DNA of 64,000 nt from Catellatospora bangladeshensis (GTDB lineage: Bacteria; Actinomycetota; Actinomycetes; Mycobacteriales; Micromonosporaceae): NCBI RefSeq assembly GCF_016862575.1, contig NZ_BONF01000052.1, forward strand, positions 1 through 64,000. Reading direction: 5' to 3'. Shown piece after piece: positions 1-64,000 of the stretch. Every line of letters begins with the position of its first letter. Within the stretch, counting starts at the first letter, position 1. A program made the position numbers and the translations under genes. The notes under the pieces are model-generated. The model saw nothing but the letters and a program-made list of their open reading frames with translations, was not told where the DNA came from and searched no databases.

Positions 1-1879
1 ACACCGTGACCCGCAGCGAGACACCGTTGATCGCCCGTTTCTTCGCCATCGTTCCGGTCTGACCCCGGTCACGTGCCTCGTCAGACTTCGGAAGGTGGTC
101 GATGGCGATCACCGCAGCCCCCGACCGCTCCAGAACGGTCAGCGTCCGGCGATGGGCGCTCGTGTAGTCGTCCGGGTTGCTGGAGTTCAGCCCGAGCATC
201 GGCACCAACTCGCCCAGCGAATCGACGACAACTACCGTGGGCGTCCACGCCTTAAGCGCGTGAACCACACGGATCAGATCATCACCACTTTCCGGCTCGG
301 CCAGCAGGAAACGCTGAGGGTCGCCCAGCACCGTCTTACGGGCACCCAGGATCGTCAGCCGGGTGATGATTTCTCCCGCCCCGTTGTGGTCCAGGTCGAT
401 GACGGCGGCACGCCCGCCGCTGTTCAGCGCCTCAACCACGGCAGCCAGAGCAATCCATGTCTTGCCGCACTCGGGGTCGCCGAACAGCACGTTGACCTTC
501 TGCGCGTAGAACAGCTTGTTGCCGTCATCGCGGGTGAGTAGCACAGGCGCTGGGGGTGGCGGAATCCCGTCCGTCAGCAGCTTCGCCACGTCCACGAACA
601 GCGAAGCCGCTGCACCTTCCTGGGCTTCCGGAGTTGCTCCAGCCTGGCCGGCATCGTCGTCCGTGTTCCAGTCGTCCAGGTCGTCCACCTGGCGGTCCGC
701 CCCGTAGCCAAGCCTCCTCAGTGCCGCCGAACAGGCAGAGAAATCCCCGCCGTACTCCAGGTGAGTCAGGACGGCGAACTTGTCATAGGAGCCCTCCAGT
801 GGCATACCTGACCAGGCGTAGAGGTTCGGCGAGCCGTCCTTGCCGGTACGCGCCGAACCGGTGGACATGTTCGACGAGTTCGGGTGCACGTACTCGTCCT
901 GACCCTGCTTCCTGCCCAGGTACTTCCAGCCGTTGCGGGTCAGGATTTCGTGGATCGTGATCGAGGGGTCGTCGTTGAACGCGTCGCCCGGACGGTCGCC
1001 GTTTGCGCGGTCGTACTCGGCGACACCTGCCGGACGCTCGTAGGTAGGAAGGACACGCTCATCCAGCGCAGCCCTGATCGCGGCGTGGATGGCCTGCCGT
1101 TCGTCCCACGTCAGCGTTCGGACATCCTGGCCGACCTGCGAGCCATCGCACGCTGACCACGGCTTGCCAGTCGGGTGAACCTTCCCGCTGGACGGCGCGA
1201 GGATCACGAACCCACCCTCACCACGCGTCTCTGCGTATGTGGTCTTCGAGTCGGCCGACATGGCGATCTTCTGGTTGCCGGGAACGGGCTGGTCGGCGAT
1301 GCGATAGAGGATGTGAATGCCACCCGATGGCGTCATCTCTGCGTATCCCTCGTTCAGCAGGGATTTCCACCGCTCGCCCACGCCACGCGCGATGCACTCC
1401 TGCTCGATCCGCGCCCGGCTGGCAGGGTCACTGGCACGCCCCTCCGTTTCGAGCATTTCGAGATTCCCGGACACCTGGCCGCAGACGATCCCGACGCCCC
1501 AATCCGGGTGGGCGGTGAACCACTGCTCAACCTGGCTGCGCGGGGGGCGCTCGCCGGTAAACGACTTCCACTCGTGCACCGGACGCTTGGAACCGTCAGC
1601 GCGTGCGGGGATTACGGTCGTGCCCGCGTCGTGCCAGGCGAGCGCGCCGTGAAGGTGGACGTTGTCCACGGCCGGACCGGTGGGCACGTCAGCTAGCGCC
1701 GCAGCATCCCAGCACTGCCGGTGCTGCGGCAGTCCGTCGTACCGCTCGGTGGTGTCGAAGTTGCAGCGCACACAGCGGGTGGCGTCGATGGACGTGCTGG
1801 TCAGCACCCCGGTAGAATGCTGAGCAGGGTTTCCGTAGTTAGGGCCGTTCTCGTCGGGGCGGCCCTTTCCCGTGTTCAC
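1..1879 (-). CDS. prim-pol / AAA ATPase replication protein of an integrated element (3' end outside window)
   Basis: One uninterrupted frame of about 626 codons runs from a GTG start through the left edge. A Cys pair (CVRC, residues 36-39) with a later Cys (about 56) suggests a small zinc-binding N-terminus. Residues about 80-240 resemble the bifunctional DNA primase/polymerase (prim-pol) fold, with EWKSFTGERP, HPDWGVGIVCG, the acidic LEMLEMEG motif and SGGIHILYR. A RecA-type ATPase follows, with Walker A GDPECGKT (about 467-474) and Walker B TVVVVDSLGEL with the Asp at about 553, then AVIAIDHLPKS. Such two-domain proteins initiate replication of actinomycete integrative elements (RepPP type) and some phages. 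The GTG overlaps the stop of the upstream small gene (GTGA), which implies translational coupling. No integrase is visible, so the class of element is inferred. Confidence 0.85.
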   Translation of the reverse strand, partial: MNTGKGRPDENGPNYGNPAQHSTGVLTSTSIDATRCVRCNFDTTERYDGLPQHRQCWDAAALADVPTGPAVDNVHLHGALAWHDAGTTVIPARADGSKRPVHEWKSFTGERPPRSQVEQWFTAHPDWGVGIVCGQVSGNLEMLETEGRASDPASRARIEQECIARGVGERWKSLLNEGYAEMTPSGGIHILYRIADQPVPGNQKIAMSADSKTTYAETRGEGGFVILAPSSGKVHPTGKPWSACDGSQVGQDVRTLTWDERQAIHAAIRAALDERVLPTYERPAGVAEYDRANGDRPGDAFNDDPSITIHEILTRNGWKYLGRKQGQDEYVHPNSSNMSTGSARTGKDGSPNLYAWSGMPLEGSYDKFAVLTHLEYGGDFSACSAALRRLGYGADRQVDDLDDWNTDDDAGQAGATPEAQEGAAASLFVDVAKLLTDGIPPPPAPVLLTRDDGNKLFYAQKVNVLFGDPECGKTWIALAAVVEALNSGGRAAVIDLDHNGAGEIITRLTILGARKTVLGDPQRFLLAEPESGDDLIRVVHALKAWTPTVVVVDSLGELVPMLGLNSSNPDDYTSAHRRTLTVLERSGAAVIAIDHLPKSDEARDRGQTGTMAKKRAINGVSLRVTV

Positions 1880-2094
1880 GACCGCTCGCCTGCCTGGAGC
1901 GCCGGGGCGAACAGCGCGCGTAGGCGTGCCATTTGATCATCAGTGAGTTCGGGCGCACGATCGACGACAGTGCGAACAGCGCCAACGAGATAGGCCCGCC
2001 TGGCGTGTTCCTTTCGCTCCTCCGGGGAGCGACCCGCATGAGTCTTCGCTGCTCCGAGACGGCCACGTTCGGCGTGGCTAAGGGGGGTGGGCAC
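1876..2094 (-). CDS. small conserved-looking element gene, 72 aa
   Basis: I do not recognise the family. The protein is short, charged and probably helical (SPEERKEHARR, TDDQMARLRALFAPAL). The GTG start is chosen because GGAG lies six bases upstream and because GC-rich third codon positions begin there. The frame stays open upstream to a TTG at 2343, but that part has poor codon bias and is probably non-coding. The stop overlaps the GTG of the prim-pol gene by four bases (GTGA), so the two are very likely co-translated. It may be a DNA-binding or accessory replication factor of the element; this is only a guess from position. Confidence 0.6.
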   Translation of the reverse strand: MPTPLSHAERGRLGAAKTHAGRSPEERKEHARRAYLVGAVRTVVDRAPELTDDQMARLRALFAPALQAGERS

Positions 2095-2413
2095 AGTGAT
2101 CTCCGGATGTGGAGGTTCTGTGCGGCACGGCCACTCGGGCGTTCCGGTGTCCTGCCCGATCGCCGCTGATGATCGGGAAGGTTCGCCATGGGCGCGGTCG
2201 CAGACTCCTGTCGGACCTGGACAAAGTCTCAAGTCATGCAGGGGGTAGGCCCGCCACGGCAGCCCATGGTCCGTGGAGCGGGGATACAGCTCAACTTCAT
2301 CGATTACGTTAGCCCAGTTCTGGGCAATGATCAACTCTGGCAATCGGGCTGAACTGGGTACATGTGCGCTGGATTTGTCTCTTGAGGACCCAAAGGACGC
2401 CCAGGATTTCTGG
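2095..2413. other. non-coding end of the putative integrated element
   Basis: No gene with actinomycete codon bias is seen here. The stretch is less GC-rich than its surroundings. It contains a perfect GCCCAG-TT-CTGGGC palindrome at 2312-2325 and a related GAACTGGG about 25 bases further on, which could be sites for an element-encoded regulator or recombinase. It lies between the element genes and the altered 3' end of comM, so it probably contains the element terminus and the promoter for the leftward element genes. Confidence 0.5.
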
Positions 2414-2480
2414 CTACCCGACTTGACCGGGCGAGAGATACGTCCCCCATAGCTCTGTACACGCGACCCGGAGCACGCGG
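2414..2480. other. putative integration junction (att) in the comM 3' end
   Basis: Read on the minus strand, comM is normal through ARGHDRVLRVA and then turns into an unrelated tail, CTELWGTYLSPGQVG, followed by TAG. The expected family continuation after DRVLRVA is a Trp-Thr-[VI]-ADLAG type sequence and about 25-30 further residues. The change falls at about 2461. The likely attB core is the preserved comM sequence containing CGTGCTCCGGGTCGCGTG (about 2460-2477). The neighbouring replication protein and the missing dprA support integration here. Confidence 0.55.
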
Positions 2481-3892
2481 TCGTGACCGCGGGCGGACAG
2501 CGCTCCGGTGTCCAGCCGGTGCCGCAGCACGGCGGTGTCCGTGTCGGGCAGCCGCCATCGGCGCTGGCGCAGCACCGTGCCGGGCACCTCGGCGTTGCAG
2601 CGCGCGCCGAGCCCGCTCCAGCGCTCGGCGGCGACCGCGCGGGCGGCGGCGACCCGCTGCGCGACCGTGCGCGACGGCTCCCGCGTGGCGCGGTCGGTGA
2701 ACAGGTGGGCCGCCCTCACCTGGGGCAGCTGCAGCTGGATGTCGATCCGGTCGAGCAGCGGCCCGGAGATGCGGCCGATGTATCGCCGCCGGGCGTGCGG
2801 GCTGCACGTGCACGCGACGTCGCCGACCGGGCGGGCGCACGGGCACGGGTTGGCGGCGAGCACCAGCTGGACCTGGGCCGGGTACACGACGATGCCGCGG
2901 GTGCGGCCCAGCGTGACGATGCCGTCCTCCAGCGGCTGGCGCAGCGTGTCCAGGGCCTGCCGGCTGAATTCGGGCGCTTCGTCGAGCATCAGGACCCCGC
3001 GGTGGGCCAGCGACAGCGCGCCGGGGCGGGCCAGCCCGCTGCCGCCGCCGACCAGCGACGCCACCGAGGCGGTGTGGTGCGGGGCCTGGAACGGCGGCCG
3101 CCGGATGAGCGGCGCCCCGGGCGGCAGCACGCCCGCGACTGAGTGCAGGGCGGTCACCTCCAGCGCGGCGGCGTCGTCGAGCAGGGGCAGCAGCGACGGC
3201 AGCCGCTGGGCGAGCATGGTCTTGCCCGCGCCGGGCGGCCCGAACAGCGCCAGGTGGTGCCCGCCCGCGGCGGCGACCTCGATGCCGAGCCGGCCCGTCT
3301 CCTGCCCGGCGACGTCGGCGAGGTCCGGTTCCGGGCCGAGGGCCGGTGGTGGGACGTCCGGCGGGTCGAGCAGCGCGTTGCGGCCGCGTACGAAGCCGGT
3401 GACGCGGTTCAGCGTGTCCGCCGCGTGCACGCGCACCCCGGGCACCAGGGCCGCTTCGGCGGCGTTGCCGAGCGGCACGATCGCCTCGGTGACGCCGTGC
3501 CGGGCCGCCGCGGCGACCATCGGCAGCACCCCGCGCACCGGCCGGACCGAGCCGTCCAGCCCCAGCTCGCCCAGGACCAGCACGCCGTCGAGCGCGACCA
3601 GCGGCAGGGTCCCGGTGCCGCCGAGGATCGCCAGCGCGACGGCGACGTCGAAACCCGAACCCCGCTTCTTCAGATCGGCCGGGTCGAGGTTGACGGTGAT
3701 GCGGCGCTGGGGCCAGGTCTCGCCGGAGTTGGTGATGGCTGCGCGGACCCGCTCCCGGGCCTCGTTGAGCGCGGCGTCCGGCAGGCCGGAGACCAGGACG
3801 CCGGGCAGCCCGTTGGCGAGCACCGCCTCGACCCGGACCAGGTGCCCGGTGACGCCCTCCAGCGCCGCGCACAGGACTCTCGCGTAGCTCAT
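2414..3892 (-). CDS. comM: YifB/ComM family Mg-chelatase-like AAA ATPase, C-terminus replaced
   Basis: This is the ComM/YifB family helicase-like ATPase associated with DNA uptake and branch migration. The N-terminal Lon-like S5 fold is at residues 1-170 (LVSGLPDAALNEARERVRAA, NLDPADLKKRG). Walker A GPPGAGKT is at 218-225, Walker B GVLMLDEAPEF at 299-309, and the Cys-rich segment ANPCPCARP..CTCSPHARRRY at 347-371. The C-terminal Mg-chelatase domain ends abnormally: from residue 478 the sequence is foreign, giving 492 aa against about 505-510 in relatives. The ATG shares its A with the TGA of yraN (TGATG). dprA, the usual next gene, is not present downstream. Function may be retained because only the distal tail is changed. 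Confidence 0.93.
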   Translation of the reverse strand: MSYARVLCAALEGVTGHLVRVEAVLANGLPGVLVSGLPDAALNEARERVRAAITNSGETWPQRRITVNLDPADLKKRGSGFDVAVALAILGGTGTLPLVALDGVLVLGELGLDGSVRPVRGVLPMVAAAARHGVTEAIVPLGNAAEAALVPGVRVHAADTLNRVTGFVRGRNALLDPPDVPPPALGPEPDLADVAGQETGRLGIEVAAAGGHHLALFGPPGAGKTMLAQRLPSLLPLLDDAAALEVTALHSVAGVLPPGAPLIRRPPFQAPHHTASVASLVGGGSGLARPGALSLAHRGVLMLDEAPEFSRQALDTLRQPLEDGIVTLGRTRGIVVYPAQVQLVLAANPCPCARPVGDVACTCSPHARRRYIGRISGPLLDRIDIQLQLPQVRAAHLFTDRATREPSRTVAQRVAAARAVAAERWSGLGARCNAEVPGTVLRQRRWRLPDTDTAVLRHRLDTGALSARGHDRVLRVACTELWGTYLSPGQVG

Positions 3893-4251
3893 CAGAACGC
3901 GCCGCGGATGTGCTGCACGACGGGTTCGGCGCCGCGGCGGGCGTACACGCTGACCACGTCGAAGCGCACCTCGCTGGGGCGTACCCCCGTGATCGCCAGC
4001 CACTGCGCGGCGAGCTGCCGCAGCCGCCGCACCTTGGCCCGCGCGACCGCCTCGGCGGGTGTGCCGTAGGTCGCACTGCGCCGGGTCTTCACCTCGCAGA
4101 AGACCACCGCGTCGCCGTCGCGCGCGATGATGTCGATCTCCCCGGCGGCGCCGCGCCAGTTGCGGTCGAGCAGCACCATGCCCGCGGCCAGCAGATGCGC
4201 GGCGGCCAGGCGTTCTCCCCAGGCGCCGACCGCCTGTGTCACCTTCGTCAT
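3892..4251 (-). CDS. YraN family (UPF0102) endonuclease-like protein
   Basis: A 119-residue protein with the YraN signature: WGERLAAAHLLAAG at 11-24, GEIDIIARDGDAVVF at 38-51 and CEVKTRR at 52-58. The Glu/Asp/Glu-x-Lys residues correspond to the restriction-endonuclease-like fold. The family is conserved next to comM and dprA in actinomycetes and is thought to process DNA, but its biochemical role is not settled. The ATG chosen gives the usual family length; the frame extends upstream without a better start. It is translationally coupled to comM, so the two form a leftward operon that is cut off from dprA by the putative element. Confidence 0.9.
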   Translation of the reverse strand: MTKVTQAVGAWGERLAAAHLLAAGMVLLDRNWRGAAGEIDIIARDGDAVVFCEVKTRRSATYGTPAEAVARAKVRRLRQLAAQWLAITGVRPSEVRFDVVSVYARRGAEPVVQHIRGAF

Positions 4252-4374
4252 GGCCGCCGAGCATGGGCGTGCGGGCCGCCCCGAGGCCATCCGGACGATC
4301 CGTCGGCTGTGGACGGAGCTCCGCTTGGGGATATGCGCCTGATCATGCAGTTGATCTGTTATTGGGACGGCTTG

Positions 4375-4404
4375 TTGGCGCCGAGGTGAAAACTCCTCTA
4401 CGGT
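4375..4404 (+). promoter_or_regulatory. candidate promoter for the proline-rich membrane protein gene
   Basis: TTGGCG and TACGGT are separated by 18 bases, and the GTG at 4413 begins eight bases after the -10-like hexamer. This spacing would make a leaderless transcript. The -35 match is weak. Confidence 0.35.
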
Positions 4405-4412
4405 GGGCGCCC

Positions 4413-5255
4413 GTGGACGGACATGACGATTTCGCCGACTGGAGCTCCTTCCGCGAGCAGCGTGGCGGCCGCGACGACCGGCGCACGCCCGACCAGTACT
4501 CGTACGACTTCGACGGGGACTCCCGTGTCCCGGCGCCGCGCTCCGGCGGGGACAGCCGTTACGCCTCGCTGGCCGAGCTGAGCTCCGGCCGCGAGCGCGC
4601 CGACGACCGCGAGTGGGACCGCGGCGACGACTGGGACCGCGGCCGCGACCGCTACCAGGCCCCGGCCGACCCGGACTTCGCACCGCGCGGCCCGCGCTCG
4701 GCGCCGCCGGTGGACCCCGACTTCGCGCCCCGCGGCGCCCGCTCGGGCGAGCCGCTGCCGCCGCCGGACCCGGGCTTCGCCCCGCGCGTCCAGCGCCCGG
4801 ACGTGCCGCCGATGCCGATGTCCCCGATGTCCCCGGCCGGGCCGCCGATGTCCCCGGCGGGACCCCCGATGCTGGGCGGCGCGCCGGACCCGATCCAGCA
4901 GCCGACCTCGACCGTCGACGCCGCCGCGGTGCGCCGCTCGGTCAGCGACTCCGACGGCATCTACCGCAGCAAGCGCCCGGCGCTGCTGGTGCTGTTCGGC
5001 GTGGTCGCGGGCCTCGGCGAGCTGATGATGGCCCGCTCGCTGCTCGACGGCGCGTTCGACGGCCCGGCCGGTCCGGCGCTGGCCCCGCTGCTGGCCATGC
5101 TGGGCCTGCCGTTCCTGGCCCTCGGCCTGTACGCGGTGACCACCGGCGCGGCCACCGCGGTGCAGTTCCAGGGCCCCCGGGTGTGGCTGCGCACCCCGCT
5201 GGTCTACCTGCTGGTGGGCCTCGGCCTGCTGCTCGCCGCGGGCACCGCGGCCTGA
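4413..5255 (+). CDS. proline-rich membrane protein of unknown function
   Basis: No family is recognised. Residues about 1-170 are a charged, then Pro-rich and presumably disordered segment with near-repeats: DPDFAPRG occurs twice, PDPGFAPR once, and the short MSPMSPAGPPMSPAGPPM tract follows. About 100 residues at the C-terminus hold three hydrophobic helices (ALLVLFGVVAGLGELMMA, APLLAMLGLPFLALGLYAV, VYLLVGLGLLLAAGTAA). This gives a cytoplasmic tail anchored by a small membrane domain. GTG at 4413 is preferred because a TACGGT hexamer lies just upstream. An in-frame GTG at 4386 would add nine residues. The position between yraN and rpsB gives no functional clue. Confidence 0.7.
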   Translation: MDGHDDFADWSSFREQRGGRDDRRTPDQYSYDFDGDSRVPAPRSGGDSRYASLAELSSGRERADDREWDRGDDWDRGRDRYQAPADPDFAPRGPRSAPPVDPDFAPRGARSGEPLPPPDPGFAPRVQRPDVPPMPMSPMSPAGPPMSPAGPPMLGGAPDPIQQPTSTVDAAAVRRSVSDSDGIYRSKRPALLVLFGVVAGLGELMMARSLLDGAFDGPAGPALAPLLAMLGLPFLALGLYAVTTGAATAVQFQGPRVWLRTPLVYLLVGLGLLLAAGTAA

Positions 5256-5504
5256 GGACGTCGTGCATGCGGTGTCCCGGGGGAGAGTGGCCCGGGGCAC
5301 CGCGTACACTTGACTCTCGCGACCACAACTCGTGGTCGACTTCGCGCGCCCTCCCGCCTTCGACAGGCTGGGCGGCGGCCTCCCTGGTCCTCGCTTCGCG
5401 GGGTTCCACCATGGCCGACGACCGGGCGCCAGGCGGCGGCCACCGGCCGCCGGTTCAACCAGGGAACGCACGGTTTCACACCGTGCCGAGAAGATTGGCC
5501 TGAC
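5256..5504 (+). promoter_or_regulatory. rpsB upstream/leader region
   Basis: No gene is seen in this 249-base region, which leads into rpsB. It contains CGACCAC-AACTC-GTGGTCG, a perfect seven-base-pair hairpin at about 5317-5335, preceded by CACTTGACT, which includes a -35-like TTGACT. A GC-rich segment with self-complementary GGCGGCCACCGGCCGCC lies further down. An autoregulatory S2 leader is possible but not shown by any conserved motif I can name. Confidence 0.4.
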
Positions 5505-6326
5505 ATGGCTGTTGTCAGCATGCGCCAGCTGCTGGAGAGCGGCGTTCACTTCGGGCACCAGACCCGCCGCTGGAACCCGAAGATGAAGCGCTTCATCTTC
5601 ACCGAGCGCAACGGCATCTACATCATCGACCTGCGCCAGACGCTCGACTACATCGAGAAGGCGTACAGCTTCGTCCGCAACACCGTGGCCGAGGGCGGCA
5701 CCGTGCTCTTCGTGGGCACGAAGAAGCAGGCCCAGGAGGCCGTGGCCGAGCAGGCCGCGCGCGTGGGCATGCCCTACGTCAACCACCGCTGGCTGGGCGG
5801 CATGCTCACCAACTTCCAGACGGTGTACAAGCGGCTGCAGCGCATGAAGGAGCTGGAGTCGATCGACCTGACCGGCACCGCCGCGGGGTACACCAAGAAG
5901 GAGACCCTGCAGCTGTCGCGGGAGAAGACCAAGCTCACCAAGACCCTCGGTGGTCTGCGGGACATGCAGAAGCTCCCGGCCGCGGTCTGGATCGTGGACA
6001 CCAAGAAGGAGCACATCGCCGTCGACGAGGCCCGCAAGCTGGGCATCCCGGTGATCGCGATCCTGGACACGAACTGCGACCCGGACGAGGTCGACTTCCC
6101 GATCCCGGGCAACGACGACGCGATCCGCTCGGCCGAGCTGCTGACCAAGGTCATCGCGAGCGCGGTGGCCGACGGCCTGATCGCCCGCTCCGGCAAGGCC
6201 GCCCGTGGCGGCGACGTGAAGCCGGAGCCCGGCACCGTCGCGGCCGACGAGCCGCTGGCCGAGTGGGAGCAGGAGCTGCTGACCGGTGACAAGCCGGCCG
6301 AGCAGCCCGCCGCCGCCGCTGAGTGA
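5505..6326 (+). CDS. rpsB: 30S ribosomal protein S2
   Basis: The 273-residue product starts [20 protein letters not shown] and contains [11 protein letters not shown], the S2 signature [23 protein letters not shown] and [21 protein letters not shown]2 is a late-binding protein of the small ribosomal subunit and interacts with S1 or mRNA near the anti-Shine-Dalgarno region. The Ala/Pro/Glu-rich C-terminal tail (about residues 225-273) is longer than in the E. coli protein, as is common in actinomycetes. It is followed by tsf in the universal rpsB-tsf arrangement, with a strong hairpin between the two. Confidence 0.99.
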
Positions 6327-6334
6327 CCCGCTGT

Positions 6335-6367
6335 CACACGGTGCGGGTCATGAGCCCGCACCGTGTG
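6335..6367 (+). terminator. rpsB-tsf intergenic hairpin
   Basis: CACACGGTGCGGG and CCCGCACCGTGTG form a perfect 13-base-pair stem with a seven-base loop. There is no T-tract. It could be a partial terminator or an attenuator that sets the S2 to EF-Ts ratio, or an RNA-processing site. Confidence 0.65.
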
Positions 6368-6404
6368 GTACGACTTGCGAAGTCTTCTACCAAAGAGGGA
6401 ACTG

Positions 6405-7232
6405 ATGTCCACTTTTACCGCTGCAGACGTCAAGCGGCTCCGTGAGCTGACCGGCTCCGGCATGATGGACTGCAAGAAGGCGCTCGAGGAGGCCGAGGGC
6501 GACTTCGACAAGGCTGTGGAGATCCTGCGCGTCAAGGGCGCGAAGGACGTCGGCAAGCGTGCCGGCCGCACCACCGCCAACGGTCTGGTCGCGCACTCGG
6601 GCAGCGCGCTGCTCGAGCTGAACTGCGAGACCGACTTCGTCGCCAAGAACGACGCCTTCATCGCGCTGGCCAACCAGCTGGTCGCCCACGTCGCCGCCAC
6701 CAAGCCGGCCGACGTCGAGGCGCTGCTGGCCAGCAAGATCGGTGACGGCACCGTCGCCGACCTGATCCAGGACCAGTCCGCCAAGATCGGTGAGAAGCTG
6801 GTCATCGGCCGCTTCGCGGTGCTGGACGGCGACGTGGCGGTGTACATGCACCGCAAGAGCGCCGACCTGCCCCCGCAGGTGGGTGTCGCGGTCGCGTACA
6901 CCGGCAAGACCGACGAGGCCGGTGCGGACGACGCCCGCTCGATCGCGATGCAGATCGCGGCCATGCGGCCGAAGTACGTCACCCGCGAGGAGGTGCCGGC
7001 CGAGATCGTCGAGTCCGAGCGCCGCATCGCCGAGCAGACCGCTCGCGAGGAGGGCAAGCCCGAGGCCGCCCTGCCGAAGATCGTCGAGGGCCGGGTGAAC
7101 TCGTTCTTCAAGGACTTCGTCCTGATCGAGCAGCCGTCGGTCAGCGACCAGAAGAAGACGGTGAAGCAGGTGCTGGCCGAGGCCGGCATCGAGGTCACCC
7201 GCTTCGCGCGGTTCGAGGTCGGCCAGGCCTGA
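6405..7232 (+). CDS. tsf: elongation factor Ts
   Basis: The 275-residue protein begins [20 protein letters not shown]. It has the N-terminal UBA-type domain with [14 protein letters not shown], and the EF-Ts signature [15 protein letters not shown] at about residues 70-84. It catalyses GDP release from EF-Tu. The two core subdomains continue to VFAR-type C-terminal sequence ([12 protein letters not shown] in this organism reads [12 protein letters not shown]). The ATG follows AGAGGGAACTG, a good ribosome-binding site. It forms a unit with rpsB and ends at a strong terminator before pyrH. Confidence 0.99.
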
Positions 7233-7258
7233 GCCGCCCCGAGCGGAAAGCAGTAACG

Positions 7259-7295
7259 AAGGGAGGTCGTCGGTGGCAGCCACGGCCTCCCTTTT
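7259..7295 (+). terminator. intrinsic terminator after tsf
   Basis: AAGGGAGG pairs with CCTCCCTT, with an inner CGGTGG/CCACGG pairing, followed directly by TTTT. It separates the rpsB-tsf transcript from pyrH. Confidence 0.8.
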
Positions 7296-7341
7296 CCGTA
7301 CCGCCTGCGCGGTCGCAGGTTGGTGAGCAGAGAGGGTGCTG

Positions 7342-8061
7342 ATGTCCGGACACCAGTTCAACCGGGTGGTGCTGAAGCTCTCCGGCGAGGTCTTCGGCGG
7401 TGGCGAGGTAGGGGTCGATCCGGACGTCGTGGCCGGGATCGCCCGCCAGATCGCCACGGTGGTGCGCCGCGGGGTGCAGGTCTCGGTCGTCGTCGGCGGG
7501 GGCAACTTCTTCCGCGGCGCCGAGCTGCAGAAGCGCGGCATGGACCGGGCGCGCGCCGACTACATGGGCATGCTGGGCACCGTGATGAACTGCCTGGCGC
7601 TGCAGGACTTCCTGGAGAAGGAGGGCATCGAGACGCGGGTGCAGACCGCGATCACGATGGCCCAGGTCGCCGAGCAGTACATCCCGCTGCGGGCGATCCG
7701 GCACCTGGAGAAGGGCCGCGTGGTCATCTTCGGCGGCGGCGCCGGCATGCCGTACTTCACCACCGACACGGTGTCCGCCCAGCGTGCACTGGAGATCCAC
7801 GCGGACGTGGTGCTGATGAGCAAGAACGGCGTGGACGCGGTCTACACCGCCGACCCGCGCACCAACCCCGACGCGGTGAAGATCGATCACATCACCTTCG
7901 GCGAGGTGCTGCGCCAGGGCATCCGGGTGGCCGACGCGGCCGCGTTCAGCCTGTGCGCCGACAACGGCCTGCCGATGCTGGTCTTCGGCGCCGAGGGCGA
8001 CGACACCATCGTGCGCGCGGTCAGCGGCGAGAAGATCGGCACCCTGATCACCGCCTCCTGA
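7342..8061 (+). CDS. pyrH: UMP kinase
   Basis: The 239-residue amino-acid-kinase-family enzyme phosphorylates UMP to UDP in pyrimidine nucleotide synthesis. Visible motifs are [10 protein letters not shown] near the N-terminus, [11 protein letters not shown], the UMP-binding [11 protein letters not shown] and [15 protein letters not shown]. The ATG is used because AGAGGG lies five bases upstream; a GTG two codons earlier is also in frame. It is usually co-transcribed with frr, but a gap of about 276 bases separates them here. Confidence 0.98.
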
Positions 8062-8337
8062 CGGCGGGGCGGGCTCGCGCAGCGGCCGCCGTGGCGAGCG
8101 GTACCCTATGGCCGCGTGCGGACGGGCTCCGCGCGCCGTACGGGTACGCGTTCGCGCGGGACACGTCGGCGCGGGCTCGGACGTGATACGAGCATGAGGC
8201 CGCCGTCAGGCGGATGATCGAAGACAGAGCACAGCCGCAATCAGTGACCGGCGACCCGGCGCGGCGCGGAGCGGGGCCCACCGGCCCGCCGCGACCGCCG
8301 GGGCCCGCCCGGCACACGATCAGAGACGGAGAGGCCC

Positions 8338-8895
8338 GTGATCGACGACACGCTCCTCGAGGCCGAGGAGAAGATGGACCGGGCGGTCGAGCACGCGAAG
8401 GAGGAGTTCGCGGCGATCCGCACGGGCCGTGCCAACGCGGCGATGTTCTCCAAGATCGTGATCGACTACTACGGCACGCCCACGCCGCTGCCGCAGATGG
8501 CGTCGATCGGCGTGCCCGAGCCGCGCATGGTGATCATCAAGCCGTACGACACCTCGCAGATCGGTGCGATGGAGCGGGCGATCCGCGACTCGGACCTGGG
8601 CGTGAACCCCGGCAACGAGGGCACCCAGCTGCGCATCATGGTCCCGCCGATGACCGAGGAGCGCCGCCGCGACATGACCAAGATCGCGCGGGGCAAGGGC
8701 GAGGACGCGAAGATCGCGATCCGCAACGTACGCCGTAAGGCCAAGGAGGAGCTCGACCGCATCGTCAAGGACGGCGAGGCGGGCGAGGACGAGGTGCGCC
8801 GGGCGGAGAAGGAGCTCGACGACCTGACCGGCAAGTACGTCGCGCACATCGACGAGCTCCTCAAGCACAAGGAAGCCGAGCTGCTCGAAGTCTGA
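8338..8895 (+). CDS. frr: ribosome recycling factor
   Basis: The 185-residue protein matches family length. It has the long three-helix bundle sequence [38 protein letters not shown] and IPPMTEERR-like [11 protein letters not shown], ending in a coiled-coil helix rich in Glu and Lys. With EF-G it splits post-termination ribosomes. The GTG start is preceded by GACGGAGAGG. Its TGA shares an A with the ATG of cdsA, so the two are translationally coupled. Confidence 0.98.
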
Positions 8896-9902
8896 TGAGC
8901 GAGCCATACGACACGGACCCTCGCCGGTCCGGCGCCTCCCGGGCGCGGCACCCCCACGATGCCGCGCCCGACGCGTATACCGACCCCTCCGACGCGCCCG
9001 CCGACCCGCCGCGCGCCGGCCGCCGACGTGCCGACCGCGACGCCGCGCCGCAGGACCACGCGCCCGACCCGGCCGAGCCGAAGAAGGACTACGGCCGGGC
9101 GGGCCGCAACGTGCCGCTGTCCATCGCGGTCGGCGTCGGCCTGCTCGCGGTCATCCTGACCCCGCTGTTCTTCGCCAAGCAGTTCTTCGTGCTGATCCTG
9201 GTCGCCGCGGCCGGGCTGGGCGTGTGGGAGATGGCCCGCGCGGTGCGCGGCTCCGGCGCCAACCCGCCACTGGTCCCGCTGCTCGGCGGCGCGGTCGCGA
9301 TGATGAGCCTGGCCTGGTACGCGGGCGTCGACGCGCTCAGCATCGGCCTGCTGATCACCGTGCTGGCCACCATGGTGTGGCGGATGGGCGACGGCCCGGC
9401 CGGCTACCAGCGCGACATCGGCGCCGCTGCGCTGATCATGGTGTACGTCCCGTTCCTGCTCGGCTTCGCCGCGCCGCTGACGACGCCCGCGGACGGGCAG
9501 TGGCGGATCGTGGCGACGCTGGCCGCGGTGGTCCTCTCCGACACCGGCGGCTTCGTCGCGGGCGTGCTGTTCGGCAGGCACCCGATGGCGCCGGTGATCA
9601 GCCCGAAGAAGTCCTGGGAGGGCTTCGCCGGGTCGGTGATCGCGGCCGGTGCGGGCAGCGCGGCGATCCTGTGGGCGCTGCTGGACGTCGCGCCCTGGTG
9701 GGGTGCGGTGTTCGGCGTGGTGATCGCGGTGGCGGCGGTGCTCGGCGACCTGGCCGAGTCGCTGCTCAAGCGGGATCTCGGCATCAAGGACATGAGCAAC
9801 ATCCTGCCGGGCCACGGCGGCATCATGGACCGGCTCGACTCGATCGTGTTCGCGGTGCCGGTGGCCTACCTGTTGCTGTCCGTGCTCGCGCCGACCCCGT
9901 GA
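8895..9902 (+). CDS. cdsA: phosphatidate cytidylyltransferase
   Basis: The enzyme makes CDP-diacylglycerol from phosphatidate and CTP in the membrane, feeding phosphatidylinositol, cardiolipin and PE synthesis. The first 65-70 residues are a hydrophilic Asp/Arg/Pro-rich extension. About seven to eight hydrophobic segments follow. The catalytic region shows SDTGGFVAGVLFGRHPMAP, ISPKKSWEGFAGS and the C-terminal family signature GDLAESLLKRDLGIKDMSN followed by LPGHGGIMDRLDS. The overlap with frr (TGATG) and the frr-cdsA-rlmN order are typical of actinomycetes. Confidence 0.97.
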   Translation: MSEPYDTDPRRSGASRARHPHDAAPDAYTDPSDAPADPPRAGRRRADRDAAPQDHAPDPAEPKKDYGRAGRNVPLSIAVGVGLLAVILTPLFFAKQFFVLILVAAAGLGVWEMARAVRGSGANPPLVPLLGGAVAMMSLAWYAGVDALSIGLLITVLATMVWRMGDGPAGYQRDIGAAALIMVYVPFLLGFAAPLTTPADGQWRIVATLAAVVLSDTGGFVAGVLFGRHPMAPVISPKKSWEGFAGSVIAAGAGSAAILWALLDVAPWWGAVFGVVIAVAAVLGDLAESLLKRDLGIKDMSNILPGHGGIMDRLDSIVFAVPVAYLLLSVLAPTP

Positions 9903-10001
9903 GTTGAGACACAGAGCAGCGCGTGATCGGGCCCGTCAGCAGCGCTGTTGGCACCCTCGGGGGCTGGCGCGGGTGACCGGACGTGGGACACTGGAGCGGT
10001 C

Positions 10002-11129
10002 ATGACGAGCCTTCCCTTGATTTCCGTTACCGATGGTGACGGTGCGACGACGCGCCGGGCATCCATGCCGCCGCGCCACCTCGCCGACCTCGATCTGGCG
10101 GGGCGGCGCGCCGCCGTGTCCGAGCTGGGCGAGCAGGCCTTCCGCGCCGGCCAGCTGTCGACGCACTACTTCGGGCGCCTGGAGCGCGACCCGGCCGGGA
10201 TGACCGACATCCCGGCCGCCGCGCGCGAGCGCCTCACCGGCACGCTGCTGCCCCGGCTGCTGACCCCGGTGCGCGAGCTGGCCTGCGACGGCGGCGACAC
10301 GCGCAAGGCGCTCTGGCGGCTGCACGACGGGTCCATGGTCGAGAGCGTGCTCATGGGCTACGCCGACCGCGTGACCGTCTGCATCTCCAGCCAGGCGGGC
10401 TGCGGCATGGCCTGCCCGTTCTGCGCCACCGGGCAGGCGGGCCTGACCCGCAACCTGTCCACCGCCGAGATCGTCGACCAGGTGGTCTACCTGGCCGGGA
10501 TCGCCGCGTCCGGGGTGATGGGCGGCGCGCCGCGGCGGCTGAGCCACGTCGTCTTCATGGGCATGGGCGAGCCGCTGGCCAACTACAACCGCGTCATCGA
10601 CGCCGTACGCCGGCTCACCAGTCCCGCGCCGGAGGGCCTCGGCCTGTCCCAGCGCCACATCACGGTGTCCACCGTGGGGCTCGTGCCCGCCATGCGGAAG
10701 CTGGCCGAGGAAGACCTCTCGGTGACCCTTGCGCTCTCGCTGCACGCGCCCGATGATGACCTTCGCGATGAACTCGTGCCGGTGAATCAGCGGTGGAAGG
10801 TTGCCGAAGTGCTCGATGCCGCGTGGGCGTACGCCGCCCGCACCGGTCGCCGGGTCAGCATCGAGTACGCCATGATCAGGGACGTGAACGATCAGCCGTG
10901 GCGGGCCGACCTGCTGGGTCGCCTGCTGTCGGGGCGGCTGGCGCACGTCAATCTCATCCCGCTCAACCCGACACCGGGCAGCAAGTGGGACGCCAGTCCC
11001 AAGCCGGTGGAGCGGGAGTTCGTGCGGAGGTTGCGCGCGGCCGGAGTCGCCACTACGGTGCGTGACACCCGGGGACGTGAGATTGACGGCGCGTGTGGGC
11101 AGTTGGCTGCTAGCGAGGTTGAGGCATGA
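10002..11129 (+). CDS. rlmN: 23S rRNA / tRNA adenine-C2 methyltransferase (radical SAM)
   Basis: RlmN methylates C2 of A2503 in 23S rRNA and of A37 in some tRNAs. The radical-SAM cluster motif CGMACPFC is at residues 134-141 and is followed by [50 protein letters not shown] and [10 protein letters not shown] follow. The second catalytic cysteine is in [11 protein letters not shown] near the C-terminus, and the other is expected in the central region. The ATG at MTSLPLISV gives 375 aa; an in-frame start 18 codons upstream is less likely. Its stop overlaps the ATG of the next mini-ORF (ATGA). Confidence 0.98.
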
Positions 11130-11221
11130 GCGAGCACAGCGAGCGAATCATGGACACGGTTGACCCACGCTGGCGACGAGCGCAGCGAGTAGTCGGCATC
11201 GGCATGGAGGTAACGGCGTGA
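11126..11221 (+). CDS. 31-aa ORF bridging rlmN and the DivIVA-domain gene
   Basis: The ATG overlaps the rlmN stop (ATGA) and the stop overlaps the GTG of the next gene (GTGA). The frame therefore fills the gap exactly, as expected for a translational relay. The product ([20 protein letters not shown] plus a short tail) matches no family I know. The DNA contains two related stretches, GAGCACAGCGAGCG and GAGCGCAGCGAG, a short repeat type common between genes in Micromonosporaceae, so the ORF may be a repeat that happens to be open. Both readings remain possible. Confidence 0.45.
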
Positions 11222-12279
11222 GCTCGCATGGTCAGCGGTTCCGCCGGCGTGCGATGCGCCGCGGCTACAAGGTCGACGAGGTCGACACGTTCCTCGACCG
11301 GGTGGAGGCGACCCTCAACGGATCTCCGGCCGGTCCCGATGTGCGCTCGCAGGAGGTCCGGGACGTCGTCTTCCGGGTGCGCTTCGGCGGCTACGACGAG
11401 TGGCAGGTCGACCTGCACCTCGACCGGGTGGAGCGCCAGCTCGCCGAGCTGGAGGAGCGCCCGGCCGCGCCCGGCCGCGGCGCCGAGCTGCGCGCCAGCA
11501 TGAGCCCGCAGGCGCAGGCGCCGGCCCCGCCCGCGCCGATGCCGGACCGGATGGGCCCGCCGCCTCCGCCGCTGCCCACCCGCACGCCCGCGGCCAGCGC
11601 GCCGACCGGCGCCCTGCCGCGCTTCGAGCCGCGCTACGAGGAGCAGCAGCCCCAGTTCGCCGGGCAGGGCATGGTGCCCGGCCCGCAGAGCAGCTTCGAC
11701 GGCTTCGGCGGCGGCCAGGGCCGGTCCGACATGACCAGCGAGATCCGCATGCAGCCGCAGCCGCCGCGCAACGAGCCGCCGCGTATGCCGGAGCCGCCCC
11801 GCGTCGACCCGTACGGGCCGAGCAGCGGCTTCGGCTCGGTGACCGCGCAGCAGCCGGTGTACCGCGACAACCCGCCGCCGGCGCGCGGCGGGTACGACGC
11901 CGACGCCACGAACACGTTCAGCGCGGTGCCCCCGGCTCCGGCCGTCTCGTCCTACGGTGGCGGCGGCTACGGCCCGCCTCCGCCCCCGCCGCCAGCGGCG
12001 CCGTCTGTCCCGTCCGGCCCTGCCTACACGGGCGAGCTGGCCCGGGTGGACCAGCTGCGGCGCACGTTCCAGCTGCGGCGCTTCGGCAGCGGTTACGACC
12101 CGCAGCAGGTGGACCGGCTGTTCGAGACCGCGCTCAGCTCGCTGGCCGGCCGCAGCGGCGGCCCGGTCAACGACAGCGAGCTCGACCCGGGCCGGCTGAA
12201 CCTGGTCCCCGGCGGCTACTACGAGGCCGAGGTGGAGCAGGCCCTCCGCGACCTGCGCGAGATCGTCGGGCGGCGCTGA
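11218..12279 (+). CDS. DivIVA-domain-containing protein with proline-rich linker
   Basis: The 353-residue protein carries three copies of the short DivIVA-like motif with a GY[DK]xxxVD core: RRGYKVDEVDTFLDRVEATL near residue 14, GGYDEWQVDLHLDRVERQL near 60 and GSGYDPQQVDRLFETALSSL near 290. A Pro/Gly/Gln-rich, probably disordered linker of about 200 residues joins the second and third. Actinobacterial DivIVA (Wag31) marks poles and directs tip growth; this protein lacks the long coiled coil of true DivIVA and is better called a DivIVA-domain protein of unknown role. The GTG overlaps the stop of the upstream mini-ORF. A strong terminator follows. Confidence 0.8.
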   Translation: MSSHGQRFRRRAMRRGYKVDEVDTFLDRVEATLNGSPAGPDVRSQEVRDVVFRVRFGGYDEWQVDLHLDRVERQLAELEERPAAPGRGAELRASMSPQAQAPAPPAPMPDRMGPPPPPLPTRTPAASAPTGALPRFEPRYEEQQPQFAGQGMVPGPQSSFDGFGGGQGRSDMTSEIRMQPQPPRNEPPRMPEPPRVDPYGPSSGFGSVTAQQPVYRDNPPPARGGYDADATNTFSAVPPAPAVSSYGGGGYGPPPPPPPAAPSVPSGPAYTGELARVDQLRRTFQLRRFGSGYDPQQVDRLFETALSSLAGRSGGPVNDSELDPGRLNLVPGGYYEAEVEQALRDLREIVGRR

Positions 12280-12305
12280 GTCACGCCGGACCCCGGCTCA
12301 CGTGA

Positions 12306-12346
12306 AACGGCCCCGGCCGCGCCCTCCAAGGGCGGCCGGGGCCGTT
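12306..12346. terminator. bidirectional terminator between convergent genes
   Basis: AACGGCCCCGGCCGC pairs with GCGGCCGGGGCCGTT across a short loop. It lies between the rightward DivIVA-domain gene and the leftward DUF2631 gene, so it can serve both. Confidence 0.8.
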
Positions 12347-12356
12347 CGTGTGCGGG

Positions 12357-12578
12357 TCAGTCGCGCAGGCCGTTGCGGCGCAGCACCACGTCGATGATGA
12401 GGATGGCGGCGAGCGTCGCCGCGACGCCGATCAGCCAGAGGGTCTCGACGTTGCCCTCGTGGTTGCCGAACAGCATCAGCAGCAGCATGACGATCACCAC
12501 GACCCCGGCCACCCGGGCGGCCTTCACCGGCGTGGGAGTGTGCTGGTCGGGCGAGGTTACCGGCTCTTCTGCGGCCAC
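12357..12578 (-). CDS. DUF2631 family small membrane protein
   Basis: The 73-residue protein begins VAAEEPVTSPDQHTPTPVKA and has two hydrophobic helices (VAGVVVIVMLLLMLFGNH and TLWLIGVAATLAAILIIDVV) ending in VLRRNGLRD. This arrangement matches the actinobacterial DUF2631 family, a small integral membrane protein of unknown function often found near dxr. The GTG start gives family length. The longer frame upstream has no family similarity. Confidence 0.8.
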   Translation of the reverse strand: MAAEEPVTSPDQHTPTPVKAARVAGVVVIVMLLLMLFGNHEGNVETLWLIGVAATLAAILIIDVVLRRNGLRD

Positions 12579-12789
12579 GGTCTGGTCCTTCTCTCTCGAC
12601 GTGCGGGGCCCCGGCGGACAGCGCCTGCCGGCGCCGCGTCGCGGTGGTGGCAATACAGTCTGGCATGGCGTGATCGACCGCTTCGGGGGAGTCCGGCATG
12701 TCACGGCCCGGTGGCGGTGAATCGGCCCGCCGGGGCTCTCGGGTAGCGTTCCAGTTGTCGGCGGACGGCGGCGAGAAGGGAAACGGGCA

Positions 12790-14355
12790 GTGCGGATCAC
12801 CGGTACGGGACACGCCAGCATGCGGATCGACACGGCGGCGGGCTCCATCCTGTGCGACCCGTGGGTGAACCCGGCGTACTTCGCCTCGTGGTTCCCCTTC
12901 CCGGACAACTCGCAGCTGGACTGGGAGACCCTGGGCGACGTCGACTACCTCTACGTCTCGCACCTGCACCGCGACCACTTCGACGCGGCCCACCTGAAGC
13001 GGTACGTCTCCAAGAAGGCGACCGTGCTGCTGCCGGAGTACCCGACCTCGCAGCTGGAGGACGAGCTGCGCGACCTGGGCTTCACCCGCTTCTTCAAGAC
13101 CGTCTCGGACGAGGTGCACGAGCTGGACGGCGGCCTGAAGGTCATGATCCAGGCGCTGATCTCGCCGACCGACGGCCCGATCGGCGACTCGTCGCTGTGG
13201 GTCGAGCACGACGGCGTCCGCGTGCTGAACCAGAACGACGCCCGCCCGACCGATCTGATGCGCTTCACCGAGCTGGGCCACGTGCACGCGCACATGCTGC
13301 AGTTCTCCGGGGCCATCTGGTATCCGATGGTCTACGAGCTGCCCCAGTCGGCCAAGACCGCGTTCGGCAAGCAGAAGCGCGAGCGGCAGTTCGACCGCAC
13401 CTGGCGCTACATCGACGACCTGAAGGCGAGCTGGGTCTTCCCGATCGCGGGGCCGCCGTGCTTCCTCGACGACGAGCTGTGGCAGTTCAACGACATCTTC
13501 GGCGACGAGGGCAACATCTTCCCCGACCAGTCGGAGTTCGTGAAGGAGTACGCCAAGGTCGGCGGCACCAACGGCGTGGTGCTGCTGCCGGGCTCGGTGT
13601 CCGCGCTGACGGCGGACTCGTGCGAGACCACGCACCCGGTGGCCGACCTCGACGAGTTCTTCGCGAACAAGGAGGAGCACCTCAAGGCGTACCAGGAGCG
13701 CCAGCGGGTGGTCATCGAGGCCGAGAAGGCCTCCTGGTCGCACCCGGAGATCGACGTGCTGGCCGGGATGAAGGCGCGCATCGAGCCGCTGCTGGACGAG
13801 TCGGTGCGGCTGGCGCAGGGCGTGGGCGGCCCGGTCCGCTTCGACCTGACCAGCCCGGAGGGCGACGTCATCGAGTCGATCCTGGTGGACTTCCCGGGCA
13901 AGGAGGTCCGGATCGCCGCCGACGAGAAGGTCCGCTACCGGTTCCGCACCGAGCGCCGCCTGATCGAGCACCTGCTTTTCATCGACGAGGGCGACTGGGT
14001 CAACTCGCTGTTCCTGTCCTGCCGCTTCTCCGCCGCCCGCATCGGGCAGTACAACGAGTTCGTGTACGCGTTCTTCAAGTGCCTGTCCGAGGAGCGCCTG
14101 CAGTACGCCGAGGGCTGGTACGAGTCGCAGCGGCCGGACGCCGAGGACATCACCGTGGGCGGCTTCTCGTTCCAGCGCCGCTGCCCGCACCTGAAGGCGG
14201 ACCTGACCCGCTTCGGCATCGTCGAGGGCAACCAGCTCACCTGCCAGCTGCACGGCTGGAAGTGGAACCTGGAGACCGGCCGCTGCCTGACCAGCGTCGG
14301 CCACGAGATCCGCTCCGAGCGCGCCGCAGAGCCCGCGCCCCAGCCGGCGGCCTAG
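12790..14355 (+). CDS. MBL-fold hydrolase with C-terminal Rieske [2Fe-2S] domain
   Basis: The 521-residue protein starts with a UlaG-like metallo-beta-lactamase fold: MRITGTGHASMRI, LCDPWV and the metal-binding SHLHRDHFD at 57-65. A C-terminal Rieske cluster site is made of C465-P-H467 and C485-x2-H488 (RCPHLKAD and TCQLHGWKW). This combination is found in CMP-N-acetylneuraminate hydroxylase-like proteins and in an uncharacterised actinobacterial family. The middle region (about 210-440) has no motif I can name. An oxygenase or redox hydrolase role is likely but the substrate is unknown. It is divergent from DUF2631 with about 210 bases between. Confidence 0.85.
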   Translation: MRITGTGHASMRIDTAAGSILCDPWVNPAYFASWFPFPDNSQLDWETLGDVDYLYVSHLHRDHFDAAHLKRYVSKKATVLLPEYPTSQLEDELRDLGFTRFFKTVSDEVHELDGGLKVMIQALISPTDGPIGDSSLWVEHDGVRVLNQNDARPTDLMRFTELGHVHAHMLQFSGAIWYPMVYELPQSAKTAFGKQKRERQFDRTWRYIDDLKASWVFPIAGPPCFLDDELWQFNDIFGDEGNIFPDQSEFVKEYAKVGGTNGVVLLPGSVSALTADSCETTHPVADLDEFFANKEEHLKAYQERQRVVIEAEKASWSHPEIDVLAGMKARIEPLLDESVRLAQGVGGPVRFDLTSPEGDVIESILVDFPGKEVRIAADEKVRYRFRTERRLIEHLLFIDEGDWVNSLFLSCRFSAARIGQYNEFVYAFFKCLSEERLQYAEGWYESQRPDAEDITVGGFSFQRRCPHLKADLTRFGIVEGNQLTCQLHGWKWNLETGRCLTSVGHEIRSERAAEPAPQPAA

Positions 14356-14404
14356 CCGCGAAACGCGGGAGCGGCGCCGGGCGGAGCTCGACTACGCTCC
14401 CGCG

Positions 14405-15106
14405 ATGGCCTTCCCCGCAGAGGCGCGCCGGGTGCGCGACGACTCGCTGCCGCCGCCCACCCGCCTGCTGGCGCTCAAGCGCTGCATCAGCGCGTACGCG
14501 CCGTTCGGCTACCACGCCACCCTGAAGCTGCTGACGGATCTGCACGGCCCGCTGACCGAGCCGTCCGCGCTGCTCGCCGCGCTGCGCACGCTGGAGTCCA
14601 GCCGCCGGTCCTGGCGCCGCTCGCTGCTGGCGCTCGGCCGGCACCGGCGTGCGATCCGCCGCCTCGGCCGCCGTCCCGCGCGGGCGACGCTGCGGCGGCG
14701 CGAGGCCGAGCTGATCGGCGGGTACAGCTGGCCCGGTGGCCTGATGCCGGGCCGGAGGCGGGCCCGTCAGCAGTGGCGTGATCACCAGGTCGAGACGCCG
14801 TTCCTGGTGAGCCAGGGTGTGCTCGCCCCGGGGGAGTGCCGCGTCGAGCGGGTGCGGCTGGGCAGGGACCACTACCGGATGGAGCGGCGGCGGGACAACG
14901 CGGCCGTGGCCCTGGCCCTGGCCGTGTGCGTGCCGCTTCTCGCCGTGATCGTCACGGGGGGCGTGTTGCTGATCAAGCCGCTGGAGCTGAGCGAGGCCGA
15001 GTTCGTCACCGGCTTCACCGTGGTGACCGTGCCGCTGTTCTACCTCTACGACGTGCTGCGCTGGCTGTTCGAGCGGTGGCTGGAGCGGCGGGCGGCGGTG
15101 CGCTGA
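14405..15106 (+). CDS. hypothetical protein with two C-terminal membrane helices
   Basis: I do not recognise this 233-residue protein. The first 155 residues are Arg- and Leu-rich and hydrophilic. Two hydrophobic helices follow (ALALAVCVPLLAVIVTGGVLLI and FVTGFTVVTVPLFYLYDVL), with a positively charged end (RWLFERWLERRAAVR). It is probably a cytoplasmic domain anchored by a hairpin. TACGCT lies six bases before the ATG, suggesting a leaderless transcript. Confidence 0.65.
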   Translation: MAFPAEARRVRDDSLPPPTRLLALKRCISAYAPFGYHATLKLLTDLHGPLTEPSALLAALRTLESSRRSWRRSLLALGRHRRAIRRLGRRPARATLRRREAELIGGYSWPGGLMPGRRRARQQWRDHQVETPFLVSQGVLAPGECRVERVRLGRDHYRMERRRDNAAVALALAVCVPLLAVIVTGGVLLIKPLELSEAEFVTGFTVVTVPLFYLYDVLRWLFERWLERRAAVR

Positions 15107-15232
15107 CCGGACCGCGGCCGGGCTCCGCCGTCACCCCAACCGACTCGGCGCCGTTGGCATTTGTGCAGGTCAAGGCGGGTGTGTGGGGCGGGCGCGGGCT
15201 GCGGAAGGGTCCCCAACCTTCCCAGTGAATAG

Positions 15233-15300
15233 GAAGACCTCAGAAAAGAGAAGTCTTCAAATATTCATATTCCACGTATACGTTCCTCCAAAACAGTTCC
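15233..15300 (+). promoter_or_regulatory. AT-rich regulatory region upstream of the subtilase gene
   Basis: An AT-rich patch, unusual in this GC-rich window, precedes the secreted protease. It contains the imperfect inverted repeat GAAGACCTC / GAAGTCTTC (15233-15258), then ATATTCATATTCC and GTATAC. Exact -35 and -10 boxes cannot be fixed by eye. An operator for growth-phase or nutrient control of the protease is plausible. Confidence 0.4.
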
Positions 15301-15361
15301 GGCGCGCCCTGTGACGAGCCACGAGCGACGGGCCGCCGGCCTGACCAGGGGAGGAACCGAC

Positions 15362-16552
15362 ATGAAACGTGCCCGCACGTTCGTGCTGAGCGTGGCGGTG
15401 GTGCTCGCCGGCGCCACCGCGCTGCCCGCAGCGGCCGCGGCTGCGCCGCCGGAGGCGCCCGTGCTGCCGGTCAGCGGCGAGGTGGTCGCCGGCAGCTACG
15501 TCGTCGTGTTCAAGCCCGGCGCCGACGTCTCCCAGGCGAAGTCGCTCACCGACCGGCACGGCGCCGGCCTGCGCAAGACCTTCCGCGCCGGGCTCAAGGG
15601 CTTCTCGTTCACCGGCAGCGCCCTGTCCGCGCGCCGCATCGCCGCCGACCCCGCGGTGGCCTACGTGCAGCCGAACATGGTGCACCGGATCAGCGCCACG
15701 CAGTCGCCCGCCACCTGGGGCATCGACCGCATCGACCAGCGCAGCCTGCCGCTGAGCAACTCGTACACGTACTCGAACACCGCCTCGTCGGTGCGGGCGT
15801 ACATCATCGACACCGGGATCCGGTTCGCGCACAGCGAGTTCGGCGGGCGGGCGGTGTCCGGCTTCGACGCCATCGACGGCGGCACGGCCGACGACGCCAA
15901 CGGGCACGGCACCCACGTCGCCGGGACCGTCGGCGGCACCACGTACGGCGTGGCCAAGGGCGTGACGCTGGTCGGCGTACGGGTGCTGGACGCCGAGGGC
16001 AGCGGCACCACCGAGCAGGTCGTCGCGGGCATCGACTGGGTCACCGCCGACCACGACCCCGGCGAGCCCGCGGTCGCCAACATGAGCCTCGGCGGCGGCG
16101 CCGACACGGTGCTGGACAACGCGGTCAAGGCGTCCATCGCCGACGGCGTCACGTACGCCATCGCGGCCGGCAACGGCATCCTCGGCATCTTCGCCGCCAA
16201 CGCCTGCAACTACTCGCCCGCCCGGGTGCCCGAGGCGATCACCGTCTCGGCGACGCAGAGCAACGACAGCAAGGTCTCCTGGGCCAACCGGGGCACCTGC
16301 GTCGACATCTTCGCGCCCGGCGTGAACATCACCTCGTCGTGGTTCACGAACGACACCGCGACGAACACCATCAGCGGCACCTCGATGGCCACTCCGCACG
16401 TGGCCGGCGCGGTCGCGCTCTACCTGCAGAACAACCCGGGCGCCACCCCGGCCCAGGTGCAGTCGGCGCTCATCGCCAACGCCACCACGGGCGTGGTCGG
16501 CTCGCCCGGCAGCGGCTCGCCGAACCGGCTGCTCTACACCGGTAACTTCTAG
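15362..16552 (+). CDS. secreted S8 subtilisin-family serine protease (proteinase K-like)
   Basis: The 396-residue preproprotein has a Sec signal peptide (MKRARTFVLSVAVVLAGATA, cleavage near the Ala run at 22-29), an I9-type propeptide at about 45-110 and a catalytic domain. The triad is D150 (YIIDTGIR), H182 (NGHGTHVAG) and S341 (SGTSMATPHVAG), and the oxyanion Asn is in AAGNGILG. The order of motifs and the start WGIDRIDQRSLPL fit the proteinase K branch. It should be exported and self-activated outside the cell to degrade protein. No C-terminal extra domain is present. The ATG follows GGGGAGGAACCGAC. Confidence 0.95.
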   Translation: MKRARTFVLSVAVVLAGATALPAAAAAAPPEAPVLPVSGEVVAGSYVVVFKPGADVSQAKSLTDRHGAGLRKTFRAGLKGFSFTGSALSARRIAADPAVAYVQPNMVHRISATQSPATWGIDRIDQRSLPLSNSYTYSNTASSVRAYIIDTGIRFAHSEFGGRAVSGFDAIDGGTADDANGHGTHVAGTVGGTTYGVAKGVTLVGVRVLDAEGSGTTEQVVAGIDWVTADHDPGEPAVANMSLGGGADTVLDNAVKASIADGVTYAIAAGNGILGIFAANACNYSPARVPEAITVSATQSNDSKVSWANRGTCVDIFAPGVNITSSWFTNDTATNTISGTSMATPHVAGAVALYLQNNPGATPAQVQSALIANATTGVVGSPGSGSPNRLLYTGNF

Positions 16553-16639
16553 CCGCACCTGACGTGCCCGGCGGGGTCCCGACCCCCGGACCCCGCCCGG
16601 CACCCGCGCGAGGCGCGTCGAGGGGGCCGCCTTGCGAAC

Positions 16640-16686
16640 GACGTCGGCCTGTCCGGATGACTCCGACATCCGGGCAGGCCGACGTC
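16640..16686. terminator. bidirectional terminator between subtilase and oxidoreductase genes
   Basis: GACGTCGGCCTGTCCGGATG pairs with CATCCGGGCAGGCCGACGTC with one G-T type mismatch and a seven-base loop, a stem of about 20 pairs. The flanking genes converge on it. Confidence 0.85.
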
Positions 16687-16702
16687 TGTTGCGAGCAGCG
16701 GA

Positions 16703-19180
16703 CTACAAGCGGATGCGGTCGTTCGCGGGGTCGTAGAGGGGGCGGAGGGAGACCAGTGCCGGGTAGGTGCGGTCGGCGATCTCGACCGTCCAGCTCCCCG
16801 CGTCGATCCACGCCTGGTCGAGGGGCTGGTCACCCGCGTCGATCATCGCGAGGCCGACGGCGCCGCCCAGGGTGTGGCCGTAGGACGCGGCGCGGATGTA
16901 GCCGACGGGCACGCCGTCGCGGCGGACCACCTCGGCGTGGAACATCAGCGGCTCCGGGTCGGTGACCAGGATCTGCAGCAGGCGGCGGCGCAGCGGCCCC
17001 TCGGCCTTCCTCGCCAGCACGGCATCCCGGCCGATGAACCCGCCGGGCTTGTCCAGCGCGACCGCGAAGCCGAGCCCCGCCTCCAGCACCGAGTCGGTGT
17101 TGTCGATGTCGTGGCCGTAGTCGCGGTAGCCCTTCTCCATGCGCAGGCTGGACAGCGCCTTGAGCCCCGCGTGGCGCAGCCCCAGCGGCCGCCCGGCCTC
17201 GGTCAGCCGGTCGTACGCGTGCACCGCCTGCTCGGCCGGCACGTACAGCTCGTACCCCAGCTCGCCGAGGTACGTGATCCGGATGCACAGCGCGCGGGCG
17301 AACCCGAGGTCGATCTCGCGCGCGGCCCGGAACGGGAACGCCTCGTTCGAGACGTCCGCGGTCGTCACGGCCGCGAGCAGCTCGCGCGAGCGCGGACCCT
17401 GGATGTTGATCTGGGCGTACGCCCCGGTCACGTCGGTGGCGAAGGCGTGCGCGCCGGTCTGCTCGAAGTGGCGGCGCAAACGCGTCTCGACGTGCCGGTG
17501 CGCGGTGTCGGAGGCGACCACCCAGAACCGGTCCTCGGCGAGCTTGGTGACGGTCAGGTCGGCCTCCAGCGTGCCGCCCTCGTTCAGCCACTGGGTGTAC
17601 GTGATCACGCCGGGGTCGCCGTTCACCCGGTTGGCGGACAGCCGCTCCAGCGCCTCACCCGCGTCACGCCCCTGGACCAGGAACTTCGCCATGAACGACA
17701 TGTCCATGAGGATCACGCCCTCGCGGGCGGCCCGGTGCTCCTGCGCCCAGTTGCCGAACCAGTTCTGCCGCCCCCAGGACAGCTGCTCGACCTTCGGCTC
17801 CTGCCCCTCGGGGGCGTACCAGTCGGGGCTCTCCCAGCCGCTGACGTCCTTGAAGTAGGCGCGCTGCCCGGCGAGCCGCTCGTGCAGCGGGGACAGCTTC
17901 GCCCCGCGCGCGGTCTCCATCGACTTACCCGGGTAGTGCGGGGCGTAGACCATGCCCAGCGACTCGACGGTGCGGGTGGCCCGGTAGGCGGGATTGCTCT
18001 GGTAGCCGTGCAGCCGGTCGATGTTCATGCCGGTGACGTCGATGTCGGGGCGGCCGTTGAGGATCCAGTGGGCCATGGCGCGGCCGATGCCGCCGCCGGT
18101 CAGGATGCCGATCGAGTTCAGGCCGGCCGCGACGAAGTAGTTCCTCAGCTCGGGCGCCTCGCCGACGATCGGGGCGAGGTCCGGGGTGAAGCTCTCCGGC
18201 CCGCAGAAGAACTTGCGTACGCCGACCTCGGTGGAGATCGGGATGCGGGCCATCGCCTTCTCCAGGTACGGCGCCATGCGGTCCCAGTCCGGGGGCAGCT
18301 CGCCGAAGGAGAACGAGTCCGGGATCCCGTCCACCTTCCACGGAGCACAGACCGCCTCGAACAGGCCGATCATGAGCCCGGCGCCCTCCTCGCGGAAGTA
18401 CCCGTACGACGACGGGTCCTCCAGCACCGGCAGGTCGCCGTGCATGCCGTCGATCGGCTCGGTGATCAGGTAGTAGTGCTCGGCGGCCTGGAGCGGGATG
18501 CTGACGCCCGCCTTCTCGCCGAGCTGGCGGGCCCACATGCCGGCGCAGTTGACCACGTACTCGGCCTCGATGTCGCCGTAGGGCGTACGCACGCCGGTGA
18601 CCGTGTTGCCCTGCCGCAGGAAGCCGGTGGCGGGGACGCCCTCGATGACGCGTACGCCCTGCATCCGGGCGCCCTTGGCCAGCGACATGGTGACGTCGAC
18701 GGGGTTGGCCCGGCCGTCCTCGGCCACGTAGAAGCCCGCCAGCACGTCGTCGGTGTGCGCGAGCGGGAACAGGCCCTTGACCTCGGCAGGGGAGACCTCG
18801 TGCACGTCGATGCCGCACAGCCGGTTGAACGCGGCGACGCGGCGGTACTCCTCCAGCCGGTCGGTGTCGGTGGCCACCTGCACGAAGCCGACCTGCTTCA
18901 GGCCGGTGGCCAGGCCCGTCTCCGCCTCCAGCCGCGCGTACAGGTCGCGGGTGTACTTGCGCAGCTCGGTCGAGGTCTCCGAGAGCGAGCCGAAGGTGAC
19001 CATGAGCCCGGCGGCGTGCCAGGTGGTGCCGGAGGTGAGCCGGTCGCGCTCCAGCAGCACCACGTCTTTGCAACCCATGTGCGCCAGGTGGTACGCGATG
19101 GAGGTGCCGATGATGCCGCCGCCGACGACCACCACGCGGGCGCGGTCGGGCAGCTGGGGAGCGGATGTGTCGGGCGTCAT
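16703..19180 (-). CDS. FAD-dependent dimethylglycine/sarcosine dehydrogenase-like enzyme with GCV_T domain
   Basis: The 825-residue protein has an N-terminal DAO-type FAD domain: VVVVGGGIIGTSIAYHL at about 17-33 and TSGTTWHAAGLM around 49-60. Residues about 430-825 resemble the aminomethyltransferase (GCV_T) fold that captures the one-carbon unit on tetrahydrofolate, with YFKDVSGWESPDWYAP, GELGYELYVP and MEKGYRDYGHDI. The family oxidatively demethylates dimethylglycine or sarcosine in glycine-betaine breakdown. The ATG at 19180 is listed. A TTG 13 codons upstream overlaps the TetR stop (TTGA) and is a real alternative that would couple the two genes. The substrate is inferred from the family. 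Confidence 0.9.
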   Translation of the reverse strand: MTPDTSAPQLPDRARVVVVGGGIIGTSIAYHLAHMGCKDVVLLERDRLTSGTTWHAAGLMVTFGSLSETSTELRKYTRDLYARLEAETGLATGLKQVGFVQVATDTDRLEEYRRVAAFNRLCGIDVHEVSPAEVKGLFPLAHTDDVLAGFYVAEDGRANPVDVTMSLAKGARMQGVRVIEGVPATGFLRQGNTVTGVRTPYGDIEAEYVVNCAGMWARQLGEKAGVSIPLQAAEHYYLITEPIDGMHGDLPVLEDPSSYGYFREEGAGLMIGLFEAVCAPWKVDGIPDSFSFGELPPDWDRMAPYLEKAMARIPISTEVGVRKFFCGPESFTPDLAPIVGEAPELRNYFVAAGLNSIGILTGGGIGRAMAHWILNGRPDIDVTGMNIDRLHGYQSNPAYRATRTVESLGMVYAPHYPGKSMETARGAKLSPLHERLAGQRAYFKDVSGWESPDWYAPEGQEPKVEQLSWGRQNWFGNWAQEHRAAREGVILMDMSFMAKFLVQGRDAGEALERLSANRVNGDPGVITYTQWLNEGGTLEADLTVTKLAEDRFWVVASDTAHRHVETRLRRHFEQTGAHAFATDVTGAYAQINIQGPRSRELLAAVTTADVSNEAFPFRAAREIDLGFARALCIRITYLGELGYELYVPAEQAVHAYDRLTEAGRPLGLRHAGLKALSSLRMEKGYRDYGHDIDNTDSVLEAGLGFAVALDKPGGFIGRDAVLARKAEGPLRRRLLQILVTDPEPLMFHAEVVRRDGVPVGYIRAASYGHTLGGAVGLAMIDAGDQPLDQAWIDAGSWTVEIADRTYPALVSLRPLYDPANDRIRL

Positions 19181-19215
19181 AGCGGGCGAGCCTACCGTCC
19201 TGAGCCGCCGATCAG

Positions 19216-19920
19216 TCAATCAGCGGCGCCGACCGGCCTGACCTGCGACGAGAAGAAGGCGAGCTCCGCTTCGAACAGCGGTTCGGTGTTGGTCGCGGCC
19301 CAGCTCAGCTGGCCGAACAGCTCCGCCGCGAGCACCCCGTAGAGCCTGGTCCAGGAGTTCAGGAACACCGCGGTCACCTCCAGCGGCAGCTCGCCCTGCG
19401 CGGGCAGCGCCCCGGCGAGCCGGTCCAGGTCGACGTGCGCGGCCTCGGGCAGCCGTCCGGCCTCCCACAGCTCCACCATCGGCTGGATGAAGATCGCGCC
19501 GAAGCACGCGCCCGCGTGCTCCAGGTCGACGCACTGCTCGTGGAACTGCTCCACGCCCGGCACGGGCGGGCCGAAGATCAGCGTGGCCTCGGGGCGGTGC
19601 GCCAGGGCCCAGGTGCGCAGCGCGCGGGCCATGACGACGAGCCGCTCGACCGGGTCCGCGGCCGGGTCCAGTGCGTCGCGGGCGGCCTCGCACTGGGCGC
19701 GCACCTCGTCGAACAGGTCCGTGCACAGCTCGATGACCAGCGCGTCCAGCGCGGGGAAGTAGCGGTAGAGCGCCGCGGCGGTCATGCCCATGTCCCGGGC
19801 GATGGCGCGCAGCGAGACGCTCGCCGGGCCGCCCGCGACCAGCTGCGTCCGGGCCAGCTCCTTGATCTCGGCCACGGTGCGCTCGCGCAGCCGCTCACGG
19901 CGGTGTGAGGTGTCCGACAT
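19216..19920 (-). CDS. TetR family transcriptional regulator
   Basis: The 234-residue protein has the TetR helix-turn-helix at about residues 10-57 (TVAEIKELARTQLVAGGPAS, LRAIARDMGMTAAALYRYFP) and an all-alpha C-terminal ligand domain of the WHG-like type. It is immediately upstream of the dehydrogenase gene on the same strand and divergent from the MMPL gene. A palindrome lies in the shared promoter region. It may control one or both. The ATG at MSDTSHRRERL is preferred over an in-frame start 15 codons upstream, which would cover the promoter region. Confidence 0.92.
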   Translation of the reverse strand: MSDTSHRRERLRERTVAEIKELARTQLVAGGPASVSLRAIARDMGMTAAALYRYFPALDALVIELCTDLFDEVRAQCEAARDALDPAADPVERLVVMARALRTWALAHRPEATLIFGPPVPGVEQFHEQCVDLEHAGACFGAIFIQPMVELWEAGRLPEAAHVDLDRLAGALPAQGELPLEVTAVFLNSWTRLYGVLAAELFGQLSWAATNTEPLFEAELAFFSSQVRPVGAAD

Positions 19921-19969
19921 CGAGCCCCCTTGACGGCGGTGAACGATGTCCGCGAAAGTAAACACCGTT

Positions 19970-19983
19970 CACTCAAATGAGTG
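19970..19983. promoter_or_regulatory. candidate TetR operator between tetR and the MMPL gene
   Basis: CACTCA-AA-TGAGTG is a palindrome centred in the divergent promoter region. GTGAACG and CGTTCAC about 20 bases apart flank the tetR side. Position and symmetry fit autoregulation plus control of the transporter; no binding data are implied. Confidence 0.5.
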
Positions 19984-20018
19984 CTGTAAACATCATACGG
20001 GTTCCGGAAGGGAAACTG

Positions 20019-22127
20019 ATGTTCGCGTGGTGGGGGCGGGCCGTGGTCCGGTTGCGCTGGCTGGTGCTGGCCGTCGCGGCGGCGGTCGTGGTCATCGGTG
20101 CGACGTGGGGCGGCGGCGTCTTCAACGACCTGATCAGCGGCGGGTTCGACGACCCGGGCAGCCCGAGCAGCCGGGCGCACCGGGAGATCACCGCCCAGCT
20201 CGGGCGGCAGGACGTCGACATCCTGGCGCTGTACTCGTCCGAGAGCCTGACCTACGACCAGCCCGCGTTCCGGGACGCGGTCACCGCCGTGGCGACGGAG
20301 CTGTCCGGGCGGCCCGAGGTGACCAGCGTCGTCGGCGCGTACACCCCCGGGGTGCCGCCGCGCTTCGCCTCCGCCGACGGGCACGCCACCTACCTGGCGA
20401 TCCAGTTGCGCGACGGGGACGAGAACAGCAAGCTCGCCGACCTCGCCGCGCTGCGGCCCGAGCTGACCGCGGCCGGGCTGGAGACCGAGGTCGGCGGGCT
20501 GATGCCGTTCCTCGACGACGCCAACACGCAGATCAGCGACGACATCACCAAGGCCGAGCTGATCAGCCTGCCGATCCTGCTGGTGCTGCTGGTCTTCATC
20601 TTCCGGGGCCTGGTCGCGGCGGCCACGCCGCTGTTCGTCGGCATCCTCGCGGTGCTCGGCGCGTTCATCGCGGTGCGCCTCATCGCGCAGGTCACCGACG
20701 TGTCCGTGTTCGCGGTCAACATCATCACGATGCTCGGCCTGGGTATGGCCATCGACTACGCGCTGTTCGTGGTGAGCCGGTTCCGCGAGGAGCTGGCCGC
20801 CGGGCGCACCCCTGCCGAAGCCGTCGCGCACACGCTGGCCACGGCCGGGCGCACCGTGCTGGTCTCCGGGCTGACCGTGGCGCTCGCGCTGGCCAGCCTG
20901 CTGATCTTCCCGATGGACTTCCTCAAGTCCATGGCCTGGGGCGGCATGGCCGCCGTGCTGGTCGCCATGCTCGCCGCGCTCACCGCGCTGCCCGCCCTGC
21001 TCGCGGTGCTCGGGCCGAAGGTCAACGCGCTGCGCGTACCGCTGCCGAAGATCTTCTCGCCGAAGGCGGCGGGCGAGGGCGGCTGGGCCCGCATCGCCCG
21101 CAGCGTGATGCGCCGCCCAGTGGTGTACGCCGTCGCCGTGGCCGCGTTCCTGGTGCTCATGGCGACGCCGTTCCTGGGGGCGAAGTTCGGCGGGTTCGAC
21201 GAGCGGGTGCTGCCGGCCGGCACGGAGTCGCGCACCGTCACCGAGCGCATCGCCGCCGAGTTCCCGGGTGGCAGCGCCGCCCCGATCAGCGTGCTGGTCG
21301 TCGGGTCCGGCGCCGAGGACATGCTGGCCCGGGTCAAGGCCGTCGAGGGGGTCACGGACGCCGCGATCACCGCGCAGCGCGGGCAGGCGACGCTGATCTC
21401 GGCCTCCTACCCCGGTGAGCCCGCCGACGAGAGCGCCCGCGACATCGTCGACCGGATCCGGGAGCTGCCCGCGCCCGCGGGGGCGGAGGTGCTGGTCGGT
21501 GGGCGCACCGCGGCCGACCAGGACCAGCTCGAGTCGCTCGGCTCGCGGCTGCCGTGGATGCTCGGCATGGTCGCGGTCAGCACCTTCCTGCTGCTCTTCC
21601 TGGCCTTCGGGTCGGTGGTGCTGCCGCTCAAGGCGATCGCGATGAACGTGATCTCGATCGGGGCGTCGTTCGGGGTCGTCGTCTGGATCTTCCAGGACGG
21701 GCACCTGTCGGAGTGGCTGGGCTTCACGGTCACCGGGTTCCTGGAGCCCGGGAACATGGTGCTGATGCTGGCCGTGCTGTTCGGGCTGGCCACCGACTAC
21801 GAGGTGTTCCTGCTGTCCCGGGTGCGTGAGGAGTGGGACGCGACCGGGGACAACACCCAGGCCGTCGCGTCCGGCCTGCAGCGCACCGGCGGGATCATCA
21901 CCGCGGCGGCGATGCTGCTGATCGTGGTGCTGGGCGGCTTCGCCACCGGCGGCGCGACCACCATCAAGGTGCTCGGCATCGGCATGGTCGTCGCGGTGGC
22001 CATCGACGCCGCGCTGGTCCGGGCGGTGCTGGTGCCCGCCACGATGCGCCTGCTCGGACGGTGGAACTGGTGGGCGCCCGGCCCCCTCCGCCTGGTCTAC
22101 CGCCGCTACGGCCTCAAGGAGGCCTGA
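20019..22127 (+). CDS. MMPL/RND family membrane transporter
   Basis: The 702-residue protein has the duplicated RND layout: one N-terminal helix (RLRWLVLAVAAAVVVIGATW), a periplasmic-type loop of about 150 residues, a block of five to six helices, then the same again. The MMPL signature GLGMAIDYALFVVSRFREE is present in the first half and FGLATDYEVFLLSRVREEW in the second, each with the proton-relay Asp-Tyr. These transporters export lipids, pigments or drugs by proton motive force. The ATG after GGAAGGGAAACTG is chosen over an upstream in-frame ATG that overlaps the operator. Regulation by the divergent TetR is likely; the substrate is unknown. Confidence 0.93.
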   Translation: MFAWWGRAVVRLRWLVLAVAAAVVVIGATWGGGVFNDLISGGFDDPGSPSSRAHREITAQLGRQDVDILALYSSESLTYDQPAFRDAVTAVATELSGRPEVTSVVGAYTPGVPPRFASADGHATYLAIQLRDGDENSKLADLAALRPELTAAGLETEVGGLMPFLDDANTQISDDITKAELISLPILLVLLVFIFRGLVAAATPLFVGILAVLGAFIAVRLIAQVTDVSVFAVNIITMLGLGMAIDYALFVVSRFREELAAGRTPAEAVAHTLATAGRTVLVSGLTVALALASLLIFPMDFLKSMAWGGMAAVLVAMLAALTALPALLAVLGPKVNALRVPLPKIFSPKAAGEGGWARIARSVMRRPVVYAVAVAAFLVLMATPFLGAKFGGFDERVLPAGTESRTVTERIAAEFPGGSAAPISVLVVGSGAEDMLARVKAVEGVTDAAITAQRGQATLISASYPGEPADESARDIVDRIRELPAPAGAEVLVGGRTAADQDQLESLGSRLPWMLGMVAVSTFLLLFLAFGSVVLPLKAIAMNVISIGASFGVVVWIFQDGHLSEWLGFTVTGFLEPGNMVLMLAVLFGLATDYEVFLLSRVREEWDATGDNTQAVASGLQRTGGIITAAAMLLIVVLGGFATGGATTIKVLGIGMVVAVAIDAALVRAVLVPATMRLLGRWNWWAPGPLRLVYRRYGLKEA

Positions 22128-22169
22128 CCCTGGCCACCGGCGCCTCGCGGGGGGCGGGGCGCCGGCCCA

Positions 22170-22232
22170 AGATCGCGGTCTCGTGTCGAAAAGTGCGCTT
22201 GGAGCCCACCTTTGGACACGAGACCGCGATCT
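22170..22232. repeat. intergenic palindrome, family 1, copy A
   Basis: Perfect 18-base arms AGATCGCGGTCTCGTGTC and its complement enclose 27 bases. The copy sits just after the MMPL gene. Confidence 0.85.
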
Positions 22233-22282
22233 CCGCGTGGCCGGTGGAGTCTCCCGGCGGCCAGGAGTGTCCGTCGCCCAGT

Positions 22283-22349
22283 GAAGATCGGCGGTTCGTG
22301 TCGAAAGGTGGGGCCAGACCGCAGGTTTCGACACGAGACCGCGATCTTC
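22283..22349. repeat. intergenic palindrome, family 1, copy B
   Basis: Arms GAAGATCGGCGGTTCGTGTC and GACACGAGACCGCGATCTTC are partly mismatched in the middle, but TCGAAA/TTTCGA extends the inner stem. It is about 50 bases from copy A. Confidence 0.8.
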
Positions 22350-22484
22350 GGAGGCAGAGGCCGCCGGGGAAGGGCCGGAAACCCTTGGTACACAAGGCGT
22401 TCACGCGAGCGCGGGCTGGATGACGTCCGCGGCCCCTAGCGTGCTCGATGTCACTCAAGACATCGACATGTGTGGAGGTCTACC

Positions 22485-23639
22485 GTGGATCGTCGTAACC
22501 TGCTGCGGGCCGGAGTCGTGGGCGGGGCCGCCGCCGCCTTCTCGGGCGCGCTGTGGAAGGAGGCGTTCGCCGCACCGGCGCAGCCGGGCCCGGGGCCGTA
22601 CGGCGCGCTCCAGGCCGCCGACGCGAACGGGATCATGCTGCCGTCCGGCTTCACCAGCCGGGTGATCGCCCGCACCGGCCAGACCGTGCCCGGCACCTCC
22701 TACACCTGGCACAGCGCACCGGACGGCGGCGCCTGCTTCGCCGACGGCTCGGGCTGGATTTACGTGTCGAACTCGGAGGTCTCCTCGGGCGGCGCGTCGG
22801 CGGTGCGGTTCAACTCGGGCGGGACGGTGACGGGGGCGTACCGCATCCTGTCCGGGACCTCGACGAACTGCGCCGGCGGGCACACCCCGTGGAACACCTG
22901 GCTGTCCTGCGAGGAGACGACCACCGGGCGGGTCTGGGAGACCGACCCGTGGGGCGTGAACGCGGCGGTCGCCCGGCCCGCGATGGGCCGGTTCAAGCAC
23001 GAGGCCGCCGCCTGCGACCCGGTCAACCACGTCATCTACCTGACCGAGGACCAGTCCGACGGCTGCTTCTACCGGTTCATCCCGAACACCTGGGGCAACC
23101 TGTCCGCCGGCACGCTGCAGGTGGCCAAGGGCGGCACGGGCACCGCGCTCACGCTGACCTGGGCGACCGTGCCCGACCCGGACGGCTCGCCGACCGCGAC
23201 CCGCAACCAGGTCAGCGGCGTGAAGCGGTTCAACGGTGGTGAGGGCTGCTGGTACGACAACGGCATCATCTACTTCACCACCAAGGGCGACAATCGAGTC
23301 TGGGCGTACAACACGGCCACCGCGTTCATCGAGCTGGCGTACGACGACTCGCTGGTGAGCGGCACGGCCCCGCTGACCGGGGTCGACAACATCACCGGCA
23401 GCGCCACCAGCGGCGACCTGTACGTCGCCGAGGACGGGGGCAACATGGAGATCTGCGTCATCACGCCGGACGACGTGATCGCGCCGTTCCTGCGCATCAC
23501 GGGGCAGGGCTCCTCGGAGATCACCGGCCCGGCGTTCAACCCGGCCGGGAACCGCTTCTACTTCTCCTCGCAGCGGGGCACCTCCGGCTCGTCGTCCGGC
23601 GGGATCACGTACGAGGTGACCGGGCCGTTCCGGTCCTGA
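22485..23639 (+). CDS. Tat-exported PhoX/DUF839 family phosphatase, paralog 1
   Basis: The 384-residue protein begins with a twin-arginine signal (DRRNLLRAGVVGGAAAAF). The mature part is of the PhoX/DUF839 beta-propeller type: ALQAADANGIMLPSGFTSR, TYTWHSAPDGGACFADGSGW, NTWLSCEETTTGRVWETDPW, GRFKHEAAACDP, YLTEDQSDGCFYRFIP, VAEDGGNMEICVI and FNPAGNRFYFSSQRG. PhoX enzymes are calcium/iron-dependent phosphatases of the cell exterior. This is shorter than typical PhoX, so a distinct activity is possible. The GTG is chosen because GGAGG lies six bases upstream; an ATG at 22470 lies before that site. It is directly followed by its paralog. Confidence 0.85.
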   Translation: MDRRNLLRAGVVGGAAAAFSGALWKEAFAAPAQPGPGPYGALQAADANGIMLPSGFTSRVIARTGQTVPGTSYTWHSAPDGGACFADGSGWIYVSNSEVSSGGASAVRFNSGGTVTGAYRILSGTSTNCAGGHTPWNTWLSCEETTTGRVWETDPWGVNAAVARPAMGRFKHEAAACDPVNHVIYLTEDQSDGCFYRFIPNTWGNLSAGTLQVAKGGTGTALTLTWATVPDPDGSPTATRNQVSGVKRFNGGEGCWYDNGIIYFTTKGDNRVWAYNTATAFIELAYDDSLVSGTAPLTGVDNITGSATSGDLYVAEDGGNMEICVITPDDVIAPFLRITGQGSSEITGPAFNPAGNRFYFSSQRGTSGSSSGGITYEVTGPFRS

Positions 23640-23655
23640 GCGCACAGGAGGCAGG

Positions 23656-24813
23656 ATGCGCCGTCGCGAGCTGCTGCGGGCCGGGCTGGCCGGTGCGGGC
23701 GCGGCGGCGCTGTCCGGGGTGCTGTGGCAGCGGGCGTTCGCGGCCACGGCGCTGCCCGGAGACTCGCCGTACGGCGCGCTGCGCCCGCCCGACACGAACG
23801 GCGTGGCGCTGCCGGACGGCTTCACCAGCCGGATCGTGGCCCGGTCCGGGCAGCCGGTGGGCGGCACCGGGTACACCTGGCACCGGGCGCCGGACGGCGG
23901 GGCCTGCTTCGCCGACGGCTCGGGCTGGATCTACGTGTCGAACTCGGAGATCCCCGTGGGTGGCGGCGCCTCGGCGGTGCGGTTCGCGGCGGACGGGTCG
24001 GTCGTGTCGGCGTACCGCATCCTGGCCCGGACCCGCGTGAACTGCGCGGGCGGGGCGACCCCCTGGCAGACCTGGCTGTCCTGCGAGGAGGTGTCCCACG
24101 GGCGGGTCTTCGAGACCGACCCGTGGGGGCGGCGGCCGGCGCCCGCGCGCCTGGCGATGGGCCGGTTCAAGCACGAGGCCGCCGCCTGCGACCCCGAACG
24201 GCGCGCCGTCTACCTCACCGAGGACGAGGAGGACGGCTGCCTCTACCGCTTCCTGCCGGAGACCTGGGGCGACCTGGAGCGGGGACGGCTGCAGGTGCTG
24301 TGCGCCCCGCCGGGCACCACCTCGGGGCCGGTGACCTGGCAGGACGTGCCCAGCCGGGACGGCGCCGGGGTGCCCACCCGGCGGCAGGTGCCCGCCGCGC
24401 TGCGCTTCGACGGTGGTGAGGGCTGCTGGTACGAGAGCGGCGTCTGCTACTTCACCACCAAGGGCGACGACCGGGTGTGGGCGTACGACGCGGCCGCCTC
24501 GGCGCTCGGCCTGGCCTACGACGCGGCGGCGGGCGGCACGCTGAGCGGCGTCGACAGCATCACCGGCGCGCCCCGCAACGCCGATCTGTTCGTCGCCGAG
24601 GACGGCGGCAACATGGAGATCAACGTGATCACGGCCGACGGCACGGTCGGCCCGTTCCTGCGGCTGCCCGGCCAGGACCGCTCGGAGATCACCGGGCCTG
24701 CCTTCAATCCGGCGGGCGACCGGCTCTACTTCTCGTCGCAGCGCGGCTACTCCGGCGCCCGCTCCGGCTCCGGCGGCATCACCTACGAGGTCACCGGCCC
24801 GTTCCGCGCCTGA
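23656..24813 (+). CDS. Tat-exported PhoX/DUF839 family phosphatase, paralog 2
   Basis: The 385-residue protein is a close paralog of the preceding gene along its whole length: RRRELLRAGLAGAGAAAL Tat signal, TYTWHRAPDGGACFADGSGW (here beginning GYTW), QTWLSCEEVSHGRVFETDPW, RFKHEAAACDPERRAVYLTE, FDGGEGCWYESG and VAEDGGNMEINVI. Only 16 bases separate the two genes, and CAGGAGGCAGG precedes the ATG, so they form an operon derived by tandem duplication. The role is extracellular phosphate or phosphoester use by family; the specific substrate is unknown. Confidence 0.85.
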   Translation: MRRRELLRAGLAGAGAAALSGVLWQRAFAATALPGDSPYGALRPPDTNGVALPDGFTSRIVARSGQPVGGTGYTWHRAPDGGACFADGSGWIYVSNSEIPVGGGASAVRFAADGSVVSAYRILARTRVNCAGGATPWQTWLSCEEVSHGRVFETDPWGRRPAPARLAMGRFKHEAAACDPERRAVYLTEDEEDGCLYRFLPETWGDLERGRLQVLCAPPGTTSGPVTWQDVPSRDGAGVPTRRQVPAALRFDGGEGCWYESGVCYFTTKGDDRVWAYDAAASALGLAYDAAAGGTLSGVDSITGAPRNADLFVAEDGGNMEINVITADGTVGPFLRLPGQDRSEITGPAFNPAGDRLYFSSQRGYSGARSGSGGITYEVTGPFRA

Positions 24814-24829
24814 GGCCCGATTTGTGCCG

Positions 24830-24858
24830 TTGACCGGCTGGTGGGCGGTCGGAATACT
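24830..24858 (+). promoter_or_regulatory. sigma-70-type promoter upstream of the mini-ORF and GNAT gene
   Basis: TTGACC and AATACT are separated by exactly 17 bases. The mini-ORF ATG begins six bases after the -10 hexamer, at or near the expected transcription start. Confidence 0.6.
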
Positions 24859-24864
24859 GCCCGG

Positions 24865-24957
24865 ATGCAGATCCACAGCGCGGACCTCGTCGAGGTGACC
24901 CGGGTGCGGGACCACGCCGGATTCCGCCAGGCGCCGCCGAACCCTGCGGAGGTCTGA
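24865..24957 (+). CDS. 30-aa probably leaderless ORF upstream of a GNAT gene
   Basis: The frame begins six bases after a good -10 hexamer and so probably at the 5' end of the mRNA. It encodes MQIHSADLVEVTRVRDHAGF plus ten residues and ends three bases before the acetyltransferase ATG. The downstream gene's Shine-Dalgarno GGAGG lies inside the last codons of this ORF. Ribosomes translating it would therefore reach the next start, which suggests coupling. No family is recognised; it could also be a remnant of a longer gene. Confidence 0.45.
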   Translation: MQIHSADLVEVTRVRDHAGFRQAPPNPAEV

Positions 24958-24960
24958 GCG

Positions 24961-25497
24961 ATGCGCCTGGAGACGGCCCGCCTGCTGGTGCGGGAGTGGA
25001 CCGACAGCCCCGCGGACCTGGACCGCAACTACGACACCTACCGGCGCGAGGAGGTGACGCGCTGGCTCGGCGCGGCCACCCCGCTGGTCAACCGGGAGCA
25101 GTCGCCGCTGCTGATGGATCGGCGCCGGGAGTACTACGCGGCCCACCCCGGCTACGGCGTCTGGGCCGTCGAGGTCCGTGCCACCGGCGTGGTCGCCGGA
25201 TCGGTGCTGCTCAAGGAGATGCCGATCCCGTCCGACGGGCCGGGCCGGGGCGAGATCGAGATCGGCTGGCACCTGCACCCGGACAGCTGGGGCCATGGGT
25301 ACGCCACCGAGGCGGCGCGCGCCGTGCTCGACCACGGCTGGGCGCTCGGGCTCACCGAGATCCACGCCATCGCCCGCCCCGACAACGCGCCGTCGCTGTC
25401 GGTGATGCGCCGCCTCGGCATGACCCGGGTGGGCCGCACCGACCGCTGGTACGACCTCGACGCCGAGCACTACATGATCACCAGGCCCGGCTGGTAG
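24961..25497 (+). CDS. GNAT family N-acetyltransferase (RimJ/RimL type)
   Basis: The 178-residue protein starts MRLETARLLVREWTDSPADL as in RimJ/RimL-type GNATs and has the acetyl-CoA-binding region IGWHLHPDSWGHGYATEAARA followed by IHAIARPDNAPSLSVMRRLG and the C-terminal MTRVGRTDRWYDL. The usual role is acetylation of a protein N-terminus or a small amine; the substrate cannot be told. The start follows GGAGGTCTGAGCG. It appears to be translated with the preceding 30-residue ORF. Confidence 0.9.
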   Translation: MRLETARLLVREWTDSPADLDRNYDTYRREEVTRWLGAATPLVNREQSPLLMDRRREYYAAHPGYGVWAVEVRATGVVAGSVLLKEMPIPSDGPGRGEIEIGWHLHPDSWGHGYATEAARAVLDHGWALGLTEIHAIARPDNAPSLSVMRRLGMTRVGRTDRWYDLDAEHYMITRPGW

Positions 25498-25508
25498 TGC
25501 ACTTTCCC

Positions 25509-25549
25509 GGAAACTGCACGAATGGCCCACCGCGATTCGTGCAGTTTCC
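25509..25549 (+). repeat. intergenic palindrome/terminator-like hairpin
   Basis: GGAAACTGCACGAAT and ATTCGTGCAGTTTCC form a perfect 15-base-pair stem with an 11-base loop just after the GNAT stop. It lacks a T-tract. It resembles the other dispersed palindromes in size but not in sequence. Confidence 0.7.
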
Positions 25550-25631
25550 CCGAAACAGCCTGCCGAAGGAGACGGCGCTCGATGAGTAGCCCGCTCAGCG
25601 GGCGTTCAGGGGGCTCGGCGAGAATGAGGCG

Positions 25632-26831
25632 ATGATCCCCCGCCAGATAGTTCTGCTCGGCTCCACCGGATCGATCGGCACCCAGGCGATCGACATCGTG
25701 CGGCGCAACCCGGACCGGTTCCGGGTGGTCGCGCTGGGCGCGGGCGGCGGCAACGTGGCGCTGCTGGCGCAGCAGGCGCTGGAGCTGGGGGTCGAGGCGG
25801 TCGGCGTGGCCAGGGCCAGCACCGCGCAGGACCTGCAGCTGGCGTTCTACGCCGAGGCGCAGCGGCGCGGCTGGTCGGCAGGGGAGTTCAAGCTCCCCAA
25901 GATCCTGGCCGGGCCGCAGGCGATGACGGAGCTGGCGCAGTGGCCCGCGGACATCGTGCTCAACGGCGTGGTGGGCTCGCTGGGCCTGGCGCCGACGCTG
26001 GCCGCGCTCAAGGCCGGGCGCATCCTGGCGCTGGCCAACAAGGAGTCGCTGGTCGCGGGCGGCCCGCTGGTGCGGGCGGTGGCCGCGCCGGGGCAGATCG
26101 TGCCGGTGGACAGCGAGCACTCGGCGCTGGCGCAGTGCCTGCGCGGCGGTGCGCAGTCCGAGGTGCGCAGGCTGATCCTGACGGCGAGCGGGGGCGCGTT
26201 CCGCGGCCGCCGCCGTGAGGAGCTGGGCGCGGTCACGGTCGAGGAGGCGCTCAAGCACCCGACCTGGGACATGGGCCCGGTGGTCACGATCAACTCGGCG
26301 ACGCTGGTGAACAAGGGCCTCGAGGTGATCGAGGCGCACGAGCTGTTCGGGGTGGCGTACGACGACATCGAGGTGATGGTGCACCCGCAGTCGGTGCTGC
26401 ACTCGCTGGTCGAGTTCACCGACGGCTCGACGCTGGCCCAGGCCAGCCCGCCGGACATGCGGCTGCCCATCGCGCTGGCGCTGGGCTGGCCGGACCGGGT
26501 GCCGTACGCGGCCGAGCCGGTCGACTGGACGCAGGCGCACAACTGGGAGCTGCGCCCGCTGGACCGGGAGGCGTTCCCGGCGGTGGAGCTGGCCAAGGCC
26601 GCGGGCCGGGCGGGGCGCTGCCGGCCGGCGATCTACAACGCCGCCAACGAGGAGTGTGTGGCGGCTTTCACAGCGGGTCGGCTACCGTTCCTGGCCATCG
26701 TCGACACCGTGGCGGAGATCGTCGACGGTGCGCCGGACTATGACGAACCGGGTACCGTCGAGGACGTGCTCGCCGCGGAGCACTGGGCGCGTACGCGCGC
26801 GCATGAACTGATCAAGGAGAAGAGCGCCTGA
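25632..26831 (+). CDS. dxr: 1-deoxy-D-xylulose 5-phosphate reductoisomerase
   Basis: DXR converts DXP to MEP, the committed step of the non-mevalonate isoprenoid pathway. The NADPH-binding [16 protein letters not shown] is at residues about 8-23. [69 protein letters not shown] and [14 protein letters not shown] contain the metal and substrate residues (Asp/Glu/Glu). Length 399 aa is usual. The ATG overlaps nothing upstream; its TGA shares an A with the ATG of the next gene. The dxr-rip-ispG order is the conserved actinobacterial cluster. Confidence 0.98.
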
Positions 26832-28048
26832 TGAGTGTGCTGGGCATCGTCCTGTTCGCGCTCGTGATCCTGATCTCGGTCAGCCTGCACGAGGCCGGCC
26901 ACATGGGCACCGCGAAGGCCTTCGGCATGCGGGTGACCCGCTACTTCGTGGGCTTCGGGCCGACCCTGTGGTCGTTCCGCCGCGGCGAGACCGAGTACGG
27001 CGTGAAGGGCATCCCGCTCGGCGGCTTCGTCAAGATCGTCGGCATGACGCCGCAGGACGAGGACGCCGACGACCCCAAGGCGATGTGGCGCTTCCCGGTA
27101 TGGAAGCGCTCGGTCGTCATGTCGGCGGGCTCGGTCGTGCACTTCATCCTGGCCGGCGTGGCCATCTGGCTGCTGGCGATCTTCTCCGGCCTGCCCAACC
27201 CGGCCCTGCCGAACGGCCCCGAGTCGCAGCCCGCGGTGCTCGCCGTGCAGCCCTGCGTGGTCAAGACGCTGCCGCTGCGCGAGTGCGCCGCGAACGACCC
27301 GGCCAGCCCGGCCTCGCAGGCGGGCCTGCGCGACGGCGACAAGCTGGTCGCGGTGAACGGCAAGCCGGTGGCGACCTGGGGCGAGGCGATCGAGCAGATC
27401 CGCCCGCTGGCCGTCGGGCAGACCGCCTCGATGACCGTGGAGCGCGATGGCGGTCAGCAGACCGTGCAGATCAGCCCGGCCGAGGTCGAGCGCAAGATGA
27501 CCGACGGCAGTGTGCGCAAGGTCGCCGCGATCGGCGTCGGCCTGACCTCGACCGTCCCTTACACCGTGACCTACGGCCCGGTCGATGCGGTCGGCGCGAG
27601 CGCGAAGTACGCCGGCTCGATGGTGACCGCCACGTTCGAGGCGCTCAAGCAGTTCCCGCAGCGCATCCCGGCGCTGTTCTCGGCGATCGGCGGCGCGGAG
27701 CGCGACCCGAACACCCCGATCAGCGTGGTCGGCATCAGCATCCTCGGCGGCGAGGCGGTCGAGCGCGGCGCGTGGGACATGTTCACCGCGCTGTTCATCG
27801 GATTCAACCTTTTCGTGGGTATTTTCAACCTGCTCCCGCTGCTTCCCCTCGACGGGGGACACCTGTTCATCGCGTGGTTCGAGAAGATTCGCTCATGGGT
27901 CTACGCTCGCCTGCACAAGCCCGACCCGGGCCGGGTCGACTACTTCAAGCTGATGCCGCTGACCTACACGGTCATCCTGATCTTCGGTGCGTTCACCCTG
28001 CTGACCGTCACCGCGGACCTCGTCAACCCCATCTCGATCTACAAGTGA
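26831..28048 (+). CDS. rip: site-2 intramembrane zinc metalloprotease (RseP/Rip family)
   Basis: The 405-residue membrane protease has the zinc motif HEAGH at residues 20-24 in the first helix and the second metal site [13 protein letters not shown] near the C-terminus. A PDZ domain lies between (about 150-225: [18 protein letters not shown]). In mycobacteria Rip1 cleaves anti-sigma factors and controls envelope composition, so the same is expected here. Its ATG shares an A with the dxr stop (TGATG), and ispG begins seven bases after its stop region. Confidence 0.96.
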
Positions 28049-28055
28049 GTGTGCT

Positions 28056-29222
<1,167 letters not shown>

Positions 29223-29235
29223 CCTTTCCCACTCA

Positions 29236-29276
29236 CGCGAGCAGGCCCCGTTCCTCAGGAACGGGGCCTGCTCGCG
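29236..29276 (+). terminator. strong hairpin terminator after ispG
   Basis: CGCGAGCAGGCCCCGTTCC and its complement form a perfect 19-base-pair stem with a three-base loop, 14 bases after the ispG stop. It can also serve the convergent PadR gene. Confidence 0.85.
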
Positions 29277-29310
29277 TCTGCCCCCTCGACCCGCGCCGCC
29301 AAGATCGCGT

Positions 29311-29379
29311 CGATCTTGCGCGAAGTGTTGCCCTTTTGGGCGGTAGGGGCGTGTCGTCCCCACCGTTCGCGCAAGATCG
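29311..29379. repeat. intergenic palindrome, family 2, copy 1
   Basis: CGATCTTGCGCGAA and TTCGCGCAAGATCG bound a 69-base element. The core contains TGTTGCCCTTTTG and GGGCGTGTCG. A second copy lies in the opposite orientation at 51154-51222. Confidence 0.85.
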
Positions 29380-29395
29380 GCGGGGTGGGTGGGGG

Positions 29396-29995
29396 TCACT
29401 CGGCGAGGATGGCGTAGAGCTTGCGCTTGGTGTCCTGGAGGGTCTCCAGGGCTTTCTGGCGCTGGGTGGGGGTGCCGGTCATGGCGACCTGGCGCAGGGC
29501 GCTCATGACGGCGAAGCCCGCCTCGCGGAACTCCTGGGCCTGGGCGACGTGGTCGGCGTCGAAGTCCTGCCAGGGGCGGCCGTGGCCGGCCTCGGTGGCG
29601 CGGTCGGCCTCGGCGCGGCCCGCCTCGGTGAGGGTGAACCGCTTGCGGCCGTCGGCCTCCTCGCTGACGATCAGGCCCTCGTCCTCCAGCAGCTGGAGGG
29701 TCGGGTAGATCGAGCCGGGGCTCGGGCGCCAGACGCCGCCCGTCCTCGTCTCCAGCTCTGAGATCATCTCGTAGCCGTGCATCGGGCGCTCCAGGAGCAG
29801 GCCCAGCACCGCCGCGCGGGTGTTGCCGCGCCGCCCGCGACCGCGGCCGTGTCCGCGCCCGCCGGGGCCGAAGCCGCCGGGGCCGAACGGGGGCCGCATC
29901 GGCCCGAAGGCGAACAGCCGGGGGTCGTGGCCGTGGTGGTCGTGCGAGCCGTGGGCGTGCTCACGCATGCCGTGTCCGTGGTGTCGTCGGAACAT
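29396..29995 (-). CDS. PadR family regulator with histidine-rich N-terminus
   Basis: The 199-residue protein has a PadR winged helix at about 60-130 (RAAVLGLLLERPMHGYEMIS, GSIYPTLQLLEDEGLI, RKRFTLTEAGRAEAD) and a C-terminal helical dimerisation region. The first 55 residues are His-, Gly-, Pro- and Arg-rich, beginning MFRRHHGHGMREHAHGSHDH, which suggests metal binding. It interrupts the usual ispG-GNAT adjacency and is transcribed leftward. Inverted repeats in its promoter region suggest autoregulation. The ligand and any other target are unknown. Confidence 0.88.
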   Translation of the reverse strand: MFRRHHGHGMREHAHGSHDHHGHDPRLFAFGPMRPPFGPGGFGPGGRGHGRGRGRRGNTRAAVLGLLLERPMHGYEMISELETRTGGVWRPSPGSIYPTLQLLEDEGLIVSEEADGRKRFTLTEAGRAEADRATEAGHGRPWQDFDADHVAQAQEFREAGFAVMSALRQVAMTGTPTQRQKALETLQDTKRKLYAILAE

Positions 29996-30048
29996 CTCTT
30001 CGTCCTCTTTCGTGCTGAATCTCGCGTGGTCGCGAGGCTATCTCCGAT

Positions 30049-30086
30049 TATCGCCGTGCTGTCGGCGATACGTTAACGATATATCG
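30049..30086. promoter_or_regulatory. candidate PadR operators
   Basis: TATCGCCG-N6-CGGCGATA (30049-30070) and the perfect palindrome CGATATATCG (30077-30086) lie side by side between the divergent padR and GNAT genes. They are AT-richer than the surroundings, as PadR sites often are. Confidence 0.5.
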
Positions 30087-30159
30087 GCAACGTGTCGGCG
30101 GCAAGCTTCGTTTCCCGGGTAGCAGTGGCGGGCGGCGCGGATCTCATTAGGCTGTGGTC

Positions 30160-30996
30160 ATGCTCACCCTCCCGGTGCGGCAGCTGGCCGAAGCTGACCG
30201 CGCGGCAGTGGAACGCCTCCTGGCGGCGTACCCCATCGCGGCGGCGCAGGTGGCCGAGCGGGTGGCGCTGCGCGGACTGGGCTGGCGGGCCGACGGCCGG
30301 CTCTACGGCTACGGCAACCGCCGCCACCCCGAGGCCGTCCTGTGGTCCGGCGGCCAGGTGTCGCCGGTCGGCGCCGGTGCCGACGCCGTGGCCGCCTTCG
30401 CCGAGCTGGTGTCCGGGCAGCCGCGCGTGTGCGCCTCCCTGGTCGGCGAGGCCGACGCGGTGCTGGGCCTGTGGGAGCTGCTCCGGCCGGCCTGGGGTCC
30501 GGAACGGACGGTGCGCCGCGACCAGCCGCTCATGGTGGTGGACAACCCGCCCGCCGTGGCCGCCGATCCGCTCGTGCGGCAGGTCCGGCCCGACGAGGTC
30601 GACCTGGTCTTCCCCGCCTCGGTCGCGATGTACACCGAGGAGGTGGGCGTGTCGCCGTGCGGTGACGACGGCGGGCGCGGCTACCGGGGGCGGGTGGCGG
30701 AGCTGGTGAAGGCCGGGCGGTCGTACGCCCGCATCGTCGACGGGACAGTGGTGTTCAAAGCGGAGCTGGCCGTCGTGACCCGGCACACCGCCCAGATCCA
30801 GGGGGTATGGGTGGACCCGACCTGGCGCGGCCGGGGTTACGCGACGTCCGGCATGGCGGCGGTGGTGCGCGACGCGCTGCGCCGGGTCGCGCCGACGGTG
30901 AGCCTGTACGTCAACGACTACAACGCTCCGGCCCGGCGCGTGTACGAGCGGCTCGGGTTCCGCCAGGTCGGCACGTTCGCCACCGTCCTGTTCTGA
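30160..30996 (+). CDS. GNAT family acetyltransferase with DUF4081 N-terminal domain
   Basis: The 278-residue protein is the actinobacterial DUF4081-GNAT type that commonly follows ispG. The N-terminal half (residues 1-140) fits DUF4081. The C-terminal GNAT part has QIQGVWVDPTWRGRGYATSG, the acetyl-CoA pyrophosphate loop, and VSLYVNDYNAPARRVYERLG. The substrate is unknown. TAGGCT lies six bases before the ATG, so the mRNA is probably leaderless; an in-frame GTG two codons upstream would fall between the hexamer and the ATG. A hairpin follows. Confidence 0.87.
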   Translation: MLTLPVRQLAEADRAAVERLLAAYPIAAAQVAERVALRGLGWRADGRLYGYGNRRHPEAVLWSGGQVSPVGAGADAVAAFAELVSGQPRVCASLVGEADAVLGLWELLRPAWGPERTVRRDQPLMVVDNPPAVAADPLVRQVRPDEVDLVFPASVAMYTEEVGVSPCGDDGGRGYRGRVAELVKAGRSYARIVDGTVVFKAELAVVTRHTAQIQGVWVDPTWRGRGYATSGMAAVVRDALRRVAPTVSLYVNDYNAPARRVYERLGFRQVGTFATVLF

Positions 30997-31018
30997 CACG
31001 CCGCGCACGACGCGCCGT

Positions 31019-31040
31019 AGTCACGACCATTTTCGTGACT
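31019..31040 (+). terminator. hairpin after the DUF4081-GNAT gene
   Basis: AGTCACGA-N6-TCGTGACT gives a perfect eight-base-pair stem whose loop ends in TTT. It is short but well placed after the stop. Confidence 0.55.
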
Positions 31041-31059
31041 TTGAGCACCTAGCTAACTA

Positions 31060-31071
31060 CGTTACGTAACG
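31060..31071. promoter_or_regulatory. 12-base palindrome upstream of a membrane protein gene
   Basis: CGTTACGTAACG is a perfect palindrome in an AT-richer stretch (TAGCTAACTACG precedes it), about 33 bases before the GTG of the next gene. It could be an operator overlapping the promoter. Confidence 0.4.
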
Positions 31072-31103
31072 ATTGGTGCTGACCAGATGTTGCGGCCGGC
31101 GAG

Positions 31104-31640
31104 GTGAACACCCCGATGGGGCGGATCGTAAAACAGCTCTCTGAAACCACCACGAAGTACTACTGGTATCCCGGAGAGAAGCAGGAGTGGATCCGCGCCG
31201 TCGTCGCCGTCAGCAGTGGAGCGGGTGCCGCGGCACTGCTGATGATGCTGACCCGCAACAGCCTCGCGGCCGTCGTGGTCGGATGCTCGGTCACCCTCGC
31301 GGTGTCCGGATTCAACTTCGGGCGGCGGGATGCCAAGGCGCTGGCCGGGTGGCCCAAGCTCAGTGACAAGGCCGCCCGGCGGGCCGCCGTCGCCCACAGC
31401 GGACGCGCCGCCTGGCGGGCGAGCGCGCACGGCGTCGGCGGGGCGGTCGCGGCGATCGTCGTACTCAACCTCACCCACAGCGGCTGGGTCGCCGACTGGC
31501 TGCTGCCCGTCGTGCCCGCCGTGGTCGGGGCGCTCGCCCACCAGACCGGGATGGTCTGGGAGCAGCTCGCCAGCACCGTGGCCACCACCGGCCCCGCCGC
31601 CGCCCCCGCCACCCCCGCCGCCAAACCCACCGCCGACTGA
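31104..31640 (+). CDS. membrane protein of unknown function
   Basis: The 178-residue protein is not recognised. It begins VNTPMGRIVKQLSETTTKYY and has about four hydrophobic segments (AVSSGAGAAALLMML, AAVVVGCSVTLAVSG, GGAVAAIVVLNL, WLLPVVPAVVGALA), with a cationic loop between the second and third (about 80-115). The C-terminus is Ala/Pro/Thr-rich. A palindromic site precedes the GTG and two family 1 repeats follow. The context gives no function. Confidence 0.7.
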   Translation: MNTPMGRIVKQLSETTTKYYWYPGEKQEWIRAVVAVSSGAGAAALLMMLTRNSLAAVVVGCSVTLAVSGFNFGRRDAKALAGWPKLSDKAARRAAVAHSGRAAWRASAHGVGGAVAAIVVLNLTHSGWVADWLLPVVPAVVGALAHQTGMVWEQLASTVATTGPAAAPATPAAKPTAD

Positions 31641-31685
31641 CCCACGCCGCGCCGCCCGTGCCGCGCCGCCCGTGCCGCCGAGGGT

Positions 31686-31746
31686 GATCGCGAGTTCGTG
31701 TCGGAAAGTGTGGTCTGGCCATAGGTTTCGACACGAACTGGCGATC
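31686..31746. repeat. intergenic palindrome, family 1, copy C
   Basis: Left arm GATCGCGAGTTCGTGTCGG and right arm GACACGAACTGGCGATC with inner GAAA/TTTC. It lies about 45 bases after the membrane protein gene. Confidence 0.85.
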
Positions 31747-31777
31747 TTCGGCTGGTGTCCGGCGCGGCTGGATGGTG

Positions 31778-31842
31778 AAGATCGCGGTTTCGTGTCCAAA
31801 GGTGCGGCCTGGCCTAACGTTTGGACACGAAACGCCGATCTT
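31778..31842. repeat. intergenic palindrome, family 1, copy D
   Basis: AAGATCGCGGTTTCGTGTCC and GGACACGAAACGCCGATCTT bound a 65-base element next to copy C and about 60 bases before the convergent oxidase gene. Confidence 0.85.
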
Positions 31843-31903
31843 GGACCGGAGCGGACCGGGCCGGGCGGGGGTCAGGGTCAGGTTGAGGGCTGGGCCGGTC
31901 GGG

Positions 31904-33124
31904 TCAGCGGCGGAGGGTGTCGAGGGCGCGGGAGGTGGTCCAGTCGCGGTTGGCGGCGGGCGGGCCGAAGCGGTCGGGGAGGAGGGCGTCCAGCTCCCAG
32001 CTGGGGGTGCCGGACGTGATCCACTCGGCGAGGTGGCGGCCGATGCCGCCGGCCAGGGCCATGCCGTGCAGGCCGAACCCGGCCGCGATCCAGAGGCCGG
32101 GCAGGGGCGAGCGGCCCGCGAGGGGGGCGCCGTCGGGGGTGAACGCCTCGACGCCGTTCATGATCTTCACGAGCTTGGCCCGGCGCAGCTCCGGCATGCG
32201 GTCCCCGGCCAGCCGCCACAGCGGAGCGAACGCCGCGTCGTCGGGTGCGGCCAGTTCCCGGGCCTTGGCGAGGGGCTCGGCGTCGCCGGCGGGCCAGGCG
32301 GGCACGGGGTCGGGGCGGTTGCCGCCGACGATCACGGCCCCGTTCGCGGCGCGCAGGTAGAGCGACTGCTCGGGGATGCGGCAGGTGGGGGTCGTGTCCG
32401 GGTCGAGCGCGGGGTGCAGGACCTCGCTGACGCCGTACTGGTGCAGGATCGGGACGACGGGGACGACGACACCGGCCAGTGCGCCCACCGCGCCCGCCGC
32501 GGCGCCGGCCGCGTTGATCACGAGCGGCGTCTCGATGACGCCGTCGCTGGTGTGGACCGCGCGCACCCGGCCGCCGGTGGTGTCGAGGGCGGTGACGCGT
32601 ACCCCCGTGCGGATCTCGACGCCGTGCGAGACCGCACCGGCGACCAGGGCGTTGACGAAGTCCTTGGGGCGGACGAAGCCCTCGCCGGGCAGCCACGCGG
32701 CGGCCTGCACGTCGGTCAGGTCGAGCCGCGGGGCCAGGCCCATGGTGGCCGACGCCCCGCGCAGCTCCAGCGGGACGCCCAGCTCGTCGGCGCGGCGGGC
32801 GAGGCGGCGCAGCTCGTCGACGTGCTGGTGGCTGAGCGCCAGCCGCAGGCCGCCGACGGCTCGCCAGCCGGGGTCGTGGCCGGTCTCGGCGCGCAGCATC
32901 GCGGCCAGCGCGGGCAGGTATCCGGTGAGCCGGGCGTGCCAGGCGGGGCCGTCGGGGCCGCGCATCGAGGTGACGAAGCCGGCCGTGTGCCAGGTGGTGC
33001 CGTCCATGAGCTCGTGCTGCTCGAGCAGCACGGTGTCGCGCCACCCGGCCCGGCCGAGGTGGTACGCCAGGGAGCAGCCGACCACGCCGCCCCCGATGAT
33101 CACCGCCCGCGCACTCGCTCCCAT
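31904..33124 (-). CDS. FAD-dependent amine oxidase-like protein (DAO/PuuB type)
   Basis: The 406-residue protein has the DAO-family dinucleotide motif AVIIGGGVVGCSLAYHLG at about residues 7-24, then DGTTWHTAGFV and the FAD-binding C-terminal WIAAGFGLHGMALAGGIGR. DAO-family enzymes oxidise amines or imino acids. In the Puu route, PuuB oxidises gamma-glutamyl-putrescine to the aldehyde. It is divergent from the glutamine-synthetase-like gene across a region of about 130 bases, and the rightward genes supply the ligase, aldehyde dehydrogenase and hydrolase steps, so this is the probable oxidase of that pathway. It is related to, but much shorter than, the dehydrogenase at 16703. Confidence 0.85.
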   Translation of the reverse strand: MGASARAVIIGGGVVGCSLAYHLGRAGWRDTVLLEQHELMDGTTWHTAGFVTSMRGPDGPAWHARLTGYLPALAAMLRAETGHDPGWRAVGGLRLALSHQHVDELRRLARRADELGVPLELRGASATMGLAPRLDLTDVQAAAWLPGEGFVRPKDFVNALVAGAVSHGVEIRTGVRVTALDTTGGRVRAVHTSDGVIETPLVINAAGAAAGAVGALAGVVVPVVPILHQYGVSEVLHPALDPDTTPTCRIPEQSLYLRAANGAVIVGGNRPDPVPAWPAGDAEPLAKARELAAPDDAAFAPLWRLAGDRMPELRRAKLVKIMNGVEAFTPDGAPLAGRSPLPGLWIAAGFGLHGMALAGGIGRHLAEWITSGTPSWELDALLPDRFGPPAANRDWTTSRALDTLRR

Positions 33125-33253
33125 TCGAACAGTCGTACTCGCTACCAGGCGGGAACGGAAGCCCTCCGGCCCAACTTTGCCGCGGCGCGCCGGGAGCAGT
33201 GACCCATGGGAGTTTGTTGACGGCGGGGGGTGCTGGGGGTAGGACTGGTGGGC

Positions 33254-34597
33254 ATGTGGTCGGTGGAGCGCCTGCGCGCGATGGTGGAGGCGGGCGACAT
33301 CGACACGGTGTTGCTGGCCATGACGGACATGCAGGGGCGGCTGCAGGGCAAGCGCCTGCACGCGACGTACTTCCTGGACGAGGTCGTCGGCCACGGCAGC
33401 GAGGCCTGTAACTACCTGCTCGCGGTGGACGTCGAGATGACCCCGGTGGACGGGTACGCCGTCTCCGGCTGGAACCAGGGCTACGGCGACTTCGTGCTGC
33501 GGCCGGACCTGGACACGCTGCGCCCGATCCCGTGGCTGCCGGGCACCGTGCTGATCCTGGCCGACGTGCTGTGGCTGGACGGGAGCCCGGTGGTGCAGTC
33601 GCCGCGGCAGATCCTGCGCCGCCAGCTGGACCGGCTCGCCGAGCGCGGGCTGACCGCGTACGTCGGCACGGAGCTGGAGTTCGTGGTCTACCAGGACTCC
33701 TACGAGCAGGCGGCGGCCAAGCGCTACCAGGGGCTCACCCCGGCCAACGGGTACAACGTGGACTATTCGCTGCTGGGAACGACGCGGGTCGAGCCGCTGC
33801 TGCGGGCGATCCGGCTCGGCATGGCCGGGGCGGGGCTGGCCCCGGAGAGCGCCAAGGGCGAGTGCAACCTCGGCCAGCACGAGATCGCGTTCCGCTACGC
33901 CGAGGCGCTGAAGACGGCCGACCAGCACGCGCTCTACAAGCACGGGGCCAAGGAGATCGCCGCCCAGCAGGGCATGTCGCTGACCTTCATGGCCAAGCCG
34001 AACCAGCGCGAGGGCAACTCGTGCCACATCCACTTCTCGCTGCGCGACGCGGACGGGCGGCCGGTGATGGCCGAGGGGGACCAGCTCAGCCCGCTGGGCG
34101 AGCACGTGCTCGCGGGGCTGCTGGCCAGCACGGTGGACCTGAGCATCCTCTACGCGCCGAACATCAACTCGTACAAGCGTTACCAGGCGGGCTCGTTCGC
34201 GCCGACGGCGCTGCGCTGGGGGCGGGACAACCGCACCTGCGCGCTGCGCCTGGTGGGGCACGACACCTCGCTGCGGGTGGAGCACCGGGCGCCCGGCGGT
34301 GACGTGAACCCGTACCTGGCCGTCGCGGCGATGGTGGCGGGCGCGCTGCACGGCATCGAGAACGAGCTGCCGCTGGAGCCGCTGTTCAGCGGCAACGCGT
34401 ACGCCGACCCGTCCGCGCCGCGCATGCCCGCCACGCTGCGGGACGCGCTGCTGCGCTGGGAGTCCTCGGCGGTGGCGCGGGACGCGTTCGGCGACGCGGT
34501 GGTGGAGCACTACGGGCACGCCGCGCAGGTGGAGCTGGCCGCGTACGACGCGGCGGTGACGGACTGGGAACTGGTGCGGGGGTTCGAGCGGCTGTGA
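33254..34597 (+). CDS. glutamine synthetase-like gamma-glutamyl-amine ligase (PuuA/GlnA4 type)
   Basis: The 447-residue protein has the catalytic GS fold: [82 protein letters not shown]. It lacks the length and N-terminal pattern of true GlnA and belongs with GS-like ligases that join glutamate to amines such as putrescine or ethanolamine. The ATG at [10 protein letters not shown] is used; GTGs at 33248 and 33230 are in frame and the SD-like GGGGGTAGGA lies between them, so the exact start is open. The aldehyde dehydrogenase GTG overlaps its stop. The amine substrate is not shown by sequence. Confidence 0.88.
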
Positions 34598-35943
34598 AGA
34601 TCGTCAATCCGGTCACCGAAGAGGTCGTCGCCACGGTGGAGCCGGCCGACGCCGCGGCGGTCGACGCCGCCGTCGGGCGGGCCGCGAAGGCGTTCGAGAG
34701 CTGGCGCAACGTGTCGCCGGGGGACCGGGCGCGGCTGCTGCGCCGGTTCGCCGCCGTGGTCGACGCGCACGCCGAGGAGCTGGCGCTGCTGGAGGTGCGC
34801 AACGCCGGGCACACCATCGGCAACGCGCGCTGGGAGGCGGGCAACGTCCGCGACCTGCTCGACTACTACTCCGGCGCGCCGGAGCGGCTGTGCGGGCGGC
34901 AGATCCCGGTCGCGGGCGGGTTGGACGTGACGTTCCACGAGCCGCTGGGCGTGGTCGGCGTGATCGTGCCGTGGAACTTCCCGATGCCGATCGCGGCCTG
35001 GGGCTTCGCGCCCGCGCTCGCGGCGGGCAACACGGTGATCGTGAAACCCGCCGAGACCACGCCGCTGACCGCGCTGCGCCTGGCCGAGCTGGCCCTCGAA
35101 GCGGGGCTGCCCGAGGGCGTGCTGACGGTCCTGCCCGGCCACGGCGAGGTCGCCGGCCACGCGCTGGTGACCCATCCGGGGGTACGCAAGATCTGCTTCA
35201 CCGGGTCGGTGGAGGTGGGCCGCCAGATCATGGCGGCGTGCGCGGCCGACCTGACGAGGGTGACCTTGGAGCTGGGCGGCAAGAGCTCCACCCTGCTGTT
35301 CGCCGACGCCGACCTGGAGCGGGCCGCCGCCGCGCTGCCCGGGGCCGTGTTCGACAACGCCGGGCAGGACTGCTGCGCCCGCTCCCGCCTGCTCGTGCAG
35401 CGCGAGGTGTACGACGACTTCCTCGCCCTGCTGGAGCCGCACGTGGCGGCCTGGCGCTGCGGCGACCCCATGGACCCGGCCACCGGCATGGGCCCGCTCA
35501 TCACCGCCGAGCAGCGCGAACGCGTCACGGGCTACGTGGACGGCGCGAACGTGCTGATGCGCGGCGGCGCGCCGGACGGCCCCGGCTACTGGCATCCGGC
35601 CACCGTGCTGGAGACCCGGGCGGTGGACGAGCGGCACTGGCGCGAGGAGGTGTTCGGGCCGGTGCTGTCCGTGCTGCCGTTCGACACCGAGGCCGACGCG
35701 CTGCGGCTGGCCAACGACACCGAGTACGGCCTGTCCGGGTCGATCTGGACCCGCGACGTGGGCCGGGCGCTGCGGCTGGCCCGCGGGGTGGAGGCGGGGG
35801 TGCTCAGCGTCAACTCGCACAGCTCGGTGCGCTACTGGACCCCGTTCGGCGGGGCCAAGCAGTCCGGGCTGGGCCGCGAGCTGGGCCCGGACGCCCCGCT
35901 CGCGTTCACCGAGACCAAGAACGTCTTCATCTCCACGGAGTGA
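34594..35943 (+). CDS. aldehyde dehydrogenase (PuuC-like)
   Basis: The 449-residue NAD(P)-dependent enzyme has the usual order of motifs: [49 protein letters not shown], the general-base LELGGKSS and the catalytic cysteine in [10 protein letters not shown], ending with [12 protein letters not shown] and [13 protein letters not shown]. The GTG overlaps the stop of the ligase gene (GTGA), so the two are coupled. It would oxidise gamma-glutamyl-aminoaldehyde to the acid. It is slightly short at the N-terminus compared with typical 480-residue members, but all catalytic motifs are present. Confidence 0.92.
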
Positions 35944-36039
35944 TTCGGCAGCGCCGAGCCGCTCGCGTACCGCACGCTGTTGTTACGGCCTCGCGGGCGC
36001 CACGGCCAGGCACACAGGGAAGGGCAGGCAGGTCAGGGC

Positions 36040-36804
36040 ATGGGGCGGTTGCAGGACCGAGTGGCGGTCATCAGCGGGGCGGCCAGCGGCATCGGCGCGG
36101 CCACCGCGCGGCGGTTCGCCGCCGAGGGCGCGTACGTGGTGGCGGTGGACCTCGCCGAGGAGGCGGGCAAGAAGATCGCCGAGGAGGTCGGCGGCGAGTT
36201 CGTGCAGTGCGACGTCTCCGACGAGACGCAGGTGCGCGAGCTGTTCGACGGCGTCGCGGCCCGGCGCGGGCGCGTGGACGTCGCGTTCAACAACGCGGGC
36301 ATCTCGCCGCCCGACGACGACTCGATCCTGGACACCGGGCTCGACGCCTGGGAGCGGGTGCTGCGGGTCAACACCACCAGCGTCTACCTGTGCTGCAAGT
36401 ACGCGCTGCCGCACATGCTCGCGCAGGGCAAGGGCTCGATCATCAACACGGCGAGCTTCGTGGCGCTGATGGGCGCCGCGACGAGTCAGATCGCCTACAC
36501 CGCCAGCAAGGGCGGGGTGCTGGCGATGAGCCGGGAGCTGGGCGTGCAGTTCGCCCGGCAGGGGGTGCGCGTCAACGCGCTGTGCCCCGGGCCGGTGGCC
36601 ACGCCGCTGCTGATGGAGCTGTTCGCGAAGGATCCGGAGCGGGCGGCTCGCCGACTCGTCCATGTGCCGATGGGCCGGTTCGCCGAGCCCGAGGAGATCG
36701 CCGCGGCGGTAGCGTTTCTCGCCAGCGACGACTCCTCATTCATCACCGCCTCGCAGTTCGTTGTGGACGGGGGCATTACCGGGGCATATGTGACGCCGTT
36801 GTGA
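36040..36804 (+). CDS. SDR family oxidoreductase (3-oxoacyl-ACP reductase-like)
   Basis: The 254-residue classical short-chain dehydrogenase has the NAD(P) motif G13-A-A-S-G-I-G19, NNAGISPP near 85-92, the catalytic S139 and Y153-x3-K157 (YTASKGG), and the C-terminal PEEIAAAVAFLASDDSSFIT with DGG. The ATG follows AGGCAGGTCAGGGC. It lies between the aldehyde dehydrogenase and the amidotransferase, and its stop overlaps the next GTG, so it is part of the same operon. Its step is unclear; it may act on a hydroxy or aldehyde form of the amine product. Confidence 0.9.
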   Translation: MGRLQDRVAVISGAASGIGAATARRFAAEGAYVVAVDLAEEAGKKIAEEVGGEFVQCDVSDETQVRELFDGVAARRGRVDVAFNNAGISPPDDDSILDTGLDAWERVLRVNTTSVYLCCKYALPHMLAQGKGSIINTASFVALMGAATSQIAYTASKGGVLAMSRELGVQFARQGVRVNALCPGPVATPLLMELFAKDPERAARRLVHVPMGRFAEPEEIAAAVAFLASDDSSFITASQFVVDGGITGAYVTPL

Positions 36805-37553
36805 GCGATGTGACCAGACCGTTGATCGGTATCACCACCTACGTCGAATCCGCCCGCTACAGCGTCCACGACTGTGTCGCCGCGGTGCTCCCGTGGGCGT
36901 ACGTGGACCAGGTCAGCCGGGCCGGGGGCCGCCCGGTGCTCATCCCGCCGATGCCCGACGGCGGCGTCGAGGTGCTCGACGGGCTCGACGGGCTGATCGT
37001 GGCCGGGGGCGCCGACGTGGAGCCCGCCCGCTACGGCGAGACGCCCCACCCGACGGTCTACACCAGCCCGCAGCGCGACGCGGGCGAGCTGCCGCTGGTG
37101 CGCATCGCGCTGAAGACCGGCCTGCCGCTGCTCGGCGTGTGCCGGGGCATGCAGGTCATGGCCGTGGCCAGCGGCGGGCGGCTGCACCAGCACCTGCCCG
37201 AGGCGGTCGGCCACGGCGGCCACTCCACGGTCGGCCCGGTGAAGGTGTACGCCGAGCACGGCGTGCACTTCGCGACCGGGTCGCGCTGCCGCGAGATCTA
37301 CGGGGCCGAGGCGGTCGTGAACTCGTACCACCACCAGGGGGTCAAGGACCCGGGGCGGATGCTGCCCACCGCGTGGTGCGCCACCGACGACCTGATCGAG
37401 GCGATCGAGCACCCCGACCACCCGTTCGCGGTCGGCGTGCAGTGGCACCCGGAGGACATGGCCGCCAACGGCCTGTTCCAGGCCCTGGTCGGCGCGGCCG
37501 CGCAACTGCGCGGGGCCCGCGGCAGCAAGACCGAGTTCTTCGCCACGGTCTGA
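36801..37553 (+). CDS. class I glutamine amidotransferase, gamma-glutamyl-GABA hydrolase type (PuuD-like)
   Basis: The 250-residue peptidase C26 protein has the nucleophile C114 in PLLGVCRGMQVMAV, the oxyanion region LIVAGGADVEPARYGE and the catalytic H216/E218 in FAVGVQWHPEDM. PuuD-type enzymes release the free acid from the gamma-glutamyl conjugate. The GTG at 36801 overlaps the SDR stop; a second GTG three codons later is possible. As the last gene of the operon it fits the final Puu-like step. The N-terminus (RPLIGITTYVE) matches the family. Confidence 0.9.
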   Translation: MSDVTRPLIGITTYVESARYSVHDCVAAVLPWAYVDQVSRAGGRPVLIPPMPDGGVEVLDGLDGLIVAGGADVEPARYGETPHPTVYTSPQRDAGELPLVRIALKTGLPLLGVCRGMQVMAVASGGRLHQHLPEAVGHGGHSTVGPVKVYAEHGVHFATGSRCREIYGAEAVVNSYHHQGVKDPGRMLPTAWCATDDLIEAIEHPDHPFAVGVQWHPEDMAANGLFQALVGAAAQLRGARGSKTEFFATV

Positions 37554-37640
37554 TCCCCGGCCGGCACCCGCCACATGGCGCGTCCCACGTGGCGGGTTTC
37601 GGGGCTGCCGACCGCGTGTCGCGGGAGTAGCGTCGCGGTC

Positions 37641-38108
37641 ATGGGCCAGGTGTACGAGCAGATCGACGGCAAGATCCGTGACTTCCTCATGGCGCAGCGG
37701 GTGTTCTTCGTGGCCACCGCGCCGTCCGGGGCCGACGGGCACGTCAACGTGTCGCCCAAGGGCCTGACCGACTCGTTCGCGGTGATCGGCCCGCATCAGG
37801 TGGCGTACTACGAGTACGGCGGCTCCGGCATCGAGACCATGGCGCACCTGCGCGAGAACGGCCGCATCGTGCTCATGGTGTGCGCGTTCGACGGGCCGCC
37901 CAAGATCTACCGGCTGCACGGCCGGGGCGAGGCGGTGCTCGCCGAGGACCCGCGCGCCGCCGAGCTGATCGCGCACTTCCCGGCCCCGCCGCACGTCGGC
38001 CTGCGCAGCATCGTCGTGATCGACGTCACGCGCGTGTCGGACTCGTGCGGCTACGGCGTGCCGCTGATGTCGTACGAGGGCGACCGTGACCTGCTCGTCC
38101 GGTTCTGA
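37641..38108 (+). CDS. pyridoxamine 5'-phosphate oxidase family protein, interrupted by an in-frame TGA
   Basis: The 155 residues show the split-barrel flavin-binding fold: [59 protein letters not shown] and [17 protein letters not shown]. The frame stops at TGA after DRDLLVRF, where family members continue with a Trp. The same frame then reads [20 protein letters not shown] and further family-like sequence to TAG at 38196-38198, so a TGG-to-TGA change is likely. The truncated product lacks about 30 residues. TAGCGT lies seven bases before the ATG, suggesting a leaderless transcript. Confidence 0.8.
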
Positions 38109-38198
38109 GAGCACAAGACGCCGGAGCAGCGCGAGCACTACCGGGCCACGCGCAACGCGGCGAGCATCGACGGCGCCCCGATGTTCGCCGAGCGCTAG
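38109..38198 (+). other. in-frame tail of the interrupted PNPOx-family gene
   Basis: Twenty-nine open codons follow the TGA in the same frame and end at TAG. The sequence ([20 protein letters not shown], then DGAPMFAER after one Ile/Asp step) has the Arg/Ala-rich character of the family C-terminus. It would be translated only by read-through or in a repaired allele. Confidence 0.6.
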
Positions 38199-38208
38199 AG
38201 TTCAGGGC

Positions 38209-39066
38209 ATGAACGGCCGTGCCACGCTGACCCCAGGCAAGCTCTCCCCGTGGCGGGAGGTGCCCGCGCACATCCCGCGCCCCGAGTACGTCGGCCGCAA
38301 GCAGCCCAAGCGCTGGGACGGCCCGCTCACCCAGGACGCGGAGTCGATCGAGAAGATGCGCGTCGCCGGGCGGATCGCGGCCCAGGCCGTGCAGCTCGCC
38401 GGCGAGCACTGCAAGCCGGGCGTGACCACCGACGAGATCGACCGGCTGGTGCACGAGTTCCTGCTCGACCACGACGCGTACCCGTCGACGCTGGGCTACA
38501 AAGGCTTCCCGAAGTCCTGCTGCACCAGCCTCAACGAGGTCATCTGCCATGGCATCCCGGACACCACGGTGATCCAGGACGGCGACATCATCAACGTGGA
38601 CGTGACGGCGTTCAAGGACGGCGTGCACGGCGACACCGACGCCACCTTCTGCGTCGGCAACGTCGACGAGGAGGCCCGGCTGCTGGTCGAGCGCACCCAC
38701 GAGGCGCTCATGCGCGGCATCAAGGCGGTCGCGCCGGGCCGCCCGATCAACGTCATCGGCCGGGTCATCGAGTCGTACGCCAAGCGCTTCGGCTACGGCG
38801 TGGTGCGCGACTTCGGCGGGCACGGCATCGGGCAGTCGTTCCACAGCGGACTGTTCATCCCGCACTACGACAACCCGAACGCGGACACGATCATGGAGGT
38901 CGGCATGACCTTCACCATCGAGCCGATGATCACGCTCGGCACGATCGCGTACGAGACCTGGAAGGACACCTGGACGGTGGTCACCAAGGACCGCCGCTGG
39001 ACCGCCCAGTTCGAGCACACGCTGGTCGTCACCGAGTCGGGCGCGGACATCCTCACCCTGCCGTGA
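38209..39066 (+). CDS. map: type I methionine aminopeptidase
   Basis: The 285-residue enzyme removes the initiator Met. The MetAP Ia core carries the metal ligands in [38 protein letters not shown] and [22 protein letters not shown] is also characteristic. The N-terminal 40 residues (including [18 protein letters not shown]) form the extended actinobacterial type (MapA/MetAP1c-like) with a ribosome-binding linker. TAGAGT lies seven bases before the ATG. The stop overlaps the GTG of the next gene. Confidence 0.96.
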
Positions 39067-39851
39067 ACCCGGACAAGCCCGACCCCGCCCTCGGCACCGA
39101 GCCCGCGCCCGGCGCCGGGCTGCCTGCTGCCGGGCTTCCAGACGCCGAGACGGCGCTGCCGCCGATCGACCACGAGCACGCCGACGTCTCCGGCGGCTGG
39201 CTGCGCGCGGCGGTGTTCGGGGCGATGGACGGGCTGGTCTCCAACATCGGCCTCATCGCCGGTGTCGGCGGCGCCGGGGTGGGCTCGCAGACGGTGGTGC
39301 TCACCGGCGTGGCGGGCCTGGTCGCGGGCGCGATCTCGATGGCGCTCGGCGAGTACGCCAGCGTCCGCACCGCCAACGAGCAGATCGACGCCGAGGTCGC
39401 CAAGGAGCGGCGGGAGCTGCGCCGCAACCCCGCCGCCGAGGCGGCCGAGCTGGCCCAGCGCTGGATCGAGCGGGGCATCTCGCCGGAGCTGGCCCGGCAG
39501 CTGGCGGAGGACCTGCGCGCCCAGCCCGACGAGGCGCTGCGCATGCACGTCCGCGAGGAGCTGGGCATCGACCCGGACAGCAAGCCGAGCCCGTGGACGG
39601 CGGCGTTCTCGTCGTTCGTCTGCTTCTCCATCGGCGCGCTGATCCCGCTGCTGAGCTACCTGGCGGGCAGCGACTCGCTCCAGGTCGCGCTGGCCGTCGG
39701 CGGCATCGGCCTGTTCGTGGTCGGCGCGCTGACCGCCCGCTTCACCCACCGCCGCTGGTGGGCCGCGGGCCTGCGCCAGCTCCTGCTCGGCGCGGCCGCC
39801 GCCGGCGCCACCTACCTCATCGGCGCCGCCATCGGCGTCACCACCGCATAA
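39063..39851 (+). CDS. VIT1/CCC1 family transporter
   Basis: The 262-residue protein has a disordered Pro-rich start (about 1-45), then VIT1/CCC1 helices: [40 protein letters not shown] with [10 protein letters not shown], a soluble helical insert (about 115-180) and three C-terminal helices. In CCC1/VIT1 proteins this layout moves Fe2+ or Mn2+ by proton exchange and the Glu-rich cytoplasmic insert binds metal. The GTG overlaps the map stop. The transported ion is inferred. Confidence 0.88.
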
Positions 39852-39902
39852 GGAAGGGCACCTTCTTAACGGATTCCGTAGAGGAAGGTGCCCTTATTAA
39901 CG
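39850..39902. repeat. intergenic palindrome, family 3, copy 1
   Basis: AAGGGCACCTTC and GAAGGTGCCCTT form the arms, with TTAACG after each half. It overlaps the stop region of the VIT1 gene. Copy 2 lies inverted at 40550-40602. Confidence 0.85.
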
Positions 39903-39936
39903 CCTGCCGCCGCCAGGCGGCCCGGGAGGCGGCCCG

Positions 39937-40395
39937 TCAGCGGGGGATCAGGCTGAAGACGCGGATCACGCGGTTCGAGGCGCGCTGCTGGTACGTCGTG
40001 TACGCCGGCCAGACCTCCAGCAGCAGCTTCAGCAGCCGTTCCCGCTGCTCGCCGGTGGCCAGCTCGCCGCGCACCGGGATCTCCCGGCCGCCGAGCGTGA
40101 CGACGGCGTCGGGGTTGGCGAGCAGGTTCGCCGACCAGGCCGGGTGGCTCTGCTGGCCCCAGTTGGAGCCGATCACCACGAAGTGGTCGCCGTCGCGGGC
40201 GTAGGCCAAGGGCTGGGTGCGCGGCAGGCCGGACTTCTTGCCGGTGGTGGTGATGATCAGCGTGGGGATCAGGCCCAGGGCGACGACCCGGCCCTTGGTG
40301 AGTTTCGCGACGGTGCGGTCGAGCGGCACGAGGACCCGGCCCGCTCGGGCGAACCAGGTGCGGTGGCCCAGGTAGCGGGCGAGGCGTCTCAGCAT
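39937..40395 (-). CDS. F420-dependent nitroreductase (DDN) family protein
   Basis: The 152-residue protein has the deazaflavin-dependent nitroreductase pattern: LIITTTGKKSGLPRTQPLAY, DGDHFVVIGSNWGQQSHPAW, ANPDAVVTLGGREI and LEVWPAYTTYQQRASNR. DDN-family enzymes use reduced F420 to reduce quinones or nitro compounds; the natural substrate is unknown. It stands alone between two inverted family 3 palindromes, with a family 1 palindrome upstream of its start. The ATG at MLRRLARYLG matches family length. Confidence 0.88.
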   Translation of the reverse strand: MLRRLARYLGHRTWFARAGRVLVPLDRTVAKLTKGRVVALGLIPTLIITTTGKKSGLPRTQPLAYARDGDHFVVIGSNWGQQSHPAWSANLLANPDAVVTLGGREIPVRGELATGEQRERLLKLLLEVWPAYTTYQQRASNRVIRVFSLIPR

Positions 40396-40449
40396 CGGCA
40401 CAGTGTGCCGCAGCCGGTGCCGGCACGGAAGACCACCCGGCGACGGGTG

Positions 40450-40514
40450 TTGATCGCGAGTTCGTGTCAAGATCTGCGGTCCAGCTGCACTTTTGGACAC
40501 GAACTCGCGATCAA
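40450..40514. repeat. intergenic palindrome, family 1, copy E
   Basis: Perfect 19-base arms TTGATCGCGAGTTCGTGTC and its complement enclose 27 bases. It is upstream of the nitroreductase gene. Confidence 0.88.
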
Positions 40515-40549
40515 GCCCCGGTCTGCCGCGAGCGCCCCCGCCGGGGAGG

Positions 40550-40602
40550 GTTAAGAAGGGCACCTTCCTCTACGCATAGCGTTAAGAAGGTGCCCTTCCT
40601 TT
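40550..40602. repeat. intergenic palindrome, family 3, copy 2 (inverted)
   Basis: GTTAAGAAGGGCACCTTCCT and AAGAAGGTGCCCTTCCTTTC contain the arms. Its reverse complement matches copy 1 over most of its length, including TAGAGGAAGGTGCCCTT. It abuts the ABC permease stop. Confidence 0.85.
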
Positions 40603-43265
40603 CATAGGCGGCGTTCGATGGGGAGGCGGGAGCGGGTGAGCAGGCCCGCGCCGAGCATGGCGACCAGGGGGACCGAGAGGACGATGGCCAGGGTGTCCCA
40701 GGGGAGGGTCAGGGTCATCGGGACCTGGTCCTGGTGGGCGAGACCGCGGCTGGAGTTGACCGCGGCGACCAGGGCCGCGGCGGTGCCGAGGCCCGCCAGG
40801 ACGCCCAGCAGGGCGCCCAGGCCGGAGATGACGCCGGACTGGCTCAGCGACAGCAGCCGGCGCACCCGGGGGCTCGCGCCGACCGCGCCGAGGGTGGCGA
40901 GGTCCGGGCGGCTGTCCGCGGCGGTGAGGCCCGTGGCGACCCCGGCCGCGCCCAGCGCGACGAGCGCCGCGATCACCCCGAGGATCCAGATGATCGGCTC
41001 CTCGCGGAACTGCGGGCCCCGCTCGACGGTCAGCGACAGCTGCGTGCTGAGCTCCCGGAGGCGGCCGGTCAGCTGCTCGGCCTCCGAGCCGGTCAGCACG
41101 TGGTCGAGGGACGCCGCCACATCGCCGGGGCGGACCGCGAGACCGTGCGCGCGCACCAGGCCGGGGGAGACGACGAACGAGGCGGCCATGTCGTCGCCGG
41201 CCAGCACGGCGGCGGGCACTGGCACGGTGGGCAGGTCGTACGGATCGTCCACGGGCGGCCCGTCGACGAGCGCGACCGCGACCTTGCCGTCCACGACGTA
41301 GCGCGGATCGTCGACGACGATGCCACCGGCTTCCAGCACGGCCCGCGCCTTCGCCAGCTCGGCGGGCGGGGCGCTGCTGAGGGCGCTCAGGCCGCTGCCG
41401 TCGTCCACCGCGACGTAGAACGCCCAGCTGCCGCTGAAGCCGCGGCAGCGCGGGTCGTTCTCGTCGGGCTCCGTGGGGACGCCCGGCTGCGGATCCACCC
41501 AGGCGGGGCAGCGCTCCGCCGGGGGGAGGACCGGGTACGCGCCGCAGTCGCGCTCGCCCGGTTCGGCGGGCCCGGCGCAGGCGACGTGGGAGAACACGTG
41601 CGGATCGGCACCGGGCACGGTCTCGCGGATCGCCGCCAGGACCTTGGCGGTGTCGGGCCGCCGGCCGTCCTCGCTCGGGAACCCGACCGCGAAGTGGCCG
41701 AGCGGCAGCTGGGGGTCGTAGTTGTCGTACGCGTTCTGCGCCTCGCTGCCGATGAAGGCGCCGATGGCGACGGCCCCGGCGACGGCGGCCATCACCGCCG
41801 AGATCGCCGGGGCGGCCGCCCCACGGTTGCGGGCCGTGTCGCGCAGCGCGATCCGGGGCGCGAGCGGCAGCCACCGGCCGGTCCGGGAGATCAGCCCGAC
41901 CAGCGACGGGGTGAGCAGCACCAGGCCCAGTTCGCCGATGACGAGGCCGCCGAGGATCACGTTGACCTGTGAGCCGAGCGCGCCCACGATCGCGATCACC
42001 GCACCGGCGGCGGCCATGGCCAGGCCCAGGGTGATCCAGCGCTTGCGGGAGCGGACCACGCCCCGGCGGCCGGCCAGCACGGTGGTCACCGACTGCCGGG
42101 CGGCGGTGAACGCGGGCACCATCGCGGCGAGCAGGCCGGTGCCGACCGCGAGCACGACGATGCCGAGCTGGGCGAGCGGCAGGAAGCGCCAGCCGCCCGA
42201 GCGCGCGTCGACCAGGTACTCCTCGATCAGCGGGCGCAGCGCGGTGGCCGCCGCCACGCCGAGCACGATGCCGCCGACCGCGGCGGCCAGGCCGAGCACG
42301 ATGCCGTCGGCCAGCACGATGCGCCGCAGGTGGGCGGGGGTGCCGCCGGTAGCGGCGACGAGCGCCAGATCACGGCTGCGGCGCCGGGCGCCGACCGCGA
42401 AGGCCGGGCCGGCCAGCAGCACGATCTCCAGGATGATCAGGCCGATCAGGACCACGCCCAGGCTGAGCTCCTCGACCTGCGGGCCGGTGCCGTACACGAA
42501 GCGCGGGTCGGTCGGCGGCGGGTCGAGCACGACGGCGCGGCTGCGTACCACCAGGCCGTGGGTGTTGAGCTGCTGCACGTCGGCCCACAGCAGCGGCGCC
42601 GGGGTGTCCGCCAGGAAGACCGGGTAGCCTGCGGCGGTTTCGTCGGACGGCAGGACCACCGTGTCGTTCAGGTCGTCCGGGAACTCCACCAGCGCCGTGA
42701 CCTGGTACGTCCGGTCGGGCTGCACCAGGCGCAGCGTGCTGCCGGGCCGGAGGTCCATGCGCCGGGCGAGGCGGGCGTTGACGGCGATCTCGCCGTCCCC
42801 GCGCGGCGCCGTGCCCTCCAGCAGGGTCACCATGCCCGCGAGCTGCGGGTCGGCGACGTCGAGGATGCGGCTGGTGACGCCGATGACCCCGCTGGCGGTG
42901 TAGACCTCGACGAAGTCCTCCGTCACCTGGGTGAGGCGCGAGCCCGCGGGCAGCATCCGGAGCAACTCTTCGGCGGTGCCGGTGTCCTTGCTGGGCTCCC
43001 CGTCGTAGCTGTAGCTGTTTCCGTCGGGGGCCTGCGCCAGCGGCCCGTCGGCGACCCACTGCACGCGGGCGTCGTAGCGGCCGAGTTCGCGGTCCAGCTG
43101 CTCGGCCGGGGTCAGCTCGTTCATGTCGTAGACCGTCGCGGCGAACGACAGCCCCAGTGCGGGCAGCCCGAGCATGGCGATGACCAGCAGCGAGCGACCC
43201 CGGTTGCGGCGGGCGTCGCGCCGGGCGATGCGCAGCGCGGGCAGCCAGCCGCGCAGCCACCTCAT
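40602..43265 (-). CDS. ABC transporter permease, FtsX/MacB type
   Basis: The 887-residue protein has the duplicated FtsX layout: a first helix (LLVIAMLGLPALGLSFAATV), an extracellular domain of about 200 residues, three helices near 270-400, then two further helix blocks and a second large extracellular domain with a cysteine cluster near CAGPAEPGERDCG and CRGFSG. MacB/FtsX-type exporters act mechanically on lipids, peptides or drugs outside the membrane. The TGA of the ATPase gene overlaps its start by four bases. It ends at a family 3 palindrome, which may act as terminator. Confidence 0.9.
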   Translation of the reverse strand: MRWLRGWLPALRIARRDARRNRGRSLLVIAMLGLPALGLSFAATVYDMNELTPAEQLDRELGRYDARVQWVADGPLAQAPDGNSYSYDGEPSKDTGTAEELLRMLPAGSRLTQVTEDFVEVYTASGVIGVTSRILDVADPQLAGMVTLLEGTAPRGDGEIAVNARLARRMDLRPGSTLRLVQPDRTYQVTALVEFPDDLNDTVVLPSDETAAGYPVFLADTPAPLLWADVQQLNTHGLVVRSRAVVLDPPPTDPRFVYGTGPQVEELSLGVVLIGLIILEIVLLAGPAFAVGARRRSRDLALVAATGGTPAHLRRIVLADGIVLGLAAAVGGIVLGVAAATALRPLIEEYLVDARSGGWRFLPLAQLGIVVLAVGTGLLAAMVPAFTAARQSVTTVLAGRRGVVRSRKRWITLGLAMAAAGAVIAIVGALGSQVNVILGGLVIGELGLVLLTPSLVGLISRTGRWLPLAPRIALRDTARNRGAAAPAISAVMAAVAGAVAIGAFIGSEAQNAYDNYDPQLPLGHFAVGFPSEDGRRPDTAKVLAAIRETVPGADPHVFSHVACAGPAEPGERDCGAYPVLPPAERCPAWVDPQPGVPTEPDENDPRCRGFSGSWAFYVAVDDGSGLSALSSAPPAELAKARAVLEAGGIVVDDPRYVVDGKVAVALVDGPPVDDPYDLPTVPVPAAVLAGDDMAASFVVSPGLVRAHGLAVRPGDVAASLDHVLTGSEAEQLTGRLRELSTQLSLTVERGPQFREEPIIWILGVIAALVALGAAGVATGLTAADSRPDLATLGAVGASPRVRRLLSLSQSGVISGLGALLGVLAGLGTAAALVAAVNSSRGLAHQDQVPMTLTLPWDTLAIVLSVPLVAMLGAGLLTRSRLPIERRL

Positions 43266-43984
43266 GACGCGGTCTCCAGCAGCTGCTCGGGCTGGGTCAG
43301 CGGGCCGGAGGCGTCGACCACCCGGCCGTCCCGCAGGAAGATCACCCGGTCGGCCCAGGCGGCGTGCCGGGCCTCGTGGGTGACCAGCACGGCGGCGGCC
43401 CCGGCGTCGACGCGGGCGCGCAGCAGGCGCAGCACCGCCTCGCCGGTCACCGAGTCCAGCGCGCCGGTGGGCTCGTCGGCCAGCACCAGGCGGCGCTGCC
43501 CGACCAGGGCGCGGGCGATGGCGACGCGCTGCTGCTGGCCGCCGGACATCTCGTCGGGGAAGCGGTCGGCGTACCCGGTCAGCTCGACCTCGGCCAGCGC
43601 GGCCTCGGCCAGCGGGCGGGACTTGCGCGCGGAGACGCCCTCCAGCTCCAGCGGCAGCGCCACGTTCTCCGCCGCGGTGAGGCTGGGCAGCAGGTTGAGC
43701 GCCTGGAACACGTAGCCGACGCTGCGGCGGCGCAGCGCGGCCAGCTGGGGGCGGCGCAGCGTGGACAGGGCGGTGTCCTCGACCAGCACCTCGCCGGAGT
43801 CGGGACTGTCGAGCCCGCCCGCCAGGTTGAGCAGGGTCGACTTGCCGGAGCCGGACGGGCCCATCACGGCGACCAGCTCGCCGGCGTGCACGCTGACGGT
43901 GACCCCGGCCAGGGCGTGCACGGCGGCCTCGCCGGTGCCGTGGGTGCGGTGCACGTCGCGGAGCTGCAGGACGGCGGTGCTCAT
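43262..43984 (-). CDS. ABC transporter ATP-binding protein, MacB/LolD type
   Basis: The 240-residue ATPase has Walker A GPSGSGKST, the Q-loop FQALNLLP, signature MSGGQQQRVAIARAL, Walker B LVLADEPTGALD and the switch His in LVTHEARHA. It belongs to the MacB/LolD type that drives FtsX permeases. It overlaps the PadR gene upstream and the permease downstream (both ATGA-like), so the three form one leftward operon. Confidence 0.96.
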   Translation of the reverse strand: MSTAVLQLRDVHRTHGTGEAAVHALAGVTVSVHAGELVAVMGPSGSGKSTLLNLAGGLDSPDSGEVLVEDTALSTLRRPQLAALRRRSVGYVFQALNLLPSLTAAENVALPLELEGVSARKSRPLAEAALAEVELTGYADRFPDEMSGGQQQRVAIARALVGQRRLVLADEPTGALDSVTGEAVLRLLRARVDAGAAAVLVTHEARHAAWADRVIFLRDGRVVDASGPLTQPEQLLETAS

Positions 43985-44544
43985 ACCTCGGCCTCCCGGG
44001 TGGCGTCGTCGTGCTGGGGGAGCGGTGCGGGGGCGGGCCTGTCGTAGCGCACCAGGGCGGTCTCGCAGTGGTCGAGCCAGCGCAGCTCGGCCTCGGACTG
44101 GAAGATCATGGCCTCCAGCACCAGGCGCCAGGGCAGCTCCGCGTCGCTGCGCTTGAGGCGGGTGTACTCCTGCAGCGCGCGCATGGTGGCGGTGCGCTGG
44201 GTCTGCACCACCGCCTGCACGTCGATGCCGGGGGTGGTCAGCGCGAGCGCCAGCTTGATGGCCAGCTCGTCGCGGGGCCGGTCGGCGCGGGCGATCGGGG
44301 TGGCGAACCAGAGCGTGAGCTCCGTGCGCCCGTCAGGCGTGATCTCGTACGGGCGCTGCCCCCCGTCGTTCTCCGGCAGCGCGCGTACCAGGCCGTCGCG
44401 TTCGAGGCGGTTGAGAGTGGTGTAGACCTGGCCGATGTTGAGCGGCCAGGTGGAGCCGGTGGAGTCTTCGAACTCGGCCCGCAACTGGTAGCCGTAGCGG
44501 GGCCCGCGTTCGAGCAGGGCGAGCAAACCATGCCGGATGGACAT
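43981..44544 (-). CDS. PadR family transcriptional regulator
   Basis: The 187-residue protein has an N-terminal winged helix (RHGLLALLERGPRYGYQLRA, WPLNIGQVYTTLNRLERDGL) and a C-terminal PadR effector domain (about 95-175) with a dimerising helix. It is the first gene of the operon with the ABC exporter, and a perfect palindrome lies eight bases upstream of its start. This is the arrangement of an autoregulated, inducible exporter. The inducer is unknown. Confidence 0.92.
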   Translation of the reverse strand: MSIRHGLLALLERGPRYGYQLRAEFEDSTGSTWPLNIGQVYTTLNRLERDGLVRALPENDGGQRPYEITPDGRTELTLWFATPIARADRPRDELAIKLALALTTPGIDVQAVVQTQRTATMRALQEYTRLKRSDAELPWRLVLEAMIFQSEAELRWLDHCETALVRYDRPAPAPLPQHDDATREAEV

Positions 44545-44551
44545 GGCTACT

Positions 44552-44565
44552 GAGTATGCATACTC
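44552..44565. promoter_or_regulatory. candidate PadR operator
   Basis: GAGTATGCATACTC is a perfect 14-base palindrome just upstream of padR, followed by a partial repeat ACTCGGTATGC. PadR operators are often ATGCATACT-like. It probably represses the padR-ABC operon. Confidence 0.65.
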
Positions 44566-44591
44566 GGTATGCGGGTTTCAACCCGCCCTGG

Positions 44592-45026
44592 TCACTGCGC
44601 CTTGCGCCCCGGATAGGGCACCGTTGCCGGGGCGACCCCGGCGCGCCGCCGCCAGCGCGTGGCCCGCACCGCCGCGTCGGTGTACCCGGTCAGCACCTGG
44701 CGCCGCAGTTCGCCCTCGGCGTCGGCCAGCGCCGCCCGCCAGCTGGCCGCGACCCCGTCCTCCACGTACGCGGCGAGCTTCAGCGCGGCGGCCCGGTCGG
44801 CCAGCGGGAACGGCAGCGCGTAACCCGGCTCGGCGACCGGCGCCTCGGCCTTCAGCTCGGCCAGGCGCAGCAGCAGCGCGTCCCGGCGGGCGCGGTGCGC
44901 CTCCTCGCCCGTGCGCGCCTCCTTCTGCCCTGCCTTGTCGAGGAGCACGCCGAGGCGCCCGTAGGCATAGATGGCGCTGTGCTCGGCGGCCAGCGCCGTC
45001 TGCAACCGTTCGGCCAGGGTCGTCAT
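44592..45026 (-). CDS. DUF4439 ferritin-like domain protein
   Basis: The 144-residue protein begins MTTLAERLQTALAAEHSAIY and has the ferritin-like helical pattern, with AAEHSAIYAYGRLG near 13-26 and EEAHRARRDALLLRL near 47-61 carrying conserved Glu/His. DUF4439 proteins are small helical-bundle proteins of unknown role found next to rimP in actinobacteria. The ATG overlaps the stop of the lipoprotein gene. Binding of a metal is plausible but unproven. Confidence 0.8.
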   Translation of the reverse strand: MTTLAERLQTALAAEHSAIYAYGRLGVLLDKAGQKEARTGEEAHRARRDALLLRLAELKAEAPVAEPGYALPFPLADRAAALKLAAYVEDGVAASWRAALADAEGELRRQVLTGYTDAAVRATRWRRRAGVAPATVPYPGRKAQ

Positions 45027-45556
45027 GCGAGCACCTCCACGTGGGTGGCGCGGGCGGCGGCGATCTCGCCGACCAGGACGGCTCGCACGGTGGTGGTGCT
45101 CACACACGCCTCGGCGGCCTGCTTGGCGGCCGAGGCCTCCGCGGTGCGCAGCGTGGCCAGGATCTTCTTCCGGTCGCCGTCGACCGGGGCGGCGCTGGGC
45201 AGGCTGAACGAGCTCGGCGAGGGCTTGGGGCTCATGATCGCCTCCAGGGCCGCCGCGTGCGCCTTGTGCGTGTCGCGCAGCGGCGTGAGCAGGGCGGTCA
45301 GCGTGGTGTCCGCGGCCAGCGCGGCGTCGTACGACGCGACCAGCGCGTGGGTGCCCGCGAGCAGGCCGGTCAGCGCGTCCGGCGGGGGCGGCGCGTCCGG
45401 CCCGCCGAACAGGTCGCAGCCCGCCAGCGCCGGTGCGGCCACGCCCGCGACCGCGGCCGCCGCTCCGGCTCGCAGCAGCCCACGTCGATTCGGCCGGAAG
45501 CCGCCCGGCCCGCTATGATCATTTGCCCGCGTACGCACCGCGCCAGTCTTCCTCAT
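45023..45556 (-). CDS. Tat-type lipoprotein, DUF4439 partner
   Basis: The 177-residue protein has a twin-arginine signal (NRRGLLRAGAAAAVAGVAAP) followed by the lipobox ALAGC and a helical mature part with HKAHAAALEAIM, similar in spirit to a ferritin-like fold. It should be exported folded and anchored to the outer face of the membrane. The stop overlaps the ATG of the DUF4439 gene (ATGA), so the two are co-translated. A GTG six codons in could also be the start. No enzyme activity is recognised. Confidence 0.82.
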   Translation of the reverse strand: MRKTGAVRTRANDHSGPGGFRPNRRGLLRAGAAAAVAGVAAPALAGCDLFGGPDAPPPPDALTGLLAGTHALVASYDAALAADTTLTALLTPLRDTHKAHAAALEAIMSPKPSPSSFSLPSAAPVDGDRKKILATLRTAEASAAKQAAEACVSTTTVRAVLVGEIAAARATHVEVLA

Positions 45557-45748
45557 CCGGGCGGGCTCCGCTAACCGTCGTTCCCGTGTCGGGCCGCTGG
45601 TGGGGACTCCTCGGGGTCCGCCGTCCGGGCGGGCCGCCGGGACGGGTCACCCGTGCCGCGCGTGCCCGCAGCGCGCCGCTGGTAGTTGCCGCGTGCTCGC
45701 GGGTTACGCTCTGCGCAGTCGATGTATCACCGAGAGGGGTGCCCTCAG

Positions 45749-46405
45749 ATGGCTCAGCGTGGCCGCGCCTCAGGCAGGCAGACCGGCCGCCCGGCCGCCC
45801 GCCCGGCCGCACCGGCCCCAGCCCGGACCGCTCCGGCGGAACTGGCCGCCCGGCGCGCCCGGTTACAGGCCGTGATCGAGCCGGTGGTCACGGAGACCGG
45901 CTACGACCTGGAGGAGCTCTCCGTCAAGCAGGTCGGCCGGCGGCACCTGGTCCGCGTGATCATCGACGGCGACGGCGGCGTCGGCCTGGACGCGATCGCC
46001 GACGTCTCCCGCGCGGTGTCGCGGGCGCTGGACGACGCGGAGGCGTCCGGCCGTGAACTGATCATGGGCGAGTACCAGCTGGAGGTCTCCTCGCCCGGCG
46101 TGGACCGGCCGCTCACGCTGCCGCGGCACTGGACGCGCAACGTCGGCCGCCTGGTCAAGGTCAAGGCGGGCGAGAAGACGCTGACCGGCCGCGTGGTGGA
46201 CGCCGACGACACGGGCATCACGCTCGACGTGGACGGCAGGGAGCACGCGTTCGAGTACGGCGCGCTGGGCCCGGGCCGGGTCCAGGTCGAGTTCAAGCGG
46301 ATGAATGAGATCTCCGATGAGGAGCTCGCCGAGTTCGACGACGACTCGTCCGACGACGAGGAGCCGGACGACGGCGAGCCGGACGACGAAGGGGAAGAGC
46401 GGTGA
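45749..46405 (+). CDS. rimP: ribosome maturation factor RimP
   Basis: The 218-residue protein has the RimP core: [60 protein letters not shown] and [12 protein letters not shown], used in 30S assembly. The N-terminal 40 residues are Pro/Ala/Arg-rich and the last 40 are acidic ([20 protein letters not shown]), both longer than in E. coli. The ATG follows GAGAGGGG; a start 21 codons upstream lacks family similarity. Its stop overlaps the GTG of nusA. Confidence 0.97.
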
Positions 46406-47457
46406 ACATCGATCTGGCGGCGCTGCGCGCGCTGGCACGCGACAAGGAGATCTCCGAGGAGACCATCCTGCAGGCAATCGAGTCTGCGCTGCTCACCGCG
46501 TATCGGCACACGGAGGGCGCGCAGTCGCACGCCCGCGTGGAGATCAACCGGCAGTCCGGCGCGGCCGTGGTGTACGCGCAGGAGTACGGCCCCGAGGGCG
46601 AGCTGCTGCGGGAGTGGGACGACACCCCGCACGACTTCGGCCGGATCGCGGCGATGACCGCCAAGCAGGTCATCCTGCAGCGGCTGCGCGAGGCGACCGA
46701 CGAGGTGCACTTCGGCGAGTACGTCAACCGCGACGGGGACCTGGTCACCGGCGTGATCCAGGCGCACGAGACGCGCTCGGAGAAGGGCATCGTCTCGGTG
46801 GACCTGGGCAAGGTCGAGGCCGTGCTGCCGCAGTCGGAGCAGGTGCCGGGGGAGACCTACCCGCACGGCCAGCGCATCCGCTGCGTGGTGGTGCACGTCG
46901 CCAAGAGCTTCCGCGGCCCGCAGGTCACCCTGTCCCGCTCCCACCCGGCGCTGGTGAAGAAGCTGTTCGCGCTGGAGGTGCCCGAGATCGCCGACGGCAC
47001 GGTGGAGATCGCCGCGATCGCCCGTGAGGCGGGTCACCGCACCAAGATCGCCGTACGCTCGACGGTCCCGGGGGTCAACCCGAAGGGCGCCTGCATCGGC
47101 CCGATGGGCCAGCGGGTGCGCGCGGTCATGAGTGAACTGCACGGCGAGAAGATCGACATCATCGACTGGTCGGAGGACCCGGCCGAGTTCGTGGGCAACG
47201 CGCTGTCGCCCGCGAAGGCGCTGAAGGTCGAAGTGGTGGATCTCGCAGCCCGTGCGGCGCGCGTCACGGTGCCCGACTACCAGCTGTCTCTCGCGATCGG
47301 CCGGGAAGGGCAGAATGCCAGGCTGGCTGCCCGTCTGACCGGTTGGCGCATCGACATCCGCTCCGATGCGGCCGACTCCGGGGCGGCCGCGCCGCGCGGT
47401 CCGCGGGCTGCGGCTGATCACGAGACGGAGCCAGGCGGCACCCCGGTCTCCGCTTAG
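46402..47457 (+). CDS. nusA: transcription termination/antitermination factor NusA
   Basis: The 351-residue protein has the N-terminal RNA-polymerase-binding domain ([20 protein letters not shown]), an S1 domain (about 105-175, [15 protein letters not shown]) and two KH domains ([40 protein letters not shown] and [20 protein letters not shown]). It lacks the C-terminal acidic repeats of the gamma-proteobacterial protein, as is normal in actinobacteria. The GTG overlaps the rimP stop. The order rimP-nusA-ylxR-infB is conserved. Confidence 0.98.
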
Positions 47458-47472
47458 GGGTAGACTTTCCCG

Positions 47473-47793
47473 GTGGTACGACGCACGCGGCCGGGATCGC
47501 ATGTGGCGGCCTCTTCCAACACACCGCTCGCACCTCCGGTGCGCACGTGTGTCGGATGCAGGCAGCGCGCGTCCGCTACCGAACTGCTCCGCGTCGTAGC
47601 GGTGGCGTCGGGCGCTGACCAGTTCAGCCTCCGGCCCGACCCGCGACGCAGATCGACCGGCCGGGGTGCCCACGTGCACCCGACAGCGGCCTGTCTCGAG
47701 TCGGCGCTGCGGCGCCGCGCCTTCGGGCGCGCGCTGCGGATCACCGGGGTCATCGACACCGGTGAGCTGACCGGGGCGATCCACGGATCGTGA
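47473..47793 (+). CDS. YlxR family RNA-binding protein (DUF448)
   Basis: The 106-residue protein has the YlxR signature VRTCVGCRQRASATELLRVV at about residues 23-42 and GRGAHVHPTAACLESALRRR at about 63-82, the basic nucleic-acid-binding surface. YlxR/RnpM interacts with RNase P RNA in Bacillus. The gene follows nusA and precedes infB as usual. TAGACT lies six bases before the GTG, a leaderless-type arrangement. Confidence 0.93.
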   Translation: MVRRTRPGSHVAASSNTPLAPPVRTCVGCRQRASATELLRVVAVASGADQFSLRPDPRRRSTGRGAHVHPTAACLESALRRRAFGRALRITGVIDTGELTGAIHGS

Positions 47794-47968
47794 CACGGTC
47801 CGAGGGATCACGACACCGATCCGAAGGATCACCGCCAGACCGTCACGGGGTGGCGGACCACCGTAGACGGGTGCCTCATCAGCCCCGTCTGAGGATCAAG
47901 CAAGGTAGGACGACCGGCATGGGCACACGATGAAGTCGCAAAAATGATCAGGCTTCAAGTGCACAAGT

Positions 47969-48001
47969 GAGGTCGCAGCGGGTCACTGCCCGTGCGACCT
48001 C
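47969..48001 (+). promoter_or_regulatory. hairpin immediately upstream of infB
   Basis: GAGGTCGCA pairs with TGCGACCTC, with an inner CGGG-N6-CCCG stem and one bulged G. It ends a few bases before the infB Shine-Dalgarno GGAG. Positions suggest control of IF2 translation or an RNA-processing site. Confidence 0.5.
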
Positions 48002-48016
48002 GGAGTGAGGAGTGCA

Positions 48017-51094
<3,078 letters not shown>

Positions 51095-51101
51095 TCTAGA
51101 G

Positions 51102-51145
51102 GACGGGGCGGGGCCCGGCGCTGACGCGCCGAACCCCGCCCCGTC
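51102..51145 (+). terminator. terminator after infB
   Basis: GACGGGGCGGGG pairs with CCCCGCCCCGTC across a 20-base loop that has its own GGCGC/GCGCC pairing. It lies eight bases after the infB stop. Confidence 0.75.
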
Positions 51146-51153
51146 TGCTGTGC

Positions 51154-51222
51154 CGATCTTGCGCGCGTTGTGGGTGCGACACGCCCGTTCCGGGCAAAAG
51201 GGCAACAGTTCGTGCAAGATCG
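51154..51222. repeat. intergenic palindrome, family 2, copy 2 (inverted)
   Basis: CGATCTTGCGCG and CGTGCAAGATCG bound a 69-base element. Its reverse complement shares TGTTGCCCTTTTG and GGGCGTGTCG with the copy at 29311. Confidence 0.85.
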
Positions 51223-51245
51223 TCGTGGTAGGCGGAGGGGGAGCA

Positions 51246-52262
51246 GTGGCGAGGTATGCGGTGCTGGTGGCGCCGTCGGCTAATCGGGTTTACACGCAGT
51301 CGGCGCCGGAGTTGACGGCTGCCGAGCTGGCGGTGTTCTCGGAGCGGGCGCTGGGTGGGCGGCTGGAGCCGGCGGAGGTCGTCGAGCTGGGTGGGCGGCC
51401 GTACCTGTCGTTCGAGGTCGAGGACGGGGAGCTGGCGGCCGGGGAGCTGCGGGTGCTGGCGAACCTGTCGTCGGCGTACGCGCTGTTCGAGATCGTGGGG
51501 GACGGGCTGCTCAAGCCGCTCGGCGAGGCGCCGCTGGACCGGTTCGACGACGATCTGATCACCATTCAGAAGTACGCCGGCAAGACCAACGAGAACTTCA
51601 CCAAGCTGCTGCTCAACGTGACCGCGCTGGCCACCTCGTGGGCCGATCAGCTGCTCACCCGGCGGTTCGTGGTGCTCGACCCGGTCGCGGGGCGGGGCAC
51701 CACGCTCAACCAGGCGCTGATGTACGGCTGGGACGCGATCGGCATCGAACTGGACGGCAAGGACGTCGAGGCGTACAGCGCCTTCCTGAAGACCTGGCTC
51801 AAGAACAAGCGGATCAAGCACACCACCGAGATGGCGCCGCTGCGGCGGGAGGGCAAGCGGATCGGCCGCCGGTTCGACGCGCGCATCGGCGACGTGCGGG
51901 ACCAGCCGCAGCATCTGAGCGTGTTCGAGGCCGACACCACGCAGACGCGCGGCCTGCTCAAAGGCAACTCCGTGGACCTGGTGGTGGCCGACCTGCCCTA
52001 CGGCGTGGTGCACGGCAGCCGCAGCGCCAAGGGCCTGGCCCGGGGGCCGCTGGAGCTGCTGGAGGAGGCGCTGCCGGGCTGGCTGTCCCTGCTGCGCCCC
52101 GGCGGCGCGCTGGGCGTGTCCTGGAACACCCACGTTGCCCCGCGTGAGGACGCCCTAGACCTGCTGGAGGAGCACGGCCTGGAGGCGGTGGACTACGAGG
52201 GCTTCGAGCACCGGGTCGACCAGGCCATCAACCGCGACATTCTGGTGGCCCGCAAGGTGTGA
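51246..52262 (+). CDS. SAM-dependent methyltransferase of the TRM11/N6-adenine-like class
   Basis: The 338-residue protein has a small N-terminal domain (1-100), then a Rossmann methyltransferase fold with motif I-like VLDPVAGRGTTLNQALMYG at about 140-158 and the catalytic ADLPYGVVHGS tetrad (DLPYG). DPPY/DLPYG tetrads methylate exocyclic amino groups; TRM11-like relatives act on tRNA guanosine. The DNA- or RNA-target is unknown. GTG at 51246 follows GGAGGGGGAGCA. It lies between infB and DUF503 in the ribosome-biogenesis cluster, which favours an RNA substrate. Confidence 0.83.
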   Translation: MARYAVLVAPSANRVYTQSAPELTAAELAVFSERALGGRLEPAEVVELGGRPYLSFEVEDGELAAGELRVLANLSSAYALFEIVGDGLLKPLGEAPLDRFDDDLITIQKYAGKTNENFTKLLLNVTALATSWADQLLTRRFVVLDPVAGRGTTLNQALMYGWDAIGIELDGKDVEAYSAFLKTWLKNKRIKHTTEMAPLRREGKRIGRRFDARIGDVRDQPQHLSVFEADTTQTRGLLKGNSVDLVVADLPYGVVHGSRSAKGLARGPLELLEEALPGWLSLLRPGGALGVSWNTHVAPREDALDLLEEHGLEAVDYEGFEHRVDQAINRDILVARKV

Positions 52263-52283
52263 TCTCGCGTACGCTTCTGGCTC

Positions 52284-52577
52284 GTGCATACCGGAACTAC
52301 CGTTTTCGACCTGTTGCTGCCGGGTGACTCCCGGTCGCTGAAGGAGAAGCGCTCGTACGTGCGCCCGATCATCGCGGCGCTGAAGAAGTACGAGGTCGCC
52401 GTGGCCGAGGTGGGGGCGCTCGAGCTGCACGGGCGCACCGAGATCGGGGTGGCCGTGGTCGCCGCTGACCCGGCGCACGTGAACGAGGTCCTCGACCAGT
52501 GCGAGCGCCTCGTGGTCGGCCGTCCCGAGGTCGAGGTGCTGTCCGTGCGCCGCCGCTGGTACGGCGACGACGATTAG
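52284..52577 (+). CDS. DUF503 family protein (YlxP-like)
   Basis: The 97-residue protein has the DUF503 pattern DLLLPGDSRSLKEKRSYVRP near the N-terminus, a ferredoxin-like fold with VAVAEVGALELHGRTEIGVA and the C-terminal VLSVRRRWYGDDD. YlxP-type proteins are co-conserved with infB and rbfA and are linked to ribosome assembly. TACGCT lies eight bases before the GTG. Confidence 0.9.
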   Translation: MHTGTTVFDLLLPGDSRSLKEKRSYVRPIIAALKKYEVAVAEVGALELHGRTEIGVAVVAADPAHVNEVLDQCERLVVGRPEVEVLSVRRRWYGDDD

Positions 52578-52767
52578 CTGTGAGCTGCGCAGTCTAGCGC
52601 TGTGAGCTGCGGCTCCGTCCGCGCTCAGCGCGCTCGCGTGAGGGTCGGACCCGGCGGGTAGTGTCATGGTGTTGGTTTCGACCCTGGCTCGTCACAGTGG
52701 CGACCTCGCCTGACCGGCGTGAGCCGCAGCGTGGCGCGCCGAGGTCGTCGGTCGCGGAGGTGACGTG

Positions 52768-53250
52768 ATGGCTGATCCGGCCAAGGTACGCAAGCATGCC
52801 GAGCGGGTGCGTGAGCTCGTGGCATCGGCGGTACGTTCCCAGATCAAGGACCCCCGGCTCGGGATGATCACCATCACCGACGCGCGGATCACCGCCGACC
52901 TGCGCGAGGCAACGGTCTTCTACACGGTGCTCGGCGACGCGGAGGCCCAGGCGGGCACCGCCGCCGCGCTGGAGAGCGCCAAGGGCATGCTGCGCGGCGT
53001 GGTCGGCCGGGCCCTCGGCCTGCGCCACTCGCCGTCCCTGGCGTTCGTCTCCGACGACGTCCAGGAGCACGTCAAGCACATCGACGACCTGCTCGCCGAG
53101 GCGAAGCAGCGCGACGCCCAGGTGCAGGAGCTGGCCGCGGGCGCGGAGTACGCCGGCGACGCGCAGCCGTACAAGGTCGAGGACGACGAGGACGCGCAGG
53201 ACGAAGACGACGAGGAGGAGCCTGCGCTGCGCGCGGCAGCCCAGGCGTGA
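52768..53250 (+). CDS. rbfA: 30S ribosome-binding factor A
   Basis: The 160-residue protein has the RbfA KH-like core: ADPAKVRKHAERVRELVASA, DPRLGMITITDARITADLRE, TVFYTVLGD and RHSPSLAFVSDDVQEHVKHI. It assists 16S rRNA maturation. The last 35 residues are acidic (DDEDAQDEDDEEEPALRA). GGAGG lies seven bases before the ATG. Its stop overlaps the GTG of the DHH gene. Confidence 0.95.
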   Translation: MADPAKVRKHAERVRELVASAVRSQIKDPRLGMITITDARITADLREATVFYTVLGDAEAQAGTAAALESAKGMLRGVVGRALGLRHSPSLAFVSDDVQEHVKHIDDLLAEAKQRDAQVQELAAGAEYAGDAQPYKVEDDEDAQDEDDEEEPALRAAAQA

Positions 53251-54281
53251 ACGCGGCGACGCTGGCGGCCGGGACCACCGGCCGCCCCACCGAGCAGGAC
53301 TGGGCCGCGGCCGTCGCGGCCGTGCGCACCGGGCTGCGTCCCGGCGCGCGGGTGCTGCTGGTTTGCCACGTCAACCCCGACGGCGACGCGCTGGGCAGCA
53401 TGCTCGGCTTCGCGCAGGGCCTGCTCCGGCTCGGCGTCACCTCGCTGCAGTGCACCTTCCCGGGCCCGCTGAGCGTGCCCGCGCCGCTGCACATGCCCGC
53501 GATGGACCTGCTCATCCCGGAGGCCGACGCCGACCCCGCGCCGGACCTGCTGGTGACCTTCGACGCGGCCAGCGAGTCGCGGCTCGGGTCGCTGGTGGAC
53601 CGGCTGGAGACGGCCACGGTCAGCCTGGTGCTCGACCACCACGCGTCGAACACCGGCTTCGGCAAGGTGTCGCTGGTCGACCCGTACGCCGCGGCCACCT
53701 CGGTGGTCGCCGCCGAGATGCTGCGGCGGCTGGACGTGCCGCTGGACCGGCCCATGGCCGAGTGCCTCTACATCGCGCTGGTCACCGACACCGGCTCGTT
53801 CAAGTTCGACCTGACCACGCCCGAGGTGCACGAGCTGGCCGCGCGCCTGGTCGCCACCGGCATCGACGTCGGCGGCATCTCCCGGCGCATCTTCGACAGC
53901 CGCCCGTTCGGCGCGGTGCGCCTGTTCGGCGAGGTCATGGGCCGGGCCCAGCTGGAGCCCGAGGGCGCCGGCGGGCGCGGCCTGGTGTACGCCGTGGCCA
54001 CGCTCGACGATTTGGCCAAGCACGAGCAGCCTCCGTACGTGCTGGAGGCGCTGATCGACTCGGTGCGCTGCGTCTCCGAGGCGGACGTGGCGCTGCTGCT
54101 CAAGCAGGTCGCGCCGCAGGAGTGGGCGGTGTCCATGCGGAGCAAGGGCGGCGCGGACGTCAGCCGGGTCGCGGTCGCGCTCGGCGGGGGCGGGCACCGG
54201 CTGGCCGCCGGGTTCACCGGCCGGGGCGGCGCGGAGGAGATCATCGCGGCGGTGCGCGCGGAGCTGGCGGCGCAGGGCTGA
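53247..54281 (+). CDS. DHH/DHHA1 phosphoesterase, NrnA/RecJ-like (bifunctional oligoribonuclease/PAP phosphatase)
   Basis: The 344-residue protein has DHH motifs: CHVNPDGDALGS near 40, FDAAS near 105, LDHHASNTG near 130 and TDTGSFKFDLT near 175, then the DHHA1 motif SKGGADVSRVAVALGGGGHR with AAGFT. NrnA-type enzymes degrade short oligonucleotides and hydrolyse pAp. The GTG overlaps the rbfA stop, in the conserved rbfA-nrnA arrangement of actinobacteria. The first 25 residues are an extension without family similarity. Confidence 0.93.
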   Translation: MNAATLAAGTTGRPTEQDWAAAVAAVRTGLRPGARVLLVCHVNPDGDALGSMLGFAQGLLRLGVTSLQCTFPGPLSVPAPLHMPAMDLLIPEADADPAPDLLVTFDAASESRLGSLVDRLETATVSLVLDHHASNTGFGKVSLVDPYAAATSVVAAEMLRRLDVPLDRPMAECLYIALVTDTGSFKFDLTTPEVHELAARLVATGIDVGGISRRIFDSRPFGAVRLFGEVMGRAQLEPEGAGGRGLVYAVATLDDLAKHEQPPYVLEALIDSVRCVSEADVALLLKQVAPQEWAVSMRSKGGADVSRVAVALGGGGHRLAAGFTGRGGAEEIIAAVRAELAAQG

Positions 54282-54371
54282 CGGGCGGCCGGTTCGCCCC
54301 ATCGGCGGCGCGGCCGGAGCAGGGTGGCGAAGGTCTCCCGCGCAGACCGGTCAACGGAGCACAATCGGGTC

Positions 54372-54779
54372 ATGGAACAGCGTCCCGAGCTCACCGTCGA
54401 GCCGGTGCGCCCGTGGGCGCGCGCACAGGTCATGCTGCCGGTGTTCGTGCCGTTCTCGCTGATCGGCGGGTTGCTGCCGTCGTTCTCGCTGGCGGCGAAT
54501 CTTTACGTGCTCGCGCTGGGCGGGGGCATGATGCTGGCGGGGATGTCGTCGCGGCTGCCGCGCCGGGCCGCGCCGTCGGGGCTGCTGCCTGGGGTGGCGT
54601 GGTGGCTGGTGCCGGTGGCGGTGTTCGTGGTGGTCGAGGTGATCACGTTCGCGATGGGGTCCACGCACGATTACCCGACGCTGTCGTTGCTGGCCGATCC
54701 GCTGCTTGACGGGTATCTGGTGCGGAGTCTGGCGTACTTCGGGTGGCTGGCCGGGTTCTGGGGGCTGGTGCGGCGGTGA
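54372..54779 (+). CDS. small membrane protein of unknown function
   Basis: The 135-residue protein begins MEQRPELTVEPVRPWARAQV and has four hydrophobic segments (VMLPVFVPFSLIGGLLPSF, LYVLALGGGMMLAGM, VAWWLVPVAVFVVVEVITF and SLAYFGWLAGFWGL). I do not recognise the family with confidence. CACAAT lies six bases before the ATG, suggesting a leaderless start. Its stop overlaps the GTG of the next small membrane protein, so the two are co-translated. Confidence 0.7.
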   Translation: MEQRPELTVEPVRPWARAQVMLPVFVPFSLIGGLLPSFSLAANLYVLALGGGMMLAGMSSRLPRRAAPSGLLPGVAWWLVPVAVFVVVEVITFAMGSTHDYPTLSLLADPLLDGYLVRSLAYFGWLAGFWGLVRR

Positions 54780-54994
54780 GTTTGACTCGGTTTCTTGCGA
54801 TCGCCGGGTTCGTGCTGGCGGGGGTGGCGGTGCTGGCGGTGGAGTGGGCGGCGCGGCGGCCGGGGTCTCGGGTGCCGTCGATCGGCGACGTAGCGGCGCT
54901 GGTCATGCGGTATGACGTGGGCGGGCTGCCGGTGGGGCGGCTGGCGATCCTGGGGTTCTGGTTCTGGTTGGGGTGGCACTTTCTGGCTCGGTGA
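54776..54994 (+). CDS. 72-aa membrane protein (DUF6186-like)
   Basis: The protein begins VSLTRFLAIAGFVLAGVAVL, has an Arg-rich turn (EWAARRPGSRVPSIGDVAAL) and a second hydrophobic helix ending LAILGFWFWLGWHFLAR. It resembles a small actinobacterial family sometimes annotated DUF6186; this assignment is tentative. The GTG overlaps the preceding stop. Nothing else suggests a function. Confidence 0.6.
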   Translation: MSLTRFLAIAGFVLAGVAVLAVEWAARRPGSRVPSIGDVAALVMRYDVGGLPVGRLAILGFWFWLGWHFLAR

Positions 54995-55044
54995 GCCTCT
55001 GGGCGTGGTGGCGTTCCTTGGCTGGCGAGATGGGGGGTGGGCAT

Positions 55045-55105
55045 GATCGCGGGTTCGTGTCCAAACCTCGGGCTGGGCCACACGTTCTGACACGAGACGG
55101 CGATC
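55045..55105. repeat. intergenic palindrome, family 1, copy F
   Basis: GATCGCGGGTTCGTGTC and GACACGAGACGGCGATC are the arms of a 61-base element after the 72-residue membrane protein gene. Confidence 0.85.
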
Positions 55106-55157
55106 TTGCCCCTGTCGGCGCGGCTGGGGGTTGGCGTGGTGGGGCTTGTGCGGTGGC

Positions 55158-55224
55158 CATGATCGCGGGTTCGTGTCCAAAGGTGGGGCTGGGGCGCAGG
55201 TTTGGACACGAGACGGCGATCATG
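55158..55224. repeat. intergenic palindrome, family 1, copy G
   Basis: CATGATCGCGGGTTCGTGTC and GACACGAGACGGCGATCATG with inner CAAA/TTTG form the arms. It is about 50 bases from copy F and in the same arrangement as pairs A-B and C-D. Confidence 0.87.
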
Positions 55225-55535
55225 CCCGCCCTACCCTGGAGCTGAGCGGAGATTCAGGGGGAGATATCCGACTTGTTGCGCGTTAAGGAGCGGTTTAGCA
55301 GGTCAGTCGGCATGCTGACGTTCCAGGTCGTGGGAACGGCTGTGCAGGATGTGGAACTGAACGATAGTTTTGCCTGCAGCGGCGCGCTTCGCGGTCCCAC
55401 CCGGACGGCGGCGCCGCGGTAGGTCACACCGGCGAGGATGCTCGGCGATCCCGAGAACGGCGGCGGACAGAGGAAACGCGGCACGTGTTCGGCGTGCGTG
55501 CGTCATCGACCCGTTGTTGTGGAAGGACCGTTCCC

Positions 55536-55637
55536 ATGCCTACGTCCAAGAAGCCCCAGCCGCAGACCACCGAGGAAGACCGCGAGCGCGAGCAGGCCCG
55601 CCGCGCGCTGCAGACCTCCATGGACACCCGGCAGTAG
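55536..55637 (+). CDS. 33-aa basic/acidic small protein
   Basis: The frame starts ATG after GTGGAAGGACCGTTCCC and encodes MPTSKKPQPQTTEEDREREQ and a further 13 residues ending DTRQ. Nearly every codon ends in G or C, as in real genes here, so it is probably translated. The sequence is hydrophilic and helical, like many short actinobacterial proteins of unknown role. No family is recognised and no partner is obvious. Confidence 0.5.
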   Translation: MPTSKKPQPQTTEEDREREQARRALQTSMDTRQ

Positions 55638-55702
55638 TCCGTTCGGCCGCCCCGCCCGAGCGGGGCACCCGGCGGGATGATCGTTGCGTCTACGCTGTCG
55701 GG

Positions 55703-56470
55703 ATGTCCTCGACAGCCGCGCCCGCGGCACCCGCCGACGGCGATCTGCTGCGTCACCTGGCGTCGCAGAACCGCAGGCTGCTCGTCGCGGCCTGGGCCGT
55801 GGGCGGCGCCGGGCTGATCATCACGGCCGCGGTCGCCGGTGTCCCGGGTCCGGGGTGGGTCTGGCGGACAGTGTCCGCGCTGGCCGCCCTGGCGACGCTG
55901 GTCGTCTACTTCGGTGCGGTCCACCTGCTGTGGCGGGTGCGCCGACCGGCGGCGCTGGCGCCGGTGACCCTGCCGCAGGGGTTCGCCGCGTTCACCTCGC
56001 CCGTCGTGTACGCCCGCGGCACCCTGGCGCTGGCCGGGGCCGGGTTCGCGCTCGGCGGCGGCCAGCCGCTCACCGCGAGCGCGCTGGTGGTGCTGGCGGC
56101 GCTGCTCATTCATCACCCTCCCCGCCTGCTGGTGACGCCCGGCGGGGTGTCGGTGCGCGGGCTGCGCACCCGTACGGTGCCCTGGGCGCGGCTCACCGGG
56201 GTGCAGGTCCGCCCGCGTGGTGGAGTGGCCGAGCTGTCGCTGTGGACCGAGCCGGCGACCGGGCCGAGCGGCGTGCTGCGCGTGACTCTTCCCAAGTTCG
56301 ACGTCGACCGGGAGTTCCTGGTGCGGCTGCTCCAGCACTACCGGGCCGTGCCCGAGGACCGAACGGCGATCGGCGCGCCCGCGGAGCTGGCCCGCCGCCG
56401 TGCCGCCGTGCCGCCACCCTCCGACGAGCTGGACGAGGATCTGGACGACCTCCTGGACGGGCAGCCGTGA
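55703..56470 (+). CDS. membrane protein with a C-terminal PH-like domain
   Basis: The 255-residue protein has four hydrophobic helices (AAWAVGGAGLIITAAVAGV, TVSALAALATLVVYFGAVHLL, RGTLALAGAGFALGGG and ALVVLAALLIHH) and a C-terminal beta-rich segment (PRLLVTPGGVSVRGLRTRTV, ARLTGVQVRPRG) of the bacterial PH type, ending in an acidic tail (DELDEDLDDLLDG). TACGCT lies six bases before the ATG. Its role is unknown. Confidence 0.75.
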   Translation: MSSTAAPAAPADGDLLRHLASQNRRLLVAAWAVGGAGLIITAAVAGVPGPGWVWRTVSALAALATLVVYFGAVHLLWRVRRPAALAPVTLPQGFAAFTSPVVYARGTLALAGAGFALGGGQPLTASALVVLAALLIHHPPRLLVTPGGVSVRGLRTRTVPWARLTGVQVRPRGGVAELSLWTEPATGPSGVLRVTLPKFDVDREFLVRLLQHYRAVPEDRTAIGAPAELARRRAAVPPPSDELDEDLDDLLDGQP

Positions 56471-56483
56471 CGGGGGAGCGGCC

Positions 56484-57824
56484 GTGACGGCCGTGCGGGA
56501 GCGCGCCGCGGCGAGCGGATACCGCAGGATCGCGGCGCTGGCCCTGCCCGCGCTGGTCGTGCTGGCCGCCGAGCCGCTGTACGTGCTCGTCGACACCGCC
56601 GTGGTGGGACACCTGGGCCGGGTGCCGCTGGCGGCGCTGGGCCTGGCCGGGACGGTGCTGGGGCTGGCCGTATGGCTCGGCAACGTGCTCGCGTACGGCA
56701 CCACGGGCCGCGCGGCGCGGCGCTTCGGCGCGGGTGACCGGGCGGGGGCGGTCGGCGAGGGGGTGCAGGCGTCCTGGCTGGCGGGCCTGGCCGGGCTGGC
56801 GCTGGTGCTGGCGGCGCAGCTGTTCGCCGGGCCGCTGGCGAGGGCGCTGTCCGGCAACGGGCCGGAGTCGGCGGCGGTGGCCGCGCAGGCCGAGCTGTGG
56901 CTGCGGGTGGCCTGCCTCGGCGCGCCGTTCATCCTGCTCGCGATGGCGGGCAACGGGTGGATGCGGGGCGTGCAGGACACCCGCCGCCCGCTCTACTACG
57001 TGCTCGGCGCCAACCTCGCCTCGGCCGTGCTGTGCCCGCTGCTGGTGTACGGGCTCGGCTGGGGCATGGTCGGCTCCGCCTGGGCGAACGTGGCCGCGCA
57101 GGCCGCGTCCGGCGGCCTGTTCCTGCGCGCGCTGTGGCGTGAGCGGGTGCCGCTGAGCCCGGACTGGGCCGTGCTGCGCCGCCAGCTCTCCGTCAACGGG
57201 GCGCTGCTGGTGCGGGGTGCGGCGTTCCAGGCGTGCTTCCTGTCCGCGGCGGCGGTGGCGGCCCGGTTCGGCGCGGCGGCGCTGGCCGCGCACCAGATCG
57301 CGCTGCAGCTGTGGTTCTTCAGCGCGCTGGTGCTCGACTCGGTGGCCATCGCGGCGCAGTCGCTGGTCGGCGCGGAGCTGGGCGCGGGCGACCCGGCCGC
57401 GGCGAAGGCGACCGCGCGGCGGATCACCTGGCTCGGCGGCTGGTGCGGGGTGGCCTTCGCGGTGGTGCTGGGCGCGAGCGTCACGGTGCTGCCCGCGCTG
57501 TTCGTCGACGATCCCGCGGTATGGGAGCAGGCGGCGCTGATCTGGCCGTGGTTCGCCGTGCTGCTGCCGATGGGCGGGATCGTGTTCGCGCTCGACGGGG
57601 TGCTCATCGGCGCGGGCGACGTGGCGTACCTGCGCAATCTGACCATCGTCGCGGCCGTGGTGGGCTTCCTGCCGGCGACCTGGCTCGCGTACGCCCTCGA
57701 CCTGGGCCTGACCGGGGTGTGGGCGGGGCTGACCCTGTTCATCGTGGTCCGGCTGGTGGCGCTGCTGCTGCGGATGCGGACCGGCGGCTGGGCCGTGCCC
57801 AGCCCGGCGCCCCGGCCCGCCTAG
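56484..57824 (+). CDS. MATE family multidrug/metabolite exporter (DinF type)
   Basis: The 446-residue protein has about twelve hydrophobic helices and MATE features: LALPALVVLAAEPLYVLVDT, AVVGHLGRVPLAALGLAGTV, GTTGRAARRFGAGDRAGA in the first half and ALAAHQIALQLWFFSALVLD with AAQSLVGAELGAGD in the second. MATE proteins export drugs or metabolites with Na+ or H+. The GTG follows GGGGGAGCGGCC. It lies upstream of truB as in other actinobacteria (DinF-like). Substrate unknown. Confidence 0.93.
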   Translation: MTAVRERAAASGYRRIAALALPALVVLAAEPLYVLVDTAVVGHLGRVPLAALGLAGTVLGLAVWLGNVLAYGTTGRAARRFGAGDRAGAVGEGVQASWLAGLAGLALVLAAQLFAGPLARALSGNGPESAAVAAQAELWLRVACLGAPFILLAMAGNGWMRGVQDTRRPLYYVLGANLASAVLCPLLVYGLGWGMVGSAWANVAAQAASGGLFLRALWRERVPLSPDWAVLRRQLSVNGALLVRGAAFQACFLSAAAVAARFGAAALAAHQIALQLWFFSALVLDSVAIAAQSLVGAELGAGDPAAAKATARRITWLGGWCGVAFAVVLGASVTVLPALFVDDPAVWEQAALIWPWFAVLLPMGGIVFALDGVLIGAGDVAYLRNLTIVAAVVGFLPATWLAYALDLGLTGVWAGLTLFIVVRLVALLLRMRTGGWAVPSPAPRPA

Positions 57825-57875
57825 GCTGGACGTCGGCGCGCGCCCGACCCACGGCGCAGCGGGGCGAGGAGAAGC

Positions 57876-58784
57876 GTGAGCAGCAGGAAGAACGACCGCC
57901 CGGTGACCGACGGGCTGATCGTGGTGGACAAGGCCGGCGGCATGACCTCGCACGACGTGGTCGCGCGGGTGCGCCGCATCGCCGGCACCCGCAAGGTCGG
58001 CCACGGCGGCACGCTGGACCCGATGGCGACCGGCGTGCTCGTGCTCGGCGTCGGCCGGGCCACCCGCCTGCTCACCTACGTCGTGGGCACCGACAAGGTC
58101 TACCGGGGCACCATCCGGCTGGGGCAGGCCACGGTCACCGACGACGCCGAGGGCGACGTCACCGCGAGCACGCCCGCGGGCCACGTCACCGACGAGCAGA
58201 TCCGGGCCGGGCTGGCCGCGCTGACCGGCGAGGTCGACCAGGTGCCGTCCGCGGTCAGCGCCATCAAGATCAACGGAGTGCGCTCCTACCACCGGGTCCG
58301 CCAGGGCGAGCAGGTCGAGCTGCCCGCGCGCCGGGTGACGATCTCCCGGATCGACGTGTCGGGGATCACCCGGCAGGACGACGTGGTCGACGTCGAGGTG
58401 GAGGTCGCCTGCTCGTCGGGCACCTACATCCGGGCGATCGCCCGCGACCTGGGCACCGCGCTGGGTGTCGGTGGTCACCTCACCGCGCTCCGGCGCACCG
58501 CCGTGGGCGGGTTCACCCTCGCCGAGGCGTACCCCCTCGAAAAGCTCGCGGACCTCGCCGACCCGGTGGCGCTGCCGCTCGCGCAGGCCCTGGGCCGCGC
58601 CATGCCGATCCGCACCGTCGACGCGGACGCGGCGAAGATCGTGTCCCACGGCGGGCCGCTGCCCGCCGTCGGCCAGGCCGGGCCGTACGGTGTGGTGGGT
58701 CCGGACGGGGCCGCGCTCGCCGTCATGTCCGAGCGCGGCGGCCGGGCCAAGGCGGAGATCGTCCTGGTGGGAGGCGAGCAGTGA
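57876..58784 (+). CDS. truB: tRNA pseudouridine-55 synthase
   Basis: The 302-residue enzyme has DGLIVVDKAGGMTSHDVVAR, the catalytic Asp in VGHGGTLDPMATG (about 42-54, D48), YRGTIRLGQATVTDDAEGD, PSAVSAIKINGVRSYHRVR and CSSGTYIRAIARDLG. The C-terminal part is the TruB_C_2-type domain. It makes psi-55 in the tRNA T arm. GAGGAGAAGC precedes the GTG. The stop overlaps the ribF start. Confidence 0.97.
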   Translation: MSSRKNDRPVTDGLIVVDKAGGMTSHDVVARVRRIAGTRKVGHGGTLDPMATGVLVLGVGRATRLLTYVVGTDKVYRGTIRLGQATVTDDAEGDVTASTPAGHVTDEQIRAGLAALTGEVDQVPSAVSAIKINGVRSYHRVRQGEQVELPARRVTISRIDVSGITRQDDVVDVEVEVACSSGTYIRAIARDLGTALGVGGHLTALRRTAVGGFTLAEAYPLEKLADLADPVALPLAQALGRAMPIRTVDADAAKIVSHGGPLPAVGQAGPYGVVGPDGAALAVMSERGGRAKAEIVLVGGEQ

Positions 58785-59719
58785 TGCAGCGCTGGCGGGG
58801 GTACGACGCGGCGCCCGGCGGGTGGGGCCGGTCCGTGGTGACCATCGGCGTCTTCGACGGTGTGCACACCGGGCACCAGCAGACCATCGGCCACACCGTG
58901 AAGCGCGCCCGGGAGCTGGGCCTGCCCGCCGTCGTGCTGACCTTCGACCCGCACCCGTCCGAGGTGGTGCGGCCCGGCTCGCACCCCGCCGTGCTCACCT
59001 CGCCGCTGCGCAAGGCCGAGCTGATCGAGGGCCTGGGCGTGGACGTGCTGTGCGTGCAGCCGTTCACGCTGGAGTTCTCGAAGCTCGACGCCGACCGGTT
59101 CGTGCACGACGTGCTCGTCGAGCACCTGCACGCGGCGCTGGTCGTGGTCGGGGAGAACTTCCGCTTCGGCCACAAGGCCGCCGGTGACGTGGAGCTGCTC
59201 GCCCGGCTCGGGCGCACGTTCGGGTTCGCCGTGGAGTCCGCGCCGCTGGTCAGCGGGGATGGGACGATCTTCTCGTCGACGTACGTGCGGGCCTGCGTGG
59301 ACGCCGGGGACATCGAGACGGCCGCGGCGGTGCTGGGGCGGCCCCACCGGCTGGAGGGCGTCGTGGTCCGCGGCGACCAGCGCGGGCGCGAGATCGGCTT
59401 CCCGACGGCGAACCTGATGGTGGCCAAGTACGCCGCCGTGCCCGCGGACGGGGTCTACGCGGCCTGGCTGGTGCGCGGCAACGACCGGCTGCCCGCCGCG
59501 GTGTCGATCGGCACCAATCCCACGTTCTCCGGGCAGGAGCGCCGGGTCGAGGCGTACGTGCTCGACTTCACCGGCGACCTGTACGGCGAGCGGCTGGCCC
59601 TGGACTTCGTCAGCCACCTCCGGCCGACGCTCAAGTTCGACGGCATCCCCGCGCTGGTGGAGGCCATCGAGGACGACGTCGCCCGCACGCGCGCGGTCCT
59701 GGGCGTCCCCGCGCGATGA
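58784..59719 (+). CDS. ribF: bifunctional riboflavin kinase/FAD synthetase
   Basis: The 311-residue protein has the nucleotidyltransferase N-terminus (VVTIGVFDGVHTGHQQTIGH, VLTFDPHPSEV, VVVGENFRFGHKAAGD, FSSTYVRACVDAGD) and the C-terminal riboflavin-kinase domain (VVVRGDQRGREIGFPTANLM, ADGVYAAW, SIGTNPTFSG, RLALDFVSHLRPTLKF). It makes FMN and FAD. ATG at 58784 shares its A with the truB stop; a GTG one codon upstream also overlaps and is possible. A family 1 palindrome abuts its stop. Confidence 0.97.
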   Translation: MQRWRGYDAAPGGWGRSVVTIGVFDGVHTGHQQTIGHTVKRARELGLPAVVLTFDPHPSEVVRPGSHPAVLTSPLRKAELIEGLGVDVLCVQPFTLEFSKLDADRFVHDVLVEHLHAALVVVGENFRFGHKAAGDVELLARLGRTFGFAVESAPLVSGDGTIFSSTYVRACVDAGDIETAAAVLGRPHRLEGVVVRGDQRGREIGFPTANLMVAKYAAVPADGVYAAWLVRGNDRLPAAVSIGTNPTFSGQERRVEAYVLDFTGDLYGERLALDFVSHLRPTLKFDGIPALVEAIEDDVARTRAVLGVPAR

Positions 59720-59778
59720 TCGGTGATTCGTGTCAAGATCTGCGGTCTGGCCGCACTTTCTGACACGAACCGGCGATC
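59718..59778. repeat. intergenic palindrome, family 1, copy H
   Basis: GATCGGTGATTCGTGTCA and TGACACGAACCGGCGATC form the arms. The left arm begins inside the ribF stop codon. Confidence 0.85.
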
Positions 59779-59971
59779 TTGCCCCCGGCACGGGCGGCAC
59801 GTCGGGTGGGGTACACGCCGTCGGGAACGGGTGGTTTGCGTATCCCGTGGGGGTGGTATCCCACGTCCTGGTAGCCTTGAGGGGACGCCGGGTCACCGGT
59901 GTCGGCCTCGTATGCCCTGCCCGACGCCGTGGGGATATTGAGGTGGCAAAGAACCCACAGTTAGGGAGAAC

Positions 59972-60241
59972 ATGGCGCTCGACGCTGCAGTCAAGACCCA
60001 GATCATGGCGGACTACGCCACCGTCGAAGGGGACACCGGCTCGCCGGAGGTCCAGGTGGCGGTCCTCACCAAGCGGATCCAGGATCTGACCGAGCACCTC
60101 AAGCTGCACAAGCACGACCACCACAGCCGTCGTGGTCTGCTGCTGCTGGTGGGCCGCCGCAAGCGGCTCCTGGCGTACCTGCAGAAGTCGGACATCGCCC
60201 GCTACCGTGCGCTCATCGAGCGCCTCGGCCTGCGCCGATGA
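59972..60241 (+). CDS. rpsO: 30S ribosomal protein S15
   Basis: The 89-residue protein has the S15 signature [40 protein letters not shown] and [16 protein letters not shown]. It binds 16S rRNA early in assembly. AGGGAGAAC precedes the ATG. The conserved rpsO-pnp order follows with a terminator and palindrome between. Confidence 0.98.
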
Positions 60242-60246
60242 ACTGA

Positions 60247-60274
60247 CGGGGGAGCGGCACATGTCGCTCCCCCG
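60247..60274 (+). terminator. terminator after rpsO
   Basis: CGGGGGAGCG pairs with CGCTCCCCCG across an eight-base loop six bases after the rpsO stop; ACGTTT follows. Confidence 0.75.
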
Positions 60275-60379
60275 ACGTTTGACCAGAGAAGAAGGCACGC
60301 ACCCGCCGTCGGGGGACATCCGGCGCTGGCGCAGGCAACACACCCAGAGCCGGTATGGGTCGGTCCTCGGTAGTGGTGT

Positions 60380-60395
60380 CCGGAGCATGCTCCGG
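60380..60395 (+). promoter_or_regulatory. 16-base palindrome in the pnp leader
   Basis: CCGGAGCATGCTCCGG is a perfect palindrome about 80 bases upstream of pnp. In other bacteria pnp is autoregulated through a leader hairpin; that role here is inferred. Confidence 0.45.
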
Positions 60396-60472
60396 GCGCT
60401 TCGATCGAAGACCGACTGTCCCACCCGAGTACGGGTCGCTCGCGTGCCGCGACAGAAGGAGCACACAGCTTC

Positions 60473-62800
60473 ATGACCGAGCACAACCTCGGCGAACAGA
60501 CCAGCAAGGCCGTGATCGACAACGGGTCGTTCGGCACCCGTGAGATCACCTTCTCCACCGGACGCCTGGCCCGCCAGGCCGCCGGCTCCGTCATCGCCCA
60601 GCTGGGCGACACCGTGGTCCTCTCCGCGACCACGGCCAGCAAGCAGCCCAAGGACCAGTTCGACTTCTTCCCGCTGACGGTGGACGTCGAGGAGCGGATG
60701 TACGCCGCCGGCCGGATCCCGGGCTCGTTCTTCCGCCGGGAGGGCCGTCCGTCCGAGGACGCGATCCTCACCTGCCGCCTGATCGACCGGCCGCTGCGCC
60801 CGTCGTTCGTCAAGGGCCTGCGCAACGAGGTCCAGGTCGTCGAGACGATCCTGTCGCTCGACCCGGCCCACCCGTACGACGTGGTCGCGATCAACGCGGC
60901 GAGCATGTCGACCAAGCTGTCCGGCCTGCCGTTCAGCGGCCCGATCGGCGCGACCCGCGTCGCGCACATCGACGGCCAGTGGGTGGCCTTCCCCACCCAC
61001 GCCGAGCTGGAGCGCGCCACCTTCGACATGGTGGTCGCGGGCCGCACCCTGGAGGACGGCGACGTCGCCGTCATGATGGTCGAGGCCGAGGCCACCGAGC
61101 ACACCCACAAGCTCGTCGCGGACGGCGCCGTCGCGCCGACCGAGGAGATCGTGGCCGGCGGCCTGGAGGCGGCCAAGGTCGCCATCCGTGAGCTGTGCCG
61201 GGCGCAGAGCGAGCTGGCCGCGGTCGCCGCGAAGCCGGTCACCGAGTTCCCGGTCTTCCTGGACTACCAGGACGACGTGTACGCGGCCGTGAAGGCGGCG
61301 GCGGGCACCGAGGTCGCCGAGGCGCTGAAGATCGTCGGCAAGGCCGACCGCGAAGAGGCGCTCGACCTGGTCAAGGAGAAGGTCGTCGGCGCGGTGACCC
61401 CGCAGTTCGAGGGCCGCGAGAAGGAGGTCCCGGCCGCCTTCCGCTCGCTGACCAAGTACGAGGTGCGCCACCGCGTGCTGCGCGACGGCGTCCGCATCGA
61501 CGGCCGCGGCACCCGCGACATCCGTGACCTGACCGCCGAGGTGCAGGTGCTCCCGCGCGTGCACGGCTCGGCCCTGTTCGAGCGCGGCGAGACCCAGATC
61601 CTGGGCGTCACCACGCTGAACATGCTGCGCATGGAGCAGGCTCTGGACACGCTGTCGCCGGCGAAGACCAAGCGCTACATGCACAACTACAACTTCCCGC
61701 CGTACTCGACCGGTGAGACCGGCCGGGTGGGCTCGCCCAAGCGCCGCGAGATCGGCCACGGCGCGCTGGCGGAGCGGGCGCTGATCCCGGTGCTGCCCTC
61801 GCGCGAGGAGTTCCCGTACGCGATCCGGCAGGTGTCGGAGGCGCTGGGCTCCAACGGCTCGACCTCGATGGGCTCGGTCTGCGCGTCCACGATGTCGCTG
61901 CTGAGCGCCGGTGTGCCGCTGAAGGCGCCGGTCGCCGGCATCGCCATGGGCCTCATCTCCGACGAGGTCGACGGCAAGACCCAGTACGTGACGCTGACCG
62001 ACATCCTCGGTGCCGAGGACGCGTTCGGCGACATGGACTTCAAGGTCGCCGGCACCTCGGAGTACGTCACCGCCCTGCAGCTGGACACCAAGCTCGACGG
62101 CATCCCGTCGGACGTGCTGGCCGCCGCGCTGCAGCAGGCCAACGAGGCGCGCGCGACGATCCTCGGCGTGATGGCCGCGGCCATCGCCGCGCCGGGCGAG
62201 ATGAGCGACTACGCGCCGCGGGTCACCACGGTGAAGATCCCGGTCGACAAGATCGGTATGGTCATCGGCCCGAAGGGCCAGACCATCAACGCGATCCAGG
62301 ACGAGACCGGCGCCGAGATCTCCATCGAGGACGACGGCACGATCTACGTCGGCGCGACCGACGGCCCGTCGGCGCAGGCCGCCGTCGAGCGGATCAACGC
62401 CATCGCGAACCCGACCCTGCCGAAGGTGGGCGACCGCTTCCTGGGCACCGTGGTGAAGACGGCCGCGTTCGGCGCGTTCGTCTCGCTGCTGCCCGGCCGC
62501 GACGGCCTGCTGCACATCTCCAAGGTGGGCGACGGCAAGCGGGTCGAGCGGGTCGAGGACTTCCTCAACGTCGGCGACAAGGTCGAGGTCGTCATCGCCG
62601 ACATCGACGCGCGCGGCAAGGTGTACCTGGACAAGATCGGCCCCGACGGCAACCCGATCGTCTCCGACAAGGCGCCCCGCGAGGGCGGCGAGCGCGGCGG
62701 CGACCGTGCACCGCGCGGTGACCGCGGCGGCGACCGGGGTGGCGACCGTGCCCCGCGCAGCGACGACGGCGAGCGCCGCCGGCGCACCCGCCGCGACTGA
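60473..62800 (+). CDS. pnp: polyribonucleotide nucleotidyltransferase (PNPase)
   Basis: The 775-residue enzyme has two RNase PH domains (the first with [20 protein letters not shown] and [19 protein letters not shown], the second with [18 protein letters not shown] and [19 protein letters not shown]) and the C-terminal KH ([20 protein letters not shown]) and S1 ([20 protein letters not shown]) domains. The last 45 residues are an Arg/Gly/Asp-rich tail ([12 protein letters not shown] type repeats), an actinobacterial feature. It degrades RNA 3'-5' with phosphate and makes tails. AGAAGGAGCACACAGCTTC precedes the ATG. Confidence 0.98.
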
Positions 62801-62833
62801 CGCTCGTCGGTGACCAGCAAGAACAGCTAGCCA

Positions 62834-62871
62834 CACAGCCCGCGGGGAAGATCTCTTCCCCGCGGGCTGTG
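62834..62871 (+). terminator. terminator after pnp
   Basis: CACAGCCCGCGGGGAAG and CTTCCCCGCGGGCTGTG form a perfect 17-base-pair stem with a four-base loop. Confidence 0.85.
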
Positions 62872-62894
62872 CCCGTTACCGCACTTGAGGAACC

Positions 62895-64000
62895 GTGCCG
62901 CCCATGCCTTCTGCACCCGCTACCGGCAGCGAGCCCGCGCCGCGCGACACCCGACCGGCTCCCGCGGGCTCCGCCGAGCAGGCCGCGCCCAGCCCGGCGG
63001 AGCCCGCCGCGAAGACAGGTGCTGCCCCGGCCGGAACGGGACGCGCCGGGAGACGGCCGGTGACCCGGACGGTCGACACCGACCCGCTCGGCGGGACGGT
63101 GCGGCGTACCGTGCTGCCCAACGGGATGCGGATCCTGACCGAGGCCGTGCCCGCGATGCGCAGCGTCACCTTCGGCATCTGGGTCGGCGTCGGCTCCCGC
63201 GACGAGGCGCCGCAGCTCGGCGGTGCCTCGCACTTCCTGGAGCACCTGCTGTTCAAGGGCACCCGCAAGCGCTCCGCGCTGGACATCTCGGCGCAGATCG
63301 AGGCGGTCGGCGGCGAGACCAACGCGTACACCGCCAAGGAGTACACCTGCTACTACGCGCGCGTGCTCGACGAGGACCTGCCGCTGGCCATCGACGTCAT
63401 GTGCGACGCCGTCGCCGACTCGGTGCTGGCCGAGGCCGACGTCGAGACCGAACGCGGGGTGATCCTCGAAGAGATCGCCATGCACGCCGACGAGCCCGGC
63501 GACGAGGTGCACGACCTGCACGCCGAGGTCCTCTACGGCGACCACCCGCTGGGCCGGCTCATCTCCGGCACGGTCGAGACCATCACCCCGATGACCCGCA
63601 AGCAGATCAACAGCTTCTACCGCCGCCGGTACGCCCCGCCGGTGATCGTGGTGGCGGCCGCCGGCAACCTCGACCACAACACCGTGGTCAAGCTGGTCCA
63701 GCAGAGCTTCGCCGGTACGCCGCTGGGCGACGCGCCCGCCGCCTCACCCGAGCCGGCCCGCTCGTCGCACTCCCGGGTCAAGCACCGGCCGGCCGGGGTC
63801 CTGGTCCGCGAGGACGACACCGAGCAGGCCCACCTGGTGCTCGGCGGCCCCGCCCTGCACCGGCACGACGAGCGCCGCTTCGCCCTCGGCGTGCTGAACA
63901 ACGTGCTCGGCGGCGGCATGTCCAGCCGCCTGTTCCAGCAGATCCGCGAGAAGCGCGGCCTGGCGTACTCGGTGTACTCGTACACCTCGCAGTACGCCGA
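62895..64000 (+). CDS. M16 family zinc metallopeptidase (3' end outside window)
   Basis: The frame is open to the right edge. After a Pro/Ala-rich N-terminal extension of about 60 residues, the M16 fold begins (RTVLPNGMRILTEAVPAMRS) with the inverted zinc motif H-x2-E-H at about residues 113-117 in GGASHFLEHLLFKGT, and the downstream Glu of the motif in EEIAMHADEPGDEVHD. MSSRLFQQIREKRGLAYSVY is also typical. Processing-peptidase-like M16 proteins of actinobacteria follow pnp. GTG at 62895 has GAGG four bases upstream and is preferred; ATG at 62904 is possible. Confidence 0.95.
   Translation, partial: MPPMPSAPATGSEPAPRDTRPAPAGSAEQAAPSPAEPAAKTGAAPAGTGRAGRRPVTRTVDTDPLGGTVRRTVLPNGMRILTEAVPAMRSVTFGIWVGVGSRDEAPQLGGASHFLEHLLFKGTRKRSALDISAQIEAVGGETNAYTAKEYTCYYARVLDEDLPLAIDVMCDAVADSVLAEADVETERGVILEEIAMHADEPGDEVHDLHAEVLYGDHPLGRLISGTVETITPMTRKQINSFYRRRYAPPVIVVAAAGNLDHNTVVKLVQQSFAGTPLGDAPAASPEPARSSHSRVKHRPAGVLVREDDTEQAHLVLGGPALHRHDERRFALGVLNNVLGGGMSSRLFQQIREKRGLAYSVYSYTSQYA

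What the first reader, a model, noticed from the sequence alone, without database searches (positions are those of the whole stretch)
22170..59778. Family 1: eight intergenic palindromes with GATCGCG..TTCGTGTC arms
Copies at 22170, 22283, 31686, 31778, 40450, 55045, 55158 and 59718 share outer arms and a semi-conserved inner AAAG..CTTT boundary. Six of the eight occur as close pairs about 30-50 bases apart. They resemble REP/BIME or MITE-like elements and are not explained by transcription terminators alone.
Basis: seen in the sequence. Interest (0 to 1): 0.75.

Follow-up and report, generated by a model that had tools for sequence, protein, structure and literature searches.

The report
Helically phased 61-bp palindromes at gene ends
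A soil actinomycete genome carries hundreds of 61-letter DNA palindromes at gene ends, and close neighbours, even of two different kinds, sit near a whole number of DNA helix turns apart, which points to protein docking sites on one face of the DNA rather than ordinary jumping repeats or transcription stops.

Summary
The eight copies are real, each exactly 61 bp (GATCGC-N4-TCGTGTC-N27-GACACGA-N4-GCGATC), and belong to a family with 278 copies in this Catellatospora genome and 274 in its closest relative. Under this consensus it is nearly confined to the genus (one hit in 113 other family genomes). Copies lie at gene 3' ends: 87 of 200 scorable sites between convergent genes, 12 between divergent. 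It is not a RAYT-type REP: no Y1 transposase in the own genome, no GTAG/CGTC tag. Termination fits poorly: no T-tract, and the inner stem pairs no better than chance in the two high-copy species. The surprise is spacing: the 55 exact-arm pairs within 69-129 bp cluster at 81-83, 94-95, 103-108, 113-116, 125-127, a helical ladder. All 45 exact-arm junctions with an unrelated palindrome family within 63.5-123.5 bp follow it; unique hairpins do not. Best reading: double-stranded-DNA docking sites for an unknown protein system at transcription-unit ends, rapidly gained and lost, at rearrangement hot spots. The protein is unidentified; phased insertion by an unknown enzyme remains possible.

The parts
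22171..22231 (.). F1 palindrome, 61 bp, first of a pair (115 bp start to start)
   Evidence: palindrome in the orthologous slot of G007, G006, G001, G002, G005, G010, not of G003; flanks not found for G004, G008, G009
22286..22346 (.). F1 palindrome, second of the pair; absent in G007
31686..31746 (.). F1 palindrome, first of a pair (94 bp)
31780..31840 (.). F1 palindrome, second of the pair; pair kept at 94 bp in G007
40452..40512 (.). F1 palindrome, single, phased with the FA palindrome (centre to centre 94.5 bp; 93.5 in G007)
40556..40597 (.). FA palindrome (AAGGGCACCTT-N20-AAGGTGCCCTT core), different family, phase partner of the F1 at 40452
55045..55105 (.). F1 palindrome, first of a pair (116 bp); one copy only in G007
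55161..55221 (.). F1 palindrome, second of the pair
59718..59778 (.). F1 palindrome overlapping the stop codon of the upstream gene (called at 58781-59719)

Best explanation
F1 is a largely genus-restricted, high-copy, 61-bp palindromic docking site in double-stranded DNA, placed at gene 3' ends, above all between convergent genes. A dimeric protein (not identified) reads two 30-bp half-sites, consensus GATCGC-N-R-N-Y-TCGTGTC-N-R-AA-N-S-TG-N-GG-Y-Y. Where a second F1 or an FA palindrome lies within about 80-127 bp, the two dyads are kept near a whole number of helical turns apart (8-12 turns), so that the bound complexes stand on the same face and can touch or bend the DNA in one plane. The likely role is a nucleoprotein anchor, insulator or roadblock between transcription units. 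Shown: copy number, rigid length, location, phasing with itself and with FA, phase mostly retained in the ortholog pairs compared, and no excess pairing of the inner stem in the two high-copy species. Inferred: the protein, the same-face contact, and the anchoring or insulating role.
For: Spacing: 55 junctions with exact arms in G000 (32) and G007 (23), searched over 69-129 bp, fall at 81-83 (3), 94-95 (11), 103-108 (29), 113-116 (8), 125-127 (4), none elsewhere; R(10.5)=0.86; the best R over periods 9.5-11.5 was reached by 0 of 20,000 uniform draws. F1-FA: 45 of 45 exact-arm junctions, searched over 63.5-123.5 bp in 11 genomes, at 81.5-83.5 (11), 91.5-95.5 (21), 103.5-104.5 (7), 113.5-115.5 (4), 121.5-123.5 (2, at the edge of the range); 38 are from G000 and G007, 7 from five other species; 15 spacer clusters, R=0.876, 0 of 50,000. 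Negative control: F1 to unique hairpins, n=19 under 135 bp, R(10.5)=0.29. Orthologs: 94 v 116 bp, the spacer being 22 bp longer through an internal repeat; 104 v 105 with unrelated spacers (F). Position: 101 co-directional, 87 convergent, 12 divergent against background gaps of 800, 239, 340. Half-site logic: blocks 22-23 and 24-30 pair no better than reshuffled half-sites in G000 and G007 (z -2.5 to -0.7). No TTTT at 352 of 354 ends.
Against: No binding protein was found; I ran no search for one for want of a candidate. The arms do covary: blocks 6-10 (z 4.5 in G000, 5.8 in G007) and 18-19 (z 2.5, 4.8). In 46 copies pooled from nine other species covariation is strong, also at inner positions 22-23 (z 4.0, 4.8; mixed subfamilies), though weak there within G001 and G006 alone (z 1.6, 1.5). 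Other species switch CGTGTC to CGGGTC in both arms. All this fits a hairpin or templated correction. F1-F1 exact-arm pairs were found only in the two sister species (0 in the other nine). A looser local scan of F1-FA also holds off-grid or far pairs (71.5, 119.5, 128.5, 129.5, 132.5, 137.5, 159.5) and gives a lower R of 0.62 for 20 under 131 bp (8 of 20,000 draws), so phasing may fade beyond about 115 bp. F1-F1 spacings of 108, 110 and 113 are off the grid; one ortholog pair is 125 v 113. Conserved blocks inside F1 show only a weak period near 11-12 bp. F1-F2 is not significant. Single sites are dispensable: the 31640 slot is 11 bp and empty in G010.
Confidence: 0.45

Rival explanations
1. Mobile palindromes with phased insertion: F1 (and the FB, FC, F2, F5 families) are non-autonomous mobile elements moved by an unknown enzyme that, when it sits on a resident palindrome, inserts the new copy on the same helical face. 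Phasing is then a birthmark, not a function.
For: A G007-only stretch of about 120 bp carrying F1 at the 12280 slot, absent from G000 and from the eight other relatives that could be compared; G005 could not. The 31640 slot holds F1, FC, FB plus F5, F5 alone or nothing in different species (by eye). Copy number under one consensus ranges from 3 to 278 among 11 species. F1-bearing intergenic regions break synteny with G007 in 9 of 16 cases against 3 of 81 without any family; one of those 3 is the 12280 slot, where G007 has the F1.
Against: No precise 61-bp insertion with a target duplication was seen. The single/pair differences examined mostly look like arm-to-arm recombination. Phase is mostly kept when the spacer changes.
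Confidence: 0.27
2. Hairpin acting in RNA: bidirectional intrinsic terminators or 3'-end mRNA stabilisers.
For: Position at gene 3' ends and between convergent genes; all eight window copies are predicted to fold as RNA (-28.1 to -43.2 kcal/mol); outer arms covary, and in nine other species pooled also positions 22-23.
Against: TTTT within 10 nt of an end in 2 of 354 ends. Real copies are only slightly more stable than left/right hybrids (-34.3 v -32.6 in G000, -35.7 v -32.8 in G007; z -1.6, -2.8). Inner stem pairing is at chance in G000 and G007. RNA hairpins have no reason to be phased at 10.5 bp, nor to keep one exact length.
Confidence: 0.13
3. REP/REPIN elements mobilised by a RAYT-type Y1 transposase.
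For: High copy, extragenic, palindromic, in pairs and in one tandem array.
Against: No Y1_Tnp in G000. Y1 genes in 6 of 11 genus genomes; the four loci read have a tnpB-like neighbour (by eye) and no F1. No GTAG or CGTC tag at the ends. Published REPs are described as small, 20-40 bp (start of the abstract of PMC3733652).
Confidence: 0.07
4. Mutational by-product: pairs arise by tandem duplication or slippage with a preferred unit length, and arm pairing is restored by template switching.
For: Members of 40 pairs are more alike in direct orientation (47.0 of 61) than random copies (43.9) or than in inverted orientation (43.0). A 126-bp tandem array with homologous spacers exists in G000 C67.
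Against: F1-F1 spacers mostly match neither flank. F1-FA phasing cannot come from tandem duplication.
Confidence: 0.08

Closest known systems
REP / BIME (E. coli-type repetitive extragenic palindromes and mosaic elements)
   Same: High copy, extragenic, pairs and mixed arrays; [quoted passage not shown]
   Different: 61 bp rather than 20-40 bp, rigid length including the loop, no GTAG/CGTC tag, no RAYT in the genome, and a 10.5-bp series of spacings that also holds with a second palindrome family.
REPIN (Pseudomonas REP doublets)
   Same: Doublets with preferred distances (71 and 110 bp; passages of PMC3116915).
   Different: REPIN doublets are described there as rarely mixed, inverted and hairpin-forming as a unit; here neighbours lean to direct orientation, F1-F1 spacers are mostly unrelated (36 of 40 kept after removal of similar ones), distances form a helical ladder and mixed F1-FA pairs obey it.
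GTAG/CGTC-tagged REP dimers
   Same: Dimers with spacers of mostly 20-100 bp, some differing in sequence but similar in length (passages of PMC3733652).
   Different: In that paper's main text the terms 'helical', 'actinobacter' and 'micromonospor' occur 0 times; no ladder in the passages seen.
Phased operator pairs (lac, gal type DNA loops)
   Same: Palindromic sites separated by integer helical turns (recalled knowledge, no call).
   Different: Those are one or a few loci under one regulator in promoters (recalled); here dozens of loci, mostly at gene 3' ends, with two different palindromes.
Palindromic MITE
   Same: Two inverted arms abutting, hundreds of copies.
   Different: No clear target duplication; diverse copies of invariant length; a parent transposon was not searched for beyond Y1_Tnp.

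Membership tests
REP with RAYT | RAYT (Y1_Tnp) gene in the genome | tested here: not met
   0 matches in G000; the control search rings in 5 of 14 named genomes
REP with RAYT | transposase gene flanked by the palindromes | tested here: not met
   0 F1 sites (up to 6 mismatches) in loci L243-L246, about 1.5 kb each side of four of the nine Y1 matches; a tnpB-like gene (by eye) beside each
REP with RAYT | GTAG or CGTC tag at one end, size 20-40 bp | tested here: not met
   ends are mostly (A/T)(A/T)GATC, length 61; tag and size from the title, passages and start of the abstract of PMC3733652
REP/BIME (descriptive sense) | high-copy extragenic palindrome, in mosaics | tested here: met
   278 copies; 4 of 213 overlap a called gene; mixed pairs with FA and F2
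MITE | target-site duplication | tested here: inconclusive
   flanking dinucleotides AA/TT 45, AT/TT 33, AT/AT 32 of 177; the one gain allele is not a clean 61-bp insertion
MITE | autonomous parent transposon with the same ends | not tested
   no search for one was made beyond Y1_Tnp
intrinsic terminator | hairpin followed by T-tract | tested here: not met
   TTTT in 2 of 354 ends
known structured RNA | Rfam match | tested here: not met
   only Actino-pnp at 60359-60416 in the window at gathering scores
protein-binding operator array | two-fold half-sites, invariant length, helical phasing of neighbours | tested here: met
protein-binding operator array | demonstrated binding protein | not testable with these tools
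   needs pull-down or ChIP

The most novel reading that the evidence does not exclude
Several unrelated palindrome families of these genomes (F1, FA and perhaps F2) are docking modules of one chromosome-architecture system whose only shared rule is geometric: dyads must lie an integer number of helical turns apart, so complexes of different sequence specificity assemble on one face at transcription-unit ends.
Probability: 0.22. Interest if true: 0.88.

Novelty: new variant of a known kind. Interest (0 to 1): 0.68.

Why it matters
Whether interspersed bacterial palindromes are selfish, structural or functional is still argued. A 10.5-bp ladder between copies, and between two palindrome families, is a signature of double-stranded DNA assembly that can be read from sequence alone and tested by inserting 5 or 10 bp. 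If it holds, it gives a way to tell protein docking arrays from mobile hairpins in other genomes and points to an undescribed nucleoprotein system at gene ends in these actinomycetes.

Tried and rejected
RAYT: searched in G000 and the genus, rejected. Rfam: no match at the palindromes. Virus origin: 0 exact matches in viral contigs. Precise insertion alleles: the pairs at 22171/22286 and 55045/55161 are single in G007, but the single allele combines the flanks of both copies, so collapse by recombination is likelier than insertion. Period inside the element: no strong 10.5-bp signal in the information profile. F1-F2 spacing: only 6 independent pairs, R=0.63, not significant. F1 to unique hairpins: not phased. 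My first gene caller picked antisense frames and was retrained. Literature: ten searches; no listed title or start of abstract describes this family or helical phasing of palindromic repeats. Of the listed papers I looked only at found passages of three; none was read whole, and the papers listed were not opened.
Full report
What is there. Each of the eight reported palindromes is exactly 61 bp with the plan GATCGC-N4-TCGTGTC-N27-GACACGA-N4-GCGATC (some copies differ at a few of these positions), usually bounded by AA, AT or TT. Scans of shuffled and reversed sequence give none. With up to 3 mismatches in 24 fixed positions there are 278 copies in this genome (G000, 8.83 Mb) and 274, 126, 100, 73, 47, 38, 8, 7, 6 and 3 in ten congeners, with 0 in the reversed control of every genome. 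A pattern whose two arm spacers were each one base short, used by mistake, found none in the 11 genus genomes and one chance-like place in one other genome of 200. With the correct pattern, 8 genus genomes and 1 of 113 other family genomes match, the latter once. A covariance model gave two hits in one genome of another genus and none in 29 further genomes of the family and order. The consensus undercounts distant congeners, whose copies carry changed arms such as TTCGGGTC..GACCCGAA.

Where it sits. I called genes with a home-made GC3 scheme. Of 213 sites with up to 4 mismatches in the fetched loci (most loci chosen around known sites; members of pairs and orthologs counted singly), 101 lie between co-directional genes, 87 between convergent, 12 between divergent; 9 are at locus edges and 4 overlap a called gene. 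The background of all called gaps of at least 65 bp is 800, 239 and 340.

Phasing with itself. In the window the pairs are 115, 94 and 116 bp apart. A junction search over all 11 genomes for spacings of 69-129 bp with exact arms found 32 pairs in G000 and 23 in G007, none in the other nine and none in the control. The spacings are 81 (2), 83 (1), 94 (10), 95 (1), 103-106 (28), 108 (1), 113 (1), 115-116 (7), 125-127 (4); R at 10.5 bp is 0.86 and none of 20,000 uniform draws reached the observed best. In a scan of the fetched loci (overlapping with those pairs), removal of similar spacers left 36 of 40, of which 34 under 131 bp give R=0.865. That scan also holds one pair at 110 bp and two at 157 and 159.

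Phasing with a second family. FA (AAGGGCACCTT-N20-AAGGTGCCCTT core) has a fixed length: N20 in 78 of 79 in an open scan. 38 are from G000 and G007; the 7 from G001, G002, G003, G006 and G010 lie at 81.5, 82.5, 93.5 (4) and 123.5. Collapsed to 15 spacer clusters by a deliberately greedy rule (24 of the 45 fall in one cluster; some are clearly related), R=0.876 and 0 of 50,000 draws reach it; the mean phase is -1.05 bp for F1-FA and -0.35 bp for F1-F1 relative to whole turns. A looser local scan is less clean: 23 independent distances, 20 under 131 bp with R=0.62 (8 of 20,000), including 71.5, 119.5, 128.5 and 129.5, and beyond that 132.5, 137.5 and 159.5. So the ladder is sharp up to about 115 bp and uncertain further out. 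Unique hairpins near F1 are not phased (19 under 135 bp, R=0.29), and 6 F1-F2 pairs are too few.

Evolution. G007 is about 94-98% identical to G000 in the large aligned blocks of the window region. Six of the eight window copies have a G007 counterpart; 22286 and 55045 do not, and there the single G007 copy carries one copy's left flank and the other's right flank, as arm-to-arm recombination would leave it. Other single/pair comparisons look alike. F1-bearing intergenic regions break alignment with G007 in 9 of 16 cases, other-family regions in 2 of 14, regions without any family in 3 of 81 (F1 v none, Fisher p=1.4e-6; region length was not controlled, and one of the 3 has an F1 in G007). Gain also occurs: at 12280 G007 alone has about 120 extra bp carrying F1; eight other relatives and G000 lack it, G005 could not be compared. 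At 31640 the same slot holds an F1 pair, an F1 with switched arms, FC, FB with F5, F5 alone, or 11 bp of nothing in different species (families assigned by eye). Pairs present in both species mostly keep phase: 94 and 94 (31686), 94 and 94 (C44, matched by spacer likeness), 94 and 116 with a spacer 22 bp longer through an internal repeat, 104 and 105 with unrelated spacers, 104 and 106 (by spacer likeness), F1-FA 94.5 and 93.5. Less tidy: 125 and 113, and a triple with 110+105 in G000 and 105+105 in G007, where the off-grid G000 neighbour is a degenerate copy.

Hairpin or double strand. If RNA or single-strand hairpins were selected, both arms should covary throughout. In G000 and G007 they covary at half-site positions 6-10 (z 4.5, 5.8) and 18-19 (z 2.5, 4.8), but positions 22-23 and 24-30 pair at or below the level of reshuffled half-sites. 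Against this, 46 copies pooled from nine other species covary also at 11-14 and 22-23 (z 2.9-5.7 and 4.0-4.8); the pool mixes species and subfamilies, and within G001 and G006 alone the 22-23 signal is weak (z 1.6, 1.5). Folding energies of real copies exceed those of left/right hybrids only slightly. In G001 copies with one TTCGTGTC arm and one TTCGGGTC arm occur (4 of 25), i.e. half-sites can be mixed, although matched arms are in excess there (z 3.2 for block 11-17). I read this as a two-fold protein site, with partial palindrome correction or hairpin involvement in the outer arms not excluded.

Mechanism and rivals. The best-supported reading is a docking site for an unidentified dimeric protein at transcription-unit ends, whose close neighbours are held on one helical face; function as anchor, insulator or roadblock is inference. 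The strongest rival is a mobile palindrome whose insertion is guided by a resident palindrome on the same face. The present data separate them only partly: retention of phase when spacers change favours selection, rapid turnover favours a birth process. REP/RAYT membership fails on the tested features. Terminator membership fails on the T-tract.

Novelty. Interspersed palindromes are a known kind. In the passages I saw, REPIN doublets have preferred distances of 71 and 110 bp and are rarely mixed (PMC3116915), and REP dimers have spacers of mostly 20-100 bp, some alike in length only (PMC3733652); the word 'helical' occurs 0 times in the main text of either paper or of PMC2817692. No title or start of abstract listed by the ten searches named in Tried and rejected describes this family. 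The library lacks most subscription journals.

Noticed in passing
window 29312-29378 and L051:13653, L088:2874, L099:8242 and others: Family F2: 67-bp core (up to 85 bp) palindrome GATCTTGCGCGAA..TTCGCGCAAGATC with an asymmetric inner part, 67 bp in 35 of 35 matches (some stretches may be counted twice); left flanks C-rich, right flanks G-rich after symmetrising.
   Followed up: partly
window 39854-39895 and 40556-40597; many loci: Family FA, about 54-bp palindrome GTTAAGAAGGGCACCTTC..GAAGGTGCCCTTCTTAAC, 79 copies in the fetched loci of 10 of 11 genomes.
   Followed up: yes
L093:8462, L107:3510, L104:17120, L072:911: Further palindrome families of nearly fixed length: FB (CGACTTGCC.GGCA), FC (GCAGTTTC.GGGAAACTGC), F5 (GATCATGAA.TTA) and F3 (GATCCGTTTTTGTGGAC), several ending in GATC.
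   Followed up: partly
L052:9130-10110 (G007): An insertion sequence with a transposase-like ORF of 283 aa (recognised by eye, recalled IS5-like) sits inside the loop of the FA palindrome orthologous to window 40556, with TAA on both sides.
   Followed up: no
L053:13147-14538 (G007): A Fic-like gene (HPFADGNGR motif, recalled) lies in G007 between the gene ending at window 59719 and the F1 palindrome of window 59718.
   Followed up: no
L242:7105-7544 (G000 C67:22105-22544): Four F1 copies about 126 bp apart, with homologous spacers, near the contig end, plus the start of a fifth.
   Followed up: partly
window 22485-24813: Two tandem paralogous genes, 73-78% identical in DNA in the aligned blocks (D3-D6; gene calls).
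   Followed up: no
window 60359-60416: Actino-pnp cis-regulatory RNA, 70.3 bits, upstream of the ORF at 60473-62800.
   Followed up: no
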